This document shows, piece by piece, positions 1-64,000 of a stretch of DNA of 64,000 nucleotides; position 1 is the stretch's first letter; each line of letters starts with the position of its first letter. Source of the stretch: Chloroflexota bacterium (GTDB lineage: Bacteria; Chloroflexota; Anaerolineae; Anaerolineales; Anaerolineaceae); NCBI GenBank assembly GCA_009773005.1, contig WOUT01000006.1, forward strand, positions 62,001 through 126,000, given 5' to 3'. Both the position numbers and the translations under genes were made by a program. The notes beneath the pieces are model-generated. The model was not told the DNA's origin and made no database searches. It saw only the letters and a list, made by a program, of their open reading frames with translations.

Positions 1-55
1 CATATCAATAGCGATACCAATATATGTCTGGTTCAAGGAACCAAATTTATGCAGA

Positions 56-346
56 TCAATCTGCGGCCAGGCAAGCAATTCCAGAGCGTTGCGGAAATCC
101 ATTCATTTGCCGAGCGAACTCAGCCAAAGAAGTGGCTTGAATTGAGGATATCCGTTCAGATTCTTCCATAGCCAAGTTAAAAGCCTCACCGCCATATCCA
201 CTCTTAATTGCCAGACGGGGATTAGCGAGCAGCAGCTTGCGGAATTTTTCGCTTACAACGGCCGCAGTCATAATGCGGCTGTATTCGCGTTCACTCTGAA
301 CCATATGTTCATCTTGTTGATGATAATCAAAAAATATATTGCTCAT
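56..346 (-). CDS. NHLP-clan (Os1348-like) small protein
   Basis: A 96-residue protein. The start at 346 is preferred because AAGGAG stands 8 bases upstream; a longer in-frame reading has no such site. The centre (motif EKFRKLLLANPRLAI, then GYGGEAFNL and a run ending SLAEFARQMNG) resembles the Os1348/nitrile-hydratase-leader-like NHLP clan. Members of that clan are short acidic-helical proteins, some of which act as RiPP leader peptides. It overlaps the end of the DUF5317 gene by 20 bases, so its ribosome site lies inside that gene and translation is probably coupled. The C-terminus (RSGIACLAAD) has one Cys but no clear core peptide. No modifying enzyme is visible, because the window ends 55 bases downstream. 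The family call is by eye. Confidence 0.6.
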   Translation of the reverse strand: MSNIFFDYHQQDEHMVQSEREYSRIMTAAVVSEKFRKLLLANPRLAIKSGYGGEAFNLAMEESERISSIQATSLAEFARQMNGFPQRSGIACLAAD

Positions 347-929
347 TTTTTTTCTCCTTAAGATCCTGCGTTTTCTTTCCACCTAATATCCAGAGCAGCC
401 AGACAACCCCTGCTGCGATAAAAATATCTCCCAGGCTGAATGCGACTCGATAATTAATCCAGTCAGGTAACGTAAATCGATCAGAAAGGAACCATAATCT
501 TGTAAGGCTTGGTGTTAGAATAATGTCCTTTGTGTAACCAAACCTTTGTCCTATGATCCAGTTACTTTCTGGCCCAGGAATCAGTTTTTGAATAGTCTCA
601 ACACTGATCGGCATTAAGCCGCCATTGAGGACAATCACTAGAAAATTCAGAAAAAAACCAATGCTGATCGGCCAAAAACTGAATTTTTGAATATTAAGGA
701 GCGAAAAAATCAACAGAATAATCAGCGAACTAACTAATAAGATCGAGACTAAATTATCTGAGATGAGTTGGCGTGTCTTGGGCAAGAAGAAAGCAAAAAA
801 CTGAGGAATGAACGCCAGCAAAACCAGTCCGGGGTATTTGAGTTCATATGCTCGATAGGTACGTTTTCCGATCCACGCTCTGCAAAGCCCGGCAGTCAAT
901 CCGATAAAGACTGCAACGATGAGGATCAT
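327..929 (-). CDS. DUF5317 family membrane protein
   Basis: A 200-residue protein with about five hydrophobic segments. The family signature is visible in order: NGGLMPIS near residue 103, GQRFGYTKD near 127, FLSDRF near 147 and AFSLGDIF near 163. DUF5317 has no known function. The start lies 9 bases after the stop of the 46-residue peptide gene and has no good Shine-Dalgarno of its own, which fits translational coupling. The end overlaps the next gene. It is the middle gene of a three-gene operon behind a BTAD regulator, so a role in sensing, exporting or processing the small peptide is possible, but that is inference. Confidence 0.75.
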   Translation of the reverse strand: MILIVAVFIGLTAGLCRAWIGKRTYRAYELKYPGLVLLAFIPQFFAFFLPKTRQLISDNLVSILLVSSLIILLIFSLLNIQKFSFWPISIGFFLNFLVIVLNGGLMPISVETIQKLIPGPESNWIIGQRFGYTKDIILTPSLTRLWFLSDRFTLPDWINYRVAFSLGDIFIAAGVVWLLWILGGKKTQDLKEKKNEQYIF

Positions 930-938
930 AGGATCAAC

Positions 939-1079
939 TTATCCGCCTACCGACCCAGTAGCCGAAGGGGCTCCGGCGGCAAGAACAAACAAAACCAGAG
1001 TTAGGACAAATAGAATAACCCTAATGTTTTTGCTGAATTTCGAGGAGATTAGGACCAGATTGCGTGAAATTGATTTCAT
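939..1079 (-). CDS. 46-residue hydrophobic peptide, first gene of operon
   Basis: This short reading frame starts with ATG at 1079, 6 bases after a strong AAGGAG site, and ends with TAA at 939. The product has a basic N-terminus (MKSISRNL..., with SKFSKNIR), one hydrophobic stretch at about residues 19-36, and a small polar tail (AAGAPSATGSVGG). It could be a single-span membrane peptide, or a secreted peptide cut after the hydrophobic stretch at an Ala-x-Ala-like site. It sits directly behind a -10 box and three 12-bp repeats and is tightly followed by DUF5317. I do not recognise the family. The gene is supported by its ribosome site, its operon position and its plausible signal/TM sequence. 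Confidence 0.65.
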   Translation of the reverse strand: MKSISRNLVLISSKFSKNIRVILFVLTLVLFVLAAGAPSATGSVGG

Positions 1080-1119
1080 GAGAAACTCCTTTTTGAATAA
1101 AGTTTATTGATGTTCAAAT

Positions 1120-1125
1120 ATTATG
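1120..1125 (-). promoter_or_regulatory. -10 box of the peptide/DUF5317/NHLP operon
   Basis: The minus strand reads CATAAT here, about 40 bases upstream of the peptide start codon. There is no good -35 hexamer. Instead the three 12-bp repeats end exactly 8 bases upstream, which is the spacing described for activators of the SARP type that replace the -35 contact. Confidence 0.5.
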
Positions 1126-1134
1126 ACAGGTACC

Positions 1135-1170
1135 AGGATGCAAAACAGGATGCAAAACAGGATGCAAAAT
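1135..1170 (-). repeat. Three tandem 12-bp direct repeats, likely operator
   Basis: Three adjacent copies of AGGATGCAAAAC occur on the plus strand (TTTTGCATCCTG on the minus strand) at 1135-1146, 1147-1158 and 1159-1170; the last differs by one base. They lie between the BTAD regulator gene and the peptide operon, immediately upstream of the -10 box. SARP/BTAD regulators bind heptamer direct repeats spaced about one helical turn apart, so this is a natural target for the neighbouring regulator. The binding itself is inference. Confidence 0.65.
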
Positions 1171-1291
1171 GTCATATCTTTTACATATTTCTAGTTCACC
1201 TCCTTAATATCAAAATATCAGAGAAGATTTCTCTGCTTTAATGTACTCGTAAAGGTTTATAACGGTAAAATGAAAAGAATAAACGTGGAAA

Positions 1292-4200
1292 CTATTGCAT
1301 TAATGTCTTATACAAGTTTTGGGTTTGAAGAGACGGCTCAATCTCAAGTTCCTTTTTAAGCATGTTTTTGCATTTTACATATAGGCGCGAAACCCCGGCG
1401 CGGTTACCCAACGCTGAAAAAGCCAGCATTGCAGAACGATATGCTGCTTCATTGCATGAATCTTCCTCAATTGCCCGTTCAGAATAATGTATCGCCAATT
1501 GGTATTGTTCTGTCTGAATGTATAGGTTTACAAGTTTTGTGACGGCGGTGATGAAGTTCTGGTGATATTGTTCCCGTGTGTTCAACACCCATTCATAATC
1601 CAGTTTCGGTAAATAAGCCCCCTTGTAATAATTGACTGCCAGGCGGTTATGCATGATCTGTTCATCAACTTGAGTCGCAGATTGGGCAAGTTTGATTTCT
1701 TGCAGAAAGTTCTCAACATCATATTCATATTCCAGCGAACGGTTAAAGCGGTAGTAATCTTCAATGAACGTTACGCTGTCGCCCCCCAGCGCTCGGCGAA
1801 CTCTGTAAATAGAGTTCTTGAAACGCAGCCGCAAGGTATCTTCGGTCGATTCCGGCCAGAAGGCTTCGCCAATTTCTTCTTTGGTAACGCCTTCAGGATG
1901 CTGCAGAATATAAAAAAATAAGTCCCGTGCCACTTGGGTTTTCCACTCTGAAGGTAATATTTGATGGTCACCAATTTTCACCTGGCCTTTTCCAAACGCA
2001 CTGATCACAAGTTTCGGGGCAGAGAATTGAATAATGTCAGAGTGCCTACGAATGACCCGGCGAAGTTGAACCAGACTTGCCTCAAATTCATGCAGATTCG
2101 AAATAAACTCCGATATTTTTGGCTCACCAGATTTGAGTAGATGGTGATCTTCTAGAAATTTCAAAGTTTCAAGCCCAATCTGATTAAGGGGTGATCTTTC
2201 AAGATCAATTTGGCTAGCAATGATCACTTTCAAAAGATTTTTTTGCTTTTTTTGCGTTTTATCATCAACCAATGAAATTAAAGCAAGAAAATAACTGGAT
2301 TTTAATGATTCCAGGTGAAATCCTTCATGGGAAAAGAACTTTTCTAAATTCCTTAACAGAGGTTTCTGATCCTTTATTTTCTCTTGCACAAAATTAAGAG
2401 CGCACAACTCGAATTGGCACAAATTAACTTCATACTTTGAGCCCCCCTTTCGCGCCTGTTTCAACGCGAGCTCTATCCGGTTGAGGGATTCTCCATAATT
2501 GCCAGAAATTCTTTCCAAAACCGATTCTGAAAGAGAGAGAAAAACGTTCAGCGCCAGGTCATCAACAGACCCTGAAACCTCTCGCGCCAGTCGGTATGCT
2601 TGGCGGGCTTCAGGTAACGCTCGGATGTCTCTAAATAGATCTCCAAGACTTGTGAGTGAAAAACCTTCCAAGCGCGGGTTAGATGCAAGACGGGCATAGG
2701 ATACAGCCCGCTCAAAAGACAGCGCAGCCTGCTCAAACTTGCCGCGTAAATGCTGTAAAACTCCAATATTGTTCCATAAATTTGCCTGCCAAAGGGAGTT
2801 TTGAGATAATTGCCAATAATTGAGTGAACCTTGATAAGCTTTATCCGCCTCATCCAACTGCCCAAGCGCGAGATGCACTACTCCCAAATCCAATTGCACT
2901 TTGGCGGCGTCCATATCCTCCCCAAGGGAATGATATATTTCCCAAGACTCTTTGAGAGAGAAAAGAGAGTTCTTCAAATCCCCCGATTGATAAAGGACGA
3001 TCCCCCTGGCGCGCAGTGCTTCGGCATTGAGTTTTTCCATCCCCAATGTATTACCGCAAATCTGAGCTGCTTCGTCCGCATCCCGCTTAGCGGTTTCATA
3101 GTAACCAAGATATCGATTTACCGAGCTGCGCCTAACCAGCGCTGTAACTAAATCACATATACTATTACAGTTCCTTAATCCTTCAATTGCCCGGTCAAGA
3201 ATTTCAAGACTTCTTTGGGTTTCACCCCGCAACATCGCGATCGTACCTTTGATCGATAATAATTCCGGGCGTCCATCCCTTTCTTGTTCTGGAAGGTATT
3301 CCAGCCAGGAAGTGAGACTCACAAGCCGCCCGCCCAATATCATGGACGGGGCTGCCTTCCGGATCACCTCAGCGATCTGGTCAAAATCTCCAACCCTGGA
3401 ATAAATTGCGAGCGCCCTTTCCCATTCTTTTATTTGTTCATAAAAAGCTGCTAATATCTTTTCGATTCTTGCGGTTTCTTCAGGTCTTTCAACTCGCATG
3501 CGGCTTTGCAAAAAATCATGAAATAGGTGATGATAGCGCAGGTACAAGGTCTCATCACCTACAGGGAGGACGAATAAGTTATCCCGTAATAAAACCTCGA
3601 TTCTTTCATGCCAGTTTTCATTTTCCAGTTTTAGTGCTGGTGTTAATATTTGCTCGCAGAGCAAAGCATCGAATTCCTCGAGGAGAGAAGTTCTCAATAA
3701 AAACAACTTCATTTCCTCAGATTGACGATCCAGCACTTGCTGCGCCAAATATTCATAAATCCCGATCCCTGATACCCTGGCCAACCGTAGTCGATCGTTC
3801 GTTTCTTTTGGTGAAATTTGAGCAGTCAGCAGCAAACCTGTAATCCAACCCTCGGTCTGCCGCACAAGTTCTGTGGCTGTATCTTCATTGATACTCTGGT
3901 GGTAATTCACCGAAATTAATTGTTTGATCTCTTCCGGCAGGAAAGCCAATTCCTCAAAACTTAATCCTTCTACTTGAGACCTCGAAACCAGCAATGTGAG
4001 ATCTGGCAAAGTTAACAGGGTGCGCGAGGCAATGATCAAATGGCAGTTTTCAGACATTTCAAGGGTTATGCGGTTAACAAAAGTGTCGATAGGTTTACTA
4101 TCCCGCACCAGGTGATAATCATCCAAAACAAATACAAAATGTTCTGAAATATGATCATATGCATCATTTATGATTGCGGAGATAACCGGGTCAAGATTTA

Positions 4201-4531
4201 GAGTATCCTGATTGAGATTGTTCAGAGCAGAGAACGAAGCCTCTCCAAAAGTCGGAAATCGGTTCGCTATAGCTGAAATGAAATGCGCAATAAAACGCTG
4301 CGGGTCACAGTCCAAATTATCTAACGCAAACCAGCAAACAGGTAGCTGCGTATGATATGCAAAATCAATCAATAAAGAGGTTTTTCCATATCCGGCAGGG
4401 GCAGCCAGGATCAGCAATTTAAGATCCAGTACATTTTCAAGTATTGAAAGCAGCCTCGGACGCGATAATATCTCAGTTCGTCGTCGAGGAATGATAATTT
4501 TTGTGCGGACTACTGGAAATTCCAAATTCAT
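1292..4531 (-). CDS. MalT-like NTPase/TPR regulator with C-terminal BTAD (SARP) domain
   Basis: A 1079-residue transcription regulator. The N-terminus carries the MalT-type opening (VVRTKIIIPRRR, SRPRLL) and a Walker A at about residues 43-51 (APAGYGKTS). A Walker B-like FVFVLDDYHL follows near 130. The middle (about 350-800) is helical, with TPR-like repeats. The C-terminal 240 residues form an OmpR-like winged helix followed by a bacterial transcriptional activation domain, as in AfsR/SARP proteins (motifs FWPES, RLRFKNSIYRVRRALG and a YKGAYLPKLDYEWV region). In this family the NTPase acts as a ligand-gated switch. The gene is followed on the same strand by tandem repeats and the small-peptide operon, its likely target. 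The inducer is unknown. Confidence 0.88.
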   Translation of the reverse strand: MNLEFPVVRTKIIIPRRRTEILSRPRLLSILENVLDLKLLILAAPAGYGKTSLLIDFAYHTQLPVCWFALDNLDCDPQRFIAHFISAIANRFPTFGEASFSALNNLNQDTLNLDPVISAIINDAYDHISEHFVFVLDDYHLVRDSKPIDTFVNRITLEMSENCHLIIASRTLLTLPDLTLLVSRSQVEGLSFEELAFLPEEIKQLISVNYHQSINEDTATELVRQTEGWITGLLLTAQISPKETNDRLRLARVSGIGIYEYLAQQVLDRQSEEMKLFLLRTSLLEEFDALLCEQILTPALKLENENWHERIEVLLRDNLFVLPVGDETLYLRYHHLFHDFLQSRMRVERPEETARIEKILAAFYEQIKEWERALAIYSRVGDFDQIAEVIRKAAPSMILGGRLVSLTSWLEYLPEQERDGRPELLSIKGTIAMLRGETQRSLEILDRAIEGLRNCNSICDLVTALVRRSSVNRYLGYYETAKRDADEAAQICGNTLGMEKLNAEALRARGIVLYQSGDLKNSLFSLKESWEIYHSLGEDMDAAKVQLDLGVVHLALGQLDEADKAYQGSLNYWQLSQNSLWQANLWNNIGVLQHLRGKFEQAALSFERAVSYARLASNPRLEGFSLTSLGDLFRDIRALPEARQAYRLAREVSGSVDDLALNVFLSLSESVLERISGNYGESLNRIELALKQARKGGSKYEVNLCQFELCALNFVQEKIKDQKPLLRNLEKFFSHEGFHLESLKSSYFLALISLVDDKTQKKQKNLLKVIIASQIDLERSPLNQIGLETLKFLEDHHLLKSGEPKISEFISNLHEFEASLVQLRRVIRRHSDIIQFSAPKLVISAFGKGQVKIGDHQILPSEWKTQVARDLFFYILQHPEGVTKEEIGEAFWPESTEDTLRLRFKNSIYRVRRALGGDSVTFIEDYYRFNRSLEYEYDVENFLQEIKLAQSATQVDEQIMHNRLAVNYYKGAYLPKLDYEWVLNTREQYHQNFITAVTKLVNLYIQTEQYQLAIHYSERAIEEDSCNEAAYRSAMLAFSALGNRAGVSRLYVKCKNMLKKELEIEPSLQTQNLYKTLMQ

Positions 4532-4561
4532 TTTGAACGTGTCTCAATTAAGTTAAGGTTC

Positions 4562-4590
4562 ATTTTACATTTATAATACAACTTCCGCAA
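4562..4590 (-). promoter_or_regulatory. Candidate promoter for the BTAD regulator
   Basis: The minus strand reads TTGCGG, a 17-base spacer, then TAAAAT, ending about 30 bases upstream of the regulator start. This is a fair match to a sigma-70-type promoter. None of the 12-bp repeats found downstream is present, so autoregulation through them is not indicated. Confidence 0.4.
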
Positions 4591-4606
4591 TTAATTATTG
4601 CGATTA

Positions 4607-4648
4607 AATAACAAATGAGAGCCCCGATCTCGACTCTCATTTGTTATT
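4607..4648 (-). terminator. Hairpin after the DUF5684 gene
   Basis: Perfect 15-bp stem (AATAACAAATGAGAG with its complement) and a 12-base loop, 16 bases past the stop of the minus-strand DUF5684 gene. The T-tract is short. It separates that gene from the regulator promoter. Confidence 0.6.
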
Positions 4649-4664
4649 ATTTCAACCTGTATTA

Positions 4665-5036
4665 CTATGCTGCAATCGGGCCTTGATATTTGGCGTCTCC
4701 AAAAGCAAGGATTGGGATGAAAATAAAGCTCAGGAAAAGTAAACCAAACCCAAAGCCTGTACTTTTTCCAAAGACCTTCGCCAGATCGAAGATGAGCATG
4801 ATCCCGACCACAATATTGACCAAGGGGATCAGCATGAGCAGCAAATACCACCATGGACGCCCAAGGATCTCAAGTTGGACCAAAATGTTATAGATGGGGA
4901 TAATTGCTGCCCAACCCGGTTTGCCGGCTTTTACGTATATTCTCCAAAGGCAAAACAGGTAGAAAACAATGACCGCTGTGTATAACAAAAACCCAACGAC
5001 ACCAACACCTGCACCAATGCCATCACCGTAATCCAT
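4665..5036 (-). CDS. DUF5684 family membrane protein
   Basis: A 123-residue integral membrane protein with three to four hydrophobic segments. The centre has the pattern KAGKPGWAAIIPIYNILVQL followed by GRPWWY and a hydrophobic run ending in DLAKVFGKS, which is typical of the DUF5684 family; function unknown. The start is supported by AAAGGAGG 8 bases upstream. It is transcribed alone, with a hairpin behind it and a divergent YdcF-like gene in front. Confidence 0.7.
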   Translation of the reverse strand: MDYGDGIGAGVGVVGFLLYTAVIVFYLFCLWRIYVKAGKPGWAAIIPIYNILVQLEILGRPWWYLLLMLIPLVNIVVGIMLIFDLAKVFGKSTGFGFGLLFLSFIFIPILAFGDAKYQGPIAA

Positions 5037-5135
5037 AGAAATCCTCCTTTAATAAGTTTGATAATACTTAGTTTAGCAATATAATTTAAATTGTCAATAG
5101 ATTTGGAGTATTCTTATCCTATTCACCGAGGCAAT

Positions 5136-5930
5136 ATGTTCATATTTCTATCAAAGTTACTACCCCTGTTCTTTTATCCAATTGGCTTGGTTTGTCTGCT
5201 GCTTCTTCTAACATTATTATTCTGGAAAAAACCACGATTCGCCAAAATTCTCCTTATCTTTTCATTTGTGGTCCTGTTCATTTGCGGAAACCGCTATATC
5301 TCCAGCGCTTTCGCCCGGACACTCGAATGGCAGTATTCCACACCCGACCCGATGCCGCAGGCAGACGTGATTGTCGTATTGGGCGGCGGGACGGAACCCC
5401 TGGTCAACCCGCGCCCGATGGTTGAAGTGAACGCGGCCGGCGACCGCGTGATCTATGCTGGCAAATTATATAAAAACCAACCTGAAACTATAATCCTGAT
5501 CAGCGGCGGTGATATCGATTTTCTAGACCAGAGCCCAACCTCGCCAGCCCAAGACATGTTTGAAATATTAAAATTGATGGGCATCCCGAAAAATACAGTG
5601 ATCCTGCAGGACCACTCTCAAAACACTTACGAAGACGCCCTATTCAGTTGCGAGATCATTAAAACCAAGGGGTACGATAAAGTGATATTGGTTACCTCTG
5701 CGGTGCATATGCCCCGCGCAGTGAAACTATTTGAAAAACAGGGTTGCGCGGTAATCCCGGCGCCGACTGACTTCACAATAACCACTGCCTCCTGGGAACG
5801 ACTTTGGCATCCTTCATTGGAGGAATTTTTCCTGAACCTGGTTCCGTCGTATACCAATATCTCATTATTCACGAAAACGATGAAGGAATACCTGGGCGTG
5901 TTTGCCTATCAACTCAAGGGTTGGATCTGA
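5136..5930 (+). CDS. YdcF/SanA/ElyC-like DUF218 membrane protein
   Basis: A 264-residue protein. I chose the ATG at 5136 (GAGG just upstream) over a TTG at 5091. Two hydrophobic segments fill residues 1-60 (FLSKLLPLFFYPIGLVCLLL and an ILLIFSFVVLFICGNRY stretch), then a soluble DUF218 domain starts at ADVIVVLGGGTEPL. Family motifs follow: SGG, SQNTYEDA and LVTSAVHMPRA. DUF218 proteins such as ElyC and SanA act at the envelope, probably in lipid-carrier or peptidoglycan homeostasis. The exact role here cannot be read from the neighbours. Confidence 0.8.
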   Translation: MFIFLSKLLPLFFYPIGLVCLLLLLTLLFWKKPRFAKILLIFSFVVLFICGNRYISSAFARTLEWQYSTPDPMPQADVIVVLGGGTEPLVNPRPMVEVNAAGDRVIYAGKLYKNQPETIILISGGDIDFLDQSPTSPAQDMFEILKLMGIPKNTVILQDHSQNTYEDALFSCEIIKTKGYDKVILVTSAVHMPRAVKLFEKQGCAVIPAPTDFTITTASWERLWHPSLEEFFLNLVPSYTNISLFTKTMKEYLGVFAYQLKGWI

Positions 5931-5984
5931 CCTTTTTTTAATGTTCTCCCTCTCGAAAACCTTATAATTAATTTACGGGCATTT

Positions 5985-6004
5985 CCCCGCAGCTTGCTGC
6001 GAGG
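5985..6004. repeat. REP-like short palindrome
   Basis: CCCCGCAGCTTGCTGCGAGG folds into an 8-position stem with one mismatch and a CTTG loop, in the leader before the lipoprotein gene. GC-rich palindromes with this core are commonly dispersed between genes in bacteria. Only one copy is seen in this window, so repeat status is a guess. Confidence 0.3.
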
Positions 6005-6063
6005 ATAGGGGTTTCGTGGATTTTGCCTTTTCTAAACGTAAATATTATGCATAAGGAGGAGAC

Positions 6064-6804
6064 ATGAAAAAAGCGTTATTCGTCTTCATGATCAGTTTAT
6101 TGCTGATCGGTTGTTTGTTAACTTCTCGAGTCACTGACCTGATCAATGCGGTTAAACCATCTGAAGCTGAAATGATCGAAGGAACTTCCACATTAACAGT
6201 TTCTCAAGGGACTGAACGTGATTTTATGGCTTTTCTCGCTGAAAACAACATCCAGATCGTTTCTATTAAAGGAACTGAAGGTGGAGCTGGAACTGTCGGA
6301 GGATTGATCGATCTTGAATTACAAAACAATGATCAATTTGCCCACACGATTATTCTCCCTTGCGGTCTGGTTTTTGTTCCTGAAAACGCTGATTTGCAAA
6401 AGATGATGGTCATTCAGCCTGTTTCAATTGACTTAAACCCGGGCGAAACCGTAACGATAACGCCTTTCGTGGCTTGCATTCAATCCAGTCAAGATGCACC
6501 TTCTGCCGGCGATGTTTATTCGTCGGTTGAACAGTCCGAAGGAAAGCTGGCAGTTTTAGCGGATTGTTTTTGTCAAAATGATCTGAATCAAGAGAACATC
6601 CAGGGGCAGATGAGCGTCCAGTTCGCCACCTGGATGACTGCTGATAATTCCAATTACCTGGATAAACTGGGTTCAGAACAAACTGGCGCTCTAGGTCAGG
6701 TCCTTGGCGGGCAAGTAGGCGAGTTGGCAGGTTCATTTGTTTCCATGATCGCGCCAGATGCCCAGAAATGGCTTGATCGTTGCAATATTAAGGTCGGAGA
6801 GTAA
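6064..6804 (+). CDS. Predicted lipoprotein, unknown function
   Basis: A 246-residue protein with a strong AAGGAGGA ribosome site. The N-terminus is a lipoprotein signal (MKKALFVFMISLLLIGC, lipobox LIGC, Cys at residue 17). The rest is soluble and has no domain I recognise. It shows a Gly-rich stretch (GTEGGAGTVGGLIDLEL) followed by a beta-type region about 'frequent' Thr/Val, which could be an extracellular sandwich fold. Two Cys residues fall in an NDQ...C...C pattern in the centre. It appears to be a single-gene unit. Confidence 0.7.
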   Translation: MKKALFVFMISLLLIGCLLTSRVTDLINAVKPSEAEMIEGTSTLTVSQGTERDFMAFLAENNIQIVSIKGTEGGAGTVGGLIDLELQNNDQFAHTIILPCGLVFVPENADLQKMMVIQPVSIDLNPGETVTITPFVACIQSSQDAPSAGDVYSSVEQSEGKLAVLADCFCQNDLNQENIQGQMSVQFATWMTADNSNYLDKLGSEQTGALGQVLGGQVGELAGSFVSMIAPDAQKWLDRCNIKVGE

Positions 6805-6851
6805 CGCGAATTTCCTGGAATATGCTTCAAGAACGCTTCGAACTCGACCCA

Positions 6852-6889
6852 TCGAAAGAGGAGCCTGTAAATAATTGGCTCCCCCTTTC
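6852..6889. terminator. Interrupted hairpin between convergent genes
   Basis: Arms CGAAAGAGGAGCC and GGCTCCCCCTTTCG pair with a small internal loop. The hairpin lies between the plus-strand lipoprotein gene and the end of the minus-strand phnE gene. There is no clear T-tract on either side. Confidence 0.35.
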
Positions 6890-6934
6890 GTGAATAAGTT
6901 AGACCTCAGATCAAGACCAGGATGATAATTAAAT

Positions 6935-8989
6935 CTACACAAATTTCTCTCTTATCTTCGCGCTGGCAAAGTCCATCAGGGCCACGACAATGACAATCAT
7001 CGCTACCACAGTACCGGCTTTGTGATATTGGAGGCTGCCAAAGTAGGTGCTCAAAGTGAGCCCAATGCCACCTCCACCAGCAAAACCGATGATCGTCGCC
7101 ATGCGGATATTGATATCCCATTGATAGATCAGAAAGGAAAGAAATGGGAGTACGACCTGTGGAATGATCGCGTACATGATCATTTGCATTTTGTTGGCGC
7201 CGGTTGCATTGACCGCCTCGATCGGACCGAAATCGATATTTTCGATTGCTTCAGAGAATAGTTTGCCAATCAACGCGAAAGAAGTAATCGCCAGCGCCAT
7301 CATTCCCGCGAATGGACCAATACCCACCCAATAGACAAAGATTGCGACGTATAACAATGCTTCAATAGACCGCAAAATATTGAACATTGACCTGGTGATA
7401 TAGAATATCCAGGCAGAAAAGTGACTCTTACCGGTTAAATTCTTCGCAGCGAGGAAGCTGAACGGAATCGCGAGCAAAGCCCCCAATGTTGTCGCCATTA
7501 GCGCTTGCAAAACTGTCGTGATCATCTGCTTCGCAACTATGTTCAACACAGGCTTTGTTAAGTCGATTGAGACAAAATCTCTCAGGAGTCTTCCAAACGT
7601 TGGGCCTGGTGCAAAAAGATTCTGCAAATTGATCTTAGTCACGTTCCAGCAATAGATGAAAGCAGCGCACCCGATGATTATATATATCCAGGTTCGAATC
7701 GTTTGCCATTTCCCGTTGGGCAATGCTTTGGGTTTGTCTTCCAGGATCCGATTACGCCACTTACTGCTAATTGTATCTACCAGAATTATTACAACTGCCA
7801 CTGCCCACAATGCCGCGGCATATTGTTCATAACCTCCCTGCCGGATAGTTTCAAGCACAAAGAAGCCGATACCCCCGCCGGCTACAAAACCGATGACGGT
7901 CGCGGAACGCATGTTGATATCCCATCGTAAAAGTGTATAAGACAAGAATGAAGGGATAACTTGTGGGATTACTGCATAGCGTATTACCTGGAAGAAGTTA
8001 CCGCCAGTGGCTACAATTGCCTCGACCGGGCCTGGATCTATATGTTCGATTTCCTCAGAAAACAACTTGCCCAGGGCGGCGATGGAATGGATTGTTAATG
8101 CAATCACACCGGCAAATGATCCAAGACCGACCCAGACAATAATCAATAATCCCCAAATGACTGTATCTACAGCCCTGACGATATTTAATATTGTCCTGAC
8201 AACGTAATAAACGATCGTCCCACCGTGAATGCGAGACATTATGTTGCGTGCTGCAAGAAAACTTACTGGAATCGCGAGGATTGTGGAGAACAATGTTGCC
8301 ATCACGCCGATGGCGATCGTTTCAACGATTTTCCCGGTTTCAAACCCCTCAATGCGTTCACCCTTCCTGACCCCTGTGAACCAAGAATCCCATTGGGTAG
8401 CCGTGATCGTGCCTTTTCGCCCGAATATGTCCCCCACATTTTCACTAATCCTTACAACATAAGTTGGTTCACCTTGAATTTTCGCCTTTGAATAAGACCA
8501 GAGGCAATCCCAACCGCAAGTTCGATATTCTCCATCCTTGTGAACCTGAAAGAAATCAGGGTTAATCAACCTTGCGGCTATGCTTTTGGCATCATTTAGT
8601 CTGGTAACAAGTCGATCCAGTTTTACATCAGTAACCATCCAGGCCGTTGTATATAGTACAACCGCCGCAAACAGAAAAGCCAAAACAACAGGAGATTTCT
8701 TGTGGACTGATAAAAGGTAAGCATCAAGGACATTCCATAACCACAATAAGAAAATTGGCAACCAAAGCCAGCTTGTTCCCAATTTTCCTATATTAACTTC
8801 GGCGATCTTGTAGGTGTTGTATCCCCAAAAAACGAGACAGGTTAATACTATTGTGATGATAAAAAGGGTGATCCCCCGCCAGGTTCGTTTAAGTAACATT
8901 TGCCCTGAACCGGGGAAAAGTAGAGTAATCAAGGGTGCAATAATGGTGAGACTCTTCCCGGTTTTATTTTGATTCAAATTAAGTTTCAT
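6935..8989 (-). CDS. phnE: Phosphonate-type ABC permease, two PhnE domains fused
   Basis: A 684-residue membrane protein holding two complete PhnE-like permease units. Each has the cytoplasmic coupling motif with the same spacing: LFSEEIEHIDPGPVEAIVAT in the first half (about residues 310-330) and LFSEAIENIDFGPIEAVNAT in the second (about 600-620). Each motif is followed by an IPQV...WDIN(M/I)R(S/M)AT(V/I)IGF stretch and a GGGGIG-type end. A usual PhnE is about 260-290 residues, so this is a tandem fusion that would supply both half-transporters in one chain. The N-terminal 200 residues add further TM segments and a soluble loop. It is the last gene of phnDCE, 28 bases after phnC. Confidence 0.9.
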   Translation of the reverse strand: MKLNLNQNKTGKSLTIIAPLITLLFPGSGQMLLKRTWRGITLFIITIVLTCLVFWGYNTYKIAEVNIGKLGTSWLWLPIFLLWLWNVLDAYLLSVHKKSPVVLAFLFAAVVLYTTAWMVTDVKLDRLVTRLNDAKSIAARLINPDFFQVHKDGEYRTCGWDCLWSYSKAKIQGEPTYVVRISENVGDIFGRKGTITATQWDSWFTGVRKGERIEGFETGKIVETIAIGVMATLFSTILAIPVSFLAARNIMSRIHGGTIVYYVVRTILNIVRAVDTVIWGLLIIVWVGLGSFAGVIALTIHSIAALGKLFSEEIEHIDPGPVEAIVATGGNFFQVIRYAVIPQVIPSFLSYTLLRWDINMRSATVIGFVAGGGIGFFVLETIRQGGYEQYAAALWAVAVVIILVDTISSKWRNRILEDKPKALPNGKWQTIRTWIYIIIGCAAFIYCWNVTKINLQNLFAPGPTFGRLLRDFVSIDLTKPVLNIVAKQMITTVLQALMATTLGALLAIPFSFLAAKNLTGKSHFSAWIFYITRSMFNILRSIEALLYVAIFVYWVGIGPFAGMMALAITSFALIGKLFSEAIENIDFGPIEAVNATGANKMQMIMYAIIPQVVLPFLSFLIYQWDINIRMATIIGFAGGGGIGLTLSTYFGSLQYHKAGTVVAMIVIVVALMDFASAKIREKFV

Positions 8990-9017
8990 ACAGGCTTCTC
9001 ATCACCTTCAGGGCAGT

Positions 9018-9776
9018 TTATACGACTTCAATCCGTTCCGCTTCTTTCCCATAGATCTCTTTGAATTGTTTGTTATCGATTTCGCTTGGAAGCCCTTCAA
9101 AAACAACTTTTCCGTCTTTTAAAGCGATTGCCCTTGTTGCGTAACGATGAACCAGGTCGAGAAAATGCAAACTACACAAAACGGTTATTCCCCCTTCCTT
9201 ATTCAATTGTTCGAGATACTTTAAAATGGAGTGGGCCAACACTGGGTCAAGAGAAGCGACCGGTTCATCAGCCAGGATAATCTTCGGTTCCTGCATAAGC
9301 GCGCGGGCAATTCCTACCCGCTGCTGCTGCCCACCAGAAAGTGAGTCTGCGCGCACATAGGTTTTATCTTCAAGATCTACCATATTCAGGTTTTTTCTTG
9401 CGCGTTCACGATCTTCACGAGAAAAGATGTGGAAGAGACTTGGAAGTGTTTCCACATACCCCAACCTGCCGGATAACACATTTGTGATGACTGAAGATCT
9501 TTTCACCAGATTAAACTGCTGAAAGACCATGCCGATTTGCCTTCGGATCATTCGGATGTCCTTGCCAGACGCCGCGGTAATATCAACATCATTCCAGATG
9601 ATCTTTCCGGATGTGGGTTCGATGAGCCGGTTGATACATCTCAACAAGGTGGATTTGCCTGAACCGCTAAGACCAATTACAGCCAGGAACTCACCATCAT
9701 CAACTTGAAAACTTACGCCATTTAAAGCTTGTGTTCCGTTCGGGTATGTCTTAAACAGATTTTCAACTTTTAGCAT
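9018..9776 (-). CDS. phnC: Phosphonate-type ABC transporter ATPase
   Basis: A 252-residue ABC ATPase of the PhnC type. It has Walker A GLSGSGKST (about residues 35-43), a Q-loop near VFQQFNLV, signature LSGGQQQRVGIARAL, Walker B IILADEPVASLD and a switch His in CSLHFLD. It energises the double permease encoded next to it. It sits between phnD, from which a strong hairpin separates it, and phnE. Substrates of this class include phosphonates, phosphite and organophosphates. No C-P lyase gene is in the window. Confidence 0.92.
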   Translation of the reverse strand: MLKVENLFKTYPNGTQALNGVSFQVDDGEFLAVIGLSGSGKSTLLRCINRLIEPTSGKIIWNDVDITAASGKDIRMIRRQIGMVFQQFNLVKRSSVITNVLSGRLGYVETLPSLFHIFSREDRERARKNLNMVDLEDKTYVRADSLSGGQQQRVGIARALMQEPKIILADEPVASLDPVLAHSILKYLEQLNKEGGITVLCSLHFLDLVHRYATRAIALKDGKVVFEGLPSEIDNKQFKEIYGKEAERIEVV

Positions 9777-9873
9777 GGGATTTCAACCTGTTTGGTTTAT
9801 TAACAGAGAAAAACTCTGTTTGGAATTTTATTTTACAAGATATATGGATCAGGGTAACTGGAATTAATCTCAT

Positions 9874-9905
9874 AAAACTGGCAGACCAATTGGTCTGCCA
9901 GTTTT
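9874..9905 (-). terminator. Perfect 32-base palindrome between phnD and phnC
   Basis: AAAACTGGCAGACCAA is followed directly by its exact complement, giving a stem of up to 16 bp that ends in TTTT on the minus strand. It stands 12 bases after phnD. It probably works as a partial terminator or 3'-end stabiliser, giving more binding protein than ATPase and permease. Confidence 0.75.
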
Positions 9906-9917
9906 GCATTTTAGATT

Positions 9918-11021
9918 CTACTTTACGAGTTCGGCGGGGTCTACTCCAGCGGCTATCAACACATCGAGGAAAGGTTTATAGTAATTTTCATCGACCTCGA
10001 GGTATCCATTGATGGAGTAAAGACTCTTGAGAAGATACTTGCCACCTGGTTCTTCGGTCATCGAGAGTAAGCCTTTGATGATCGCGTCTTTGAACGCCGG
10101 GTCAAATCCAGGGATGAACTGGACGCCATCATTGGGGATTCGTTCAGTAACTAAAAAGGCTTTAACTTTCTCAGAGATATCAGGGAAATCTGCAGCGAGA
10201 TTCGCGGGAGAGTCTGTCATCACATCGATAAAGGTAATGCCTGCATCGCAATCACCCTTGTAAACGGCAATCGCAACGTTTGGATGAGATCCAGCCATCT
10301 GATACGACGCCAAATCTACGTCGGGGTCAACGCCGGCTGCTTTCATGAGAATGTTGGGGATTACATAGCCTGAAGTAGAGTTGGGCTCAACAAAGCAGAA
10401 GGTTTTACCCTTAAGATCTGCAAGTGTTGTAATGCCAGAATCAACCCTGGCAATGAATTGACCTTTGTAGAATGGCTGCATTGTTCCAGCAAGATCTTTG
10501 TCCGGATCAACTTCGTTGGTTGAGTATTTGCGGACATTGACGAGTGACGGACCTAGACCATATTTTGCCTTGGCAAGCAATGCCGAAAAAGTGTTTAAGA
10601 AACCAACCTGGGCTTTTCCTGCCCCCATTGCTTCGATTGAGGCGCCAAATGAAGTCCCCACTTCGATCTGGTAGGATAGACCGGTCATCTTGTTCAAGCA
10701 GTCGGCAATGCCCTGCCCAGCTTTGGTAATCTTGCCGGTATCACCAGAAGGAACAAAAGCGATCACAATTGGTTTCTCAGGTGAACCCAACTCACCCGCT
10801 TTTACCAGCGGGGGATTCTCCATTAAATTACACACAGGATCGGGTGGCGGTGTAGGCGTGGGGGATATGGGAGTTGGCGCTTCAGTGGGAACCACTGTCG
10901 GCGCTACTGTTACAACGGGTGCCTCAGTAACAATCGGGGCGGCTGTGGGTGTAGCGCAAGCGCTCAACGCCAGGGTGGTGATTGCTAATACTGAAAACAA
11001 TACAACCGAAAATTTTTTCAC
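9918..11021 (-). CDS. phnD: Phosphonate-type ABC transporter binding lipoprotein
   Basis: A 367-residue PhnD-type solute-binding protein with a GTG start behind AGGAGG. The signal peptide ends in a lipobox (LALSAC, Cys near residue 22). A Thr/Pro/Ala/Val-rich tether of about 40 residues follows, as is typical of Chloroflexota lipoproteins. The binding domain starts at KPIVIAFVPSGDTGK and has the family's GLSYQIEVGTSFGASIEAM and GKTFCFVEPNSTSGYVIP motifs, the latter lining the phosphonate pocket in PhnD/PtxB. It is the first gene of the phnDCE operon. The ligand could be a phosphonate, phosphite or another phosphorus compound. Confidence 0.9.
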   Translation of the reverse strand: MKKFSVVLFSVLAITTLALSACATPTAAPIVTEAPVVTVAPTVVPTEAPTPISPTPTPPPDPVCNLMENPPLVKAGELGSPEKPIVIAFVPSGDTGKITKAGQGIADCLNKMTGLSYQIEVGTSFGASIEAMGAGKAQVGFLNTFSALLAKAKYGLGPSLVNVRKYSTNEVDPDKDLAGTMQPFYKGQFIARVDSGITTLADLKGKTFCFVEPNSTSGYVIPNILMKAAGVDPDVDLASYQMAGSHPNVAIAVYKGDCDAGITFIDVMTDSPANLAADFPDISEKVKAFLVTERIPNDGVQFIPGFDPAFKDAIIKGLLSMTEEPGGKYLLKSLYSINGYLEVDENYYKPFLDVLIAAGVDPAELVK

Positions 11022-11084
11022 TTCTCTCCTCCTAAAAGGTTGAAAATAAATTGATTTTTCGTCATTTCTTCGTAACGCCTTTTT

Positions 11085-11113
11085 ATAATATAGCTATCCA
11101 TATAGAAAAGCAA
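11085..11113 (-). promoter_or_regulatory. Candidate phnD promoter
   Basis: The minus strand reads TTGCTT, a 17-base spacer, then TATTAT, about 65 bases upstream of the phnD start. Direct repeats lie 5 bases upstream of the -35 box. Confidence 0.5.
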
Positions 11114-11117
11114 GGTA

Positions 11118-11141
11118 AATTCCAAGTTTAATTCCAAGTTT
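11118..11141 (-). repeat. Tandem 12-base repeats upstream of phnD (Pho-box-like)
   Basis: AATTCCAAGTTT occurs twice in a row on the plus strand. On the minus strand this gives TTAAAC elements 12 bases apart, with TTTAAT and TTTACC continuing the phase on either side. PhoP-type regulators bind TTAACA-like repeats spaced about one helical turn apart upstream of the -35 box, so this may be a phosphate-response operator. Confidence 0.45.
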
Positions 11142-11184
11142 AATCTTATTAAATGTTTAATTTTTGAATTTCTTGGTACGGATC

Positions 11185-12045
11185 TTAAGCTTCGCTGTAC
11201 CCGCAGAGCGCGATCGCCCGCGGACCTGTATGCACTCCCAGCACTGGTGAGACGATCCCGATGATTAATTCAACGGGCTTGAATTCTGCAATGATTTTAT
11301 CTGCAAGGGCTTGTGCTTCTTCGGGTGCATTATTATGTAATACTGCAATTCGCATTGGCCTGGAAGTATCCAATTTTTTAAAGAAACCGGAATACAATGA
11401 TTCCAATGCTCTGGCACGGGTGCGGGAGATATCAATCGGCTCTACTAACCCGGATTGGTGATTAACGCGAATCTGCGGTTTGACTTTTAAAACACCGTTC
11501 AAAAACTTGGCCGCTCCTGCAATTCGTCCGCCTTTAAATAGATATTCCATTGTATCGAGGACGATGTGGTAATGCGACTGCGTTCTAACAGCCTCCGCGG
11601 CTGCAATTATTCCGCTCAAATCCGCCCCGGCTTCACGGGCGCGAGCACAGGCAAGCAGCTGCCAGCCCAGACTCATCGAATTCGATCTGGAATCAATAAT
11701 GTGCACCGGAATATTAAAGTTTTGAGCAGCCGAACGGGCAGACTCCATCGTTCCGCTCATGGCGCTGCTGATTGTGATTACAACGATCCCTTCAGCGCCT
11801 TCTTTTTTTACTTTCTCAAATGCTTTAAGGAAATCCCCCGGCGACGGCTGTGAAGTTGTAGGGTGGTCAGGATCAACCGCCAAACGCTTATAAAAATCTT
11901 CTGCCTGCAGATCCACTCCATCCAAATAGGGTTGACCTCCCCATACAATGGTTAACGGGACAACCGTAATAGCATACTGGACCCGCAATGCCTGCGGCAA
12001 GTCATTGGTACTGTCAGTAATCAGGGCGATCTTGTGTTTTTGCAC
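11185..12045 (-). CDS. DegV family fatty-acid-binding protein
   Basis: A 286-residue DegV protein with a GTG start behind AGGAGG. It opens with the family pattern IALITDSTNDLP and continues with VVPLTI, TTSQPSPGDF, ITISSAMSGT and IDSRSNSMSLG. The C-terminal domain has IGIVSPVLGVHTGPRAIALC, which binds the fatty-acid carboxylate end region. DegV proteins (FakB-like) present fatty acids to a FakA kinase; no fakA is in the window. The gene is separated from phnD by a promoter region and has its own candidate promoter. Confidence 0.9.
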   Translation of the reverse strand: MQKHKIALITDSTNDLPQALRVQYAITVVPLTIVWGGQPYLDGVDLQAEDFYKRLAVDPDHPTTSQPSPGDFLKAFEKVKKEGAEGIVVITISSAMSGTMESARSAAQNFNIPVHIIDSRSNSMSLGWQLLACARAREAGADLSGIIAAAEAVRTQSHYHIVLDTMEYLFKGGRIAGAAKFLNGVLKVKPQIRVNHQSGLVEPIDISRTRARALESLYSGFFKKLDTSRPMRIAVLHNNAPEEAQALADKIIAEFKPVELIIGIVSPVLGVHTGPRAIALCGYSEA

Positions 12046-12134
12046 TAACTCACCTCCTGGGACAGATCAGAATAAAAAAAATCGGAAAACGATTTAACGC
12101 TATGCGGGTCAAGGTAAAATAGTTGTTTCTCCAT

Positions 12135-12163
12135 ATTATAGCTTGTGCTATTTTCCTTCGCAA
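12135..12163 (-). promoter_or_regulatory. Candidate degV promoter
   Basis: The minus strand reads TTGCGA, a 17-base spacer, then a perfect TATAAT, about 90 bases before the degV start. It lies in the divergent gap before the plus-strand diguanylate cyclase gene. Confidence 0.55.
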
Positions 12164-12299
12164 CCAGGTCGAATCGCAACGGAAAGTTATTAAACTCAAA
12201 AAACATATGAGAATTTTTCTTTTTATTTATGCAACCTTAATGAAGAAATCAAGCGGTCAGTGGTAAGATATAACAAACAGCGAATAACAATTCTGACAT

Positions 12300-15200
12300 A
12301 TGAACGATCCGAAGCACACCGAATCTATACAAAAATCACCTCGACCGGGAAATTCTAGAAGAAGGTTTATTCGAGTTGTCTCCATACTGGTTTTTGCTGG
12401 ATTACTTCTCACCGGCTGCCAAAAAATATTATTTCCAATTCCAGAAACGGGTTTGAAAACCATCACCGTGGTGATGGACAATAATTATCCTCCGTTCACC
12501 TTTCTGGATGCCAATGGGAATTTGCAAGGCATTTTAATCGACCAGTGGCGGTTGTGGGAGCAAAAAACCGGTATTGCAGTTGAACTTACCGGGTCGGATT
12601 GGTCTGAAGCCTTGAGGCGCATGGAAGCGGGTGAGTTTGACGTCATTGACACGATCTTTTTTAATGAATCCCGCGCGAAGATCTATGATTTTTCGAAGCC
12701 TTACATAACTATTGACGTTCCAATCTTTTTTATCAATGAAATTTCCGGAATCACTGATGCTGAATCTCTGAAAGGCTTCCCGGTTGCAGTAAAGGCTGGT
12801 GATGCGGTAATTGATTATCTAAATGGCAAGGGCGTAGAAAACCTGCTCGAATATGAGAGCTATGAAGCCATCATTAAAGCGGTAGTTAAGCGCGAAGTCA
12901 TCGTTTTTGCCATTGACAAACCTCCGGCAGACTATTTCTTATATCAGTACAGTCTCCAAAATCAATTCAACTTTACAGAACCGCTTTACAGCGGACAGTT
13001 TCATCGTGCCGTCCTGAAGGGGAACTCTGACCTGCTTGCAATGGTTGAAAATGGTTTTGCCCAAATTTCAAAAGGTGAATACGTAGCCATTGACCGAAAG
13101 TGGTATGGGACCCCAGCGTTCAATGATAAAAACTTGTTTTACGTCGGAATAATAAGTGCAAGCGCATTAACTGTATTCCTGGTCCTGATCTTGTGGAACC
13201 ACAGTCTGCGGGTAAGCGTTAAGAGAAAAACAAAAGTGATACAAGAAAGCGAGCAAAAGTTTCGACAAATTTTTGAGACCGCAAGGATCGGAATTTCAAT
13301 TGCGAACGAAAAAGGTCAATTTCTCACAGGTAACCCTGCAATTTTCCACATCCTTGGATACACGCCTGACGAATACTCGCGCCTCTCTATCGAAGCAATT
13401 TCGCACCCTGACGATACTGAGAAAAATGTTTTACTCAATAATGAAATGTGGACCGGCCAACGTGACTCTTTCACGCTGGAGAAACGTACCATTCATAAGG
13501 ATGGGCATTATGTTTGGGGTAAAGTTACCAGTTCGATTGTGAGAGACGCCGAAGGCATGCCGCTCTTTTCTATCGGCATGTTTGAAGACATCACAGAACA
13601 AAAAATATCAGAAAAAGTGCAAGATGCGATTTTTAAGGTCTCGCAAGCCACAATCTCATCTGCAACTCTTGATGAACTTTATTTTTTAATTCACAAGGTA
13701 TTAAGTGATTTAATGCCGGTTGAGAATTTCTACATTGCGTTGCATGATCCAAATGACAACCTATTACATTTTCCATTCTTCAGAGACAAATATGAGAAAA
13801 ACGCCGATCCAATAGAACCTGGTCGCAGTCTCACGGATTACGTGCTCCGCACGGGACGACCGTTGCTGGCAACCCAGGCTGTCTTTGAGCGTCTTCTCGA
13901 ATCGGGAGAGGTTGAACTGATCGGCGCAAAACCGGTCGACTGGTTGGGTGTTCCCTTGAAGGTAAACGAACAGGTCATTGGTGTAATGGCAACTCAAAGT
14001 TATTCTCCAGAGATCCATTTCAATGAGAAGGATGCTGAACTTCTGGCTTTTGTTTCAACCCAAGTCGCCCAGGCAATCGAACGAAAGCGCACAGAAGAAG
14101 CTTTAAGTAAATCTGAAGCAGATATGCGCGCGTTATTTGCCGCCATGACTGACATCATATTGGTATTCGATAGATATGGGCGATACATTAGTATTCTTGG
14201 GACAAATACCGACCTTCTTTATAAGCCTCACGATGAATTGATCGGAAAAACCCTTCATGAAGTGCTGGAAAAGAATGAAGCCGATGTTTTTCTCGCGCAC
14301 ATCACCTCCGCATTAACTTCGCGAAAAAATGTAACCTTTGAGTATTCTCTTCCAATTGAAGGAAAAACATTTTGGTTCGCTGCTTCACTCTCACCGGTCA
14401 CAGAAGACACTGTGATCTGGGTGGCGCATGAAATCACCAGGCGGAAACAGGCAGAGGAAGCTCAGCGTGTTAGCGAAGCCCGTTTTCGCGAATTGTTCGA
14501 AGATTCTCCCGTCTCGCTCTGGGAGGAAGATTTCTCCGGTGTAAAGCGGTTTTTGGATGATGTGAAGAAAAGAGGAGTGACCGACATTAAGGCATATTTT
14601 GAGAGTCACCCTAAAGAATTGGCAAAATGCGCATCTAAGATCAAAGTTTTGGACGTAAATAAGGCGGCTCTAAAACTTGTTCATGCTAAAACAAAGAACG
14701 AGCTTATTGGAAAAATAAGTCAAGTTTTAGGCGGAAATTCGCAAAATGATCTCATCCAGGAATTTGTAAATATTGCTGCAGGAATGACTGAGTTTGAATG
14801 GGAAGGAATCAATAACACTTTTGACGGCGAATCAATCATTGTAAGCATGCATTGGTCCACAGCGCTTGGCTACGAAAACTCGTTGTCAAAAGTGATCGTT
14901 TCCTTAATCGATATTACCAAAAGCAAACAGGCGGAAGCAGCATTGTTTGCAAGCGAAGAACAATATCGAAATTTAGTTGACAATTTGGGTGAAGGTATTG
15001 CTGTTGTGGATGTTAATGAATGCTTTACGTTTTCAAACCCGAGTGCGCATGAAATATTTGGCGTGTCACCGGGCGCACTGGTTGGTTGTAATATTAATAA
15101 ATTCCTTGATAACCATAATCAAAGGCTTGTAAAACAGCAAACTCAAAAAAGGAAGAAGGGGGAGCATGGTGTCTACGAGCTCGAAATCATCCGCCCGGAT

Positions 15201-16358
15201 GGTGAGCGCCGAATTATACAGATATCCGCCCGACCTCAGGTTGACAACGAAAGGGGCTTTATCGGCACATTTGCAATATTCCATGACATAACAGTGCAAA
15301 AAAAATCAGTGGAACAACTGCACTTCCGGTCCCGTTTTGATGAGCTTCTCACACAAATTTCCACCCGATTCATCAACTTTGCAAACATTGAGATTGACGC
15401 TGAAATCAATACAGCCTTAAGACTTATCGGACAATTAGAAAACGTTGACCGCAGTTATTTGTTACAGATAGATACAAATAATAAGACTATGACCAATACC
15501 CACGAGTGGTGTGAGATCGGAATCGATCCTCAAATTAATTCAATTCAAAATCAACCAATCTCTGCAATGCCCTGGTTTTTTGACCGAATCGTTGATGAAC
15601 CTGTGATCATAAACCGCGTTGCTGACCTTCCGGAAGAAGCTCTCCTCGAGAAAAAGATATTTGAATCACAAGATATTCAATCTCTGGCGGTCTTTCCGAT
15701 GCAAGTCAATCAACTGTTGATCGGATTTGTTGGATTTGATACAGTTCTCTCTGAACGCAAATGGGAAAAAGACAGTACCACAATGATGCAGCAATTTACC
15801 AACATCCTGAGTAACGCGCTTGAACGGTCAAGGCTGATAAGGATTTTGGAAGACCGCGCGATTCGCGATGAATTGACAGGCGTCTTGAACCGCAGAGGGT
15901 TCTCGGAATTCGCCAAAATAGAGCTAAGCCGGGCTCATCGTTATGATCGCCCTGTTGGCATGCTCCTTTTTGACATGGATCATCTAAAACAAATTAATGA
16001 CACATTTGGGCACTCCGCTGGAGATCTTGCCTTGCAAGAAATCGTTAAATGCTGCCTTTCAAATATCCGCGAGATCGATTCACTCGGAAGATGGGGGGGC
16101 GATGAATTTGTTGTACTGCTGCCTGAGAGCGATCAAAGTTCAACAAATTGTGTCGCAGAGAGGCTGCTGACAAGCATTGCAAATCATTCATTTGTTATAG
16201 AGGGCAACCCGGTTAAACTATCTGTCAGTATCGGAATGGCTGTTGATGATAAAACAAAATTGACACTTGATGAGTTATTCCGTAATGCTGATTCTGCGCT
16301 TTATGCCGCAAAACAGGCTGGAAGAAACTGCATCCGCTGCGTTCCAAAAGCAAAATAA
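12300..16358 (+). CDS. SBP3-PAS-GAF-PAS-PAS-PAS-GAF diguanylate cyclase
   Basis: A 1352-residue sensor that should make cyclic di-GMP. It has a basic N-terminus and a hydrophobic signal (about 22-40) ending in a lipobox-like LTGC. A family-3 solute-binding domain follows (about 55-275, NNYPPFTF...). A TM helix spans about 281-301, then come PAS (about 319-440), GAF (440-600), PAS (607-715), PAS-like (727-875), PAS (887-1000), GAF (1007-1170) and GGDEF (about 1185-1350). The active-site GGDEF is intact (RWGGDEFVVL). An RxxD inhibitory site (REID) stands five residues before it, so product feedback is likely. The binding domain implies control by a small extracellular solute, perhaps an amino acid. 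No clear ribosome site precedes the ATG, and the gene stands alone. Confidence 0.88.
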   Translation: MNDPKHTESIQKSPRPGNSRRRFIRVVSILVFAGLLLTGCQKILFPIPETGLKTITVVMDNNYPPFTFLDANGNLQGILIDQWRLWEQKTGIAVELTGSDWSEALRRMEAGEFDVIDTIFFNESRAKIYDFSKPYITIDVPIFFINEISGITDAESLKGFPVAVKAGDAVIDYLNGKGVENLLEYESYEAIIKAVVKREVIVFAIDKPPADYFLYQYSLQNQFNFTEPLYSGQFHRAVLKGNSDLLAMVENGFAQISKGEYVAIDRKWYGTPAFNDKNLFYVGIISASALTVFLVLILWNHSLRVSVKRKTKVIQESEQKFRQIFETARIGISIANEKGQFLTGNPAIFHILGYTPDEYSRLSIEAISHPDDTEKNVLLNNEMWTGQRDSFTLEKRTIHKDGHYVWGKVTSSIVRDAEGMPLFSIGMFEDITEQKISEKVQDAIFKVSQATISSATLDELYFLIHKVLSDLMPVENFYIALHDPNDNLLHFPFFRDKYEKNADPIEPGRSLTDYVLRTGRPLLATQAVFERLLESGEVELIGAKPVDWLGVPLKVNEQVIGVMATQSYSPEIHFNEKDAELLAFVSTQVAQAIERKRTEEALSKSEADMRALFAAMTDIILVFDRYGRYISILGTNTDLLYKPHDELIGKTLHEVLEKNEADVFLAHITSALTSRKNVTFEYSLPIEGKTFWFAASLSPVTEDTVIWVAHEITRRKQAEEAQRVSEARFRELFEDSPVSLWEEDFSGVKRFLDDVKKRGVTDIKAYFESHPKELAKCASKIKVLDVNKAALKLVHAKTKNELIGKISQVLGGNSQNDLIQEFVNIAAGMTEFEWEGINNTFDGESIIVSMHWSTALGYENSLSKVIVSLIDITKSKQAEAALFASEEQYRNLVDNLGEGIAVVDVNECFTFSNPSAHEIFGVSPGALVGCNINKFLDNHNQRLVKQQTQKRKKGEHGVYELEIIRPDGERRIIQISARPQVDNERGFIGTFAIFHDITVQKKSVEQLHFRSRFDELLTQISTRFINFANIEIDAEINTALRLIGQLENVDRSYLLQIDTNNKTMTNTHEWCEIGIDPQINSIQNQPISAMPWFFDRIVDEPVIINRVADLPEEALLEKKIFESQDIQSLAVFPMQVNQLLIGFVGFDTVLSERKWEKDSTTMMQQFTNILSNALERSRLIRILEDRAIRDELTGVLNRRGFSEFAKIELSRAHRYDRPVGMLLFDMDHLKQINDTFGHSAGDLALQEIVKCCLSNIREIDSLGRWGGDEFVVLLPESDQSSTNCVAERLLTSIANHSFVIEGNPVKLSVSIGMAVDDKTKLTLDELFRNADSALYAAKQAGRNCIRCVPKAK

Positions 16359-16782
16359 CATTAGAAAAAAACAATTATATTTTGAATTTTTGAATGATTC
16401 ACTCCTGTAACAAAATTTAGTTTCATTTGGATGCCGGTTATTCATTATTTTGTATTACATTCATCCCATTTTGTCTGACAACCTAAATAATTGTCTTGTA
16501 AACCCATTTTATTAATGCTATCATTTCTTAAGCATAAAAATTTTGTGTTTACTAAATCTATTAAGTGATTTTCTTGTACTAATATTTTTTGACTTTTTTA
16601 GGAACTTAAGGAGGTTCACTGAATAGATTTCGAATATTAAATAAGGTTAAACAATTTTCCTCTAATAAATATTTTAGTGTTTTTGTATGACCCAATCCTT
16701 TTTGGAATTCAGAAGGAACCTCCCAATGTGATTTTCCCAGCCGTACGGTTGGAACCTCGTAATTTTAAAGACAGGACATACT
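16359..16782 (+). other. 424-base AT-rich gap with long leader of the molybdenum hydroxylase operon
   Basis: No reading frame with a ribosome site is visible. It holds a candidate promoter (16496-16524) and then a leader of about 250 bases. The leader contains an orphan AAGGAGGTTC (16608-16617) with no start codon behind it, plus complementary copies GAACCTCC (16716-16723) and GAACCTC (16752-16758). These could fold alternatively. I cannot match it to a known riboswitch class. Confidence 0.4.
16496..16524 (+). promoter_or_regulatory. Candidate promoter of the molybdenum hydroxylase operon
   Basis: TTGTAA, a 17-base spacer and TATCAT. It lies about 260 bases upstream of the first gene, so a long untranslated leader is implied. 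Confidence 0.4.
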
Positions 16783-17676
16783 ATGATCAATCCGCATCCA
16801 GGACTACCAGAATTACAGTATGTAAAACCCGCGTCCCTTGTTGAAGCTAGCAAGTTTCTGGCTGAACATGAGAACACGGCAAAGCCCTTCTCCGGCGGGA
16901 CCGATAGTTTTGTTCGCCTTCGCGATGGGGTTTTAAAGTTAGATTACCTCGTCGACGTAAAAGGATTGGATGGAACGAATGAATTATCCTTTGATCCTCA
17001 AAAAGGACTAACGATCGGCGCCGCTGTTACAATGAACCGCGTTGCAGCACACCCGGATGTAATAAAACATTATCCAAATCTTGCTGAAGCAGCCACATCC
17101 GTTGCCAGCTACCAGTTGCGCAACCGCGCCACAATTATTGGTAATATCTGTAACGCCTCTCCTGCGGGCGACACGATCGGGACATGCATGGTAATGGATG
17201 GTGTATTAAGAGTTCACGGTTTGGATGGCATTTACAGCGTTCCTCTTAATGCGTTTTTCCTGGCTCCAGGACGCACCGTGTTAAAGCCAGGTGACGTAGT
17301 GGTCTCTATCACTCTACCTGTTCCTCAAGAGGGTTTTATCGGTACTTATAAAAAACTTGGACGTAACATGATCGGGGATCTATCTATCGTCGGCGTCACT
17401 GTGATGGGATACCCTTGCAATGAAAGCCCGTCAGGATATCGCTTCCGCATCGCTCTGGCTTCTGTGGCGCCAGTGCCTTTTGAGGCGTTAAAAGCAGAAG
17501 CGGCTCTTGCCGAGAAGAATATCACCGAAGACTTGATCGCTGAAGCAGCAAAAGTGGCAATGGAATCTGTCACTCCTATTGATGATGTGCGCGGCTCAGC
17601 CCGCTACCGCAAGTTTATGGTAAGAAACCTGACCCGCGAAGCTCTCACGGAAGTCTGGAAGAAACTCAACAAATAG
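16783..17676 (+). CDS. Xanthine dehydrogenase family FAD-binding subunit
   Basis: A 297-residue FAD subunit of a molybdenum hydroxylase (CoxM/XdhB type). The FAD motifs are visible: AKPFSGGTDSF near residue 36, the ASYQLRNRATIIGNICNASPAGDT stretch near 108-130 (the conserved R-N-x-x-x-x-G-N-x-x-x-x-x-P-x-x-D pattern), and the C-terminal CO-dehydrogenase flavoprotein domain ending DDVRGSARYRK. It passes electrons from the iron-sulphur subunit to an acceptor. It is the first gene of a three-gene FAD/FeS/Mo set, 37 bases before the next. The ribosome site is weak (ACAGGA). Confidence 0.93.
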   Translation: MINPHPGLPELQYVKPASLVEASKFLAEHENTAKPFSGGTDSFVRLRDGVLKLDYLVDVKGLDGTNELSFDPQKGLTIGAAVTMNRVAAHPDVIKHYPNLAEAATSVASYQLRNRATIIGNICNASPAGDTIGTCMVMDGVLRVHGLDGIYSVPLNAFFLAPGRTVLKPGDVVVSITLPVPQEGFIGTYKKLGRNMIGDLSIVGVTVMGYPCNESPSGYRFRIALASVAPVPFEALKAEAALAEKNITEDLIAEAAKVAMESVTPIDDVRGSARYRKFMVRNLTREALTEVWKKLNK

Positions 17677-17713
17677 ACACGCGTAATGAAATGACCCTTT
17701 TTAGGAGGAAACA

Positions 17714-18175
17714 ATGTCTTTGAAAAGAATTACACTCACCGTTAACGATTTGGTTGAAACGGTGGATGTTCCCCAGAATATGACTCTGCTCCAGATGATC
17801 CGTGAAAAACTATCGTTAACCGGAACAAAAAACGGTTGTTCGGCTGGCGAGTGCGGCGCCTGCACAGTATTAATGAATGGCGAACCTGTGAATAGCTGCA
17901 TGGTCCTCGCTGCTGAATGTGATGGCGTGAAGGTTGTAACCATTGAAGGCCTCGCAAAAACAGGAACATTGAGTGAACTTCAAAAAGCGATCATCAGCTC
18001 TGGCGGCGTTCAATGCGGGTTCTGCACTCCTGGCATGCTCATCTCAGCCACTGCACTGCTAAAACGCAATCCAGGCCCTTCAGACACTGAAATCCGGGAA
18101 GCAATTGTCGGAAACCTGTGCCGCTGCACGGGATACGTCCGCATCGTTGATGCAATAAGACAAGCGGCAAAATAA
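17714..18175 (+). CDS. Xanthine dehydrogenase family 2Fe-2S subunit
   Basis: A 153-residue iron-sulphur subunit (CoxS/XdhC type). The plant-type 2Fe-2S cluster uses the Cys set in [17 protein letters not shown] plus a Cys in VNSC (about residues 40-62). The second cluster uses CGFC and CRCTGY (about 100-138). It relays electrons between the molybdenum and FAD subunits. The ribosome site TTAGGAGG is strong. It lies between the FAD and Mo subunit genes, as usual for this complex. Confidence 0.95.
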
Positions 18176-18235
18176 AACCCAATCTTTTTTAGGGTAAAGA
18201 TCAAGGATAGGAGAAATCCTCCAAGGAGCCGAAAT

Positions 18236-20593
18236 ATGGCAAACGCAAAATCAAAAGAACAAACCTCCAGTCCGATCGGCGCAAGCTTGCCGCGTAACGA
18301 TGTTTACGAAAAAGTGACTGGCACAGCTATATATGCAGATGATATCCAATTCGGGAATAAACTTCTCTATGCTCGCGCCAAGAGAAGCCCATACCCCCAC
18401 GCATTGATCAAGAAGATAGATACCAGCAAAGCAGAAGCCCTGCCTGGTGTAAAAGTAGTTGCCACTGGAAAAGATTTTCCAGACCGGATCGGTCTATATC
18501 TGCAAGATAAAACGATCTTTGCCACAGACCGCGTTCGTTTTGTCGGCGAACCAGTCGCTGCAGTTGCGGCAATCAATGATGAGATCGCCATGAAAGCCAT
18601 TGAATTGATCGAGGTTGAATACGAACAACTTGAAGCCGTGTTTGACGCAGAGTTTGGCGCATCAGATAAAGCCCCCTTGATTCACCCCAAGTTGGGCGAA
18701 TATGTGTACCCGAACTTTATCTTCCCCAAACCCGGCACCAATATTGCCAATCATTTCAAGATTCGCAAAGGCGATGTGGCATCTGCCTGGAATAATTGCG
18801 CACATATTGTAGAAAAAACTTATAAAATCCCGCACATTCAACATGTACCCATTGAAACTCACGTTGCTATCGCACAAATGGATGAAAAAGGAAAAGTGAC
18901 TCTTTGGGCGTCATCGCAATCCCCATTCGCACAGCGTAATTTGATCGCCAAGGCGCTGCATATCTCACAGAGTGATATGCGTGTGATCGCACCGCTTGTT
19001 GGCGGCGGATTCGGCTCAAAAGCCGGCGTAACCATGGAAGCAATTCCTGTTGCGCTTGCAACCAAATGTAAGGGTTGGCCTGTAAAATTCATTCTGACGC
19101 GCGAAGAGGAATTCTTCACCAACTTCGTCCGCCAGGGTTTGACGATCCATGTTAAAGTCGGCTGCGACAAAGACGGCAATCTTCTCGCTTTGAAAAATGT
19201 AATGTATTGGGATGGCGGCGGCTCTACAGAATATGGCGTCAATGTCACCCGCGCTGGTGGATATTCAAGCTCAGGTCCTTATGACATCCCGAACGTTGAA
19301 ACTGACAGCATTTGTGTGTATACCAATCACCCCATCGGCGGCGCCTATCGCGGTTTCGGTATGTCTGAGCTGCACACCGGTATTGACCAGGCTATTGATG
19401 AGCTGGCAGAAAAAATTGGTATTGATAAAATCTCATTCCTTAAGAAAAATGGCGTGTCCGAAGGCGATATTCTCGTGACCGGCATGACCATGCACGCCAA
19501 CGGATTACAACAATGCATCGACAACGTTGCTAAATCCTTAAACTTTAACGAAAAAGCCAAACCCTCTTCGCCAGACCGGCTGCGCGGCAAAGGTATCGCA
19601 ATCGCCTGGAAAGCCCCCGCCATGCCCCCCAACGCCGGATCAAGCGCCTGGTTGGAACTGGCTGAAGACGGCAATGTCACCGTTGGTCTTGGCGGGCAGG
19701 AAATTGGTCAGGGTACCTTCACCGTTATGGCGCAAATGGCGGCTGCTGCTTTGGGCGTGTCATATGATAAAGTGCGCATCGCGGGTCCGGTTGATACCCA
19801 ATACAGCCCCTACGAATGGCAAACTGTCGCCAGCCGGCTGACCTGGAGTATGGGAAACGCCATTCGCGCTGCTGCAACTGACGCTCGCAAACAGATCCTG
19901 GATATGGTTGCAGAAGCCTGGAAAGAAAATGTTGAAGATCTGGATATTGTCAATGGCGTTGTAGTCTCTTACAAGAGCGAACAAGAGATCCCTCTTTCCA
20001 ATATCGTTATTTATGGCTTGCCAAAAGAGAATGATCAGGGATGGATGGGAGGGCCGATCATCGGACGCGGTTCCTTTATGCCAAAATATGTTACTGGGCT
20101 TGATTCGGAAACCGGTCAAGGTCCGCGTGCTGTTGTGCATTACACTGTCGGCTGCGAAGGTCTGGATATTGAAATCGATAAGAACACCGGCAAAATTTAC
20201 GTTCAAAAAGCTGCGGCTTCCTTTGACGTCGGCAAAGCCATCAATCCTGCGCTGGTAAAAGCCCAGATCGAAGGTGGATTTGTACAAGGGTTAAGTTCGG
20301 CTATGTTTGAAGAGATCAAACTCAAAGAAGGCGTCATGACCAATCCGAGCTTTGTGGATTATCGCATCGCCACTGCCCCGGATGTTGATTTTCCGCTGGA
20401 CACCCCGTTCGTAGAGGTTCCTCAAGATGATGGTCCATGGGGAGCGCGTGGAATCGGAGAACACCCGATGGTTCCAACCATCGCCGCCTTGGGTAACGCC
20501 ATCTATGACGCCACAGGTATCCGGTTGCAAGGTCCTCCATACTCGGCTGAGAAGATCTATCTTGCTATGCTGGATGCTGGAATTGTAAAATAA
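18236..20593 (+). CDS. Xanthine dehydrogenase family molybdopterin-binding subunit
   Basis: A 785-residue catalytic subunit of a molybdenum hydroxylase. Visible motifs are the N-terminal domain opening at [15 protein letters not shown], the cofactor loop [10 protein letters not shown] near residue 258, the substrate-side loop [11 protein letters not shown] near 367, [11 protein letters not shown] near 483, and GARGIGEHP near the end, which carries the presumed catalytic Glu. Family members hydroxylate N-heterocycles or aldehydes with water as the oxygen donor. Sequence alone does not separate purine, pyrimidine, nicotinate or other substrates. The neighbouring amidohydrolase and BMP importer favour a nitrogen heterocycle. 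A hairpin follows 14 bases after the stop. Confidence 0.93.
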
Positions 20594-20607
20594 CCTTCTA
20601 ATCAAAC

Positions 20608-20636
20608 AACATGCCGGATTTCATCCGGCATGTTTT
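20608..20636 (+). terminator. Hairpin between the Mo subunit and amidohydrolase genes
   Basis: 11-bp stem (AACATGCCGGA with its complement), 5-base loop and a short TTTT tail. It probably gives partial termination or mRNA protection between the hydroxylase genes and the amidohydrolase. A false upstream ATG of the next gene falls inside it. Confidence 0.7.
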
Positions 20637-20667
20637 AACAAAATCCTTAATAAATGAGGTGGTTGAA

Positions 20668-21909
20668 ATGGTTGATAAATATGAATTGATCGTCCGAAAT
20701 GCCGTCCTCAGGGGTGAATCCAAACAAACAGTGGATATTGCGATTGAGGATGGAAAAATCGCTGAGATCGCTCCAGTGATTTCCGCCATGGGCGCTCAAG
20801 AAATTGACGCCCTGGGCAACCTGGTCACCGAATCCTATGTCAATACACACCTTCACCTATGTAAAGTTTATACATTGATGATGATGGATGAAGCCGCGCT
20901 CAAAGATTATCATGGCGCAGACATGGGCAAAGCAATGACCGCCATCGAACTGGCAGCCAAAATTAAAGAAAATTATGATGAGAAATGGATCATCAAGAAT
21001 GTAAGAAAGGCTTGTGCCCTTGCCGGCCGTTATGGCTGCACGCACATTCGCGCTTTCGCGGACGTGGATTCAAAAGGCAAGTTGGAAGGCTTAAAAGCTC
21101 TCCTCAAAGCGCGAGAAGAATTTAAAGGCATTGTGGATATTCAGGTTGTTGCTTTTGCACAGGACGGTCTCGTGCGTGAACCTGGCGCCGAAGACTTGAT
21201 GCGCCAGGCTATGAAATTGGGCGCAGATGTGGTCGGCGGCATCCCCTGGATCGAATATACAGATGCTGATATCGCCGAACATGTGCGCATCTGCTTCAAA
21301 ATCGCCAAAGAATTTGACAAACCTGTTTCCATGCTCGTGGATGACGCGGGTGATGCAGGATTGCGGTCGCTGGAACTCATGGCGCTGGAAACGATTAAAA
21401 CAGGTTGGCAAGGCCGCTCGTTGGCACACCACGCCCGCGCAATGGCTCTGTATGCCAAACCCTACCTGCAAAAACTGGCTGCGCTGCTCAAGAAAGCTGA
21501 TATGGGTGTTGTCAGCGATCCCCACACCGGTCCGCTGCATGCGCGGGTACGCGAATTGCTTGAGGAGAACGTCCTAGTCTGCCTTGGTCAGGATGACATC
21601 TCTGACGCTTACTATCCATACGGACGCAACAATATGCTTGAAGTCGCTTTCCTTAATTCACACCTGTTATGGTTCACTACCCGCGAGGATATGGAAGTGC
21701 TCTATGACATGGTCACTAAAAATGCAGCCCGCGCGATCAGTCTCAAGGATTTTGGCTTAGAAGTTGGCGCGCTCGCCAATATTGTCATTTTGGACCAACC
21801 AAACGTATTGGAAGCGCTGCGGTTTCATGAAAAACCCGTATACGTTATCAGTCATGGCAAGATTGTTGACCAGACGAAAATGAACGAGATTATTAAGATA
21901 AATGGTTAG
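20668..21909 (+). CDS. Cytosine-deaminase-like amidohydrolase
   Basis: A 413-residue amidohydrolase of the CodA/AtzC subgroup. The ATG at 20668 is chosen because GAGGTGG stands 5 bases upstream. It has the N-terminal metal motif HLHL (about residues 62-65) and the C-terminal GQDDISDAYYPYGRNNML, which matches the metal Asp region of CodA. It also has AHHARAM, which matches the catalytic His. Where CodA has the third metal His and catalytic Glu (VHCDE), this protein reads MLVDD, so His is replaced by Leu and Glu by Asp. Deamination or ring hydrolysis after the hydroxylase step is the likely role, but the altered site leaves the chemistry open. Confidence 0.82.
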   Translation: MVDKYELIVRNAVLRGESKQTVDIAIEDGKIAEIAPVISAMGAQEIDALGNLVTESYVNTHLHLCKVYTLMMMDEAALKDYHGADMGKAMTAIELAAKIKENYDEKWIIKNVRKACALAGRYGCTHIRAFADVDSKGKLEGLKALLKAREEFKGIVDIQVVAFAQDGLVREPGAEDLMRQAMKLGADVVGGIPWIEYTDADIAEHVRICFKIAKEFDKPVSMLVDDAGDAGLRSLELMALETIKTGWQGRSLAHHARAMALYAKPYLQKLAALLKKADMGVVSDPHTGPLHARVRELLEENVLVCLGQDDISDAYYPYGRNNMLEVAFLNSHLLWFTTREDMEVLYDMVTKNAARAISLKDFGLEVGALANIVILDQPNVLEALRFHEKPVYVISHGKIVDQTKMNEIIKING

Positions 21910-21960
21910 ACTGCAATTCAATACCCACTTAGAAAATTTGATTCCTGTATCACGATTTTA

Positions 21961-21989
21961 TTGACATTGGTCCCATTTTTCTCTATGAT
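21961..21989 (+). promoter_or_regulatory. Strong promoter of the BMP-type ABC operon
   Basis: TTGACA, a 17-base spacer and TATGAT: a near-consensus sigma-70-type promoter, leaving a leader of about 205 bases. The spacer contains ACATTGGTCCCATTTT, which is similar to a block upstream of the molybdenum hydroxylase operon (16457-16472). Confidence 0.7.
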
Positions 21990-22146
21990 AATAAATGCAT
22001 ATTGTTAGACAATCGAATTAGATCTCAGGGGCTCTTTCATAAATATTTTTAAACTGTATGCGCCCTTCTTGTCCTTTATCATGCGGATATCGTGCTCCCC
22101 GATGGGGATAAACGTAAAAACCGTAACTTTAATTATAAGGAGGTGG

Positions 22147-22206
22147 TTGTTTAAAGAATCTGATCGTCGTGCCAACCTGGTTACATTAGAAAAGAGGAGA
22201 ATATGA
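22147..22206 (+). CDS. Possible 19-residue leader peptide overlapping the BMP gene start
   Basis: A TTG codon 3 bases after a very strong AAGGAGG opens a 19-codon frame (MFKESDRRANLVTLEKRRI). Its TGA overlaps the ATG of the BMP gene as ATGA. This arrangement suggests translational coupling or a leader peptide. It could equally be a decayed start region, since the binding protein has its own GAGGAG. Confidence 0.35.
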   Translation: MFKESDRRANLVTLEKRRI

Positions 22207-23267
22207 AAAAGAAACTGACCATTTTCGTTGCAGTATTGATGGTACTTGCGCTAAGCTTAGGCGCCTGTCAAAAAGCCGTCCCTGCCCCGACTGAAGCGCC
22301 CAAGACAGAAGCGCCGGTAGCCACCGAGGCGCCTGTTGTTGAAATGCCAAAAGTTGTAAAAGTTTTCGGTGCATTTGCCACGGCTATCGAGGAACCATGG
22401 GATGGTGTAATCCATCATGCTTTGAAAGAAGCGGAAGCAAATGGACAAATCGAATACTCCTACACTGACGATATCGGCTATGCCGGAGATATGGAACGAA
22501 TTCTTCGTGAAGTTGCTGAACAGCAAAAACCCGATCTCATCATTGGTGATGCTTTTGGCAATGAAGAAGCAGTTCGCCGTGTGGCAAGTGATTACCCTGA
22601 AATTGCGTTTGCTTTTGGATCTGGTTTTGGTCCCTCGGGCGATAACTTCTCAGTTTTCGATAACTGGATTCACGAACCGGCTTACCTGTGCGGTTTGCTG
22701 GCGGGCGGCTTGTCAAAGACAGGAATTATTGGGGTTGTGGGTGGAGTTCCTGTTCCAGAAGTCAATCGTATTACAAATGCCTTCATCCAGGGCGTCAAAG
22801 AAACCAATCCGGAAGCCAAAGTTTTGGTATCCTTCATCAATTCCTGGTTTGATCCTGCTGCGGCGAAAGAAGCTGCGATAGCCCAGATTGGCGCCGGCGC
22901 AGATGTGCTATTTGCCGAGCGATTTGGCGTTATTGAAGCTGCTGCTGAAAAAGGTCTATTCGCTTTTGGTAACATGAGCGATCAGAATGAACTTGCTCCA
23001 GATTTCGTCGTTAGCAGTGCAGTTTGGAATATGACTCCAACTGTTCAATACCTCATCGAGCAGGTTAAAGGCGGCACCTACACTTCACAAGACCTTAAAG
23101 ATTTCAGTATGGTTGGCAAAGGAGGCGCATCATTGGCTCCATTCCATGGCCTCGAAAGCAAGATCCCTGCTGACCTTTTGGCTTTGGTAAAAACAAAGGA
23201 AGAAGCTATCAAAGCTGGTCTCTTCCGAGTGGACATTGACGAAGCGCAACCTGGCGCTGTAAATTAG
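22203..23267 (+). CDS. BMP family ABC transporter substrate-binding lipoprotein
   Basis: A 354-residue BMP/PnrA-type binding protein. The signal ends at lipobox LSLGAC, followed by a Pro/Thr/Glu/Ala tether (about 25-48). The domain has the family features VFGAFATAIEEPWDGVIHH, GDAFGNEEAVRRVA, FAFGSGFGPSGDNFSVFDNW and GIIGVVGGVPVPEVNRITNAF. BMP proteins bind nucleosides or purine-like compounds. The surrounding hydroxylase and amidohydrolase genes suggest it supplies their heterocyclic substrate. It is the first gene of a four-gene importer operon with its own near-consensus promoter and a hairpin behind it. Confidence 0.92.
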   Translation: MKKKLTIFVAVLMVLALSLGACQKAVPAPTEAPKTEAPVATEAPVVEMPKVVKVFGAFATAIEEPWDGVIHHALKEAEANGQIEYSYTDDIGYAGDMERILREVAEQQKPDLIIGDAFGNEEAVRRVASDYPEIAFAFGSGFGPSGDNFSVFDNWIHEPAYLCGLLAGGLSKTGIIGVVGGVPVPEVNRITNAFIQGVKETNPEAKVLVSFINSWFDPAAAKEAAIAQIGAGADVLFAERFGVIEAAAEKGLFAFGNMSDQNELAPDFVVSSAVWNMTPTVQYLIEQVKGGTYTSQDLKDFSMVGKGGASLAPFHGLESKIPADLLALVKTKEEAIKAGLFRVDIDEAQPGAVN

Positions 23268-23282
23268 TAATTAGATCAAATA

Positions 23283-23312
23283 AGGACGGTGGGCTCTAAC
23301 ACCCACCGTCCT
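23283..23312 (+). terminator. Stable hairpin after the BMP gene
   Basis: 11-bp stem (AGGACGGTGGG with its complement) and an 8-base loop, no T-tract. It probably protects the binding-protein mRNA and lowers read-through into the ATPase gene, like the palindrome behind phnD. Confidence 0.6.
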
Positions 23313-23357
23313 AAACCCGAAGCTGTTACCGCCAAATATGACGTAGAAGGATTAAGT

Positions 23358-24842
23358 ATGTTAGCTGTTGAAATGAAAGGCATATCGAAGCACTTTGGCT
23401 TGGTTCAAGCAAATCAAGATGTTCATTTTTGCTTGGAATCAGGAGAGATTCATGCGCTATTAGGCGAAAATGGCGCGGGAAAAACAACGCTAATGCGCAT
23501 CTTGTATGGCCTCTACCGGGCTGATGAAGGCGAAATCTTTATCAACGGAAATAAAATGGAAATTCACTCTCCAAAGGATGCGATTGCCGCTGGTGTGGGG
23601 ATGGTGACGCAGCATTTTACATTAGTACCCACATTAACCGTCGCAGAAAATATCGTTCTTGGGTATACAAATAGTCTAACTCTTTCACAAAAGCTTATTG
23701 AACAAAAAGTTCAGGCTGCTTCTGAAAGATTTGGTGTCTCGGTAAACTCCTCCGCCTTGGTAAAACACCTTTCACTTGGTGAACGTCAGCGGGTTGAAAT
23801 ATTAAAGGCTTTGTATAGAAATGCGAAAATTCTGATCATGGACGAGCCCACAGCTGTGCTCGTCCCGCAGGAAGTGGATATTTTATTTGAATCTTTATTG
23901 CGCCTGGTAAAAAACGGATTGTCTGTAATTTTTATCAGTCATAAGTTAAACGAGGTAATGACAGTTTGTGACAGGGTAACTGTCTTAAGAGATGGCAAGA
24001 CTGTTGGTACAGTAAATAAAAACGAAACCAGTCGTGAAAAATTGGCAAAAATGATGGTAGGTCGAGAGACGTTTCTAGATACTCAAAGATCCTCGCGAAA
24101 AACTGGCGAGAGCGTTTACGAAGTTAAAGACCTTACAGCATCAGGGCAGCAAGTGGTAAAAGCTCTCGATAACATATCTTTTACCATCAATGCCAACGAA
24201 ATTCTCGGAATCGCAGGCGTTTCTGGCAATGGTCAATCTGAATTGACAAAAGTGTTAACCGGAATATTGAAACCGACCCATGGGAGTATAAAACTCGAAG
24301 GTCAAGAAATTTCGCGTTTAAGCCCGGGCGATCTGACAGAAGCAGGTTTGGGTCGCACACCCGAAGACCGTCATGAAGGCACAATTGGTGACCTTACTGT
24401 AGCGGAAAATCTCGCACTTGAAGATTTAAACAACTACACAAAAAACAATATCCTGGACCAGAAAAAAATCCATGAAGACGCTTTGAAAAAGATCGATGAA
24501 TTTCAAATAAAAGCTTCCCCAAATGATCGTCTGCGTACGCTTTCAGGCGGAAATATGCAAAAAGTTGTCTTTGCTCGTGCGCTTTCTCGCAGACCAAAAG
24601 TCGTAATTGCTTCACAGCCAACCCGCGGTCTGGATGTTGGAGCAACAGAGTATGTCAGAAAAAGACTATTAGAAGAACGTGACCGTGGAGCGGCGGTTAT
24701 TTTAATTTCTGAAGATCTTGATGAAATAATGGCTCTTTCCGACAGGATCGCAGTATTGTATGAGGGTTGCATCAAAGGAATAGTACCAACCTCAGAAGCC
24801 ACTGCCGAAAAAATTGGATTGTTGATGGCTGGGGTTTGTTGA
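23358..24842 (+). CDS. BMP-type ABC importer ATPase (two domains)
   Basis: A 494-residue tandem ABC ATPase of the nucleoside/sugar class (NupA/YufO-like). I take the ATG at 23358, with AGAAGG 7 bases upstream; an earlier GTG would begin inside the hairpin. Domain 1 has Walker A GENGAGKTT, signature LSLGERQRVEI and Walker B LIMDEPTAVL. Domain 2 has the divergent Walker A GVSGNGQSE, signature LSGGNMQKVVFARAL and VIASQPTRGLD, where the usual Walker B acidic residue is replaced, as is common in the second half of this class. It energises the two permeases that follow. Confidence 0.92.
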   Translation: MLAVEMKGISKHFGLVQANQDVHFCLESGEIHALLGENGAGKTTLMRILYGLYRADEGEIFINGNKMEIHSPKDAIAAGVGMVTQHFTLVPTLTVAENIVLGYTNSLTLSQKLIEQKVQAASERFGVSVNSSALVKHLSLGERQRVEILKALYRNAKILIMDEPTAVLVPQEVDILFESLLRLVKNGLSVIFISHKLNEVMTVCDRVTVLRDGKTVGTVNKNETSREKLAKMMVGRETFLDTQRSSRKTGESVYEVKDLTASGQQVVKALDNISFTINANEILGIAGVSGNGQSELTKVLTGILKPTHGSIKLEGQEISRLSPGDLTEAGLGRTPEDRHEGTIGDLTVAENLALEDLNNYTKNNILDQKKIHEDALKKIDEFQIKASPNDRLRTLSGGNMQKVVFARALSRRPKVVIASQPTRGLDVGATEYVRKRLLEERDRGAAVILISEDLDEIMALSDRIAVLYEGCIKGIVPTSEATAEKIGLLMAGVC

Positions 24843-24872
24843 TTTTAAAGTTTATTTGGTGGAGGAGTTAAA

Positions 24873-25925
24873 GTGTTCAAATTCAGGATAGAAAGAGCCC
24901 CTGCCCCAATGTGGACCAAACCTCTGATCCCTATTGTGGCCATTCTCGTCACTTTTCTTATTACTTCAATTTTAATCATTCTGGCAAAAGCAAACCCATT
25001 GCAAGCATATTACCATTTTCTAATCACGCCTCTATCAAGCACTTTTTCAGCGCTGGAGGTGCTTGTAAAAGCGACACCGTTAATACTTACCGGTATTGCA
25101 GTCACTTTTGCTTTTACATCCGGTTATTTTAACATCGGAGCAGAAGGTCAATTAGCAGCCGGAGCAATCGCAGCCACCTGGGTTGGGATCACCTTTGGGA
25201 ACTTGTCGCCAATCATCGCAATTCCGCTAATGATCATTGGCGGTTTTGTCGCAGGAATGGCTTGGGCATTAATTCCAGCAATCCTTAAGGTTAAACTCAA
25301 AGTAGATGAAGTGGTTACAACTCTTCTAATGAATTCAATTATTGTCTATTTTATTTCATGGTTGTTAAACGGTCCGTGGAGAGATCCTATTTCTAATTGG
25401 CCTCAGTCTCCAGACATCGGCAGTTCAGCGATTTTTTTCCGTTTAATTCCAAAATCCAGACTTCACATTGGTTTCATCATTGCGCTTATTGTTGTTGTTA
25501 TCGTTTATTTCCTGATCAAAAAAACACCATTGGGTCTTCGCATGCGAGCTTCGGGAGCAAGTAAAACTGGTGCAGAATTCGCCGGAATTAATGTTTCAAA
25601 AACGATTTTCATTGCTGCGCTGGTAAGTGGTGGGATTGCGGGGTTAGCGGGTGTAAGCGAAGTTGCAGGTATCCATTATCATTTGATCGACTCTATTTCT
25701 AACGAATTAGGATACACAGGGATTATTGTTGCGACACTCGGAGGTTTACATCCAATTGGAGTTGCAATATCTGCCTTATTCATCGGGTTGATAGATACTG
25801 GGTCACAGACCGTCAGCCGCATGCTTGGCGTCCCGGTATATTTAGGTAATGTTGTACAATCTGCTTTGCTTCTTGTAACACTTGGTATGTTATTGTTCCA
25901 AAATTATCGAATAAAGAGGCTGTAA
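24873..25925 (+). CDS. BMP-type ABC importer permease 1
   Basis: A 350-residue inner-membrane permease of the BPD_transp_2 family (NupP/YufP-like), with a GTG start behind GGAGG. About nine to ten hydrophobic segments are visible. Family motifs are TSGYFNIGAEGQLAAGA, VDEVVTTLLMN and LGLRMRASGASKTGAEFAGI. It pairs with the next permease, whose start lies 1 base after its stop, to form the channel of a nucleoside/heterocycle importer. Confidence 0.92.
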   Translation: MFKFRIERAPAPMWTKPLIPIVAILVTFLITSILIILAKANPLQAYYHFLITPLSSTFSALEVLVKATPLILTGIAVTFAFTSGYFNIGAEGQLAAGAIAATWVGITFGNLSPIIAIPLMIIGGFVAGMAWALIPAILKVKLKVDEVVTTLLMNSIIVYFISWLLNGPWRDPISNWPQSPDIGSSAIFFRLIPKSRLHIGFIIALIVVVIVYFLIKKTPLGLRMRASGASKTGAEFAGINVSKTIFIAALVSGGIAGLAGVSEVAGIHYHLIDSISNELGYTGIIVATLGGLHPIGVAISALFIGLIDTGSQTVSRMLGVPVYLGNVVQSALLLVTLGMLLFQNYRIKRL

Positions 25926-25926
25926 A

Positions 25927-26838
25927 ATGGATGAGTTTATCGTTGGCTTGATTGCCGCCACTCTTAGAGTTGCTACCCCCTTGATATTTGCGACTCTTGG
26001 TGAATTGTTTTGCGAGCGTGCAGGAGTTCTCAACCTCGGAATAGAAGGCACAATGTTCTTAGGTGCTTTTGTGGGATTTACCGCCGCATCTATGACAGGG
26101 TCTCTTTGGATCGGGTTACTTGCTGCCGCTATAAGTGGTATTTTATCAGGTTTGTTAATGAGTCTCTTATCCGTCAGGCTTGGAGTCAATCAGCATGTTT
26201 CAGGTTTAGGGATCACCCTACTGCTCATTTCTCTTTCACTATTCAGTTATCGCATCATCTTTGGTGAGAGTAAAATTCCACCGTCTATAAACTCATTTGA
26301 TTTGTTGAAAATTTTTTCTGATAACCCCGTCCTTGGCCCTATTTTTTCTCAATACTTGCTCACTTATATAGCCATAGCGATTATTCCTGTTGTGTGGTAT
26401 ATCCTGTTCCGAACTACCTTCGGTTTGAATATTCGCGCAGTTGGGGAGAATCCTGAAGCTACTGATGCGGCAGGAATTAACGTATACAAATTACGGACCT
26501 CCGCCTTAATGATCGGCGGCGCACTGATGGCTATTGGAGGATCGTTTATCACACTTGCCCAACTTGGTTCTTTCACATTCGGTATCATTGCCGGCAGAGG
26601 ATGGGTTTGTATTTCGTTGGTGATTTTTGGCAACTGGCATCCAATCAAGGTCTTGCTCGGAGCGCTTCTTTTCGGTGGGGTTTCTGCATTGCAGTTGCGT
26701 CTGCAATTGAAAGGTTTGAAGCTCCCATACGAGATTTTCCTTGCACTCCCTTATATCGTTACCATCATCGCACTTACCATTGCCGGACGGAACGCCTCTT
26801 ATCCAGCCGCACTGTTGAAACCATACAAACGGGAATAG
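25927..26838 (+). CDS. BMP-type ABC importer permease 2
   Basis: A 303-residue partner permease of the BPD_transp_2 family (NupQ/YufQ-like). Motifs are TPLIFATLGELFCERAGVLN, LGIEGTMFLGAF, FGLNIRAVGENPEATDAAGI and GRGWVCISLVIFGNWHP. It is one base after permease 1 and is followed by a terminator, so it ends the importer operon. Confidence 0.92.
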   Translation: MDEFIVGLIAATLRVATPLIFATLGELFCERAGVLNLGIEGTMFLGAFVGFTAASMTGSLWIGLLAAAISGILSGLLMSLLSVRLGVNQHVSGLGITLLLISLSLFSYRIIFGESKIPPSINSFDLLKIFSDNPVLGPIFSQYLLTYIAIAIIPVVWYILFRTTFGLNIRAVGENPEATDAAGINVYKLRTSALMIGGALMAIGGSFITLAQLGSFTFGIIAGRGWVCISLVIFGNWHPIKVLLGALLFGGVSALQLRLQLKGLKLPYEIFLALPYIVTIIALTIAGRNASYPAALLKPYKRE

Positions 26839-26869
26839 CGTATGGCAGCCTAAATCATATCAAATCTAC

Positions 26870-26907
26870 AGGCATGAGGAAATCGCAGTTTTCCAAATGC
26901 CTTTTTT
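26870..26907 (+). terminator. Terminator of the importer operon
   Basis: AGGCAT pairs with ATGCCT and inner GGAAA pairs with TTTCC, separated by a 2-by-2 internal loop. A run of T follows directly. It lies 31 bases after the second permease. Confidence 0.65.
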
Positions 26908-27041
26908 ATCCCGTTTCCGAAATTATTAACATGACAATCAACCGTTGAGTACGCTATATGTATCACTTGAAATGTCAGACATCCAGCCGTACACTATAAG
27001 ATATGTGTAATATTTCCAAACAATAAATCACGGAGGTAGTA

Positions 27042-28619
27042 ATGGCTCAAAGCAAACCAGAAGCCGAGGTTGGTCACGAAGCATTAACGAACAAGTTGAA
27101 AACGCTTCGCGGTCAGATGAAAGCAGGTGGTGGAGAAAAAAGGATCGAAGCCCAACATGCAAAAGGTAAAATGACTGCGCGAGAGCGCATTGATGCCTTA
27201 TTGGATGAGGGTACGTTCCAGGAAATCAATGGTTTGATGGTTAGCCGCCACACTGACTTTGGTCTGGATAAAGAGAAAATTCCAGGTGACGGGATCGTAG
27301 CCGGTTTCGGCAAGGTCAATGGTCGGCGTGTTTGTGTGTACGCCCAGGATTTCACTATCATGGGCGGTTCTTTCGGTGAAGTTGCCGGACAAAAAGTTGC
27401 ACACATCATGGACATGGCAATGGATGCCGGTGTTCCAGTGATCGGACTCAACGATGGCGGCGGCGCACGCATTCAGGAAGGCATTTTCAGCCTTTACGCC
27501 TACGGCGAAGTTTTCTACCGCAATACAATGGCTTCCGGCGTTATTCCTCAGATTTCTGTAATCCTTGGACCCTGCGCAGGCGGCGCTGTTTACTCTCCCG
27601 CATTAACCGATTTCATCGTCATGACCAAGGGAATTAGCAATATGTTCATCACCGGACCCGAAGTCATCAAGACCGTCACCCACGAAGTTGTTGACGTTGA
27701 AACCCTCGGTGGCGCAATGGCTCATTCCTCCACAAGCGGTGTGGCCCATTTTGCTGCGGAGAACGAAAAGGAAGCCCTGTCTGCAGTCCGCGATCTGCTA
27801 GGTTATCTCCCTGCCAATTACAAAGAAACAGCCCCTGCAGCCGAAGTGTCTGATGATCCCTGGCGTATGGACAAAGAACTCGATACGATCGTCCCGGCCG
27901 ACCCCTCCGTTGGTTATGATATGAAAGAGGTCATCAACCGCATTTGTGACCGAAATTCCTTCATGGAAGTAATGGCCAACTTCGCCCAGAACTGTATCAT
28001 CGGCTTTGCCCGTTTGCATGGACAGTCGATCGGTATCGTCGCGCAGCAACCTTTATTCATGGCTGGCGCCATCGACATTGATGCTGCTGATAAAATGGCC
28101 CGCTTTGTTCGATTCTGCGACGCCTTCAACATTCCTCTGATCACTTTCTCAGACTCACCTGGTTTCTTGCCCGGTGTCTCTCAGGAACACGGCGGCATTA
28201 TTCGTCACGGCGCCAAAATCGTCTACGCATTCTCCGAAGCCTCAGTACCAAAACTCACCGTCGTCACTCGCAAAGGCTATGGCGGAGCATATATCGTCAT
28301 GAGCAGCAAGCATATCCATGCGGATATGGTATTCGCCTGGCCTGGCGCCGAAATCGCTGTCATGGGCGCTGAAGGAGCAGTCGCTATTCTTTATCGCAAG
28401 GAACTTGCTGAAAAAGCAGATTCTGGTGAAGAACGCAAACGGCTGGTTGCTGAATTTAAGGAAAAATTCTCCAACCCATATATTGCAGCCAGCGCCGGGT
28501 TTGTTGATGATGTACTCTTCCCGCATGAAACCCGCCCCAGATTGATCGCTGCGCTTGAGCTTCTGCGCGACAAACAAACCCATACTCCGGCCAAAAAACA
28601 TGGCTGCATACCCTTATAG
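27042..28619 (+). CDS. mmdA: Biotin-dependent acyl-CoA decarboxylase carboxyltransferase (MmdA-like)
   Basis: A 525-residue acyl-CoA carboxyltransferase of the MmdA/PccB family. It has the N-terminal crotonase half (GKMTARERIDALLDEGTF, GGGARIQEG, GPCAGGAVYSPALTDF) and the C-terminal half (FSDSPGFLPG, a RKGYGGAYIVMSSK stretch, AWPGAEIAVMGAEGAV). In methylmalonyl-CoA decarboxylase this subunit moves the carboxyl group from the acyl-CoA to biotin. The three following genes match the delta, biotin and beta subunits of the Na+-pumping complex, so decarboxylation rather than carboxylation is expected. Substrate (malonyl-, methylmalonyl- or another CoA ester) is not resolved. The ribosome site is GGAGG. 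Confidence 0.88.
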   Translation: MAQSKPEAEVGHEALTNKLKTLRGQMKAGGGEKRIEAQHAKGKMTARERIDALLDEGTFQEINGLMVSRHTDFGLDKEKIPGDGIVAGFGKVNGRRVCVYAQDFTIMGGSFGEVAGQKVAHIMDMAMDAGVPVIGLNDGGGARIQEGIFSLYAYGEVFYRNTMASGVIPQISVILGPCAGGAVYSPALTDFIVMTKGISNMFITGPEVIKTVTHEVVDVETLGGAMAHSSTSGVAHFAAENEKEALSAVRDLLGYLPANYKETAPAAEVSDDPWRMDKELDTIVPADPSVGYDMKEVINRICDRNSFMEVMANFAQNCIIGFARLHGQSIGIVAQQPLFMAGAIDIDAADKMARFVRFCDAFNIPLITFSDSPGFLPGVSQEHGGIIRHGAKIVYAFSEASVPKLTVVTRKGYGGAYIVMSSKHIHADMVFAWPGAEIAVMGAEGAVAILYRKELAEKADSGEERKRLVAEFKEKFSNPYIAASAGFVDDVLFPHETRPRLIAALELLRDKQTHTPAKKHGCIPL

Positions 28620-28645
28620 GCTAATCTCACCAAGGAGGTGTTACT

Positions 28646-28948
28646 TTGAGTGACTTTCAAACAGGCTTGGTCATTAGTGGTGTAGGACTTCTGGTCACCT
28701 TCACATCCTTACTGATTTTTATCGGGGTTATGGTTCTTTTGCAAAAACTCTTCCCGGTGAAAGTGGAGAAAAACGAAGGTCGACCAGTTGACGAAGTGAA
28801 ACCGGCTGAATTAACTTTGGGATCCGAAGCTGGCGCCGAAGAGATCATTGCTGCGCTTGCCGCTGTAGCTTTTATTCGAGCGCAGCGCACAGGCCAACTT
28901 GGAGCCTCCCTGCTCTCAGGCCCCGGTCCTTATCGAACTTCTCGTTGA
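28646..28948 (+). CDS. mmdD: Na+-pumping decarboxylase small membrane subunit (OadG/MmdD-like)
   Basis: A 100-residue small subunit. It starts at TTG, 7 bases after a strong AAGGAGG; no in-frame ATG fits better. One TM helix lies at about residues 8-34 (VISGVGLLVTFTSLLIFIGVMVL), then a charged linker and a C-terminal EEIIAALAAVAFIRAQ stretch as in OadG/MmdD, which holds the complex together. It is encoded between the carboxyltransferase and the biotin carrier. Confidence 0.8.
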   Translation: MSDFQTGLVISGVGLLVTFTSLLIFIGVMVLLQKLFPVKVEKNEGRPVDEVKPAELTLGSEAGAEEIIAALAAVAFIRAQRTGQLGASLLSGPGPYRTSR

Positions 28949-28991
28949 CAAACCAGGAAAGATAATTTCGGAAATAGTAGGAGTAAAAAAA

Positions 28992-29441
28992 ATGAGCAAA
29001 GAGTTACGCGTAAAAGTTAACGGAAAATCGTATGTTGTGGAAATCAGTGACTTTTCCGGGGGTCTGGCAAATGTAACTGTAAATGGTACACAGTATTCAA
29101 TTGAAATTGAAGATGCGGGTGGTGCGGTTCTACAACCAGTGGTAAAAACAACATCCGCTGCAATCCCTGGTCCGGTAAAAGCTGCTCCTGTCACTGCAAC
29201 TCCAGTTGCGATTGCGTCAGCCTCCAATGGGGATGTGATCTCTGCTCCGATGCCTGGAGTGATCCTGGATATCGCAGTTAAACCTGGTGACAAACTCGCA
29301 GCAGGTGCAACTGTCTGTGCTTTGGAAGCGATGAAAATGAAAAACATCCTCCGCACTCCACGCGAGGGAACCGTTGCCAGCGTTGAGGTCAGCGAAGGGC
29401 AGCGCGTCCCCTTTGGCGCCGTGATCATCCGGTTTGCGTGA
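28992..29441 (+). CDS. mmdC: Biotin carrier subunit of the Na+-pumping decarboxylase
   Basis: A 149-residue biotin carrier. The ATG at 28992 is chosen, with GGAG upstream; a longer reading would overlap the previous gene. It has an N-terminal beta domain (LRVKVNGKSYVVEI), an Ala/Pro/Val/Thr-rich flexible linker (about 50-75) and a biotinyl domain with the lysine motif EAMKMKN near residue 115. It shuttles the carboxyl group from the carboxyltransferase to the membrane decarboxylase. It ends 7 bases before the beta subunit gene. Confidence 0.9.
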   Translation: MSKELRVKVNGKSYVVEISDFSGGLANVTVNGTQYSIEIEDAGGAVLQPVVKTTSAAIPGPVKAAPVTATPVAIASASNGDVISAPMPGVILDIAVKPGDKLAAGATVCALEAMKMKNILRTPREGTVASVEVSEGQRVPFGAVIIRFA

Positions 29442-29448
29442 GGCAGAT

Positions 29449-30576
29449 ATGGACCTTTCGAAACTACTTGTCTTATTAGACGCATTCAAAGAATTACATT
29501 GGCAAAATTTAATCATGATTGCTGTTGGCGGAGTGTTAATTGCCCTGGCTGTCATTAAAGAATACGAACCCAATCTTCTCCTGCCAATTGGATTTGGAGC
29601 GATCCTTGCTAACCTGCCACTTACTGGAGCAACTGAAGCCGGGGGTTGGTTAAAAACTCTTTTTGATGCCGGAATCGCAACAGAACTCTTCCCGTTATTC
29701 GTTTTTATTGCCATCGGCGCAATGACGGATTTTGGCCCTCTGCTGGAAAACCCCAAAATGGCGCTGCTCGGCGCTGCCGGACAGTTCGGGATCTTTATCA
29801 CCTTACTGCTTGCGCTTGCCACTGGTATGTTCACACTCAATGAAGCCGCTTCTATCGGTATTATCGGCGCGATTGATGGGCCAACTGCAATCTACGTTTC
29901 GTCAAAACTCGCACCGCACTTGCTCGGACCCATTACCGTTTGCGCGTATAGTTATATGTCGCTTGTCCCCATTATCCAACCGCCTGTCATGAGATTTATG
30001 ACAAGCAAGGCTGAGAAAATCGTCCATATGCCCTATACAATCAAGGAAGTGTCACGAGCGGTTCGGATCCTCTTTCCGATCACCGTAACTGTAATTGTTT
30101 CGCTGATTGCACCGAAAGCATCCCCGCTCATCGCATCACTGATGTTCGGTAATCTTATCCGTGAGTCTGGAGTCGTGGATCGCCTGAACAATGCTGCACA
30201 GAACGAACTGGCAAATTTAACCACGCTTTTCCTCGGTCTTGTCATAGGCTCGACCATGGAAGGGGTCAACTTTATTAAACCTACTACCCTTCTTATCCTT
30301 GCATTAGGTCTTTTTGCCTTTGTAATGGATACTGTGGGTGGCCTTTTGCTTGGTAAGATCATGTATGTGCTTTCCGGTAAGAAATTCAATCCATTGATTG
30401 GCGCGGCGGGTATTAGTGCATTCCCAATGTCCGCCCGCATTGTACAGAGATTCGGACAGGAATACGATACCAGCAACTTCCTTTTAATGCACGCTATGGG
30501 AGCCAATGCTGCCGGTCAGTTAGGTAGTGTTATTGCTGGTGGAGTTGTTTTGGCTATTATTGCCGGCGTTATGTAA
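29449..30576 (+). CDS. mmdB: Na+-translocating decarboxylase beta subunit (OadB/MmdB-like)
   Basis: A 375-residue membrane protein of the OadB family. The ATG at 29449 follows GAGG. Key motifs are IGAIDGPTAIYVSSKLAP, which contains the Asp used for Na+ and proton handling in OadB, MSLVPIIQPPVMR, and IGSTMEGVNFIKPTT near the C-terminal half. It decarboxylates carboxybiotin and exports Na+. With the three genes before it, it makes a complete primary Na+ pump, so this pathway can conserve energy without respiration. Confidence 0.93.
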   Translation: MDLSKLLVLLDAFKELHWQNLIMIAVGGVLIALAVIKEYEPNLLLPIGFGAILANLPLTGATEAGGWLKTLFDAGIATELFPLFVFIAIGAMTDFGPLLENPKMALLGAAGQFGIFITLLLALATGMFTLNEAASIGIIGAIDGPTAIYVSSKLAPHLLGPITVCAYSYMSLVPIIQPPVMRFMTSKAEKIVHMPYTIKEVSRAVRILFPITVTVIVSLIAPKASPLIASLMFGNLIRESGVVDRLNNAAQNELANLTTLFLGLVIGSTMEGVNFIKPTTLLILALGLFAFVMDTVGGLLLGKIMYVLSGKKFNPLIGAAGISAFPMSARIVQRFGQEYDTSNFLLMHAMGANAAGQLGSVIAGGVVLAIIAGVM

Positions 30577-30651
30577 GTACTAAAAATTGTTACAATAACT
30601 ATTGGTTTTCAGAATCATTTGTACTACAAATTTTGAAAAGGAGACGGAAAA

Positions 30652-31533
30652 ATGAAACTGCTCGATCTTACCATCCCGCTCGGAATCGGTACACCTGCAT
30701 GGCCAACTTATGAACCGCTGCAGATTAAATACTTCAAAAGATTGGCCCCCAACGGCGCCAATGGTCAATTATTGACCCACTCCAACCATCTTGGCACTCA
30801 TCTTGATGGTGAAATTCACTTCTACACCCCTGGCAGAGATATTGCCCAATTGCCATTGGATTACTTGGTTCATGATGCAGCAATTGTAGATTTGAGCGAT
30901 GTGTGCGGTGATTATGACGTTTACACCAGCAAAATGATCACTGACCGGGTAGAAGTTAAAGAAGGTGACATCCTCGTTATCCATACCGGTTACCATCACT
31001 TTGGCTGGGATCAACCCACTGCTGATGAAGTTCGCTACATGGTCAAACACCCAGGTCCCGATCAGGAATTTGCCGATTGGGCGAATAAAATGAAACTGCG
31101 CTGGATCGCCGTTGATTGCGGTTCTGCCGATCACCCCATGAACACCATCATCCGTTCATGGATGCCCCGCCAGACGAAACAGGCTGAATACGTGTTCAAG
31201 AAGAAATTCAACAAATCCCTGGAAGAATTTTTCACCGAAGAGAAATATCAACTCATGCACATCGATTTATTCCCGAAACAGATCATCCATGCTGAGTGCT
31301 TTGGCGGTATGATCGATCTGCTGCTCAATCGGCGCGTGCAGGTTGGGTTCTTCCCATGGCGCTTTGTTGACGGCGAAGCCTCAATCGGCCGCGCTGTGGC
31401 TTTCCTTGAAGACAAAGAGTATGATGAGCTTATGAAAAAAGCCGAGAGCATGTCAAAAACAAAATTTGGTGATGTCTACGAAATCAAGCACGTTGAGAGC
31501 CTGAATAAGTTAAGCAAAGCCAACATGGCTTAA
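30652..31533 (+). CDS. Cyclase-family metal-dependent hydrolase
   Basis: A 293-residue protein of the putative cyclase family (PF04199), which includes kynurenine formamidase and isatin hydrolase. The metal-binding motif HLGTHLDGEIHF (about residues 46-57) matches the family's H-x-G-T-H-x-D pattern, and ILVIHTGYHHFGWD follows near 105. Members hydrolyse amide bonds in formylated or cyclic amides with a divalent metal. It is about 80 residues longer than KynB. It follows the Na+-pump genes after a 75-base gap, with AAAAGGAG upstream. A hydrolytic ring-opening or amide-cleavage step of the pathway is likely. Confidence 0.82.
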   Translation: MKLLDLTIPLGIGTPAWPTYEPLQIKYFKRLAPNGANGQLLTHSNHLGTHLDGEIHFYTPGRDIAQLPLDYLVHDAAIVDLSDVCGDYDVYTSKMITDRVEVKEGDILVIHTGYHHFGWDQPTADEVRYMVKHPGPDQEFADWANKMKLRWIAVDCGSADHPMNTIIRSWMPRQTKQAEYVFKKKFNKSLEEFFTEEKYQLMHIDLFPKQIIHAECFGGMIDLLLNRRVQVGFFPWRFVDGEASIGRAVAFLEDKEYDELMKKAESMSKTKFGDVYEIKHVESLNKLSKANMA

Positions 31534-31573
31534 GCTTCCTGAATTATCAATATTCGTAAAAAGGAGAAATAAA

Positions 31574-32299
31574 ATGAAATTCGAACTTCCAGAAAAAGCA
31601 TCAGTCGAAACACTGCAAATCGACGTCCGAGACGTGGAAGCCCTTCTTCAGGGACCCGCGATGGATTTGCCCAAGTGGCCAGGCGCCCAGGTCAAATTAA
31701 AAGACGGCCGCACACTTTTCATCCGCGAAGCCCGGCTTGATGAAGCTCCAAAAATGATGGAATACATGAAACGCATCATGGAAGTGGATCACGACTTCTA
31801 TGATATCGTTGGCGCCCGTGTATACGCCGAAATCCTTGGTTGGTATCGCCACCGGCTCAAAGATCCTTATACCCTCGTTGGTTTGATCGATGGTGTTTGG
31901 GCTGGTTTCGCAAACGGTCGTGTTATGAATGAAGACATAAATATCAGCCTTCACACCGTTGCGCTCGACCGCGGTGGACGCATCGGCGCCGTCATGTACT
32001 ATGCCAAGGCTTACTATGCCTTCGAAATGATCAAAAACACCGAATGGTGGGCCACTTACGAATCCTACAATGGCTGGATGCGCTGGGGGCTTGGTATGGC
32101 TCAGCCTTCTTACCCGTGGCCCGATGTTCAACACGAACTTGGCGGCGCCCGTGTTTACTATGTCACCAAGAAGTACTGGGATCAGTTGGTCAAGAAATAC
32201 GTTCAACAGATGGCCGGTGCTGAATTGGACTTCAATGTCCCCGATTCAGTCCGCAAAGTCAACGAAAACTTTACAGTCCCCGAAGGGATCAACGTCTAG
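31574..32299 (+). CDS. GNAT-like protein of the heterocycle cluster
   Basis: A 241-residue soluble protein. Residues about 45-190 look like a GNAT fold: a beta-strand opening TLFIREARLDEAPKMMEYM, a central strand TLVGLIDGVWAGFANGR, and a GGRIGAVMYYAKAYYAFE stretch that could be the CoA loop, though it is not a clean Q/R-x-x-G-x-G/A. It has many Trp/Tyr in the C-terminal half (WWATYESYNGWMRWG). An AAAGGAG site precedes it. As the last gene of the operon, with an acyl-CoA decarboxylase upstream, it may act on a CoA ester. The function is not known. Confidence 0.55.
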   Translation: MKFELPEKASVETLQIDVRDVEALLQGPAMDLPKWPGAQVKLKDGRTLFIREARLDEAPKMMEYMKRIMEVDHDFYDIVGARVYAEILGWYRHRLKDPYTLVGLIDGVWAGFANGRVMNEDINISLHTVALDRGGRIGAVMYYAKAYYAFEMIKNTEWWATYESYNGWMRWGLGMAQPSYPWPDVQHELGGARVYYVTKKYWDQLVKKYVQQMAGAELDFNVPDSVRKVNENFTVPEGINV

Positions 32300-32321
32300 T
32301 TTTAGACGAACTGGTTTTTAG

Positions 32322-32352
32322 AAGAGAGTCCTTTTCGGGCTCTCTTTTTTTT
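32322..32352 (+). terminator. Terminator of the decarboxylase operon
   Basis: 10-bp stem (AAGAGAGTCC paired with GGGCTCTCTT, one G-U) and a 5-base loop, followed by nine T. It lies between the GNAT-like gene and the convergent DUF2877 gene. Confidence 0.9.
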
Positions 32353-32353
32353 A

Positions 32354-33250
32354 TTAGTCAGTTTTTAAGGTTGCCCAGGCTGCAAATATACCCATGCAAG
32401 TATCGACACCTGATGAGTGGCCAAAGCCCATAATGTATTTAATTTTCGTTTCGCTCAATTCTTTTTCGATAGCCACTATGTAGTCAACGGCATCAAGGAA
32501 TATTTCCTCCGCCCAACCACGGCAAGCCGCTTCAATTCGATTCGCTGAGATTTTTGTGGTTTTTTGAAATGACATTTCGGTCAAAGACTCGCCTAAACTG
32601 GCAAAAAATGGGTTATTTTTGCCCATCGATTGATCGATTCTCGCATGGAACAGCATGAATCCCGCTAACCAGTCATCGCCTGAAGGGGTCAAACCTCCTC
32701 CCAGACCGATGATTGATCTTGCAGTGTCCAAACAATAAGTGAGATCTGAGATTTTGAAGCTTGACATAAAAGCCGTGGTAATATTTTTTATTCGATCCTT
32801 GGCAGAACCAAGTGGTTCAAGGTCAGTATCCCCGCAATTTCCAAGAAACAACCAGCCCTTTTTCGAGTCGTTTTCACACATTCGTCCAAGTATCAATTCA
32901 ATTCGTTCAGCCTGAGTCCGGTCAGAGTTTGTGTTTTTTGGTGGCTGACTTGGTTGCCAAAGCTTTGCTCGGTGAACATCAATTACAATTTCATGCAGGG
33001 GAAACAGGATTGCGTTATCAGATACGGTAAATTCATCGCCTGCAACGACAGTGTTAGAAAGATCATTCATTTGCCTGACCTGTAAATTAAAAGGGCTTTT
33101 ATAGCCAGCCCCGGTCAGAAACAGGATCTTATCCGCTGAATTGAGGAATATGCCCTTGGAGGTAACTCCGACTGCTTTGCCAGGCGCGCCAGCCCCGAGC
33201 GCTTCCAGTGCGAGACCGCCAATTTGAACAGCATTAAATACCTTTGTCAT
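32354..33250 (-). CDS. DUF2877 (AllH-like) protein
   Basis: A 298-residue DUF2877 protein. Signatures are IGLGGGLTPSGDDWLAGFML near residue 180 and MGFGHSSGVDTCMGIF near 280. The family includes AllH, a subunit of oxamate carbamoyltransferase in allantoin breakdown, where AllF and AllG are partners. Neither partner is encoded here. It is convergent with the catabolic operon, with only 1 base to its terminator, so it is probably separately regulated. A link to ureido or carbamoyl chemistry of the same pathway is inference. Confidence 0.78.
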   Translation of the reverse strand: MTKVFNAVQIGGLALEALGAGAPGKAVGVTSKGIFLNSADKILFLTGAGYKSPFNLQVRQMNDLSNTVVAGDEFTVSDNAILFPLHEIVIDVHRAKLWQPSQPPKNTNSDRTQAERIELILGRMCENDSKKGWLFLGNCGDTDLEPLGSAKDRIKNITTAFMSSFKISDLTYCLDTARSIIGLGGGLTPSGDDWLAGFMLFHARIDQSMGKNNPFFASLGESLTEMSFQKTTKISANRIEAACRGWAEEIFLDAVDYIVAIEKELSETKIKYIMGFGHSSGVDTCMGIFAAWATLKTD

Positions 33251-33265
33251 TGTTACCCTGACCCA

Positions 33266-34084
33266 TTATTTATGAAAGACTGCCATGTTTCCCAACACTC
33301 CCCACGAGTTGAGAAATACATCATTTGGCACATCTGCGTATTTGCCGTTATTCAAATAACGAACAGAATCCTTATCGTAACCTGTAAGGATGACCACATG
33401 TTCATATGGAGCTACAGTCGCAATATTGCCTTGCTTGTCTGTGTATTCAACCGGTTCGCTATATTCCATATGTCCGATCACCCAAACAATAACCGGTTTT
33501 GATTCAGCCAGTTTTCGTTTGATTTGATCCAGTGAGTAACCTTTGCCCCCCTCCACATCTACTCCAAATTGATTAAGCAAATCAGCGACAGGTGTAGCAT
33601 GGACACCGTAAGCCGCCGGCGGGATCTGACCCCAAGGTCCATTTACATCTCCGACGAAACCCAGATCAGGATTATCGGAATGTGGCAATCGAATTTGAAA
33701 ATCATATTGATAAATAAGCACATCATAATAGCCTGCCAAATCTACCGCAGCGCTGGCTTCGCATCCTATTGAATAATATTGACGATTGCCATTAATATCT
33801 CGAATGTAATGAGAGGGAGGTAACACAAACTGCGTCGGGGTGGGCGGCAGAGAAGTCGGAGTCGGAGGAATAAATGTGTGCGTAGGTTGCGCAGTCTGAG
33901 TGCTTGAAAGGATCGCACTGATCGTTTGCGTCACACTTAGTGCGATATCAAATGTGGGAGTTTCATTTAATACATTATTCAGACTCCGGGCGTTTGATTT
34001 ATTCAAGGTAGTAACTGCCGCTAAAGCCGCCAAAATAAACAATACGAGTGAGAATAAGAGATTGGTTGTTTTTCTGTTTTTCAT
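33266..34084 (-). CDS. Secreted C39-like (papain-fold) peptidase
   Basis: A 272-residue exported protein. I start it at 34084 (MKNRKTTNLL, GGAG 9 bases upstream). It has a signal/TM segment at about residues 8-25, a Thr/Pro/Gln-rich tether near 60-85 (THTFIPPTPTSLPPTPTQ), and a C39-like catalytic domain. The presumed nucleophile is Cys in YYSIGCEASAAVDL, the His is in PYEHVVILTGYD, and YLNNG follows where the third residue is expected. Peptidase_C39_2 domains are common in secreted Chloroflexota and Firmicutes proteins. No bacteriocin or ABC exporter is next to it, so a cell-surface hydrolase role is more likely. Confidence 0.75.
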   Translation of the reverse strand: MKNRKTTNLLFSLVLFILAALAAVTTLNKSNARSLNNVLNETPTFDIALSVTQTISAILSSTQTAQPTHTFIPPTPTSLPPTPTQFVLPPSHYIRDINGNRQYYSIGCEASAAVDLAGYYDVLIYQYDFQIRLPHSDNPDLGFVGDVNGPWGQIPPAAYGVHATPVADLLNQFGVDVEGGKGYSLDQIKRKLAESKPVIVWVIGHMEYSEPVEYTDKQGNIATVAPYEHVVILTGYDKDSVRYLNNGKYADVPNDVFLNSWGVLGNMAVFHK

Positions 34085-34174
34085 CTGTAAAACACTCCAC
34101 TGCCAATAAGTTGAACAATCATACCCGAACAAACATGGATTGACCAGAACAAACTCCTTAAGTTTATTAAATAA

Positions 34175-34198
34175 ATACACTCCACAAAGGGAGTGTAT
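34175..34198 (-). terminator. Terminator behind tRNA-Phe
   Basis: 9-bp perfect stem (ATACACTCC with its complement) and a 6-base loop, starting 3 bases after the tRNA 3' end and followed on the minus strand by a T-rich run. Confidence 0.75.
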
Positions 34199-34200
34199 AG

Positions 34201-34273
34201 TGCCGAGAACCAGGATCGGACTGGTGACCCCACAATTTTCAGTCGTGTGCTCTACCAACTGAGCTATCTCGGC
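34201..34273 (-). tRNA. tRNA-Phe (GAA)
   Basis: A 73-base cloverleaf. The acceptor stem GCCGAGA pairs with TCTCGGC and the D-arm is GCTCAGTTGGTAGAGC. The anticodon loop is CTGAAAA with anticodon GAA, and the T-arm holds a TCCGATC loop variant (TTCGA-type). The discriminator is A. CCA is not encoded. It is an isolated tRNA gene. Confidence 0.95.
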
Positions 34274-34340
34274 AGTGGTTTCAATTCTACCCGGTCAAAG
34301 TGAGTTTGTCAAGAAAAACCTTAAAAAATTTTTCCCTCGA

Positions 34341-34907
34341 TCAATCCAGTGGGATTTTATCCAATTCGAACTCGCAACATACCCCCCGGACACTCTGACA
34401 ATAAGTCTCTCTACTCCCGAAGTATTTTCCACCGCCTGCCCAACTGAGCAGTTCCTGTACCATGCCTGAGAAGAAATTGCATTCCAATACTGAATTCGTC
34501 TCAGTCAAACCTGCTACTAAAACATGCCATGTTTTTGGTAACTCGTGGATTTCAGCGTTGATCAGCATTTCAGTATTCATAAAATTAAAAAGGTCAGACA
34601 TCGCACGCTTCACCTTGGAGCGGGTGGGTAATAAGCGGAAGTCGGCACCTTTCCATCCCAGGAATTCGCCAGATTTCCGCATCCAGTAGTAAAATCCCGC
34701 TCGTCCTGCCCTGATTAGTATCCCGCGAGTAACAAGCTCGCCAAATTGAGTTGTCAAAATGTTTTTAAAAGCAGGCAGACCGGTGCGGGTTTCAGAGGTC
34801 TGAACCCTGGCAGCAATCTCGTTAAGAACTGCACATCCGAGGATTTCTTTAAGACCTTCTTGAATAAAGTCTTGCATTTCGTTAATTTGTATTCTTGATG
34901 AGTCCAT
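34341..34907 (-). CDS. V4R-like small-ligand sensor protein
   Basis: A 188-residue protein. The C-terminus, with YCQSVRGVCCEFELDKIPLD preceded by GMVQELLSWAGGGKYFGSRE, resembles the V4R domain, which binds small aromatic or hydrocarbon ligands and has clustered Cys. The N-terminal 100 residues are helical, with a basic patch (TRSKVKRAM). It ends an operon with a PATAN-domain protein and an MglA-like GTPase, so it may be a sensor or regulator of the GTPase. The family call is tentative. Confidence 0.5.
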   Translation of the reverse strand: MDSSRIQINEMQDFIQEGLKEILGCAVLNEIAARVQTSETRTGLPAFKNILTTQFGELVTRGILIRAGRAGFYYWMRKSGEFLGWKGADFRLLPTRSKVKRAMSDLFNFMNTEMLINAEIHELPKTWHVLVAGLTETNSVLECNFFSGMVQELLSWAGGGKYFGSRETYCQSVRGVCCEFELDKIPLD

Positions 34908-34936
34908 AAATTAATCTGCTCGCTCTGTGATCAAGG

Positions 34937-35482
34937 TCATGACTTTCCCGAGTCCATTTCTTCGAGAATTCCATACAGTAGTTCCAATAAAATAGTTTTA
35001 ACAGAACTCTTCTTTTTCGCGATGCATGGAAGTAATTTTATCGAAGGATCCAGTCGTAGTGCTACTCGAATATCCTCCACTTCCCAGGCGTCCTGACAAT
35101 CTTGTTTATTTGCTGCAACGATATAAGGCGTTGGTGCATAGGCACGGAAAGTTTCAAGAATACTGCGCGCCTCTCTGAAGGTCTCTGGACGAGTGCTATC
35201 TATCATCACGATGAATCCAAGCATCCCCTCGGAAAGGATTTCCCACATAAAATCGAAGCGTTTTTGACCCGGAGTGCCAAACAAGAACAACACAAGGTCG
35301 TCATCCACAGTAATGCGTCCAAAATCCATTGCCACTGTTGTTGAGTTCTTGATTTTTTCTGCTTCTGAAGTGATCTTTTTTTCGGTCGAAACAACATCGA
35401 TCTCACTGACAGAACGAATGAGCTCGGTCTTGCCTGCGTTAAATGGTCCAGTGACAACGATTTTTACAGTTTGTGTTTGCAT
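34937..35482 (-). CDS. MglA-like small GTPase
   Basis: A 181-residue Ras-like GTPase. The second ATG (35482) is chosen because AAAGGA is 8 bases upstream; the first ATG touches it. It has Walker A GPFNAGKTE (about residues 11-19), a switch II FLFGTPGQKRFDF, and the base motif NKQD near 127. Bacterial MglA-like proteins act in polarity or signalling with roadblock or PATAN partners. It sits between the DUF4388 gene (19-base gap) and the V4R-like gene (29-base gap). Confidence 0.88.
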   Translation of the reverse strand: MQTQTVKIVVTGPFNAGKTELIRSVSEIDVVSTEKKITSEAEKIKNSTTVAMDFGRITVDDDLVLFLFGTPGQKRFDFMWEILSEGMLGFIVMIDSTRPETFREARSILETFRAYAPTPYIVAANKQDCQDAWEVEDIRVALRLDPSIKLLPCIAKKKSSVKTILLELLYGILEEMDSGKS

Positions 35483-35501
35483 TAGACACATTCCTTTAAT
35501 T

Positions 35502-36317
35502 TTATATGGACCTGATGCGGTCTATCAAACGATTGACCAGTGATTTCTGTTCGGCGGGATCTTTTGTCGCTAACCTTCGCCCAGAGAGTGCGATCGGCGC
35601 TCCCCCTGGACGGATCAATTCTACAAGTCCGGCTTGCAGCAGGGCATAAACAACCTTCCGGATCTCAAGGTCGTTTAATTTTGTCGCCCGGGCAATCTGT
35701 TGTATGGTATTCTTGGGGTTAACATAAGAAACTACCCGCCACTCTTCAACGCTGAGATTTACATTGCGGATATTCATACCTGGTCGGTCTGTAAATTTTA
35801 ATGCCATTTCAAGACTAGGAATCTCTTCTCTCAATTCTTCCATCTCATGAAGTTTTCTTGCGCCTTCAATGATCAAGTTTTCGAGGTTCAATCTCGCAGG
35901 TATTTTTTCATCCGGAGTTAGCTCACCTGTTTCAAAGCGAAAGAATCCTTCGCTCCAGGTAAATAACTGCCTGATAATCTCTGTCAGATAGACTTCAATC
36001 CCCGAAAATATTTGCTCCTGGTTTAGATATCCTGAATTGATCAGGTAAATGCCTTTTTCTTTATCAGACGAGTTCTTATACCGCTCTTGAAGCAAAGCTT
36101 CTTGGGTTGGATTAATAAGTGAGGCATTTACTAAAATTTGCAACAGATTGGAAGTATCTTGTCCGATAACCGCATAAGCAATCTTGCCCTCGCGAAAGAT
36201 CACTTTAGAGATCTCGCTGGGTCCTTCAACGTAAAGAGCCCCGGTCTTTTTTGCCAGGTTGATGAGGTTTAGTAATTGAATAAATGAAAATTCCCGCAGA
36301 TTGCCTTTTAAGGCCAT
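35502..36317 (-). CDS. DUF4388 (PATAN) domain protein
   Basis: A 271-residue protein. The N-terminus is a DUF4388/PATAN domain (MALKGNLREFSFIQLLNLI, KTGALYV, VIFREGKIAYAV), and LFTWSEGFFRFETGE follows near residue 118. The last 80 residues form a winged-helix-like part (IQQIARATKLNDLEIRKVVYALLQAGLVEL). PATAN proteins commonly adapt response regulators or small GTPases. It is the first gene of the three-gene signalling operon, with AAGGGA upstream and a strong candidate promoter. Confidence 0.85.
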   Translation of the reverse strand: MALKGNLREFSFIQLLNLINLAKKTGALYVEGPSEISKVIFREGKIAYAVIGQDTSNLLQILVNASLINPTQEALLQERYKNSSDKEKGIYLINSGYLNQEQIFSGIEVYLTEIIRQLFTWSEGFFRFETGELTPDEKIPARLNLENLIIEGARKLHEMEELREEIPSLEMALKFTDRPGMNIRNVNLSVEEWRVVSYVNPKNTIQQIARATKLNDLEIRKVVYALLQAGLVELIRPGGAPIALSGRRLATKDPAEQKSLVNRLIDRIRSI

Positions 36318-36350
36318 GATTCCCTTTTATTAATACATGAGGCTTTAGAA

Positions 36351-36379
36351 ATTATACTTAGAAGCAATAGCCACGTCAA
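36351..36379 (-). promoter_or_regulatory. Promoter of the PATAN/GTPase/V4R operon
   Basis: The minus strand reads TTGACG, a 17-base spacer, then TATAAT, about 35 bases before the DUF4388 start. This is a near-consensus match. Confidence 0.65.
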
Positions 36380-36463
36380 TTAAAATAGTCGAAATTGACA
36401 GGTCGAATGTAATAAACGTAGTGTTGAGTATAATCAATTTCAACCAAGTACTCAGGAATAAAC

Positions 36464-38101
36464 ATGCCCGCTCTTAAGAAAATGCTTTTATCTTATGACC
36501 TTGATCTGATTAACCGAATCTCCCGGTTCTGGGGGGTCGATCAAATGAACGCAGATTTTTCGACCGCCGTTAACAATTTGTTTAACGCGATGAATGACCC
36601 CGTTTTAGTTGTCGAGATACTCGACAGCCTGACTCAACCAGCAAAAGAAGCGTGGGCATTTCTTGGTGAGAACAACCAAAAAGTAACCTGGACAAATTTT
36701 TCACGCAAATTTGGGGGTATCCGTGAGTATGGACCTGCCAAACGCGAACGTGAAGCGCCTGAAAATCATCCTGTTTCTGCTGCCGAGACGTTATGGTATC
36801 GAGGGCTGATTGGTAGAGCATTTTTAAATATACCCCCTGAACCGAGAGAGTTTGTTTACATCCCGGATGAATTGTTGACCCTAATTTGGCAATCCAGGCA
36901 GTCCAATTCCCTGATTCCGGTTCGCCCTGTCGGAAAATCAGAGCTCAAAAAAGAGCTAATTGCAGATACCCGAATTCTTGATTATATGACAGATTGGCTT
37001 TCTGCACGTCGCATGAACCGTACATTGCCATCTGAAACCTATCAGCATTGGGGGATTCCTGAATCATTCATTAAAGCAATCGCAAACCAAACAGGGCTAA
37101 TTGACAAAACCGGGGTTCCAGAAACCGAATCATTAAAACGGTTTTTCCTGACAGATCGGGCAGAGGTCATGCATGATTGGTTTACAAAATGGAAAAACAG
37201 CGCAACAATCAACGACTTAAGATTTCTGCCAGGTTTGGTTTTTGAAGGCGCCTGGCAAAATGATCCGGTCACGGCGCGCACGGTTGTGCTTGAAAACCTG
37301 CAAAACCTTGATCCCACATCATGGTATTGTCTGGCCTCGTTCATTAACTTGATCAAGGAAAAAAATCCTGATTTTCAACGTCCCGCAGGTGATTACGACT
37401 CATGGTTTATCAGAAGAACAGGCACTGAATGCTATCTTCGGGGATTTGAGAATTGGGATGAGGTTGACGGGGCATTAATAACCTCCTTCATCACAGGACC
37501 GCTATATTGGCTTGGCATGGTTAACCTCGCCTTTGGAATGGAAAATTCCGAAGTTGTGGCGTTCAAGTTGTCGAGTCGGTTTTTCACAAAGGCGTTAGAG
37601 CCAGCGGTTGTAAATATATCGATTAAAGAACCAATCATCAGGATCTCAACTGATCTTCTTTTTACGGTACCCGTTTTTTCATCACTCTCTTTACGATATC
37701 AAATCGGCCGGTTCTGCGATCTTATTTCTTCTTCTGCCGGTGAGACTCTTTATCAGGTCACGCCGACATCATTGATGCTGGCACAAAAGCAAGGGTTAAA
37801 ACCCGGCCAATTGGTCCAATATCTCGAAAAGATCATTAAGACGCCATTACCAAAAACTCTTGCGCTGATGGCAAACCGATGGGAAAAACACGGACTCGAA
37901 TCAACTATTGAAAAGAAAGTGCTTCTTCGAGCAGCGCATCCTGAAGTCATGCTTTCATTGCAACAGAACGCTCGCATTTCCAAGTTCATCCTTGAGGTAC
38001 TAACACCAACGACAGTTATTATCGACAAGAGTGGTGTTGATCTAATAAAAAAAACGTTGATCGAGCTTGGAATTCTGACTCTGGTGGAACTGGATGTATA
38101 A
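36464..38101 (+). CDS. Helicase-associated (XPB/Ssl2 N-terminal-like) protein
   Basis: A 545-residue protein, divergent from the PATAN operon. The opening (LLSYDLDLINRISRFWGV) and EPREFVYIPDELL near residue 128 match proteins with the Helicase_C_3/XPB N-terminal-like region. The C-terminal stretch YQVTPTSLMLAQKQGLKPGQ and a PLPKTLALMANRWEKHG motif near 470 fit the same family. It has no Walker motifs, so it is not a helicase itself. These proteins are common in Actinobacteria and Chloroflexota and are thought to act in DNA metabolism. Evidence for function is weak. Confidence 0.6.
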   Translation: MPALKKMLLSYDLDLINRISRFWGVDQMNADFSTAVNNLFNAMNDPVLVVEILDSLTQPAKEAWAFLGENNQKVTWTNFSRKFGGIREYGPAKREREAPENHPVSAAETLWYRGLIGRAFLNIPPEPREFVYIPDELLTLIWQSRQSNSLIPVRPVGKSELKKELIADTRILDYMTDWLSARRMNRTLPSETYQHWGIPESFIKAIANQTGLIDKTGVPETESLKRFFLTDRAEVMHDWFTKWKNSATINDLRFLPGLVFEGAWQNDPVTARTVVLENLQNLDPTSWYCLASFINLIKEKNPDFQRPAGDYDSWFIRRTGTECYLRGFENWDEVDGALITSFITGPLYWLGMVNLAFGMENSEVVAFKLSSRFFTKALEPAVVNISIKEPIIRISTDLLFTVPVFSSLSLRYQIGRFCDLISSSAGETLYQVTPTSLMLAQKQGLKPGQLVQYLEKIIKTPLPKTLALMANRWEKHGLESTIEKKVLLRAAHPEVMLSLQQNARISKFILEVLTPTTVIIDKSGVDLIKKTLIELGILTLVELDV

Positions 38102-38156
38102 TTGTGAACGTTTCTAATCTGGTTAACTCCAGAAAACAATATTTTGCGAGGTGATA

Positions 38157-39341
38157 ATGAACAAGCGATTGGATTGGATCCAGGAAGAGATCAATGCCCT
38201 GAAAGAGGGGGGGCTCTATAACCGTATTCGCACACTAGGTTCACCCCAGGGAGCATGGTTGATTGTAGATGGCAAACGGGTGTTAAATTTCTGTTCGAAC
38301 AATTACTTGGGGCTGGCAAACCATCCTAAATTGGTGGAAGCTGCCAAAGAAGCCCTTCAGAAATTTGGTGTCGGACCTGGCGCAGTTCGCTCAATTGCCG
38401 GCACGATGGAACTCCACCTCGAACTTGAAAAACGGATGGCAAAATTCAAAGGGGTAGAAGCTGCCATCACATTTCAATCCGGTTTCTCCGCCAATCTGGC
38501 TGCCATCCCGGCCCTTGTTGGAAAAGAAGATGTGCTCTTCACTGACGAGTTAAATCACGCCAGCATCATTGATGGATGCCGCTTATCCGGAGCGCGAATA
38601 GTTAAATACGCTCACGCCAGCGCTGCTGATCTTGACCGAGTAATTACGGAGAATTCCGGCACTTACCGGCGCGGTTTAACGATCACAGATGGTGTTTTCA
38701 GTATGGATGGCGACTTGGCGCCTCTTGATGAGATATACGAAATCACAAACAAGCACGAGGTTATGTTAATGGTAGATGACGCCCACGGTGAAGGGGTTGT
38801 GGGGCGCGGTGGGCGCGGTATCGTGGACCACTTTGGTTTACACGGCAAGGTGGATGTTGAAGTTGGTACTTTCTCAAAAGCTTTCGGTGTCATGGGTGGA
38901 GTAGTTGCCGGAAATGCCAACATCATCGATTGGCTGCGCCAGCGCGGTCGTCCATTCCTTTTCTCTTCTGCGGCAACACCGGCGGACGTAGCTGCTTGTA
39001 TTGCAGCAGTAGACCTGCTTGAATCTTCAACTGAATTGGTTGACCATTTATGGGATAACGCGAAATATTTTAAAGCTATCATGAAAGAAATGGGTTTCGA
39101 CACCGGGCATAGCACCACGCCTATTACGCCAATCATGCTTGGCGAAGCTCCGCTTGCTCAACAATTTAGCCATGAAATGTTTGAAGAGAGTGTTTTTGCC
39201 ATGCCGCTTGGCTTCCCCACGGTTCCTAAGGGCAAAGCCAGAATCCGTGTGATGATTTCGGCAGCCCACAGTAAATCTGACCTGGACCAGGGCTTGGAAG
39301 CCTTTAGCAAGGTCGGCAGGAAGTTGGGAGTAATAGAATAA
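38157..39341 (+). CDS. kbl: Kbl/BioF-type PLP-dependent acyl-CoA:amino acid C-acyltransferase
   Basis: A 394-residue alpha-oxoamine synthase. The ATG at 38157 (GCGAGG upstream) is preferred over GTG at 38151. It has [13 protein letters not shown], the [18 protein letters not shown] region, [26 protein letters not shown] and the PLP-lysine motif [12 protein letters not shown]. The pattern fits glycine C-acetyltransferase (2-amino-3-oxobutyrate CoA ligase), used with threonine dehydrogenase. BioF cannot be excluded by motif alone. A bidirectional hairpin follows. Confidence 0.85.
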
Positions 39342-39343
39342 GC

Positions 39344-39379
39344 AGAAAAGGTGTTGGCAAAATAGCCAGCACCTTTTCT
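39344..39379. terminator. Bidirectional terminator between kbl and the glycan cluster
   Basis: 15-bp stem (AGAAAAGGTGTTGGC with its complement, one G-T) and a 6-base loop. It is followed by TTTTTATTT on the plus strand and T-rich sequence on the minus strand. It ends both kbl and the 24-kb minus-strand glycan cluster. Confidence 0.9.
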
Positions 39380-39385
39380 TTTTAT

Positions 39386-40165
39386 TTAATGAAATAATCG
39401 TTTACGTCGCCAATTGATTAAAGGGGCTGCAATTTTACGCATCCAGTATTTGATTACAATGATTGAAAGTAATTTTCCGCCATCCCGGTAGTGCACTCTC
39501 AACATCTCAGGCCAGCATCTATCATCTAAGCTTATGGTCTTGGCGTTAGAGTGTAAACGAAACTTCGCCCAAACCCGGCCTGGAAGGTAATCGAATGTGG
39601 TAATTGCTGCCAACCTCACCCAAAGATCGTAATCCATTGCAAAAAAGAACGAAGGATCTAATGGACGTACTTGCTTCCAAAGTTCAGCCCGAAAAAAAGC
39701 GGAGGGCTGAGGGATATGGACATAACCCCTGCGTAGTTTTCCTAGATCAGTTTGAGCGGCGTTGAACTTGCCAATGAGTCGACCATTTTCATCGATAAAA
39801 TCCAGGTCACCATATACCATCCCAACTGCAGGATGGTTCGTCAGGTACTCAACAGCTTCACGAATTGCTCCGGGACTGTAAACATCATCCGAATTGATCC
39901 ATGCCAAGATTTGTCCTTTTGCGCGGCTAAACCCTTTGTTTATGGCGTCTGTCTGGCCTTTATCAGGTTCTGTGACCCAATAAGCTATACGGCTCTCATA
40001 TTTTTTGATCACTTCAACGCTGTTATCAGATGATCCCCCATCAATCAGGATATATTCGATTTGCTCGTAATCCTGTGATAATACTGACATTATTGTTTCC
40101 TCAAGGAATCTTCCCTGGTTAAACGATGGCGTTACGATAGACACTAGCGGCGTGGTTTCTTTCAT
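39386..40165 (-). CDS. GT2 family glycosyltransferase
   Basis: A 259-residue GT-A glycosyltransferase: LVSIVTPSFNQGRFLEETI at the start, IEYILIDGGSSDNSVEVI near residue 35, and the donor/metal motif INSDD near 90, followed by YGDLDFIDENG. It is closely similar in layout to the GT2 encoded at 41745-42680, suggesting duplication. The last gene of the glycan cluster, it lies before a strong terminator. The sugar donor cannot be told. Confidence 0.88.
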   Translation of the reverse strand: MKETTPLVSIVTPSFNQGRFLEETIMSVLSQDYEQIEYILIDGGSSDNSVEVIKKYESRIAYWVTEPDKGQTDAINKGFSRAKGQILAWINSDDVYSPGAIREAVEYLTNHPAVGMVYGDLDFIDENGRLIGKFNAAQTDLGKLRRGYVHIPQPSAFFRAELWKQVRPLDPSFFFAMDYDLWVRLAAITTFDYLPGRVWAKFRLHSNAKTISLDDRCWPEMLRVHYRDGGKLLSIIVIKYWMRKIAAPLINWRRKRLFH

Positions 40166-40168
40166 CGA

Positions 40169-41719
40169 TTAGTTTATTTGTAGAAGTGGATGGTCAAGGT
40201 CAAACAAGTAATAACCATCGCCTGCTTGATATGGATAACTCTTAAAAAGGTAGTCTTTCAAATCAGGCTGTTTGTCTAATTCACCAATAAGCGTGACCAG
40301 GAAGTAGCCTTTGCCAGTCGTCAATTCTTTGAAAAGTTGCAAGAATGCAGGGTCTGTGGCTCCGACAAGGGTCTTAATCGTTCTATCTCCAGCGGTCGGC
40401 CATAGTTTTGGATTTACATGACCCCAATAACTGATGCGGTAGCCATAATCGTGAGTTAGCGCGATCACTGAAGCATTCCCACCAATCTTTTCTCCCAGCT
40501 CAGTCCAGTATTGTGCTTCATGTCGATAACTTGAGGCGATTAAATCTCCGCGAATTTTCAGTAAGCACAAGCCCAACGAGAATATTAGAATAACCATCAT
40601 GGAAACCCGTGCCAGCCAATGGCGATTGATCTCTTCCAGCTTTTCAAACACAATTGAAAATCCGTATCCAAACCCAAGCGCAAGGATGGGAATGAGGGGT
40701 AAGTGATAATAGTTATGAGTGTAGATATGATACGCAAACATAAAACCGTACAACAGATACCCCAGCCATAGACAAAAGTAGAAGATCCGGTCTTGTTTCG
40801 TCTTAATGAGGAAGAAAGCCAGTAAGCCGATTACCAGCGGGAAGTAATTGACCACTGATTTGATCATCAACAACCATTTTACATACCATTTTGGGTCAAG
40901 AAAGAGTTCGGGGAAGAACCGAGTGCCGAATATCGAGCCGGCATTTCCACCGATAGTTGCACTAATAATATTAAAACTTAAAGCAGGAAGAAGCGCAAGG
41001 AACGCCATTAAATATACATGTTTGTTCTTAATCCACTTTTTGAACCCCGTTGAAAGGACTAACCCTGCTAAAGGAATGCCTACGAAGAACGCTGCTGGCC
41101 CTTTAATAAAAATGGCAATTCCTGTAAATATGCCAGCCAGAATCGCAGGTCCAAGTTTTTGTTCCTGAGCCCATTTAACCTGATAATATAAAGCCCAAAT
41201 CATCCACATGACCATCATGGGGTCAGGTTGAAAACTCCGGCTGCCAAAAACTCCAAAAGGTGTAAAAAGATAGACTGCCAATGCTGCAAACGCGCCGTTA
41301 ACCGTCATCAACCTGCGCGACAGAAAGAAAAGCGGGATACCTCCGATGACCCAAAACAAGATGGAGTAGACTCGCGGAATGAGAATGTTCTCACCACCAA
41401 CCAGCCGATAGGTTAGTGCGACCAGATTTTCAAAAACCGGAGGTTCAATCACAGGTTCGCTCTTGCCTGTTATGATCCCAAACTCGCGGTAATCCTGGGA
41501 CATTGAATTTGTTTCAGGGGTATCCATCTGATAGTATAGACCACGAGCCATAATTAACGAGTGTAATTGCCGTGTCGCAGCAAAATCGAGAGGCAAATCG
41601 GTAAAATCAATCAACCGAACACCGACTCCAAGCAACAGGAAAACAACCAGTAAAATTACAACGATTGTCCTAGTTGGTTTAATAAACAGAACTGTTTCTG
41701 TTGAATTCGTATTAGACAT
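40169..41719 (-). CDS. GT-C membrane glycosyltransferase (ArnT/PMT-like)
   Basis: A 516-residue integral membrane protein with about eleven hydrophobic segments. The first periplasmic loop opens DFTDLPLDFAATRQLHS, with acidic residues where GT-C enzymes place the catalytic Asp. The C-terminus has a periplasmic part (ALTHDYGYRISYWGHVNP). This layout is that of lipid-linked-sugar transferases of the ArnT/PMT group. It is encoded 3 bases upstream of the GT2 gene and 25 bases after the next. Confidence 0.78.
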   Translation of the reverse strand: MSNTNSTETVLFIKPTRTIVVILLVVFLLLGVGVRLIDFTDLPLDFAATRQLHSLIMARGLYYQMDTPETNSMSQDYREFGIITGKSEPVIEPPVFENLVALTYRLVGGENILIPRVYSILFWVIGGIPLFFLSRRLMTVNGAFAALAVYLFTPFGVFGSRSFQPDPMMVMWMIWALYYQVKWAQEQKLGPAILAGIFTGIAIFIKGPAAFFVGIPLAGLVLSTGFKKWIKNKHVYLMAFLALLPALSFNIISATIGGNAGSIFGTRFFPELFLDPKWYVKWLLMIKSVVNYFPLVIGLLAFFLIKTKQDRIFYFCLWLGYLLYGFMFAYHIYTHNYYHLPLIPILALGFGYGFSIVFEKLEEINRHWLARVSMMVILIFSLGLCLLKIRGDLIASSYRHEAQYWTELGEKIGGNASVIALTHDYGYRISYWGHVNPKLWPTAGDRTIKTLVGATDPAFLQLFKELTTGKGYFLVTLIGELDKQPDLKDYLFKSYPYQAGDGYYLFDLDHPLLQIN

Positions 41720-41744
41720 CTAACACCTCAATCTATAAAACAAG

Positions 41745-42680
41745 TTAATTTAACCTTTTCCTTCTGTTTTCAATGAACCGTTCCTTTAGTCCGTCCAAAC
41801 CCAATGGAGCAAAGAAGGCATATACCATACGATACCATTCTTGCTTCACCGTGGCGGGTCGCAGCAAAAAGCTCTTCCAGTATGCCCGAAAGGCGGCCGA
41901 ATATTCTTTCGCCTCCAACAGGTAAAAACCATTCAGACGTTCAGCTCCCGCCCTGATCATTCGTTGGTTCGGGTGAAAATAAGCATCAAACGCTGGAGTT
42001 TCTTCCATCCATTGGACGATACGTAAGGCTTCTTTACCAAATTCAGCTGCCTGCGCCAGATTCTTGCAGCCTTCGTGATAATGTGCTGTTGCCCATAAAC
42101 GCGGTATGTATTTCATGCCTGAGGTAAGCGCAAGACGAAGCCAAAGTTGGTGGTCTAATAAGTAATGGTACGATGAATCCAGTAAACCGACTTTTTCCAG
42201 CACGTTTCGCCGCATAAACACGGCTGGTTGACCAATGATGTAAAATGACATTAGCTCGCGGAATCCCCAATCCCCATAAGTAATATGATTGAGGATTTTC
42301 CCGTGCCGGTCCACTACGCGCACATTTCCAAAAACAAAGCCGGCTTCAGGATGATCGATCAGCGCTTGAACCGCTTCACTGACCGCGCCTGGAATATAGT
42401 AATCATCCGAGTTGATCCAAGCTATCACGTCCCCCCGAGCGCGTTTTAGACCCTTATTGATCGCTTCAGCTTGACCAGAATCTTTTTCAGAAACCCACCA
42501 TGAAATTCGTTGGCTGAATTTTTTTATTATTTCAACACTACCATCATTGGAGCCGCCATCCGCGACTAAGTATTCGATATTTGAATAGTCCTGATCCAAT
42601 ACCGAGCAGATCGTTTTTTCGAGAAATGACGCCTGATTGTACGAGGGAGTAATAATTGAAACAAGTGGAAGCGAGGACAT
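41745..42680 (-). CDS. GT2 family glycosyltransferase
   Basis: A 311-residue GT-A transferase with SIITPSYNQASFLEKTI, IEYLVADGGSNDGSVEII, DSGQAEAINKGLKRARGDVI and INSDDYY (about residue 90). A C-terminal extension of about 60 residues carries KEYSAAFRAYWKSFLLRP, a helical tail. Its start codon shares one base with the stop of the DUF115 gene (TAATG), so the two are translationally coupled. Confidence 0.88.
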   Translation of the reverse strand: MSSLPLVSIITPSYNQASFLEKTICSVLDQDYSNIEYLVADGGSNDGSVEIIKKFSQRISWWVSEKDSGQAEAINKGLKRARGDVIAWINSDDYYIPGAVSEAVQALIDHPEAGFVFGNVRVVDRHGKILNHITYGDWGFRELMSFYIIGQPAVFMRRNVLEKVGLLDSSYHYLLDHQLWLRLALTSGMKYIPRLWATAHYHEGCKNLAQAAEFGKEALRIVQWMEETPAFDAYFHPNQRMIRAGAERLNGFYLLEAKEYSAAFRAYWKSFLLRPATVKQEWYRMVYAFFAPLGLDGLKERFIENRRKRLN

Positions 42681-43483
42681 TAGAATAGCGTCTCGAATTT
42701 TACTTTGGGGAAAACAGTCAATTTTCCATCTACCGTAGCATCCAGGATCTCGCGCCCGTCTTTTTTGTATGCCTCACGTGCCATTGTATAGGCCAATTCG
42801 TTGGTTTCGGGATCGGGCAACTGCCACCTGAACCCCTTGCCAAAATAATCAGGGTTGAAATGGTTAGGATCATCACCTGCTGAGACGACCGTTGTGTTTG
42901 GGGTGCCCTTTGTTGTGTAATTGTGATCAACGCCAATTAAAACGACTTGTTTAAACCCAAGGTAATAAGCCAGTTGCATCGCCACAAAAGTAACAGTCGC
43001 TCCTTCCCAAAGCCTTCCGGCCGCATTGCCATTAAACCTCGGAAGGATGTAGGAAGTGTAAAGATAATGCAGGTTTTCAGAGGGTTTCACCCATTTACGT
43101 CCACGCCAGGAGATAAAAGAAGGGATCGGTAAGGTGCGGATATCTTCTGCGCATTGTTCTATTACCAGATCATTCACTGTGAGAAAACAAGAGGTCGTAA
43201 AACCCAATTCCGGGAAAGCCATATAAAAACGGTTCATCCCAATGCTATAAACTTTTTGCAATTTTTGCAAATCGGTGTTTTTCAGGCTTGGGCCGTTTCC
43301 AACAATGATACACCTTTCACCTCGTTGCGAATCTCTCATTGCTTCCAATTTCAGAATAGACTCCCTGCGCCATGGATGCAAGCGCGATGCAGGCCATTCT
43401 GAAGCAGTGATTATTTCATCCTTTGTGTTGCGTAAAAAATTGATAAGTGGGTCAGGAAGTGTTTTTAGAATCGCTTTTTTCAT
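42680..43483 (-). CDS. DUF115 (motility-accessory-like) protein
   Basis: A 267-residue protein with the DUF115 motif RCIIVGNGPSLKNTDLQKL near residue 60 and GFKQVVLIGVDHNYT near 175. In other bacteria DUF115 is found in Maf-type flagellin glycosyltransferases that use nonulosonic acids, and in MptE-like pyrophosphokinases. In a cluster with NeuB and NeuA homologues, a transferase of a nonulosonic acid or an accessory role is the best reading. No flagellin is in the window. Confidence 0.75.
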   Translation of the reverse strand: MKKAILKTLPDPLINFLRNTKDEIITASEWPASRLHPWRRESILKLEAMRDSQRGERCIIVGNGPSLKNTDLQKLQKVYSIGMNRFYMAFPELGFTTSCFLTVNDLVIEQCAEDIRTLPIPSFISWRGRKWVKPSENLHYLYTSYILPRFNGNAAGRLWEGATVTFVAMQLAYYLGFKQVVLIGVDHNYTTKGTPNTTVVSAGDDPNHFNPDYFGKGFRWQLPDPETNELAYTMAREAYKKDGREILDATVDGKLTVFPKVKFETLF

Positions 43484-43487
43484 TCGT

Positions 43488-44252
43488 TTACTCTGTACTC
43501 AACCTTGCCGTAGCTCCTCCATCTACAACCAGTGCTTGGCCGGTCATAAATGATGATTGAACGCCATCTGCAAGAAAATAAATTGCATGCGCAATTTCAT
43601 CCGGAGTACCAATCCGGCCATTAACCGTTTTTGCAGCCAGATTATCCAACCTTTCGCTAACCGAAGGACCTGAAAGGTGGCCTCGTTCAAGTCCGCTGCG
43701 CAGCATGGGAGTATCGACTGCGCCGGGCAGAACCGCGTTCACACGAATGTTATTTGGAGCAAATTCTATCGCCATCGCACGAGTCAAAGCCAACAATCCG
43801 CCTTTGCTGGCAGCATAAGCCGCGATATTAGCGGAAGTCTGGATGGCATGGACCGATGAAACGTTAACAATTGCCCCACCGCCAGCCGTGCAAAGTAATG
43901 GGTGAGCATAGCGCGCCCCAATAAAGACCGGACGCAAATTAGTGGCAATCACATGGTCCCATTCTTCAACAGTTGTCTCCACCAGAGGTTTAGAAATTTG
44001 GACTGCCGCATTGTTTACAACCGCATTTAATGAAGCAGTGAATTGTTTCAGTTTGTCGTAAACAAAAGCGAATTGGTTCGACTTGGAGATATCCGCCTTG
44101 ATAAACAATCCATCCACCGGAAAACCTTCTCCAAATTCATTACAGTCTACACCAATGATACTCCAACCCTGAGCCGCAAACAGGTTGACAGTAGCCCGTC
44201 CAATGCCGCCAGCGCTGCCTGTGATTAAAACAATTCGCTTGTAATCTTTCAT
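43488..44252 (-). CDS. SDR family oxidoreductase
   Basis: A 254-residue short-chain dehydrogenase. The start at 44252 has AAGGAG 9 bases upstream; the earlier ATG is too close to it. It has the cofactor motif TGSAGGIG (about residue 11), NNAA near 83, a catalytic Ser in VNVSSVHA, YAASK near 148 and PGAVDTP near 180. An Asp after the second strand (GVDCNE) favours NAD. It probably acts on a sugar or nonulosonate precursor, given its neighbours. Confidence 0.9.
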   Translation of the reverse strand: MKDYKRIVLITGSAGGIGRATVNLFAAQGWSIIGVDCNEFGEGFPVDGLFIKADISKSNQFAFVYDKLKQFTASLNAVVNNAAVQISKPLVETTVEEWDHVIATNLRPVFIGARYAHPLLCTAGGGAIVNVSSVHAIQTSANIAAYAASKGGLLALTRAMAIEFAPNNIRVNAVLPGAVDTPMLRSGLERGHLSGPSVSERLDNLAAKTVNGRIGTPDEIAHAIYFLADGVQSSFMTGQALVVDGGATARLSTE

Positions 44253-44267
44253 GGTCGCCATCTCCTT

Positions 44268-45239
44268 TTAGGCAGATTGCTGCCATTTTGACAAATCATC
44301 AGGTTTAATGCCTAAACCTTGCAGTAAATTATGGATCGTATTCCAGTGTACGTTTTCCCACGCAGCCGGGCTTGAATTGGAATTATGTGGAGCAAGTAAA
44401 ACATTTTCCATTTTTAATAATGGTGAGCTTGCGGGGATTGGTTCTTGTTCAAACACATCCAATGCTGCCCCTGAGATCTGGCCAGCTTGAAGCGCTTCAA
44501 CCAACGCGTTTTCTTCAACAATTGGACCTCTGGCAGTATTGATTAGAACAGAGGTCGGTTTAATGTAACCAAGGGTTGATTTATTGATCAGGTGATAAGA
44601 AGTGGGATTGAGATCGCAATTTACACTCACAAAATCAGATTGTTCGAGCAATTGCTGAAGTGAGACGTTTTTTACCTGGTTTTCCAGCAAGAAATCCCGG
44701 GGTATGGGTTGAATATCTGTGCCGAATAAAGTCATTCCAAACCCGCGAGCGCGCCTCAGCACTGCCTTACCAATATTGCCAACCCCTATCACACCCAATG
44801 TGCATTCAGAGAGCGACCTGCCTGGAATTTTTTTCCATACACCAGTTTTGACTGCCTTATCCATCCATACTTGTTGACGAGCAAAAGCAAGTATGTATCC
44901 AAGCACACTATCCGCGACAGGTAACGTAAATGCATTTGGAGTATTTAATAATTGAATGCCTAAATCTTCACATGCCATCCTGTCGATAGAATCGGTTCCT
45001 GTTCCCCATTTGGCGATCACCTTAAGACGCGGAGAGCATGTTTCCAGGACTTTTCGCGTATATCTGTCGTCGCCGCAGATTGTTCCGTCAAATTTACCAG
45101 CATATTTCAGCAGGTCAGATTCCTCCAGACGCTCACGCACGACCGGTGTGATCAAGTTTATTGTGAAATGTTTAAAAACGGGTTGAAAACGGTCTAGAAA
45201 AGGTAACATATAGGGCGCGGTCATCAGCACGTCTGACAT
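44268..45239 (-). CDS. D-isomer 2-hydroxyacid dehydrogenase
   Basis: A 323-residue phosphoglycerate-dehydrogenase-like enzyme. The ATG at 45239, with AAAGGA 6 bases upstream, is chosen over an earlier TTG. It has NAD motif GVIGVGNIGKAVLRRA near residue 140, catalytic Arg in INTARGPIVEE, Glu in FEQEP and His in LAPHNSN. It would reduce or oxidise a 2-hydroxy acid. In the glycan cluster it may supply a 3-carbon or keto-acid precursor. Confidence 0.88.
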   Translation of the reverse strand: MSDVLMTAPYMLPFLDRFQPVFKHFTINLITPVVRERLEESDLLKYAGKFDGTICGDDRYTRKVLETCSPRLKVIAKWGTGTDSIDRMACEDLGIQLLNTPNAFTLPVADSVLGYILAFARQQVWMDKAVKTGVWKKIPGRSLSECTLGVIGVGNIGKAVLRRARGFGMTLFGTDIQPIPRDFLLENQVKNVSLQQLLEQSDFVSVNCDLNPTSYHLINKSTLGYIKPTSVLINTARGPIVEENALVEALQAGQISGAALDVFEQEPIPASSPLLKMENVLLAPHNSNSSPAAWENVHWNTIHNLLQGLGIKPDDLSKWQQSA

Positions 45240-45335
45240 TCTCAATCCTTTTATATTCAATCTGTTTTAAACAATTCAATTATAACGGTCAAACGCGGGT
45301 ATCACAGGCACGTTTTACGCAAGAAATATTTCTCT

Positions 45336-47414
45336 TTATTGGTTCATCTGATATTTGAATAAAGTAAATTGTTCGAATCCACGAATAAAACCGATTTCGA
45401 TTAACCGATTCTGGAAAATTTCATCATAGGGGTCAGATTCCAATAAAACATACGGCTTGCCGTAAACATAATTTAAGGGAAGTTTATCAAGGAATGCTGT
45501 GGCTGTGCCAGTTTTCAATGCATGAAAGTATTCCGCGCTATTGATCAATCCATCAAGATTTATTATCGTTCGGTTCTCTATGAAATAGGCGACCATCCCT
45601 CCGCCCGTCATGCCGATATTTGCCCCTTCTTCCGTATAAAACTCCACTTCTTTGATCTCCTGCAGGTATTCAGATTGTTTTTCCTCTGAAACATGAAATG
45701 GCGAGAGCCTTAATATGTAAGATATATGAGAATATACAAGACTGACTGCCAAGAGACTAACCAGGAAAGGCGAGAAATTAATTCTACGTTTTGGTTTATC
45801 GATCAAGGTAAACAACCCATCCAGCAAAATACTTCCAATAACTACCAAGGTCAGCATCTCTGTAATCCAGTACCAACCGCGCGTGTGTGAGTAACCAGTT
45901 GCTGTGTAATAAGTGATTTGGATTAAGCTACCGATTAATGCAGCAGGAACCAGCAAAGCGAATGTTTTCCGCGCCAATCGGCCATTCTCGGTTCGCATAA
46001 TTATGAAGAATAAAACAACCAACGCAATCAATAAAATGCCGAAAATTAGTTGGCTAGCCTGCGGATTTTGCCAACTTATTCTCTTCGCAATACTGGAAGC
46101 GGCGGTATATATTTTTGATGTCGCTAATGACCAGGGGCCATAATTATCTGCCGGACTTAACCCAAGGACTGAGATGAGAGTGTTCGCATGAGAATAGATG
46201 GTATTCGGCATCGTACTCCACCAATGTTTGATCTGCCCACTGATTGGAGTAAACGTGCCAAAGGTAAGTTTATTGAAAGTCACATAACTCCCCAATAGAA
46301 CCGCAATGGGGAAACCATAAGATAGACCACCAAGAATAATATTATTCCAATTCCGTTTCGCCCATTTACCGAATAATGAGAACGGATTCTCCCTCGCAGA
46401 AGGAACGGTGTTCTTGATGAACAAATGGATTAATGCCACAAGCAAGAACCCGATTGCAACATCGAAGATCACAACTGATTTCGAAAACATCCTGGTTATT
46501 TCTAACTTATACATGCCGAAAAGAATCGCATACTCAAACCCAAACGACAAAGCCGTTGCAATTGAAACTCTAAATATTGTCATAAATCCGGTTTCATTAG
46601 TAGAACGTGTATACAAGCTTGAAAAAAAGAAGAATACCGGTTTGATTAAGACTGATACTGCTAACATTGGATAAATTGAATACGAATTAAGAACTACACC
46701 TTCAGAGCCCAGTCGTATCGTCCATGCAGCAAGGACAGAAAATGAAACCGCTATAAGGTCGAATATCACAAGAGTTGGGATTTTTTTGATTTTCATAAGC
46801 AGGAATACGCCGATAATCCCAACCAGGAAGACATTATCCAACCGCGATAGTATCGTAAGCCCGCCTACAAGACCCATCACAGCCAATTCTCCCAAGGTCA
46901 TTAGCTCACCTTCTGGTTTGTTTAAATATTTTGTTGCTAACAACAATAGTAAAACAATGAAAAATGCACTAATTGAGGATTCCATCCCGTGCGCGGTTGA
47001 TGTATCAAAGATGGAAGGATACAACGTCCAAACCAAGGCGCCAACGATTGCCGCACCAGGGTGGAGCACTCTTTTCAGCATCCGGTACAGCAAAACACCG
47101 GTGCCAGCGTTGAATAGTGCGCTGACGATAACCAGCACCCGAAGGGGAAGCAATAGATTGAATTTTGAAAGCCAGAAGACGCCAAGACTTACCACCATCC
47201 ATAAAGGGTGAAATCCGTTGGCAAGGTTAATCTGATCAAAGGTAAATCCATGCCCCATCAGAACGTTTTGCGCGACTTTGTAATAATAAAACGCATCGTC
47301 TATGTTATACCAGCGCAGCAAACTGTTTGCAGGCGTTATTGAGACATATACGCCTCCTGCCAGAGCGAATAGTCCCAAACAGATTTGGATGATCACGTTT
47401 AACCGTTTACTCAC
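45336..47414 (-). CDS. GT-C type membrane glycosyltransferase, large
   Basis: A 692-residue membrane protein with a GTG start and only a weak ribosome site. About twelve hydrophobic segments are visible. The first external loop has WYNIDDAFYYYKVAQNVLMG followed by NGFHPLWM, with acidic residues in the usual GT-C place and a pattern seen in Chloroflexota dolichyl-phosphate-type transferases. A C-terminal periplasmic domain starts near residue 590. The likely role is transfer of a lipid-linked sugar at the outer face of the membrane. Confidence 0.72.
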   Translation of the reverse strand: MSKRLNVIIQICLGLFALAGGVYVSITPANSLLRWYNIDDAFYYYKVAQNVLMGHGFTFDQINLANGFHPLWMVVSLGVFWLSKFNLLLPLRVLVIVSALFNAGTGVLLYRMLKRVLHPGAAIVGALVWTLYPSIFDTSTAHGMESSISAFFIVLLLLLATKYLNKPEGELMTLGELAVMGLVGGLTILSRLDNVFLVGIIGVFLLMKIKKIPTLVIFDLIAVSFSVLAAWTIRLGSEGVVLNSYSIYPMLAVSVLIKPVFFFFSSLYTRSTNETGFMTIFRVSIATALSFGFEYAILFGMYKLEITRMFSKSVVIFDVAIGFLLVALIHLFIKNTVPSARENPFSLFGKWAKRNWNNIILGGLSYGFPIAVLLGSYVTFNKLTFGTFTPISGQIKHWWSTMPNTIYSHANTLISVLGLSPADNYGPWSLATSKIYTAASSIAKRISWQNPQASQLIFGILLIALVVLFFIIMRTENGRLARKTFALLVPAALIGSLIQITYYTATGYSHTRGWYWITEMLTLVVIGSILLDGLFTLIDKPKRRINFSPFLVSLLAVSLVYSHISYILRLSPFHVSEEKQSEYLQEIKEVEFYTEEGANIGMTGGGMVAYFIENRTIINLDGLINSAEYFHALKTGTATAFLDKLPLNYVYGKPYVLLESDPYDEIFQNRLIEIGFIRGFEQFTLFKYQMNQ

Positions 47415-47430
47415 TTGTCACACACAATCC

Positions 47431-48105
47431 CTATTCAGATTTCCGTGCTTTGATCATTAGTTCAACTATTTTGAAATCAACTTCCTCATCAATGTCCCAG
47501 GCTTCTTCCGCATCAATTTCGAAAAGGTAGGGGCGATCACCCAACCGGTTTCGTTTTTGCATCAATGTATCACGGGTGAATAGATACATACATGAGTTTT
47601 CTTCATATACTGGCGGCAAATCCTGGGTCTGCAGCAATATATTTGGATTGTGATTTAACGCCCTTCCCAAACCATCCCACAAACGCGTTTGCAGGCGAGT
47701 TACCGAAAAAAGCGAATCGTAAGAAGGAAAGAGTTCGGTGAGGGTCTGAATGGCTTTCGAGATCGTTTCTGATTTCAAAAGTGGATTTGTCGAGTGCGTT
47801 TGCAAGAAGAAATCAGATTCCACAATACTGGTATCGTACATTAAGATCTCATTCATCGAGATTGCATCAGCCCGCAGCGCTTCCGGGCGCAGGGCACATT
47901 CCACTGAGGGGAAGTGCGCTTTAATGCCATCAATGATCTCACTGCTGTCGGTATCAACCAGGATTTTCGACAACTCAGGAACAGATAACAAAGTTGTCAG
48001 AATATGCGCGTAAAGAGGCTGCCCGTCCAAAGGTCTGAAGTTTTTGCCAGGCACCCGTTGCGAATGATGTCTCATCGGTACAAGTGCAGTAATAATTTTT
48101 TGCAT
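47431..48105 (-). CDS. CMP-sugar cytidylyltransferase, NeuA-like
   Basis: A 224-residue cytidylyltransferase: ITALVPMRHHSQRVPGKNFR (the P-x-R-x-x-S-x-R-x-x-x-K-N form), ILVDTDSSEI near residue 48, FFLQTHSTNPLL near 98, and an acidic C-terminal EEAWDIDEEVDF. It activates a sugar acid with CTP. Two other cytidylyltransferases are in the cluster. A GGAG site precedes it. Confidence 0.85.
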   Translation of the reverse strand: MQKIITALVPMRHHSQRVPGKNFRPLDGQPLYAHILTTLLSVPELSKILVDTDSSEIIDGIKAHFPSVECALRPEALRADAISMNEILMYDTSIVESDFFLQTHSTNPLLKSETISKAIQTLTELFPSYDSLFSVTRLQTRLWDGLGRALNHNPNILLQTQDLPPVYEENSCMYLFTRDTLMQKRNRLGDRPYLFEIDAEEAWDIDEEVDFKIVELMIKARKSE

Positions 48106-48186
48106 ATAAATCTCCGATTTAAACTAAACCAATTTCTAGATTCAACTTCAAACAACGCATTTGAGTGGCAAAAAGTGAGACTGTAC

Positions 48187-48471
48187 CTATCCGCCAGTGA
48201 TCACCGACATGAGGTGGATACGCTCACCATTGCTCGGTGAATTTCCCATGATCATGGCAGGAAAAGCTAAATCTCCATTTATTACAAACATGTTAGAACT
48301 CAAAAATGTCTCGCCATCCGGCGCGATTAACACGCCGATTAAACCCGGAAATTTTGAGGCTAGAAGTCTTACCAAATCCTGATAAGTTGATCCTTGCAGT
48401 ATATCAAGAACGATCTTATTCTCTTTTGTTATCGATTTTGCGACACCCGTAAACTCAATTGTTACTTTCAA
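48187..48471 (-). CDS. MoaD/ThiS-like beta-grasp protein with Gly-Gly end
   Basis: A 94-residue ubiquitin-like protein. It starts at TTG, 9 bases after GGAAGGA. It opens KVTIEFTGVAKSI, has LLASKFPG near residue 38, and ends IHLMSVITGG, the typical C-terminal di-glycine of MoaD/ThiS sulphur carriers. These are adenylated by an E1-like enzyme and then carry thiocarboxylate sulphur. It sits within the glycan cluster between a GT2 and a NeuA-like gene, 24 bases after the GT2 stop. No E1-like or MoaE gene is in the window, so its partner is unknown. Confidence 0.75.
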   Translation of the reverse strand: MKVTIEFTGVAKSITKENKIVLDILQGSTYQDLVRLLASKFPGLIGVLIAPDGETFLSSNMFVINGDLAFPAMIMGNSPSNGERIHLMSVITGG

Positions 48472-48495
48472 GTGAGATTTTCCTTCCAGTCTTCA

Positions 48496-49437
48496 TTAAT
48501 TATACTGAATAGGGTCAACATCTCTTTTTGTTTTTTTGTGAGTGACCATCAATCGCGGATAATAAAAGGCGTTTTTTAACTGCCAGGTTAAAGGACCAGA
48601 TTGTTTATACCCTTGATAGGTTCCTGAAAATTGAGACCAACGAAAGCGGACAATTTTGAATATATTACGGGAAAATTTCTTTGCCTCTATCGCTGCGCGC
48701 CAGTCGCTTATAACGTTTTGCACGAATAGTTTAACAAGATCCCGTTTGGTAAATTTCTCGTTTTGATAAATTTGCTTAAATGCCATACCTTCACGTCTGA
48801 ACCGATTAAATATTCCCGAGGTAGATTCATTATGGATATGGATGATTTCTGCCTCTGCAACATAATTAACGTGTAATCCTAGTTCCTGAACCCATTTACC
48901 CCAGGCTAAATCTTCCAACCCGGGCAACAATTCATCATAGGAATGATCCTCCCATAGGGAACGCCGGATAGCTGCGTTGGCGTTATTACAAAACGGATAC
49001 GCCTGATGATTGGTGGAATGATCCGGGAACAGGTGGTGGAAGTACTGTGATTCTGAAAAATGCGTGCTCTCTGAACCGCGCTGTTTTCCATAGGTCAGAG
49101 CAACTTGAGAATCTTTAAAAGGCTCAAGTAATGTCTCCAACCAATCCGGATAAACAGGATAAACATGCGCGCTCGCTATGACAACAAGATCAGCACGGGC
49201 ATGAGCGATACCCAGGTTGAGCGAACGCCCAAAGGTAAATTCATGCGGTTGGATCTTTACCAACTCCACTTGAAAGCCATTTGTCTCTTCAATTGTATGG
49301 TCAGTTGAACCCGAATCAACGAGGATGATCTGCACATTCTTTAGAGTTTGCTCAGAAATTCCGGTTAGCAATCGGCGGATATGTTTTTCTTCGTTATAGG
49401 CGCGGATGATGATCGAGCATGTCGGTTTAGGGGTCAT
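48496..49437 (-). CDS. GT2 family glycosyltransferase
   Basis: A 313-residue GT-A transferase: CSIIIRAYNEEKHIRRLL, VQIILVDSGSTDHTIEE and VIASAHVYP where GT2 enzymes usually have the metal DxD; here the motif is weak. It overlaps the previous gene by 4 bases (ATGA), so they are coupled. The C-terminus (GYKQSGPLTWQLKNAFYYP) is a conserved tail of rhamnosyl-type GT2 enzymes. Confidence 0.85.
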   Translation of the reverse strand: MTPKPTCSIIIRAYNEEKHIRRLLTGISEQTLKNVQIILVDSGSTDHTIEETNGFQVELVKIQPHEFTFGRSLNLGIAHARADLVVIASAHVYPVYPDWLETLLEPFKDSQVALTYGKQRGSESTHFSESQYFHHLFPDHSTNHQAYPFCNNANAAIRRSLWEDHSYDELLPGLEDLAWGKWVQELGLHVNYVAEAEIIHIHNESTSGIFNRFRREGMAFKQIYQNEKFTKRDLVKLFVQNVISDWRAAIEAKKFSRNIFKIVRFRWSQFSGTYQGYKQSGPLTWQLKNAFYYPRLMVTHKKTKRDVDPIQYN

Positions 49438-51047
49438 GACTGGCGTTGAAACTCACTTTCCTTAAGAATTCCATCAGTTAATAGACGCATAGTTTCAGAA
49501 TTTTCAGGCAGTAAGTCCTTAGCGGTAAACTCGTTGAGTGTTACGTACCCTTTCCATACTCCGTCTTCTTTGAGATATTCACCAAATGGGAGCGAAGAAA
49601 GGAATAATTGTGAATAGAGGAAACGCCTGGCATTTTTTTGGTATTCGGCTGGAATTGAAATTTCATCAATTTTGATGAATTTTTCCAGCACGGACTTGTA
49701 CTCGGCTTGAGATTGCGGGAAGAAGGCGGTAGGTATTTGTGTATACCGCGCTTTTCCGGCAGTAAGAACTGGCTTTCCAATCAATGTGGCTTCAAGACCA
49801 ATGGTCGAATTGTAAACCATGACAATGTGAGCGCGTTGGATCAGATCATAGGAACTGATGTATTGGTCTGAATCTACAAATATCACATTCGGCAGATCCA
49901 ACATCCCGTGATTTTTTACCCAATCGGCGACACTTTCACGGCTCTCTTTGCCCTTACGGGATTCATCCGGATGAGCGCGGATGACAAAAAGTGATTCGGG
50001 GTGGTCAAGAACTGTTTGAAAAACCACATCCAACCATTGGAACATATCCTCGAACATTGTATTCGCGTGAACCTGACTGGTATCAAAGATCACGTTCGTA
50101 AAAACCGGAATGATCCTCTTGTACTGATTAATTTTTCCAACCAAAGAATCATCCAATTTTTGCATTTCTGGCCAAAAACGGATGCCAGCCATGGTGAAGT
50201 TGCCGCTAAAGCGATGGCTGAGATATTCATCCAGGCGTTTATCCATTTCAGGGGTCAGTTGGAAATCAGATGGTATATCCATTGGGTAAGCAGTAGCTTC
50301 ACCCGCTGTAAAGAAGGCGGAAAAAGGTTGAATGCCTACTTCATGAGTTATGACTCGGATGCCCTTGTTCAAACAAACCTGCCGAACCGCTGCCTCCGGG
50401 AAAAACATCCCATTAAAAACAACGACCGCTAGAGGGTTGGTTTCTTCCACAAGCGCATAGAACTGCTGATAAACATTCCATGCCGACAGAATAAATGACT
50501 TCAGGAAAGAACGGGTTTGAATCTCCTCTTTTAGATTATTCCTGCGTAATACCCAGCGCAATGAATTGACTGCCCAAAATCCTAGCGGTTGATCTTGATA
50601 GGTGAATTTTGTCAGTCTTTCAACGTTGAAACCTTCCAATTCACCAATTAAAGTCTCGTCAGGTTCATACTCAAACCATTTTACGGCTCCACCAGTGAAC
50701 AACTGTTCGCTCTGGTGAATACATTTTTTACAAGGTGGAGCCTGCTCAATGCGGTCACGATTGCTGCCAAGCACACAGCGCTGCAAACCAGCCCGGCATA
50801 AAAAATGGATGACCGGTACGCCTTGCGCTCGCAACCCCAGACTGGTTAAATAGGAATAAGCGGCATTCTGACTGACCCCAACCAAGCGGGTGGATGCATT
50901 GAAGAAGATAACGGGGCGCTGGTTCTCTCGTAATGGAGAGAGACTCACAACTTGCGCAGTCAGGCGCTTCCAGCGTTGGTTACTTGTTTGATGCACCCAA
51001 CGCTGGTGAATGGAATTTTTAATGCGTGGAACAATTGATAAACCCAA
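49434..51047 (-). CDS. Capsule-type glycosyl/phosphoglycerol transferase, GT-B-like
   Basis: A 537-residue protein with a probable TTG start, 3 bases after the NeuB-like stop. It has a Cys-rich insert (CVLGSNRDRIEQAPPCKKC...) that could bind metal, then GT-B-like features: IPVFTNVIFDTSQVHANTMF, LFVIRAHPDESRKG near residue 365 and VYNSTIGLEATLIGKPVL near 415, as in capsule biosynthesis and CDP-glycerol transferases. The Glu in STIGLEA is the conserved acidic residue of this group. It overlaps the next gene by 4 bases. Confidence 0.7.
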   Translation of the reverse strand: MGLSIVPRIKNSIHQRWVHQTSNQRWKRLTAQVVSLSPLRENQRPVIFFNASTRLVGVSQNAAYSYLTSLGLRAQGVPVIHFLCRAGLQRCVLGSNRDRIEQAPPCKKCIHQSEQLFTGGAVKWFEYEPDETLIGELEGFNVERLTKFTYQDQPLGFWAVNSLRWVLRRNNLKEEIQTRSFLKSFILSAWNVYQQFYALVEETNPLAVVVFNGMFFPEAAVRQVCLNKGIRVITHEVGIQPFSAFFTAGEATAYPMDIPSDFQLTPEMDKRLDEYLSHRFSGNFTMAGIRFWPEMQKLDDSLVGKINQYKRIIPVFTNVIFDTSQVHANTMFEDMFQWLDVVFQTVLDHPESLFVIRAHPDESRKGKESRESVADWVKNHGMLDLPNVIFVDSDQYISSYDLIQRAHIVMVYNSTIGLEATLIGKPVLTAGKARYTQIPTAFFPQSQAEYKSVLEKFIKIDEISIPAEYQKNARRFLYSQLFLSSLPFGEYLKEDGVWKGYVTLNEFTAKDLLPENSETMRLLTDGILKESEFQRQS

Positions 51048-51050
51048 ATC

Positions 51051-51920
51051 TTAAACCCTGCGTAATTTTTTCAGTGAAGAGATCTCACTATCGTAGACTT
51101 TTTTAATTCCATCCCCCACCGCCATTTCAGTCACACGGATGTATTTGACCAATTTCTCAAATCCTCCCGGTTCAACGGATGCGGCCTGGTCTGAGCCCCA
51201 CAGGGCACGGTCAAGCGTGATGTGGCGTTCCACCATACAAGCGCCCAGCCCTACTGCAACTGCTGAGGTAACCAAACCCACTTCGTGGCCTGAATAACCG
51301 ATCGGACAGTTAAACGTTTTGCGCAAGGTATCAATCATGCGCAGGTTCAATTCAGCCGGATCGCATGGATATGTGCTGGTGGCATGCGTAAGAACCAGAT
51401 TCCCTTCACCAATAAAATTCACCGAGGCATGAATCTGTTCCAACGTGGACATGCCTGTGGAAAGGATGAGGGGTCTTCCAGTATTGCGTAAATGTTTGAG
51501 TAATTTATGATCGGTTAATGACGCGGATGGGATCTTGTAACAGATCGGATCGTATTTTTCCATAAAATTAACAGCTTCTTCATCCCACACAGAGACAAAC
51601 CATGCAATCCCTTTTTCCCTGCAATATCGATCGATCTCATCGTATTCTTTTTCGCCAAATTCCGTCTTGATGCGGTAATCCAGGTAGGTGATATATCCCC
51701 ACGGTGTCTCACGCATTTGGTTGCGCTGCTCGGGAGGAACGCACAATTCAGGAGTACGTTTTTGAAACTTTACAGCGTCAACCCCGGCATGTTTGGCAGC
51801 GTCAATCAATCTCTTTGCGTTATCAATGTCGCCGTTGTGGTTTATTCCTGCTTCAGCGATGATATACGCCGGGTGTCCATCTCCGACCATCTGATTGCCA
51901 ATGCGAATTTCACGATTCAT
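51051..51920 (-). CDS. NeuB-type nonulosonate synthase without SAF domain
   Basis: A 289-residue NeuB barrel. It has AYIIAEAGINHNGDIDNAKR, KFQKRTPELCVPPEQ, SVWDEEAVNFM, YKIPSASLTDH, GRPLILSTGMSTLEQI, LTHATSTYPC, IGYSGHE and ERHITLDRALWGSDQ, as in N-acetylneuraminate synthases. NeuB is normally about 340-350 residues with a C-terminal SAF (antifreeze-like) domain; this protein stops at KKLRRV and lacks it. The next gene begins 3 bases later, so it is not a sequencing stop within a longer frame. It condenses phosphoenolpyruvate with a sugar or other aldehyde. The second NeuB (62348-63412) has the domain. Confidence 0.85.
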   Translation of the reverse strand: MNREIRIGNQMVGDGHPAYIIAEAGINHNGDIDNAKRLIDAAKHAGVDAVKFQKRTPELCVPPEQRNQMRETPWGYITYLDYRIKTEFGEKEYDEIDRYCREKGIAWFVSVWDEEAVNFMEKYDPICYKIPSASLTDHKLLKHLRNTGRPLILSTGMSTLEQIHASVNFIGEGNLVLTHATSTYPCDPAELNLRMIDTLRKTFNCPIGYSGHEVGLVTSAVAVGLGACMVERHITLDRALWGSDQAASVEPGGFEKLVKYIRVTEMAVGDGIKKVYDSEISSLKKLRRV

Positions 51921-51946
51921 GAAAAGTCTCCTGTTATGAGAGGTTT

Positions 51947-53008
51947 TTAAGCGGATAAAAAGCTGCCGACCAATTGCATGTCACATTGCTCTGTGCACTT
52001 GATGCCTGGTCTAAGGTTAAAATGATCATTCCGAAAACGTTTATATTTATCACCATTCCAGATATCGTAAAGTGATTCGGTTGCTGAATCGCCAAGGATG
52101 ATCTCATTGTTGAAATCTTCAACGCATTCCACAGATTCACCGTTCGATTTAATGGTCATGGATGACCAGGGAAACTGACAGAACTCGATCCAGTGAATAG
52201 ATTGGGTCTGTTGTTTGTTATCTTCATACCACTGCTGATCCTGACTCTTTAGATATACATATACATCTAAATCTTTAAACGCCTCTTGAAGACGTTCGAA
52301 CTCGTCATGCTGCCAGGGTTTATTCAGGTTGATCATGGTAATTACAATGGTAGTCTTATAGTTTCGTTGAGCTTTTAGTTCGAGAAGTTTCAAAATATTC
52401 TTGTAGGATTCTGTGAAGTTTGAAGCCTGACCTCTCACTTCCTTGTGGCGCAGATCATCTACACTTTCAATGGAGTATTTCACGTATCCTAAACCATTCT
52501 CAAAGGTCTCGATGGTTCTCTCCATATTGATATTCGCCGGGTTGCACGAGAAGTAGCTTTCCAATCCCCGCTCGGTCATCCATTTTACGTATTGGGGCAT
52601 GCTCTTGTCTAATAACGGGTCGCCATAGCCATGAAGCACGATCACCCGCGGGATCACATAAAGGAAATAATGATTCTCGTTCATTTCGTTCTTTTTAATA
52701 CCATAATTCTTCACCGCAAAATCTTCCCAGCGTGACAACTGCTCGACGCTGAACGGTTCAAGTTGATCGATGACCTTCTTAAACAGATCGGGTTTCATGG
52801 TCTCGATGGGACGGGTCATAATAGTTGTGCGCGGGCACATTTCGCAGTGCATATTGCAAGCGTTGGTTGTTTCAATATTATAGACAATTGGTTCGGGGGA
52901 ACGATAAGATTCTAGTTTTTCAACCAAATATTCTCGTTCTATTTTTTCGCCGCTCATCAAGCGTTTTTTTAGCTCGTAAACTTTCATATAAAATTCGACA
53001 TCAAACAT
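51947..53008 (-). CDS. Radical SAM/SPASM enzyme of the glycan cluster
   Basis: A 353-residue radical SAM protein. The cluster motif is CNMHCEMC (CxxxCxxC) near residue 50, and LHGYGDPLLD near 130 matches the GGE-like site. A C-terminal SPASM region has Cys in IEFCQFPW, VECVEDFNNEIILGD and KCTEQC. SPASM enzymes modify peptides or alcohols by radical chemistry. Set between NeuB and NeuA-like genes, with no precursor peptide nearby, this one may act on a sugar. The start has GAGGAG. Confidence 0.85.
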   Translation of the reverse strand: MFDVEFYMKVYELKKRLMSGEKIEREYLVEKLESYRSPEPIVYNIETTNACNMHCEMCPRTTIMTRPIETMKPDLFKKVIDQLEPFSVEQLSRWEDFAVKNYGIKKNEMNENHYFLYVIPRVIVLHGYGDPLLDKSMPQYVKWMTERGLESYFSCNPANINMERTIETFENGLGYVKYSIESVDDLRHKEVRGQASNFTESYKNILKLLELKAQRNYKTTIVITMINLNKPWQHDEFERLQEAFKDLDVYVYLKSQDQQWYEDNKQQTQSIHWIEFCQFPWSSMTIKSNGESVECVEDFNNEIILGDSATESLYDIWNGDKYKRFRNDHFNLRPGIKCTEQCDMQLVGSFLSA

Positions 53009-53053
53009 TAAAAACTCCTCATAGAGTTATTTCAATCAAAAATAGCTGGAAGT

Positions 53054-54283
53054 CTATTGTAACCGAGAGAGAAGAATATCACAAAGCTCTCTCACGGCTC
53101 CATGGCCGCCCGTTTGATTAAGTACCAGATCGGCCCGTCGCAGCACATCAGGGTGTGCATCTGCTGGACAAACCGCGAAGCCAACAATTGGGAAGCATGG
53201 CAGGTCATTGGTATCATTCCCGATGTAGATCACCCCATTGGCCGTAATCGATCTTTCACGAATGACCTGGCGCAGCGCAGCTGCTTTGTCATCCACTGCC
53301 TGCAGGACTGGGATTCTCAGCTTTTTACACCTTGCCTCTACCACTGGATTCCGCTCTTTCGAAATCACCAGGCAATCGATGGCTTTTTTTTCACGCAAGA
53401 GAGCAAGCCCCAAGCTGTCGCTGCGGTTCGCAGAAATCATCTCTTCGCCTTTTTCATTCACCCATACGCGGTTATCCGTGAGAACTCCATCAAAATCCAT
53501 GACGAGCAGCGCTGCATTTGAGGGGAATGACCTGCGTAACTTGGCGGGGTCAACCATCTGCAGCCCGCCTTCTTTAACCAGCCACTCGGCTTGAATCCAG
53601 TCTGCCTCAGTATCAATATCCACCGTGAAACGCGGATCGATCACCAACGGCATTACGACCGACCCGCTCATCGAATTCTTTTTTATTATCGCTTGCGGTC
53701 TAATCGCATCGATATGCCCGGTCTGCCAAAAGACAGTGGGCAACTTTTGACGCGGGGCGTTATAGACTTCCGGGATCCCCTCAACGCCAATCAGAGGACT
53801 CATGTGCCCGCTGATTGTATCAATACGCCACATCTTGTACGGGTTCTGTCCAGACTCTACCACCCCGCGAACTGAATCCGCTTCAGGGTGCGAGAGCAGA
53901 ATGTTTACAGCATCATCCAAACACGCAAGCGGTCTGATCGGTGAGGTGGGTCGCAACTGCACCACAACATCGGGCCGATATCCTTCATGCTCCGCAAGCC
54001 ACTTTAAAGCATGTTGGAAAACGGGCAGGTCTGTGGTGGTATCCTGGGCAAATTCATCCGGACGCAGAAATGGGGTCTCAGCGCCGTGCACTCTCGCAAC
54101 CGAAGCAATTTCTTCATCGTCCGTTGAAACGATCGTGCGTGTGACGGTTTGGGATTGCGTGCCTGCCCTGATGCTGTAGGCGATCAATGGATAGCCTGCA
54201 AAGTCACGTATATTCTTGCGGGGGATACCTTTCGACCCGCCTCTAGCTGGGATGATTGCTAATACTTCTGGTTTATTTACCAT
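53054..54283 (-). CDS. Cytidylyltransferase fused to KdsC-like HAD phosphatase
   Basis: A 409-residue bifunctional protein. The ATG at 54283 follows GGAGG by 9 bases. Residues 1-230 form a NeuA-type cytidylyltransferase (IIPARGGSKGIPRKNIRDF, STDDEEI and RPTSPIR). Residues about 250-409 form a HAD phosphatase of the KdsC type (VMDFDGVLTDNRV with both Asp, then VISKERN and YIGNDTNDLPCF). This pairs the last two steps of nonulosonate activation: dephosphorylation of the 9-phosphate and CMP transfer. It overlaps the SDR stop by 7 bases. Confidence 0.88.
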   Translation of the reverse strand: MVNKPEVLAIIPARGGSKGIPRKNIRDFAGYPLIAYSIRAGTQSQTVTRTIVSTDDEEIASVARVHGAETPFLRPDEFAQDTTTDLPVFQHALKWLAEHEGYRPDVVVQLRPTSPIRPLACLDDAVNILLSHPEADSVRGVVESGQNPYKMWRIDTISGHMSPLIGVEGIPEVYNAPRQKLPTVFWQTGHIDAIRPQAIIKKNSMSGSVVMPLVIDPRFTVDIDTEADWIQAEWLVKEGGLQMVDPAKLRRSFPSNAALLVMDFDGVLTDNRVWVNEKGEEMISANRSDSLGLALLREKKAIDCLVISKERNPVVEARCKKLRIPVLQAVDDKAAALRQVIRERSITANGVIYIGNDTNDLPCFPIVGFAVCPADAHPDVLRRADLVLNQTGGHGAVRELCDILLSRLQ

Positions 54284-55095
54284 GCCGTCCACCCTCCATC
54301 AACCACCAGGTTGGCTCCTGTCATATAGGAAGAAGCTTCTGAAGCCAGGAATAACAGAGCACCGTTCATTTCATCTTTCTTCGCCATCCGCCCGAGCACC
54401 GCGCGAGAGGAATAATTCTTGACAAATTGTTCCTCGTGACCGTTTTCTACACCGCCGGGAGTTAACGCGTTCACTCTGATGTTCGTTCCGGCGTAATAAG
54501 CCGCCAGATAACGGGTCAATCCTAAAATGCCAGCTTTTGTGACTGAATAGAAAACAGGCTTGAAAGTCTTATGCTTGCCAGTGTTCTCATAGACGCGCTG
54601 GTCAGGCCCGACCAAACCATAAGTTGAGCACAAATTGATGATTGATCCGCTGTTCTGTTTAACCATTTGCTTTGATACTGCCTGGGAAACTAAAAAAGGT
54701 CCGGTCAGGTTTACATCCAAACCGTCGCGCCAAAATTCGAGCGGGTAATCTTCAAAAGCGTTGTTGTAATACCGCGGGTGAGACGGATCAAATTTAGGGT
54801 CAAGCGCCGCACTGTTAACCAGCACATCCAGCCGGTTGGTTTCAGCGATGATCTTCTCGACCTCGGCATGAATGGATTGCGGGTCAGTCACATTGATCAC
54901 AACACCCGAGACCTTTCCAGCAAGCCCTTTCAGGGTAGAGATAGCCCGGTCAATCAATTCAGGGTTTTGGTCTGACAGGTAAACAGTCGCTCCAGCTTCC
55001 GCCAGGGTTCTGCAAAACTCGGTGCCCAGTAGTCCGGCTCCACCGGTTACAAGCGCGACCTTGTCTGTCAGTGAGAACTTATCGTGGATCGTCAT
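54277..55095 (-). CDS. SDR family oxidoreductase
   Basis: A 272-residue short-chain dehydrogenase: VALVTGGAGLLGTEF near residue 14, LVNSAA near 90, INLCSTYGLV (catalytic Ser replaced in part by C-S-T), YSVTK near 184 and LTPGG. An Asp after the second strand (LSDQNPE) favours NAD. It overlaps the start of the cytidylyltransferase/HAD gene, so both are translated together. It probably oxidises or reduces a nonulosonate precursor sugar. Confidence 0.9.
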   Translation of the reverse strand: MTIHDKFSLTDKVALVTGGAGLLGTEFCRTLAEAGATVYLSDQNPELIDRAISTLKGLAGKVSGVVINVTDPQSIHAEVEKIIAETNRLDVLVNSAALDPKFDPSHPRYYNNAFEDYPLEFWRDGLDVNLTGPFLVSQAVSKQMVKQNSGSIINLCSTYGLVGPDQRVYENTGKHKTFKPVFYSVTKAGILGLTRYLAAYYAGTNIRVNALTPGGVENGHEEQFVKNYSSRAVLGRMAKKDEMNGALLFLASEASSYMTGANLVVDGGWTAW

Positions 55096-55108
55096 GCATT
55101 CACTCCAT

Positions 55109-56101
55109 TCAAATCAAAAAACGTATTAATGTTTGCTCTGCAGAAGACCGATGCACGGCTTCAGCCATTTTTAGAGCAGCAATACCATCTTCGAGGGAGC
55201 AGACAGGTTTTTCTTGCCTATAAACAATAGCAAGAAAATGGCTCATTTCATCCATAAAAAGCTGATTACGCTCAAACCCAGCCGGGGTTGAGGCCTCTTC
55301 CAAAGATTGATTTTCCGCGTTGTACAACCTGGCAGAGCCTTTCGCATTATCCCATTCAATCGTTCCTTTAGAGCCAACAATTTTTAAGGTATGCTCAGGA
55401 GGGCGTTGAACATAATCAAGATGGACGGAACTAAGCACGCCATTTTGGAATTGAATACCAATTTCCGCCGTATCCTCTACTTCGAGTTCCAGTCCACTTT
55501 GAGAGGAAGTAAATGCCCAAAGGTTTTTCGCTTCTCCAAAAAGCCAGCGTAGATAATCAAGCGAGTGGCTGAGCGTGTGAACCGCGCCTCCGCCAAGGTC
55601 AACCCGGGCGCTGTAGCCTTTGCGATAATCTTCCCACGGGTGCCATCCTGGCAGATATTCTCCCCAATGCGCACGGCTTGAAACCGGTCTGCCTATTTTT
55701 CCGTATTCCAGCCATTGTTTGATTTGGCGCAGTACCGGATGGAAACGGAATTGAAACCCAACTAATACCTGACCACCACCCAATTTTATAGCAGTTTGCA
55801 ATTCCTTAACTCGTTCCATATTGTGAGAAACTGGTTTTTCCAAAAGGATGCTACAACCCGCCCTAGCAGCCGGGATGGCTACTTCCAGGTGCAGCGAGGT
55901 AGGGTTTGAGATGATGACCGCATCAGGGTGATGCGCAAGCCCCGCTGAAATATCAGTTTCGACTGGGATACCCAAAATATCGCTCTCTGGCAATGTGGAG
56001 TGGTGAGACCGCAGCAACACGAAATCCGTTTCACCCAACGCTCGCAAATTGTTTAAGTGGCGTTTACCAATCGAGCCGAACCCGGCAATCAGCGTCTTCA
56101 T
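55109..56101 (-). CDS. Gfo/Idh/MocA family oxidoreductase
   Basis: A 330-residue sugar dehydrogenase. The ATG at 56101 is chosen over a TTG at 56110. It has Rossmann motif LIAGFGSIGKRHL, ISNPTSLHL, and the family's EKPVS near residue 88. The substrate domain opens VGFQFRFHPVL and holds the GGGAVHTLSHSLD stretch near 172-184. It probably makes a keto or amino-keto sugar in the glycan pathway together with the SDR 14 bases downstream. A 106-base gap with a palindrome lies upstream. Confidence 0.9.
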   Translation of the reverse strand: MKTLIAGFGSIGKRHLNNLRALGETDFVLLRSHHSTLPESDILGIPVETDISAGLAHHPDAVIISNPTSLHLEVAIPAARAGCSILLEKPVSHNMERVKELQTAIKLGGGQVLVGFQFRFHPVLRQIKQWLEYGKIGRPVSSRAHWGEYLPGWHPWEDYRKGYSARVDLGGGAVHTLSHSLDYLRWLFGEAKNLWAFTSSQSGLELEVEDTAEIGIQFQNGVLSSVHLDYVQRPPEHTLKIVGSKGTIEWDNAKGSARLYNAENQSLEEASTPAGFERNQLFMDEMSHFLAIVYRQEKPVCSLEDGIAALKMAEAVHRSSAEQTLIRFLI

Positions 56102-56173
56102 TTTAAACAAACTCTACGCTTCACAATTCTCCAATGCAGAGACGTCCTTATTATAAAACAAGTAATCCTGTTT

Positions 56174-56188
56174 ACTTACCTGGTAAGT
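56174..56188. promoter_or_regulatory. Palindrome in the gap upstream of the Gfo/Idh gene
   Basis: ACTTACC-T-GGTAAGT is a perfect inverted repeat of 7-base arms. The minus strand has TATAAT 20 bases further along (near 56150), so an internal promoter with an operator is possible in this otherwise tightly packed cluster. Confidence 0.35.
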
Positions 56189-56216
56189 CCCAGGGCATAC
56201 GTCCTGTATAAAACCT

Positions 56217-57665
56217 CTATATATTCTTCAGCAGCAGCGAATACAAATACTCCGCTGTCCGTCTGCCGGCGCTTCCATCCAAAAAAGTAATTTCATCCTT
56301 GATGAACTTGTGTCGATGCTCAGCATCGTATGCAGGATCTGCCAAATAATGGTTCACCAATGTCTTTAAGGTTTCAGCGTCAAAGGCAACTCTGCCAGCT
56401 TCAGCCTGCCGGAATCGTTGATGAGTCGGCCAATCGCCGATCTTTGAAAGTTTCAATGAGAATTTTCCAGACTTATTCCATCCGCCGGGCGTGTCGATAC
56501 AAATGCTGACGATCGGGCGGTCATGGATGGCAGTCTCGACGCACATGGTAGAGTAAACCGTTGTAAACACATCTGAATATGCCATCATCGAGGTTTTTTC
56601 AGGCATATCTTCACCAGAGTAATAACCCATATCACCGCCCAGCGCCACCGGTTCAACAACATGCACATGCGGCAGCGTTTGCGCCAGTTGACGCACATGT
56701 TCTCGTTCCGCCGCATATAACGGTTCATCCATAAAGTGATTGGGATGCAAACGGATGAGTAATTGGCACGGTTCGGCCAATGCATCTTCAGCAACCAGTT
56801 TCGCCAGCCCCGCAATATTCAAATAGTTTGGTGCAAAAGTGATGAAACTGGAAGCGTAGCCGACCAGTTTGCGTTTTGGATCGAGACCATGCATCTTGTA
56901 GTACTCGTCACGAGGAATCAACCATTCCTTACGGAAATATCCGTCATATGAAGGTATCCCGCCAATATTTACCGCTGCGGGGTTCCAGTCTGACCCATCT
57001 ATAAGTTCCTTCTTTTGCACTTCTGACCAGCAGGTCACAAAATCCAAAGGCGCAGCTGGAATACCATAACTGCTCGGATTATCCCACCCCACGATCACCG
57101 CCCCGGTCTTGATCCTCCGTTTTACTGATTCACGCATCAAATAGCGGTCGTGCCGCCAGCCGTATGTGGAGGAAACCACCAGATCAGGCTGATACTTTTC
57201 AAAGAGATCATCATAAATGCCGGGGGTAAAGCGCATCTGCCATCGAACCAGACTCCTGCGAGCCCATCGTGAGTTTCGCATCAGACTAATGATCGCCCGC
57301 GCCAATGGGATGCGTAACCGCTGCATGCCCTGTAATTCCGTCATAACCTGGAGGATGTGACTATCCATTGCCTCGGTATTGATGCGGTTCGATGTGCCCA
57401 CCCGGCGGATGAAGTTTGACCACCACTGCAAAGCCGGTTTTACATCGTTGGCATATTTCTGACAGACTTTATAGCGCAATCCTTCCACGATCATGCCGGG
57501 TTTGCCGAAGCGTTTTTGAATCTGGTCGATCAAACCATCGTCGGTCAGCACCACGACACGCACCCCTTTTTCCAGCAAGATTTGTACAACATCACTTTGC
57601 AAGAAGTAAATAATCGCCAGACCGTGGTCAGCGATAATAAAAATCGTTTTTTGAGGTTCGGCCAT
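56217..57665 (-). CDS. GT-B-like glycosyl/glycerophosphate transferase, unknown
   Basis: A 482-residue protein. The N-terminus (TIFIIADHGLAIIYFLQSDV) and the C-terminal features (QLLIRLHPNHFMDEP, VFTTVYSTMCVETAIHDRPIV) resemble GT-B-fold CDP-glycerol or UDP-sugar enzymes. HPN in LLIRLHPNH takes the place of the family's H-x-P. VVSSTYGWRHDRYLMRESVK and GWDNPSSYG lie in the middle. It is distantly similar in layout to the protein at 49434-51047. The donor is unknown. Confidence 0.6.
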   Translation of the reverse strand: MAEPQKTIFIIADHGLAIIYFLQSDVVQILLEKGVRVVVLTDDGLIDQIQKRFGKPGMIVEGLRYKVCQKYANDVKPALQWWSNFIRRVGTSNRINTEAMDSHILQVMTELQGMQRLRIPLARAIISLMRNSRWARRSLVRWQMRFTPGIYDDLFEKYQPDLVVSSTYGWRHDRYLMRESVKRRIKTGAVIVGWDNPSSYGIPAAPLDFVTCWSEVQKKELIDGSDWNPAAVNIGGIPSYDGYFRKEWLIPRDEYYKMHGLDPKRKLVGYASSFITFAPNYLNIAGLAKLVAEDALAEPCQLLIRLHPNHFMDEPLYAAEREHVRQLAQTLPHVHVVEPVALGGDMGYYSGEDMPEKTSMMAYSDVFTTVYSTMCVETAIHDRPIVSICIDTPGGWNKSGKFSLKLSKIGDWPTHQRFRQAEAGRVAFDAETLKTLVNHYLADPAYDAEHRHKFIKDEITFLDGSAGRRTAEYLYSLLLKNI

Positions 57666-57671
57666 TATTCT

Positions 57672-58520
57672 TTACTTTCGCAGTATCACGAGATAACCTA
57701 CAGGCGCAGGATTCTGTTGGGACTTGTATTCATCGATGAAACCCTTTTGGGTGACACAGGCAAGCAAGTTTATAAGTTTTTGAATGATGTAGACAAGCAT
57801 CTTGGCGGTCACTTGCTTATTTCGCGGTTGGGAAGAAATTGAATATTGCCAAACATTTCCAAGGCTTTCATTCAAAAGATACTGCGTATCAAAATAACCC
57901 TGCAGGCTTGCCACATACAATCCGGCTTCTGCAGCCATCTTTTCCAAAAAATAAGGGGTAAAGCGTGAAAAATCAAACGGGGCTTGATGCACCTTCAACA
58001 AGAATGGCACAGCGATAACGATGCTGCCGCCTGGCGCTACGATCTTCGCAATCGAATTCAACAACTCCCGGCTCTCATAGACATGCTCAAGCACATTCAT
58101 CATCACGACCATGTCAAAACTGTTGTCTTTGAACGGGTTAATCTTGCCTAGATCCGCCACCACGTCCACTTCAGGGTAAGGCACGATATCCAATGCATAA
58201 TAATTCCGACCTTTAAAGATGTCTGCAAAATCGCCATGTCCAGCCCCCACATCCAGAATTTTCGCGTCTGCCGGTAAGTCAGTCACTAAATTTTGAAGGA
58301 ATTTCCAATTTGACCTGCGCCAGGCAGTACCCAGATCTGACCCCCGATCCACTTTTTGCCAGGGTTCAATGGTTGAAGGGACGTCAGTGAACAATGGGAT
58401 TCCATCAACAACCTTCACAACATAACCGCAATTTCCGCATCTTAACGCTTCCCCTTTGTAATTCTGAAGGTTATTTTGACATTCAGGACAATTTATCAAG
58501 CTAAGCAGTTCTAATTTCAA
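57672..58520 (-). CDS. Class I SAM methyltransferase with zinc-ribbon N-terminus
   Basis: A 282-residue protein with a TTG start (AAAGGA upstream). It has an N-terminal Trm112-like zinc ribbon (INCPECQNN... and CGNCGYVVK, four Cys), SAM motif ILDVGAGHGDFADIF near residue 90, then MVVMMNVLEHVYE near 138. Such fused proteins are common in polysaccharide clusters. It may O-methylate a sugar. Confidence 0.85.
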   Translation of the reverse strand: MKLELLSLINCPECQNNLQNYKGEALRCGNCGYVVKVVDGIPLFTDVPSTIEPWQKVDRGSDLGTAWRRSNWKFLQNLVTDLPADAKILDVGAGHGDFADIFKGRNYYALDIVPYPEVDVVADLGKINPFKDNSFDMVVMMNVLEHVYESRELLNSIAKIVAPGGSIVIAVPFLLKVHQAPFDFSRFTPYFLEKMAAEAGLYVASLQGYFDTQYLLNESLGNVWQYSISSQPRNKQVTAKMLVYIIQKLINLLACVTQKGFIDEYKSQQNPAPVGYLVILRK

Positions 58521-58559
58521 ATATTCAATCCTTTGGGGCTGAAATGATAAAAAATTGCG

Positions 58560-59507
58560 CTACCTATAATACAGTCCAAAAATCCAGTCATAAATACGCA
58601 TGAGCGGCCATTTGATCGCCTTTAATTCTCGCAACCGCTTATAGAATGCTGGCTTCTTTGCAGCTTGTTCCACTGGTTTATATTCCTTAAGCACTTCGTT
58701 GCTCATATTTTGCATAAAGGGTTCAGCCGTCATCAAGCGTAGATAACCGGCTTCGTTCACCCGAACGTCCAGCTGGCGAACCTGCCCCATCGGACGGTCC
58801 ATGTCAAATGGTAAAAATTCTTTTAATACTTTTTTATAAGCCAGGAATTGATAATGGATGGCGCCAATTTGGGCGGTCAAACCATTGAAATTCACCCGCA
58901 AGTCTTCATGGTCTTTATAAAGCTCACTCGTCTCCTCTTCAGAATGACCAAGGCTCATGGTAAAGGACCGGAAGGTCTCCCAATCCAGGAACTTGCCGCG
59001 GTAAAATTTCGCGCCTGGTGTATTTTGCGCCCATTCAATCGTTTTGGTGTTAAAAATCTCGTTACCTGCGAGCGGTCTTGAAGTCACCATCCCCACATTG
59101 GGAAATGACTCAAGAATTTTCAATGAGTTGGATAACCAACCGGGATAGAAATAACAGTCATTGTCTGAATAAGCAATGATCTCGCCGGGCGCGCCATCCA
59201 GGATCAAATTCCAGGCGCCACCCTTGCCGAGGTTTTTCTCAGAGAAGATGAGATACTGAATCTTGCCTTCTTGTTGCATTTTGACGAGGTAATCCTTCAC
59301 TTCTTTGCAGGAGCCGTTATCGAACACCAGCAAGTCATAAGGCGTGTCAGTGTTCGCCCAAATGCTTCCGAGGCAGGCTTTCAAGACTTCCATCATATTG
59401 GCATAAAAGCCGCTCAAAAAAGGAATGTAATTAAGGATAGCGACCGTGATGCGTTCAGGTTTGGTCACCGTGTTGATCTTTTTCGCTGGATTTTGTCCTT
59501 GCCGCAT
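58560..59507 (-). CDS. GT2 family glycosyltransferase
   Basis: A 315-residue GT-A transferase. It has ITVAILNYIPFLSGF, LLVFDNGSCKEVKDYL, NLGKGGAWNLILDGA, and the DxD-like motif YSDNDCYF near residue 120. It has a C-terminal helical tail with a basic, aromatic end (WPLMRIYDWIFGLYYR). It is in the tight minus-strand series, 39 bases after the methyltransferase start in transcription order. Confidence 0.85.
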   Translation of the reverse strand: MRQGQNPAKKINTVTKPERITVAILNYIPFLSGFYANMMEVLKACLGSIWANTDTPYDLLVFDNGSCKEVKDYLVKMQQEGKIQYLIFSEKNLGKGGAWNLILDGAPGEIIAYSDNDCYFYPGWLSNSLKILESFPNVGMVTSRPLAGNEIFNTKTIEWAQNTPGAKFYRGKFLDWETFRSFTMSLGHSEEETSELYKDHEDLRVNFNGLTAQIGAIHYQFLAYKKVLKEFLPFDMDRPMGQVRQLDVRVNEAGYLRLMTAEPFMQNMSNEVLKEYKPVEQAAKKPAFYKRLRELKAIKWPLMRIYDWIFGLYYR

Positions 59508-59511
59508 CGGT

Positions 59512-60441
59512 TTACTCCTGTCTTCTTTTATTCAGGCCGAACAAGGCGCGTATCGCGCCGTATGCTTTTTTAGGATGAAGTATCATATGGAATACTTCGC
59601 CCAGGCAGATCGATTTTAGACTGACCAGGGGAAAAATCTCAATTTCTCTGAGCAACCGGTTCAAATTCAATTTTACCCGTTTGATATCCCCATTGTTAAA
59701 AGCCCAATTGGCGTCTGACAACATAAAGATGGTTCGTCGACCGCCAGCGAGACGGATGTTTTCATCAGTCTCAGGCAGATGATAATGCGGTTTGCCACCG
59801 GGAAGATGGCTGTAATCATGGTTCTGATGGATGATGTGAATCTCATCTGTAGCATCAATGGTCTTCCACCCTTGCCGCCTTGATTCATAGATCATCCAAT
59901 TATCCCATCCTGCCCGGCCAATGGCAAAACCCGGGATCTTGCGAAAACATTCTCGGGGAAAAATGAAATAATCACTTCCAACGGCTTTATGAAGGCTGCC
60001 CCTGGTTTTGCAATTAAGCATTAACCTGTCCTGCCAACCGGTTGAAAAGTCCAGTTCACTGGTTATTTCCAAATCCCAACGCTGTCCGATCAACAAGAAA
60101 CGCTTGTTGGTTTCCAACGTCTTTCTAGCGGTCGAAAGGAAATTTGGGAGCAAGAGAATATCCGCGTTAACGTAAGCCAATAGCGGAGAATCACTTTCCC
60201 GTCTCGCAGTTTCAAATAACGCACTGATCAAAGGTGTTCCGCTTGCATTGCATTTGATTTTTGAAATATGGCGAACCCCTAAAGATTTTGCTGCGGCAGA
60301 CAGGCCCTCTTCTTCTCCTAAAAGTAGCACCTCCACGTCATTCCCTAGGTCCAGCCAGGAATGGATGGCATTACGTTGGATAACCGCAATGTGAGTATTT
60401 GTGAATGGCTTGGGAGCCGTAAAGAGGGTTAACATAGCCAA
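59512..60441 (-). CDS. GT-A-type glycosyltransferase, unclassified
   Basis: A 309-residue protein. A TTG start (60441) or ATG (60435) is possible; GGAGA spacing slightly favours the TTG. It opens LTLFTAPKPFTNTHIAVIQ and has YVNADILLLPNF near residue 90, where NADIL resembles the metal motif of nucleotide-sugar transferases. IGRAGWDNWMIYESRRQGW near 170 is a conserved pattern of this group. It is in the series between SpsF-like and GT2 genes. Confidence 0.65.
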   Translation of the reverse strand: MAMLTLFTAPKPFTNTHIAVIQRNAIHSWLDLGNDVEVLLLGEEEGLSAAAKSLGVRHISKIKCNASGTPLISALFETARRESDSPLLAYVNADILLLPNFLSTARKTLETNKRFLLIGQRWDLEITSELDFSTGWQDRLMLNCKTRGSLHKAVGSDYFIFPRECFRKIPGFAIGRAGWDNWMIYESRRQGWKTIDATDEIHIIHQNHDYSHLPGGKPHYHLPETDENIRLAGGRRTIFMLSDANWAFNNGDIKRVKLNLNRLLREIEIFPLVSLKSICLGEVFHMILHPKKAYGAIRALFGLNKRRQE

Positions 60442-60443
60442 TT

Positions 60444-61214
60444 CTATTTCTCCTGACCGTGCGGTTGTTCAATATCAAACATGGTTTTGTGTATGATGGA
60501 ATCGTTCAACCTGGCTAATTGAGGATCCTGCCTGAACAAATCCAGCACCTCAAGCCATGTAAAATCGTTGCGGTAATCCAACCTTTTTATCACCTCGCGC
60601 AAGAGTGTTAAGTCTTCAGGAGTATCAAGCGTCCAGCGCAGACTGCCAAGGTCTTCAGTATGATTCAGTTGAATAACCTTGAACCGACCCTCAACCTCAT
60701 ATAAAAAAGGAAGCACATGCTCACGGTCGTGTTTTTCAACTGCCTCCTGCCAGGCTCTCTTTAACGCGTCCAAGGTGCATACTTCCACATCCACACCGAT
60801 TGGATATGTACGTTTGAACGGCGGCGGCAGCCGGTTGCAAGTAAAATCTGCTTTCGCAGAGAATAAAACGTCTACCGTCTGGTCGATCAAATCTGGGTCG
60901 ATCAGCGGGCAGTCCCCTGTGAGCCGGACGATGATGTCTGCATTGTACAATAATGCGGCTTGATAGTAGCGGTCTAGCACATCCGGCAGACTGCCGCGAA
61001 ACACCGGGATGCACTCATTCTTACACAAAGCAACGATTGGATCGTCCGAGGGTTCAATGGTTGTGGCTACTATTACCTGATCAACCCGTTTAGCCATTTT
61101 TACACGTTCGATCATACGGCAAAGTACCGGGCGGCCACCCAGGTCGAGCAAGACTTTACCCGGTAACCGGGTTGAGCTCATCCGCGCTTGAATGATAGCG
61201 ACCACTTTTTCCAT
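60444..61214 (-). CDS. SpsF-type cytidylyltransferase
   Basis: A 256-residue protein with the SpsF opening VVAIIQARMSSTRLPGKVL, DQVIVATTIEPSDDPI near residue 45, and VRLTGDCPLIDP near 95. SpsF-like enzymes activate a sugar acid or a glycolipid precursor with CTP. It is encoded 2 bases after the GT4 gene's stop and is the third cytidylyltransferase in the cluster. Confidence 0.88.
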   Translation of the reverse strand: MEKVVAIIQARMSSTRLPGKVLLDLGGRPVLCRMIERVKMAKRVDQVIVATTIEPSDDPIVALCKNECIPVFRGSLPDVLDRYYQAALLYNADIIVRLTGDCPLIDPDLIDQTVDVLFSAKADFTCNRLPPPFKRTYPIGVDVEVCTLDALKRAWQEAVEKHDREHVLPFLYEVEGRFKVIQLNHTEDLGSLRWTLDTPEDLTLLREVIKRLDYRNDFTWLEVLDLFRQDPQLARLNDSIIHKTMFDIEQPHGQEK

Positions 61215-61216
61215 GG

Positions 61217-62329
61217 TTAACGCTCTCCCTTGCGGGCGTACTCAATTGCTAAATTATATGCGTCAAGCAGCACTTGAAAGTTCATTTTCCAGTCAGCCCT
61301 CTGCTCTGCCAATTCGCGGTTCTTTTTCTTCATCTTCAATAAAACGCCAGTATCGGATTCTGTTTTGAGGATTTTTTCTACAAGGCTGACAATATTTTTA
61401 TCTGCAAACAGCCGGCCATGTTCACCATCGGTCACCCATTCCTGGTTACCCGGGATATCGGAAACAATGACTGGCAACCCGCATGCCAACGCTTCCATCA
61501 GTGAGACGGAAGATCCATCACTATGCGACGCGCTCAAATAGAGATCTGCGCTTCGATATACATCCGGCAATTCTTCAACCGAGGCTAAGCCGCCAAAATA
61601 AACCTTATCCTCCACACCGTTCACATGGATGAGATTCTGTATCCTTGCCTCTTGTGAGCCTTTGCTGTAAAGCAGCAAGCGCAGGTCAGGGTTGCTTTGA
61701 GCCGATAAGATGAACGCATTGACGACATCCTCAACCCCGTATAACGGTTCCAACGAACGGTTGGAGAGCAAAACCATCTTGTCCTGCCAACCCAATCTCT
61801 CGCGGAGCAGCGCTGAGCCTTCAGGTTTAAAGTGGGCTAGATCTACACCCCAAGGGAACATTTTATAACGGTCTGGTGAAACGCCGAAAGAGGCTGCTTT
61901 TCGCCCAACAATTATGCAATCACCAACCATTATATCGGTTCGTTCCAACGTAAACCTGGTTACCCAGCGCCAAAACGGGTTTTGATCCGCTTCGAGGAGT
62001 AGATCTGTTCCCCAAGACATGCTAATCAAAGGATGAAAACCGGCCAACGCAACCAAAAAAGCCACCCGCTGGATCGGTCCGGCATGGATGAGGTCAGGCC
62101 TCACTTCAACGATCACCTTTTTGAGTTGTTGCACAAGTCTGAGTGTTTGTCCCCACCCTTGCCCTGGTCTTAAACCTTTCCATTTTATCTCAGTAACACC
62201 CTCAGGCCATTGCCTTACCATATCTCTTTCAAGGCACAACACAAAAACCTGATGGGTTGTTTGCGCAAGCGCTTTGGTGAATCTCACATCATGTGGAGAC
62301 TGACTGCGTGTGAAATATAAAATTCTCAT
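61217..62329 (-). CDS. GT4 family glycosyltransferase
   Basis: A 370-residue GT-B transferase. It has MRILYFTRSQSPHDVRF, HAGPIQRVAF near residue 82, MVLLSNRSLEPLYGVEDVV near 195, and the GT4 donor site SVSLMEALACGLPVIVSD near 285 with both Glu of E-x7-E in part (E-A-L-A-C-G-L-P). It transfers a sugar from a nucleotide donor to the growing chain. Confidence 0.88.
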   Translation of the reverse strand: MRILYFTRSQSPHDVRFTKALAQTTHQVFVLCLERDMVRQWPEGVTEIKWKGLRPGQGWGQTLRLVQQLKKVIVEVRPDLIHAGPIQRVAFLVALAGFHPLISMSWGTDLLLEADQNPFWRWVTRFTLERTDIMVGDCIIVGRKAASFGVSPDRYKMFPWGVDLAHFKPEGSALLRERLGWQDKMVLLSNRSLEPLYGVEDVVNAFILSAQSNPDLRLLLYSKGSQEARIQNLIHVNGVEDKVYFGGLASVEELPDVYRSADLYLSASHSDGSSVSLMEALACGLPVIVSDIPGNQEWVTDGEHGRLFADKNIVSLVEKILKTESDTGVLLKMKKKNRELAEQRADWKMNFQVLLDAYNLAIEYARKGER

Positions 62330-62347
62330 AATCGATTGACCGGTTTA

Positions 62348-63412
62348 CTAACCCAGATCGGTCCAACACAGTTCTTTACCAAAGGGCAGGTCTTTAATGG
62401 CGCGTGTCCCAACTACCTGGTTGACTTGATCGGGTTTGATGGCGCCGACCGTCGCCGGACGAAGCACATCGATCATCTCGCGGGTGAGTTTTTCACCAGC
62501 CTTAATGTCACACGCTGCACGCAGACAGCGCCGCTGAACTATGGAGGTGTCTTTTTCATTCGCAGTAATGACTTTATCAGCAGAACCCAAAGCCCTTTCC
62601 AATTCACGGGTTCGTTCAACCATATCTTTCCAGCTTGTAGGGGTCATAGAGAAAGGATGGTCCGGACCGACGCGGGTCGTGTCGTCTGTGAAATGCTTTT
62701 CGATCACACGTCCACCGAGGGCAACAGCGCCGAGCACAGCGGCGTGGCCATGAGTATGGTCTGACAGACCCACCACAACCTGCGGGAACATCTGTTGATA
62801 TGTTTCAAGCACTCGCAGATTGATGAAATCAAAGTTAACTGTGCTGGCTGTGTAATTCGTGTTGCATTGCAGCAATACGACTTGTGGATTAATCTCGAGC
62901 AAGGTGTGAACTGCCTGCTGAACTTCACCAATATCGGCTGCCCCACTCGAAACAATGACCGGTTTCCCTTTTTTGGCGATATATTCCAGCATTTCAATCC
63001 AATTCACATCACCGGAGCCGATCTTGTGCGCAGGTACAAACGGATCAAGGTAATCTACAGCCTCGAAGTCATAAGGCGAAGAGAAATAGTCGATACCGAC
63101 CTTATCGCATTCGTCTTTCAACACTGGCGTCCAATCAAACGGTATGGAAGCATCAGAATAAACCTGGAACACGGATTTTTTCCAGTTTGCCTGGTGAGAG
63201 AGCTGCTGTTTCATGGAGCTAAAGCCATAATCGGAGACGATCTTCGGGGCTCTAAAATTCTGAAATTTTGCGGCGTCCGCACCGGCTTCTTTGGCAAGAC
63301 GGATGAGTAACTTTGCCCTTTCCAAATCGCCATCATGGTTTGCTGAGATATCCGCAATAAAATAGGTGGGGTGATCTAACCCGACCAGATGAGAACCAAT
63401 TTTCACTTGCAC
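62348..63412 (-). CDS. NeuB/PseI-type nonulosonate synthase with SAF domain
   Basis: A 354-residue synthase. The barrel has YFIADISANHDGDLERAKL, AAKFQNFRAPKIVSDYGF, FSSPYDFEAVDYL, HKIGSGDVNW, KPVIVSSGAAD, LQCNTNYTA and IEKHFTDD. The C-terminal SAF domain runs from about residue 290 (RRCLRAACDIKAGEKL and PFGKELCW). Replacement of the usual TGM by SGA and the DISANHDG opening resemble PseI/LegI-like members. With the cytidylyltransferases it would make and activate a nonulosonic acid. Confidence 0.9.
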   Translation of the reverse strand: MQVKIGSHLVGLDHPTYFIADISANHDGDLERAKLLIRLAKEAGADAAKFQNFRAPKIVSDYGFSSMKQQLSHQANWKKSVFQVYSDASIPFDWTPVLKDECDKVGIDYFSSPYDFEAVDYLDPFVPAHKIGSGDVNWIEMLEYIAKKGKPVIVSSGAADIGEVQQAVHTLLEINPQVVLLQCNTNYTASTVNFDFINLRVLETYQQMFPQVVVGLSDHTHGHAAVLGAVALGGRVIEKHFTDDTTRVGPDHPFSMTPTSWKDMVERTRELERALGSADKVITANEKDTSIVQRRCLRAACDIKAGEKLTREMIDVLRPATVGAIKPDQVNQVVGTRAIKDLPFGKELCWTDLG

Positions 63413-63441
63413 AGTTTCCTCCGTTTTCAGGCAACTAGTTT

Positions 63442-64000
63442 CTACACAAGAGATTTGATCATTTCCGGGAATCCATGCCGGTATTGATCATGGAATTTTT
63501 TAAGTCCGTCCTTAAAAGCCGGTAAAGGATGCCCGAGCGCAGTCTTCAATTTTTCTGTAGAAAGCGTCAGATTCGGTGATCTCGAAGCGGTCAATCCACC
63601 ATCGTGAACGGACGCGGGGTCAATAAGGTTTGCATCAAACCCGAACTGGGTGGCGATTGCAACGCCAAATTCATATTTTGACATCGCTTCTGCACCCACA
63701 CAGTGATAGATGCCTTTCAAATCCTTTTCAGCGGCTTCGATCAGTGTGTCAACCAGATCAAGCACCATCATCGGGCAAAAGAGAATATCAGTAAATCCTT
63801 TTACCCTTTTCCCCTCCGCCAGGTTGTATGCAAACCACTCAGCCAGGCTGCGTGTGCCGGTGATGCTCCAACCATAGAAATTAACCCGCGCCACCAGCGC
63901 ATTGGGATTTGCTTCCAGCACAGCTTGCTCACCGTGTAGTTTTGTTTTGGCATAAACACTCAGTGGTTCAGGTGTATCGGTTTCTGTATAGTTACCAGTG
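63442..64000 (-). CDS. RmlD-like SDR (sugar reductase), partial
   Basis: The frame continues past the right edge, so the N-terminal Rossmann part is missing. From the edge it reads YTETDTPEPLSVYAKTKLHG, with the YxxxK catalytic pair, as in dTDP-4-dehydrorhamnose reductases. It then has VARVNFYGWSITGTRSL and an RSPNLTLSTEKLKTALG end typical of RmlD (SD-type tail). It probably reduces a 4-keto sugar for the glycan. It ends 29 bases before the NeuB-type gene. Confidence 0.85.
   Translation of the reverse strand, partial: TGNYTETDTPEPLSVYAKTKLHGEQAVLEANPNALVARVNFYGWSITGTRSLAEWFAYNLAEGKRVKGFTDILFCPMMVLDLVDTLIEAAEKDLKGIYHCVGAEAMSKYEFGVAIATQFGFDANLIDPASVHDGGLTASRSPNLTLSTEKLKTALGHPLPAFKDGLKKFHDQYRHGFPEMIKSLV

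Follow-up and report, generated by a model that had tools for sequence, protein, structure and literature searches.

A conserved Anaerolineae locus proposed for anaerobic, oxidative pyrimidine breakdown with a Na+-pump-type decarboxylase

The window, a 64,000-nucleotide stretch of an Anaerolineaceae contig, carries linked genes for a Mo hydroxylase, an amidohydrolase, a BMP-type ABC importer, a Na+-pump-type decarboxylase, a cyclase-family hydrolase, a GNAT-fold protein and AllH. We are nearly certain that these genes form one functional unit, and we give an even chance to the proposal that the unit is an anaerobic, energy-conserving oxidative pyrimidine pathway, whose substrate and every reaction we infer from the observed gene content, conserved linkage, co-occurrence and protein folds. 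An earlier sequence-only reading had suggested a heterocycle pathway; its linkage of a Na+-pump-type decarboxylase to a Mo hydroxylase held up, and the ring is narrowed here to one that would yield carbamoyl and malonyl parts. The locus is a concrete candidate gene set for anaerobic pyrimidine breakdown with two proposed energy-conserving steps (ATP and the Na+ pump). It provides testable roles for transcarbamylases of the AllFGH type, for one subfamily of PF04199 cyclases, for an orphan GNAT family and for the pair formed by a cysteine-less thiolase and its OB partner. If the proposal is correct, uncultured Anaerolineae would ferment pyrimidines oxidatively without oxygen.

Gene content of the locus

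Fourteen genes run along the plus strand from 16783 to 32299. Most are spaced by 1-75 bp; only the BMP protein gene and mmdA are preceded by longer gaps, of 293 and 203 bp. The run is convergent with the allH gene on the minus strand. At its end lies a terminator-like stem-loop (plus strand, 32320..32348; a 12-pair stem and a T run), terminator- and promoter-like sites in the region being no more frequent than in shuffles. All members of the gene list given earlier for 16783-33250 were found by ORF, Pfam and NCBIfam analysis.

The run opens with the FAD (16783..17676; PF00941, PF03450), 2Fe-2S (17714..18175; PF01799, PF00111) and Mo-cofactor (18236..20593; PF01315, PF02738, PF20256) subunits of a Mo hydroxylase, all on the plus strand. 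It was rightly called complete: the three subunits are present and the listed Pfam domains are all above cut-off. The closest solved chain to the Mo-cofactor subunit is 4-hydroxybenzoyl-CoA reductase. The subunit scores below cut-off for each NCBIfam model matched, and the xanthine dehydrogenase equivalog was not reached (XdhA models, 497.9 vs 780 and 472.9 vs 916). The enzyme appears to be of the heterocycle/xanthine-dehydrogenase kind and may act on uracil or thymine.

The amidohydrolase that follows (20611..21909, plus strand; PF07969, with AtzC and cytosine deaminase chains as matches) had been described as cytosine-deaminase-like. The family is correct, but the CodA/AtzC family cut-offs were not reached (267.1 vs 438, 221.2 vs 483 and 101.9 vs 403) and the metal-ligand region is altered. 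In the alignment LVDD stands at the position of the AtzC HIHD, whose His we take to be a metal ligand; SMLVDDAGD is kept in 12/12 aligned homologues, and the remaining His/Asp motifs are retained. The absence of the conserved AtzC His region counts against the pyrimidine reading.

The importer comprises, on the plus strand, a BMP/PnrA-type substrate-binding lipoprotein (22203..23267; PF02608), a predicted ATPase (23289..24842, start possibly 23358 or 23373), a permease (24873..25925; PF02653) and a second, predicted permease (25927..26838); both predictions come from ORFs and synteny. NCS2 permeases at Chloroflexota loci scored higher as uracil than as xanthine permeases in 12/12 scanned, all below cut-off, and this ranking counts for a pyrimidine and against a different ring.

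The decarboxylase genes, again on the plus strand, encode the carboxyltransferase subunit MmdA (27042..28619; matches to PCC beta chains; best fit TIGR01117, 760.7 bits vs a cut-off of 998.8), a small MmdD/gamma-type membrane subunit (28646..28948; PF04277, OAD_gamma), the biotin carrier MmdC (28992..29441; AMKM biotin motif, equivalog score under the cut-off at 68.3 vs 200) and the membrane decarboxylase/Na+ pump subunit MmdB (29449..30576; TIGR01109, 427.7 vs a cut-off of 190.6), the sole OAD_beta hit of this genome. The claim of a complete MmdADCB is borne out by MmdB and by the AMKM motif of MmdC; it depends on the D subunit, which is borderline (25.9 bits vs 27). We regard Mmd as a Na+-pump-type decarboxylase that may act on malonyl-CoA or methylmalonyl-CoA and may export Na+.

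In MmdA, the position following GGAY (or the corresponding stretch) is Ile in 25/26 Mmd-linked rows covering it (L150 counted once); the sole linked exception, L089, has Val after GGAY and is also the one on the opposite strand. Among 14 unlinked MmdAs, 9 have Val and 5 Ile. As a sign of specificity this position is suggestive only, since the propionyl-CoA carboxylase 3n6r likewise has Val. A methylmalonyl-CoA mutase family protein is encoded in 26/27 Mmd-linked genomes, that of the window among them. Mutase absence was hence rejected as proof for malonyl-CoA; Mmd has an alternative possible substrate source, which counts against the pyrimidine reading.

The proposed ring-opening enzyme is a cyclase-family metal hydrolase of 293 aa (30652..31533, plus strand; PF04199) that keeps the HxGTHxD motif and belongs to a strongly conserved separate subfamily. 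Its structural matches have the kynurenine formamidase/isatin hydrolase fold at 12-18% identity; only the fold was taken from the model, which is mediocre (pLDDT 72.9; <50 at 11-52, 158-169 and 199-208). Besides these, the genome encodes one more cyclase type and one more Mo subfamily. The last gene of the run (31574..32299, plus strand) was correctly called GNAT-like: its AlphaFold2 model (pLDDT 88) matches GNAT acetyltransferases in Foldseek, with query-normalised TM-scores of <=0.50 among the matches listed. It has no match in Pfam or NCBIfam and no convincing solved relative by sequence (best E 0.02); we propose it for a CoA-dependent step.

The protein previously noted as DUF2877 is now identified as AllH, an oxamic transcarbamylase subunit (32354..33250, minus strand; PF11392, 74 bits vs 25) and the only AllH found in the genome. 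AllG and an AllF-type Ligase_CoA protein are encoded at C11:16686-19711, on the window's contig about 73 kb away, which gives the AllFGH subunit set and points to an N-carbamoyl (ureido) intermediate. At locus L116, AllF exceeds the FdrA cut-off. Catabolic carbamate kinase scores over the cut-off in 30/33 genomes, the window's included, where it sits in a separate purine locus; it was rejected as a specific marker because it is too common (121/150 class genomes), and both its frequency and its place in the purine locus count against the pyrimidine reading.

Conservation of the linkage in relatives

We compared 80 related loci, the best-scoring of at least 568 and so biased towards the window's kin, and a less biased class sample of 150 genomes. 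The two sets overlap, with the same record appearing twice (e.g., L052/L113, L053/L128, L033/L106, L034/L110), and the relatives are mostly MAGs. The complete order of Mo hydroxylase, amidohydrolase, BMP importer, Mmd, cyclase, GNAT and AllH was found in four other genomes. Far from being unlinked in all relatives, the three blocks joined by the sequence-only reading are one conserved unit, and the recurrence of content and order speaks for more than chance association. These four are among five loci that were extended upstream; the fifth (L117/L188) has a uracil-type NCS2 permease, AllF and AllG within the run.

Among the 80 loci, GNAT occurs in 56, AllH in 42, the Mo hydroxylase in 41, AllF/G in 30, Mmd in 27 and the importer in 26; the Mmd genes in these 27 adjoin the cyclase. 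Mo hydroxylase and Mmd stand together in 13/27 Mmd loci within the original flanks and in 18/27 after the five extensions. The named strain Bellilinea caldifistulae GOMI-1 (L105) carries cyclase, GNAT and AllH; its 10 kb flanks contain neither Mmd nor Mo hydroxylase, but AllG and a partial OAD_beta match occur at other places of the genome. Across the 80 loci their presence showed no association in a tree-aware test, and they are not among the pairs with p < 0.01; both results count against the pyrimidine reading. In the 150 class genomes, cyclase and AllG tend to occur jointly: both are present in 49, one without the other in 6 and 3, and both absent in 92. Mmd adjoins cyclase or AllFGH in 6 of the 58 Mmd genomes of this sample (7 counting a split contig), in families f1, f22, f28 and f32.

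The linked MmdBs fall into two divergent clades, with 7/8 and 23/24 rows linked and at least 4 label changes forced. Locus L076 has a cyclase 92% identical to the window's and an MmdB only 55% identical, suggesting either a replacement of Mmd next to one and the same cyclase or two separate linkage events. An independent origin of the two clades is not forced, as one old linkage with later losses fits 4 changes. A quick cyclase tree gave 8 changes in Mmd linkage, and 26 of its 81 rows (80 loci plus the window) lack both Mmd and thiolase in the neighbourhood, which counts against the pyrimidine reading. No partner gene was prominent beside the 14 unlinked Mmds read.

A thiolase pair takes the place of the pump in 27/80 loci; the aligned thiolases are without the catalytic cysteine, and their partner is an OB protein. 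Mmd and thiolase occur together in 0/80 loci (Fisher 7e-7). A tree-aware test found about 6 independent pairs, 0 changing the same way and a mean of 3.3 the opposite way (median p 0.25); with so few pairs, exclusivity is not established.

In Halostagnicola, a 52% identical cyclase adjoins cytosine deaminase, codB and a Mo hydroxylase, and these cytosine genes count for the pyrimidine reading. Counting against it are a xanthine permease, above cut-off, in the same cluster and the absence of cytosine genes from the two other haloarchaeal Mo clusters read.

Proposed pathway and alternatives

A pyrimidine is a carbamoyl and a malonyl unit plus N, which matches AllFGH plus Mmd and argues for the pyrimidine reading. 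Likewise, AllH and AllF/G together with a cyclase whose fold includes a ring-opening amidase suggest the splitting of a ring into carbamoyl and malonyl-type parts. Bases or nucleosides would enter through the BMP ABC importer, and in relatives also through a uracil-type NCS2 permease. The amidohydrolase would prepare the ring, perhaps by converting cytosine to uracil; this is the weakest step. Uracil (or thymine) would be oxidized to barbiturate (or 5-methylbarbiturate) by the Mo hydroxylase, and the cyclase-family hydrolase would open the barbiturate ring to ureidomalonate, an analogue of oxalurate that is one carbon longer. By this analogy, AllFGH may here act on ureidomalonate rather than oxalurate, phosphorolysing it to malonamate and carbamoyl phosphate, from which carbamate kinase would make ATP. 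The amide would be taken towards malonyl-CoA, the putative enzymes being the GNAT protein or, at other loci, a CN-hydrolase. Finally, MmdADCB would decarboxylate malonyl-CoA (methylmalonyl-CoA from thymine) and export Na+. It seems doubtful to us, if conceivable, that the route keeps the acyl energy of the ring because the GNAT protein works in reverse, making malonyl-CoA for the Na+ pump directly from (carbamoyl)malonamide and CoA, and that the Cys-less thiolase/OB pair of the sister operons is a pump-free malonyl-CoA decarboxylase.

The same unit might act on another N-heterocycle (a hydantoin, a modified base, a cyclic imide or a nicotinate-like ring) through hydroxylation, cyclase, AllFGH, a CoA ester and Mmd. 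In favour of such a ring, the Mo subunit is above cut-off for no NCBIfam model, the amidohydrolase has diverged, and the genome has the additional cyclase type and Mo subfamily; the uracil-type NCS2 ranking, the Halostagnicola cytosine genes and the match between a pyrimidine and its carbamoyl and malonyl parts count against it, and we judge it rather unlikely. We consider a purine/allantoin-type route, in which the ring would be converted to oxalurate, AllFGH would give oxamate and carbamoyl phosphate, and Mmd would be a mere neighbour, quite improbable. Adenine deaminase, 8-oxoguanine deaminase, hydantoinase, carbamoyltransferases and ArcC are encoded at a separate purine-type locus of the genome, which makes purines less likely as the substrate of the 16783-33250 cluster, and we set them aside as the main reading. 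Furthermore, oxamate should yield nothing that a biotin Na+-pump decarboxylase could use, yet Mmd is found repeatedly next to AllFGH. Such a route would accord with the proven oxalurate/oxamate reaction of AllFGH (PMC11326118), the interpretation of nitrifier allFGHK and bmpA-nupABC genes as purine-product use (PMC12625717) and the haloarchaeal xanthine permease.

Mmd could also be an ordinary propionate-forming methylmalonyl-CoA decarboxylase that lies in the operon by chance, beside an independent N-scavenging cluster. That its MmdB is the only OAD_beta found, that a mutase is encoded and that Mo hydroxylase and Mmd lack a statistical association within the 80 loci are consistent with this, as is the assignment of one genome's Mmd to propionate fermentation in a Chloroflexi genome paper (PMC3971608). 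Against it, Mmd adjoins cyclase/AllFGH in all the class families listed above, two divergent Mmd lineages are involved and the 14 unlinked Mmds have no prominent partner; we judge it very unlikely. As regards the oxidative pyrimidine pathway itself, one enzyme of the purine locus is of the dihydropyrimidinase type (518 vs 393 bits) and is present in 27/28 genomes; a reductive pyrimidine route is hence possible, which counts against exclusivity of the oxidative one.

Relation to known systems

An oxidative pyrimidine pathway consisting of uracil/thymine dehydrogenase, barbiturase and ureidomalonase is known from Rhodococcus and Nocardia, and its dehydrogenase is Mo-dependent. The proposed route resembles it in oxidizing the ring to barbiturate and opening it hydrolytically to a ureidomalonate-type product, and differs in the PF04199 cyclase, AllFGH and the Na+ pump. 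The AtzD family (PF09663) was found in 0/28 genomes; control genomes gave no match either. PMC3758960 describes malonate and urea as the end products of the known route and its barbiturase as a member of the AtzD family; with this precedent, the earlier phrase "a new type of catabolism" claims too much in its present form. The locus is a new combination of known parts, and the gene set was not met in print in the open literature searched (subscription papers and preprints lay outside its scope). Work published in 2021 on sediment bacteria that degrade DNA reported that genes for anaerobic pyrimidine-base degradation were not identifiable, the enzymes being unknown (PMC8289736).

With AllH, AllF and AllG on the contig and carbamate kinase in the genome, the system is like the AllFGH-AllK allantoin fermentation branch of E. 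coli; it differs in its linkage to Mo hydroxylase, cyclase and Mmd and in a proposed substrate one carbon longer. Nitrifier MAGs share the BMP-type importer and AllFGH; the part of that report accessible to us (PMC12625717) describes biuret/triuret-type hydrolases and names no Mo hydroxylase, cyclase or Mmd. The cyclase shares its fold and metal motif with isatin hydrolase, which opens a ring amide, and with kynurenine formamidase (PF04199), from which its low identity and own subfamily set it apart. Like the Na+-translocating methylmalonyl-CoA decarboxylase of Veillonella and Propionigenium, the Mmd run has A, B and C subunits and a weak D and is without a biotin carboxylase gene; unlike it, its genomic partner is the Mo-hydroxylase/AllFGH cluster, and the linked MmdB clades are largely separate from unlinked MmdBs.

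Gene run in the window and recurrence of its order

Contig C11 of a 2.86-Mb genome (105 contigs) carries the window. Fourteen genes, all on the + strand, span 16783-32299: genes for a Mo hydroxylase (FAD, 2Fe-2S and Mo subunits), an amidohydrolase and a BMP-type importer (binding protein, ATPase and two permeases) are followed by those of a Na+-pump-type biotin decarboxylase (MmdA, MmdD, which matched weakly, MmdC and MmdB; together Mmd), the PF04199 cyclase (30652-31533) and a 241-aa protein without Pfam match. AllH (formerly DUF2877) comes after the run on the opposite strand. Intergenic gaps measure 1-75 bp, except for 293 bp 5' of the BMP gene and 203 bp 5' of MmdA. A sigma-70-like site (11/12 match, 21961-21989) falls in the 293-bp gap and a 12-pair stem with a T run (32320-32348) ends the run; totals of promoter- and terminator-like sites were no higher than in shuffled sequence. 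Among the matches listed, the nearest cyclase relatives belong to MAGs named Anaerolineaceae or Chloroflexi.

An AlphaFold2 model of the 241-aa protein, built from 41 sequences, had a mean pLDDT of 88 and a pTM of 0.85. Of the 34 PDB matches that Foldseek returned at E ≤ 0.001, most carry acetyltransferase or GNAT in their titles; query-normalised TM-scores did not exceed 0.50 among the matches listed. Predicted structure and matches bear out the label "GNAT-like" given by the sequence-only reading, and we take the protein to have a GNAT fold with additions. The composite described in that reading (Mo hydroxylase, amidohydrolase, BMP importer, Mmd, cyclase, GNAT-like protein and DUF2877) is likewise real: its genes are present and their order recurs in relatives. 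It very likely forms one functional unit.

Genome contigs scanned with an alignment of 13 cyclase rows contained at least 568 relatives, of which the best 80 were kept and read with flanks of up to 10 kb per side, frequently shorter. GNAT occurred in 56 of these 80 loci, AllH in 42, a Mo hydroxylase of either subfamily in 41, AllF or AllG in 30, Mmd in 27, a thiolase and/or its OB partner in 27, a BMP importer or permease in 26, an amidohydrolase and an NCS2 (nucleobase-type) permease in 11 each, CoxG in 10 and a CN-hydrolase in 6. Mmd lay 5' of the cyclase on the same strand in 26 of its 27 loci; within those 26, MmdB precedes the cyclase in 21, AllF-AllG intervene in three, an MmdA fragment precedes AllF in L113, and MmdC precedes the cyclase in L149. 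Only in L089 is Mmd 3' of the cyclase, on the opposite strand.

When five loci were extended upstream (L076, L081, L082, L083 and L117), all three Mo subunits and an amidohydrolase were found there in 5/5, and the full window order in four (L076/L184, L081/L187, L082/L185 and L083/L186). The fifth, L117 with L188 (JAJXZS010000036.1), is a single-strand run at 35072-55046 that reads NCS2, Mo FAD, FeS and Mo subunits, amidohydrolase, BMP, ATPase, two permeases, MmdA, MmdC, MmdB, AllF, AllG, cyclase and GNAT; the small MmdD was not detected in it. AllH is convergent beyond the run, with one unnamed ORF between. This locus unites all genes required by the pathway proposed below, carbamate kinase excepted. 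Mo hydroxylase and Mmd occur together in 13/27 Mmd loci within the original flanks and in 18/27 counting the five extensions; a tree-aware test showed no association between them within the 80 loci.

Several flanking genes recur as well. A large SBP3-PAS-GAF-PAS-GGDEF protein (12300-16358) stands immediately 5' of the run, and since a relative (58-59% identical) keeps this position in L075, L077 and L078, it may sense the pathway substrate. A phosphonate-type binding protein (PF12974, 9918-11021) has relatives (41-70%), divergent and past the Mo genes, in L184-L187. The stretch 34341-36317 encodes a Ras/Arf-like small GTPase, a DUF4388 protein and an orphan of 188 aa. Loci L075, L077, L079 and L117 also have the GTPase, 88-89% conserved, 3' of this cluster.

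Linkage of Mmd, cyclase and AllFGH

In E. coli, AllF-AllG-AllH constitute oxamic transcarbamylase, which converts oxalurate and phosphate to oxamate and carbamoyl phosphate (PMC11326118). The only AllH found in the window's genome is the window copy, and the only AllG lies at C11:18719-19363. The latter belongs to a second cluster on the same contig, with AllF/AllG about 73 kb distant (C11:12000-31900, about 30-50 kb upstream of the window), which also holds a GNAT paralogue (53%), a fused double cyclase, CoxG, an NCS2 permease, NmrA and a Mo hydroxylase of the second subfamily. AllG was present in 32/33 and AllH in 31/33 cyclase genomes searched. Carbamate kinase scored above cut-off in 30/33 but is of little diagnostic value, being common across the class (121/150 genomes at E ≤ 1e-80).

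A less biased sample of 150 genomes from the class, with cyclase relatives counted at E ≤ 1e-20, gave a cyclase in 55 and AllG in 52: both in 49, cyclase alone in 6, AllG alone in 3 and neither in 92 (Fisher 5e-29, kinship uncorrected). AllG was found in 37/41 genomes with a close cyclase orthologue. OAD_beta, the family of MmdB, was found in 58/150. A close cyclase stands within 5.5 kb of it in two genomes, the window's own and G084 (Mmd-AllH-two ORFs-cyclase), and AllG does so in four: G031 (Mmd-AllF-AllG), G020 and G056 (Mmd-AllH-AllF-ORF-AllG) and G026 (Mmd-AllH-amidohydrolase-AllF-AllG). In G021, an MmdA fragment adjoins AllF on a short contig, a record identical to L113. Hence Mmd is linked, that is, beside cyclase or AllFGH, in 6 or 7 of the 58 genomes, in families f1, f22, f28 and f32 (and f23), where we estimate a chance expectation of well under one. 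Because contigs are frequently short, this sample underestimates the linkage.

In an MmdB tree of 45 proteins (an earlier one had 40 rows), linked copies form two divergent clades (7/8 and 23/24 rows linked); the remaining 13 rows comprise 12 unlinked copies and the linked L089, and the tree forces at least four label changes. The two clades may reflect two linkings, or a single old linkage with losses. The L076 cyclase is 92% identical to that of the window and its MmdB only 55%; therefore, Mmd was replaced while the cyclase remained, or became linked twice. A quick cyclase tree (81 rows) gave eight changes for Mmd linkage and nine for thiolase linkage. Recurrent linkage of this kind would be hard to explain other than by a shared function. 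OAD_beta occurred in 41/50 genomes examined, as a single match in 39 of those 41, and the neighbours of 14 unlinked Mmds, inspected by eye, revealed no partner gene common to most.

Neither Mmd nor thiolase is nearby in 26/81 cyclase-tree rows. Some Anaerolineaceae-type loci (L103, L105, L112, L121 and L124) keep AllH, cyclase and GNAT together in flanks without Mmd, thiolase or Mo hydroxylase; their neighbours (BipA, M1 peptidase and, in L105, a two-component system) are seemingly unrelated.

Proposed substrate of the pathway

Since AllFGH and Mmd are both in the set, the ring required is one that yields a carbamoyl group and an acid for a biotin Na+ pump. In a pyrimidine, C2 and a nitrogen would supply the carbamoyl part for AllFGH, and C4-C5-C6 the malonyl part, or a methylmalonyl part from thymine. 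In known chemistry, as outlined in a section of PMC3758960, pyrimidines are converted to barbiturate, whose ring is opened by barbiturase, and ureidomalonase releases malonate and urea. Ureidomalonate is oxalurate plus one carbon, which makes an AllFGH homologue its natural candidate enzyme. The cyclase has the fold of kynurenine formamidase and isatin hydrolase: its 19 structural matches at E ≤ 0.001 (model pLDDT only 72.9) are these two and other cyclase-type or predicted metal hydrolases, one titled merely MJ0783. GNAT and CN-hydrolase never co-occur in the 80 loci (kinship uncorrected), which fits their being candidate alternative enzymes for one step, malonamate to malonyl-CoA. Biotin Na+ pumps named in part of PMC8473912 act on oxaloacetate, methylmalonyl-CoA and glutaconyl-CoA; malonyl-CoA as the substrate of such a pump is what we infer here. 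A methylmalonyl-CoA mutase-family protein was found in 26/27 Mmd-linked genomes, which weakens the case, as Mmd may draw its substrate from elsewhere.

Transporters and the remaining enzymes were compared with curated models. In 12/12 NCS2 permeases scanned from Chloroflexota clusters (11 full or nearly full and one fragment; fragments L085 and L146 were left out), uracil permease, then RutG, outscored xanthine permease, all scores being under the cut-offs. The amidohydrolase is nearest the AtzC/cytosine-deaminase group, again under cut-offs, and LVDD replaces AtzC's HIHD in 12/12 sequences; both points make cytosine deamination doubtful. No NCBIfam model matched the Mo subunit above cut-off.

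For nitrifiers, the pairing of allFGHK and a BMP-type importer was interpreted as serving use of purine-breakdown products (part of PMC12625717). The window's genome carries a separate purine-type locus on another contig (L182 and L183, C38:14000-45000), with adenine deaminase (score 515.5 versus cut-off 472.5), 8-oxoguanine deaminase (681.8 versus 532), a D-hydantoinase/dihydropyrimidinase (518 versus 393), two carbamoyltransferase-family proteins, ArcC, a threonine-synthase-like enzyme and its own ABC importer, similar to the BMP importer. The window locus thus probably serves another ring. Nevertheless, the hydantoinase-type enzyme, present in 27/28 genomes, makes a reductive pyrimidine route possible. 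Our best reading, with about an even chance of being correct, is an anaerobic oxidative pyrimidine pathway that conserves energy via carbamoyl phosphate and the Na+ pump. The earlier proposal of an anaerobic heterocycle pathway ending in CoA-ester decarboxylation was right in outline and is sharpened here to this route. The component parts are of known kinds; no description of their combination was met in the literature searched, and a passage of PMC8289736 describes the enzymes that degrade pyrimidines anaerobically as unknown.

Thiolase loci and clusters outside Chloroflexota

All 27 loci with a thiolase and/or its OB/ChsH2-type partner are without Mmd (both together, 0/80); in a tree-aware test, this exclusivity was non-significant after allowing for kinship. 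The thiolase loci are L033, L034, L042, L048, L062, L067 and loci of L096-L152, with class loci besides. In every one of the 35 aligned thiolase rows from clusters (no fewer than three being duplicates), Pro replaces the catalytic Cys, reading GPASG versus ACGSG in two unlinked thiolases, and nearly all that reach that far retain both His motifs. Solved relatives include ordinary thiolases and, more weakly, the lipid-transfer protein 6ok1, which we take to be Ltp2, a retro-aldolase acting with an OB partner. A bold reading would make the cysteine-less thiolase a malonyl-CoA decarboxylase substituting for the pump.

The link between cyclase and Mo hydroxylase extends to Archaea, as it was found on haloarchaeal plasmids. 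Cyclases there (L171-L174, L176 and L177) are 51-52% identical to the window's, and their neighbours are NCS2-type permeases, a BMP importer or, in three records, a Mo hydroxylase with XdhC. In Halostagnicola larsenii, the cyclase (52%) adjoins a cytosine deaminase (459.1 versus 438 with one model, 458 versus 483 with another), codB and a Mo hydroxylase, and a xanthine permease is above cut-off too (453.8 versus 414.15). Two further haloarchaea have Mo hydroxylase and cyclase without cytosine genes. The cyclase accompanies a BMP importer in Halorussus; in two Haloarcula records its neighbours are an amidohydrolase and two nucleobase-type permeases. A cyclase relative (41%) in Rhodococcus ruber is flanked by genes for a CN-hydrolase and a ring-hydroxylating dioxygenase.
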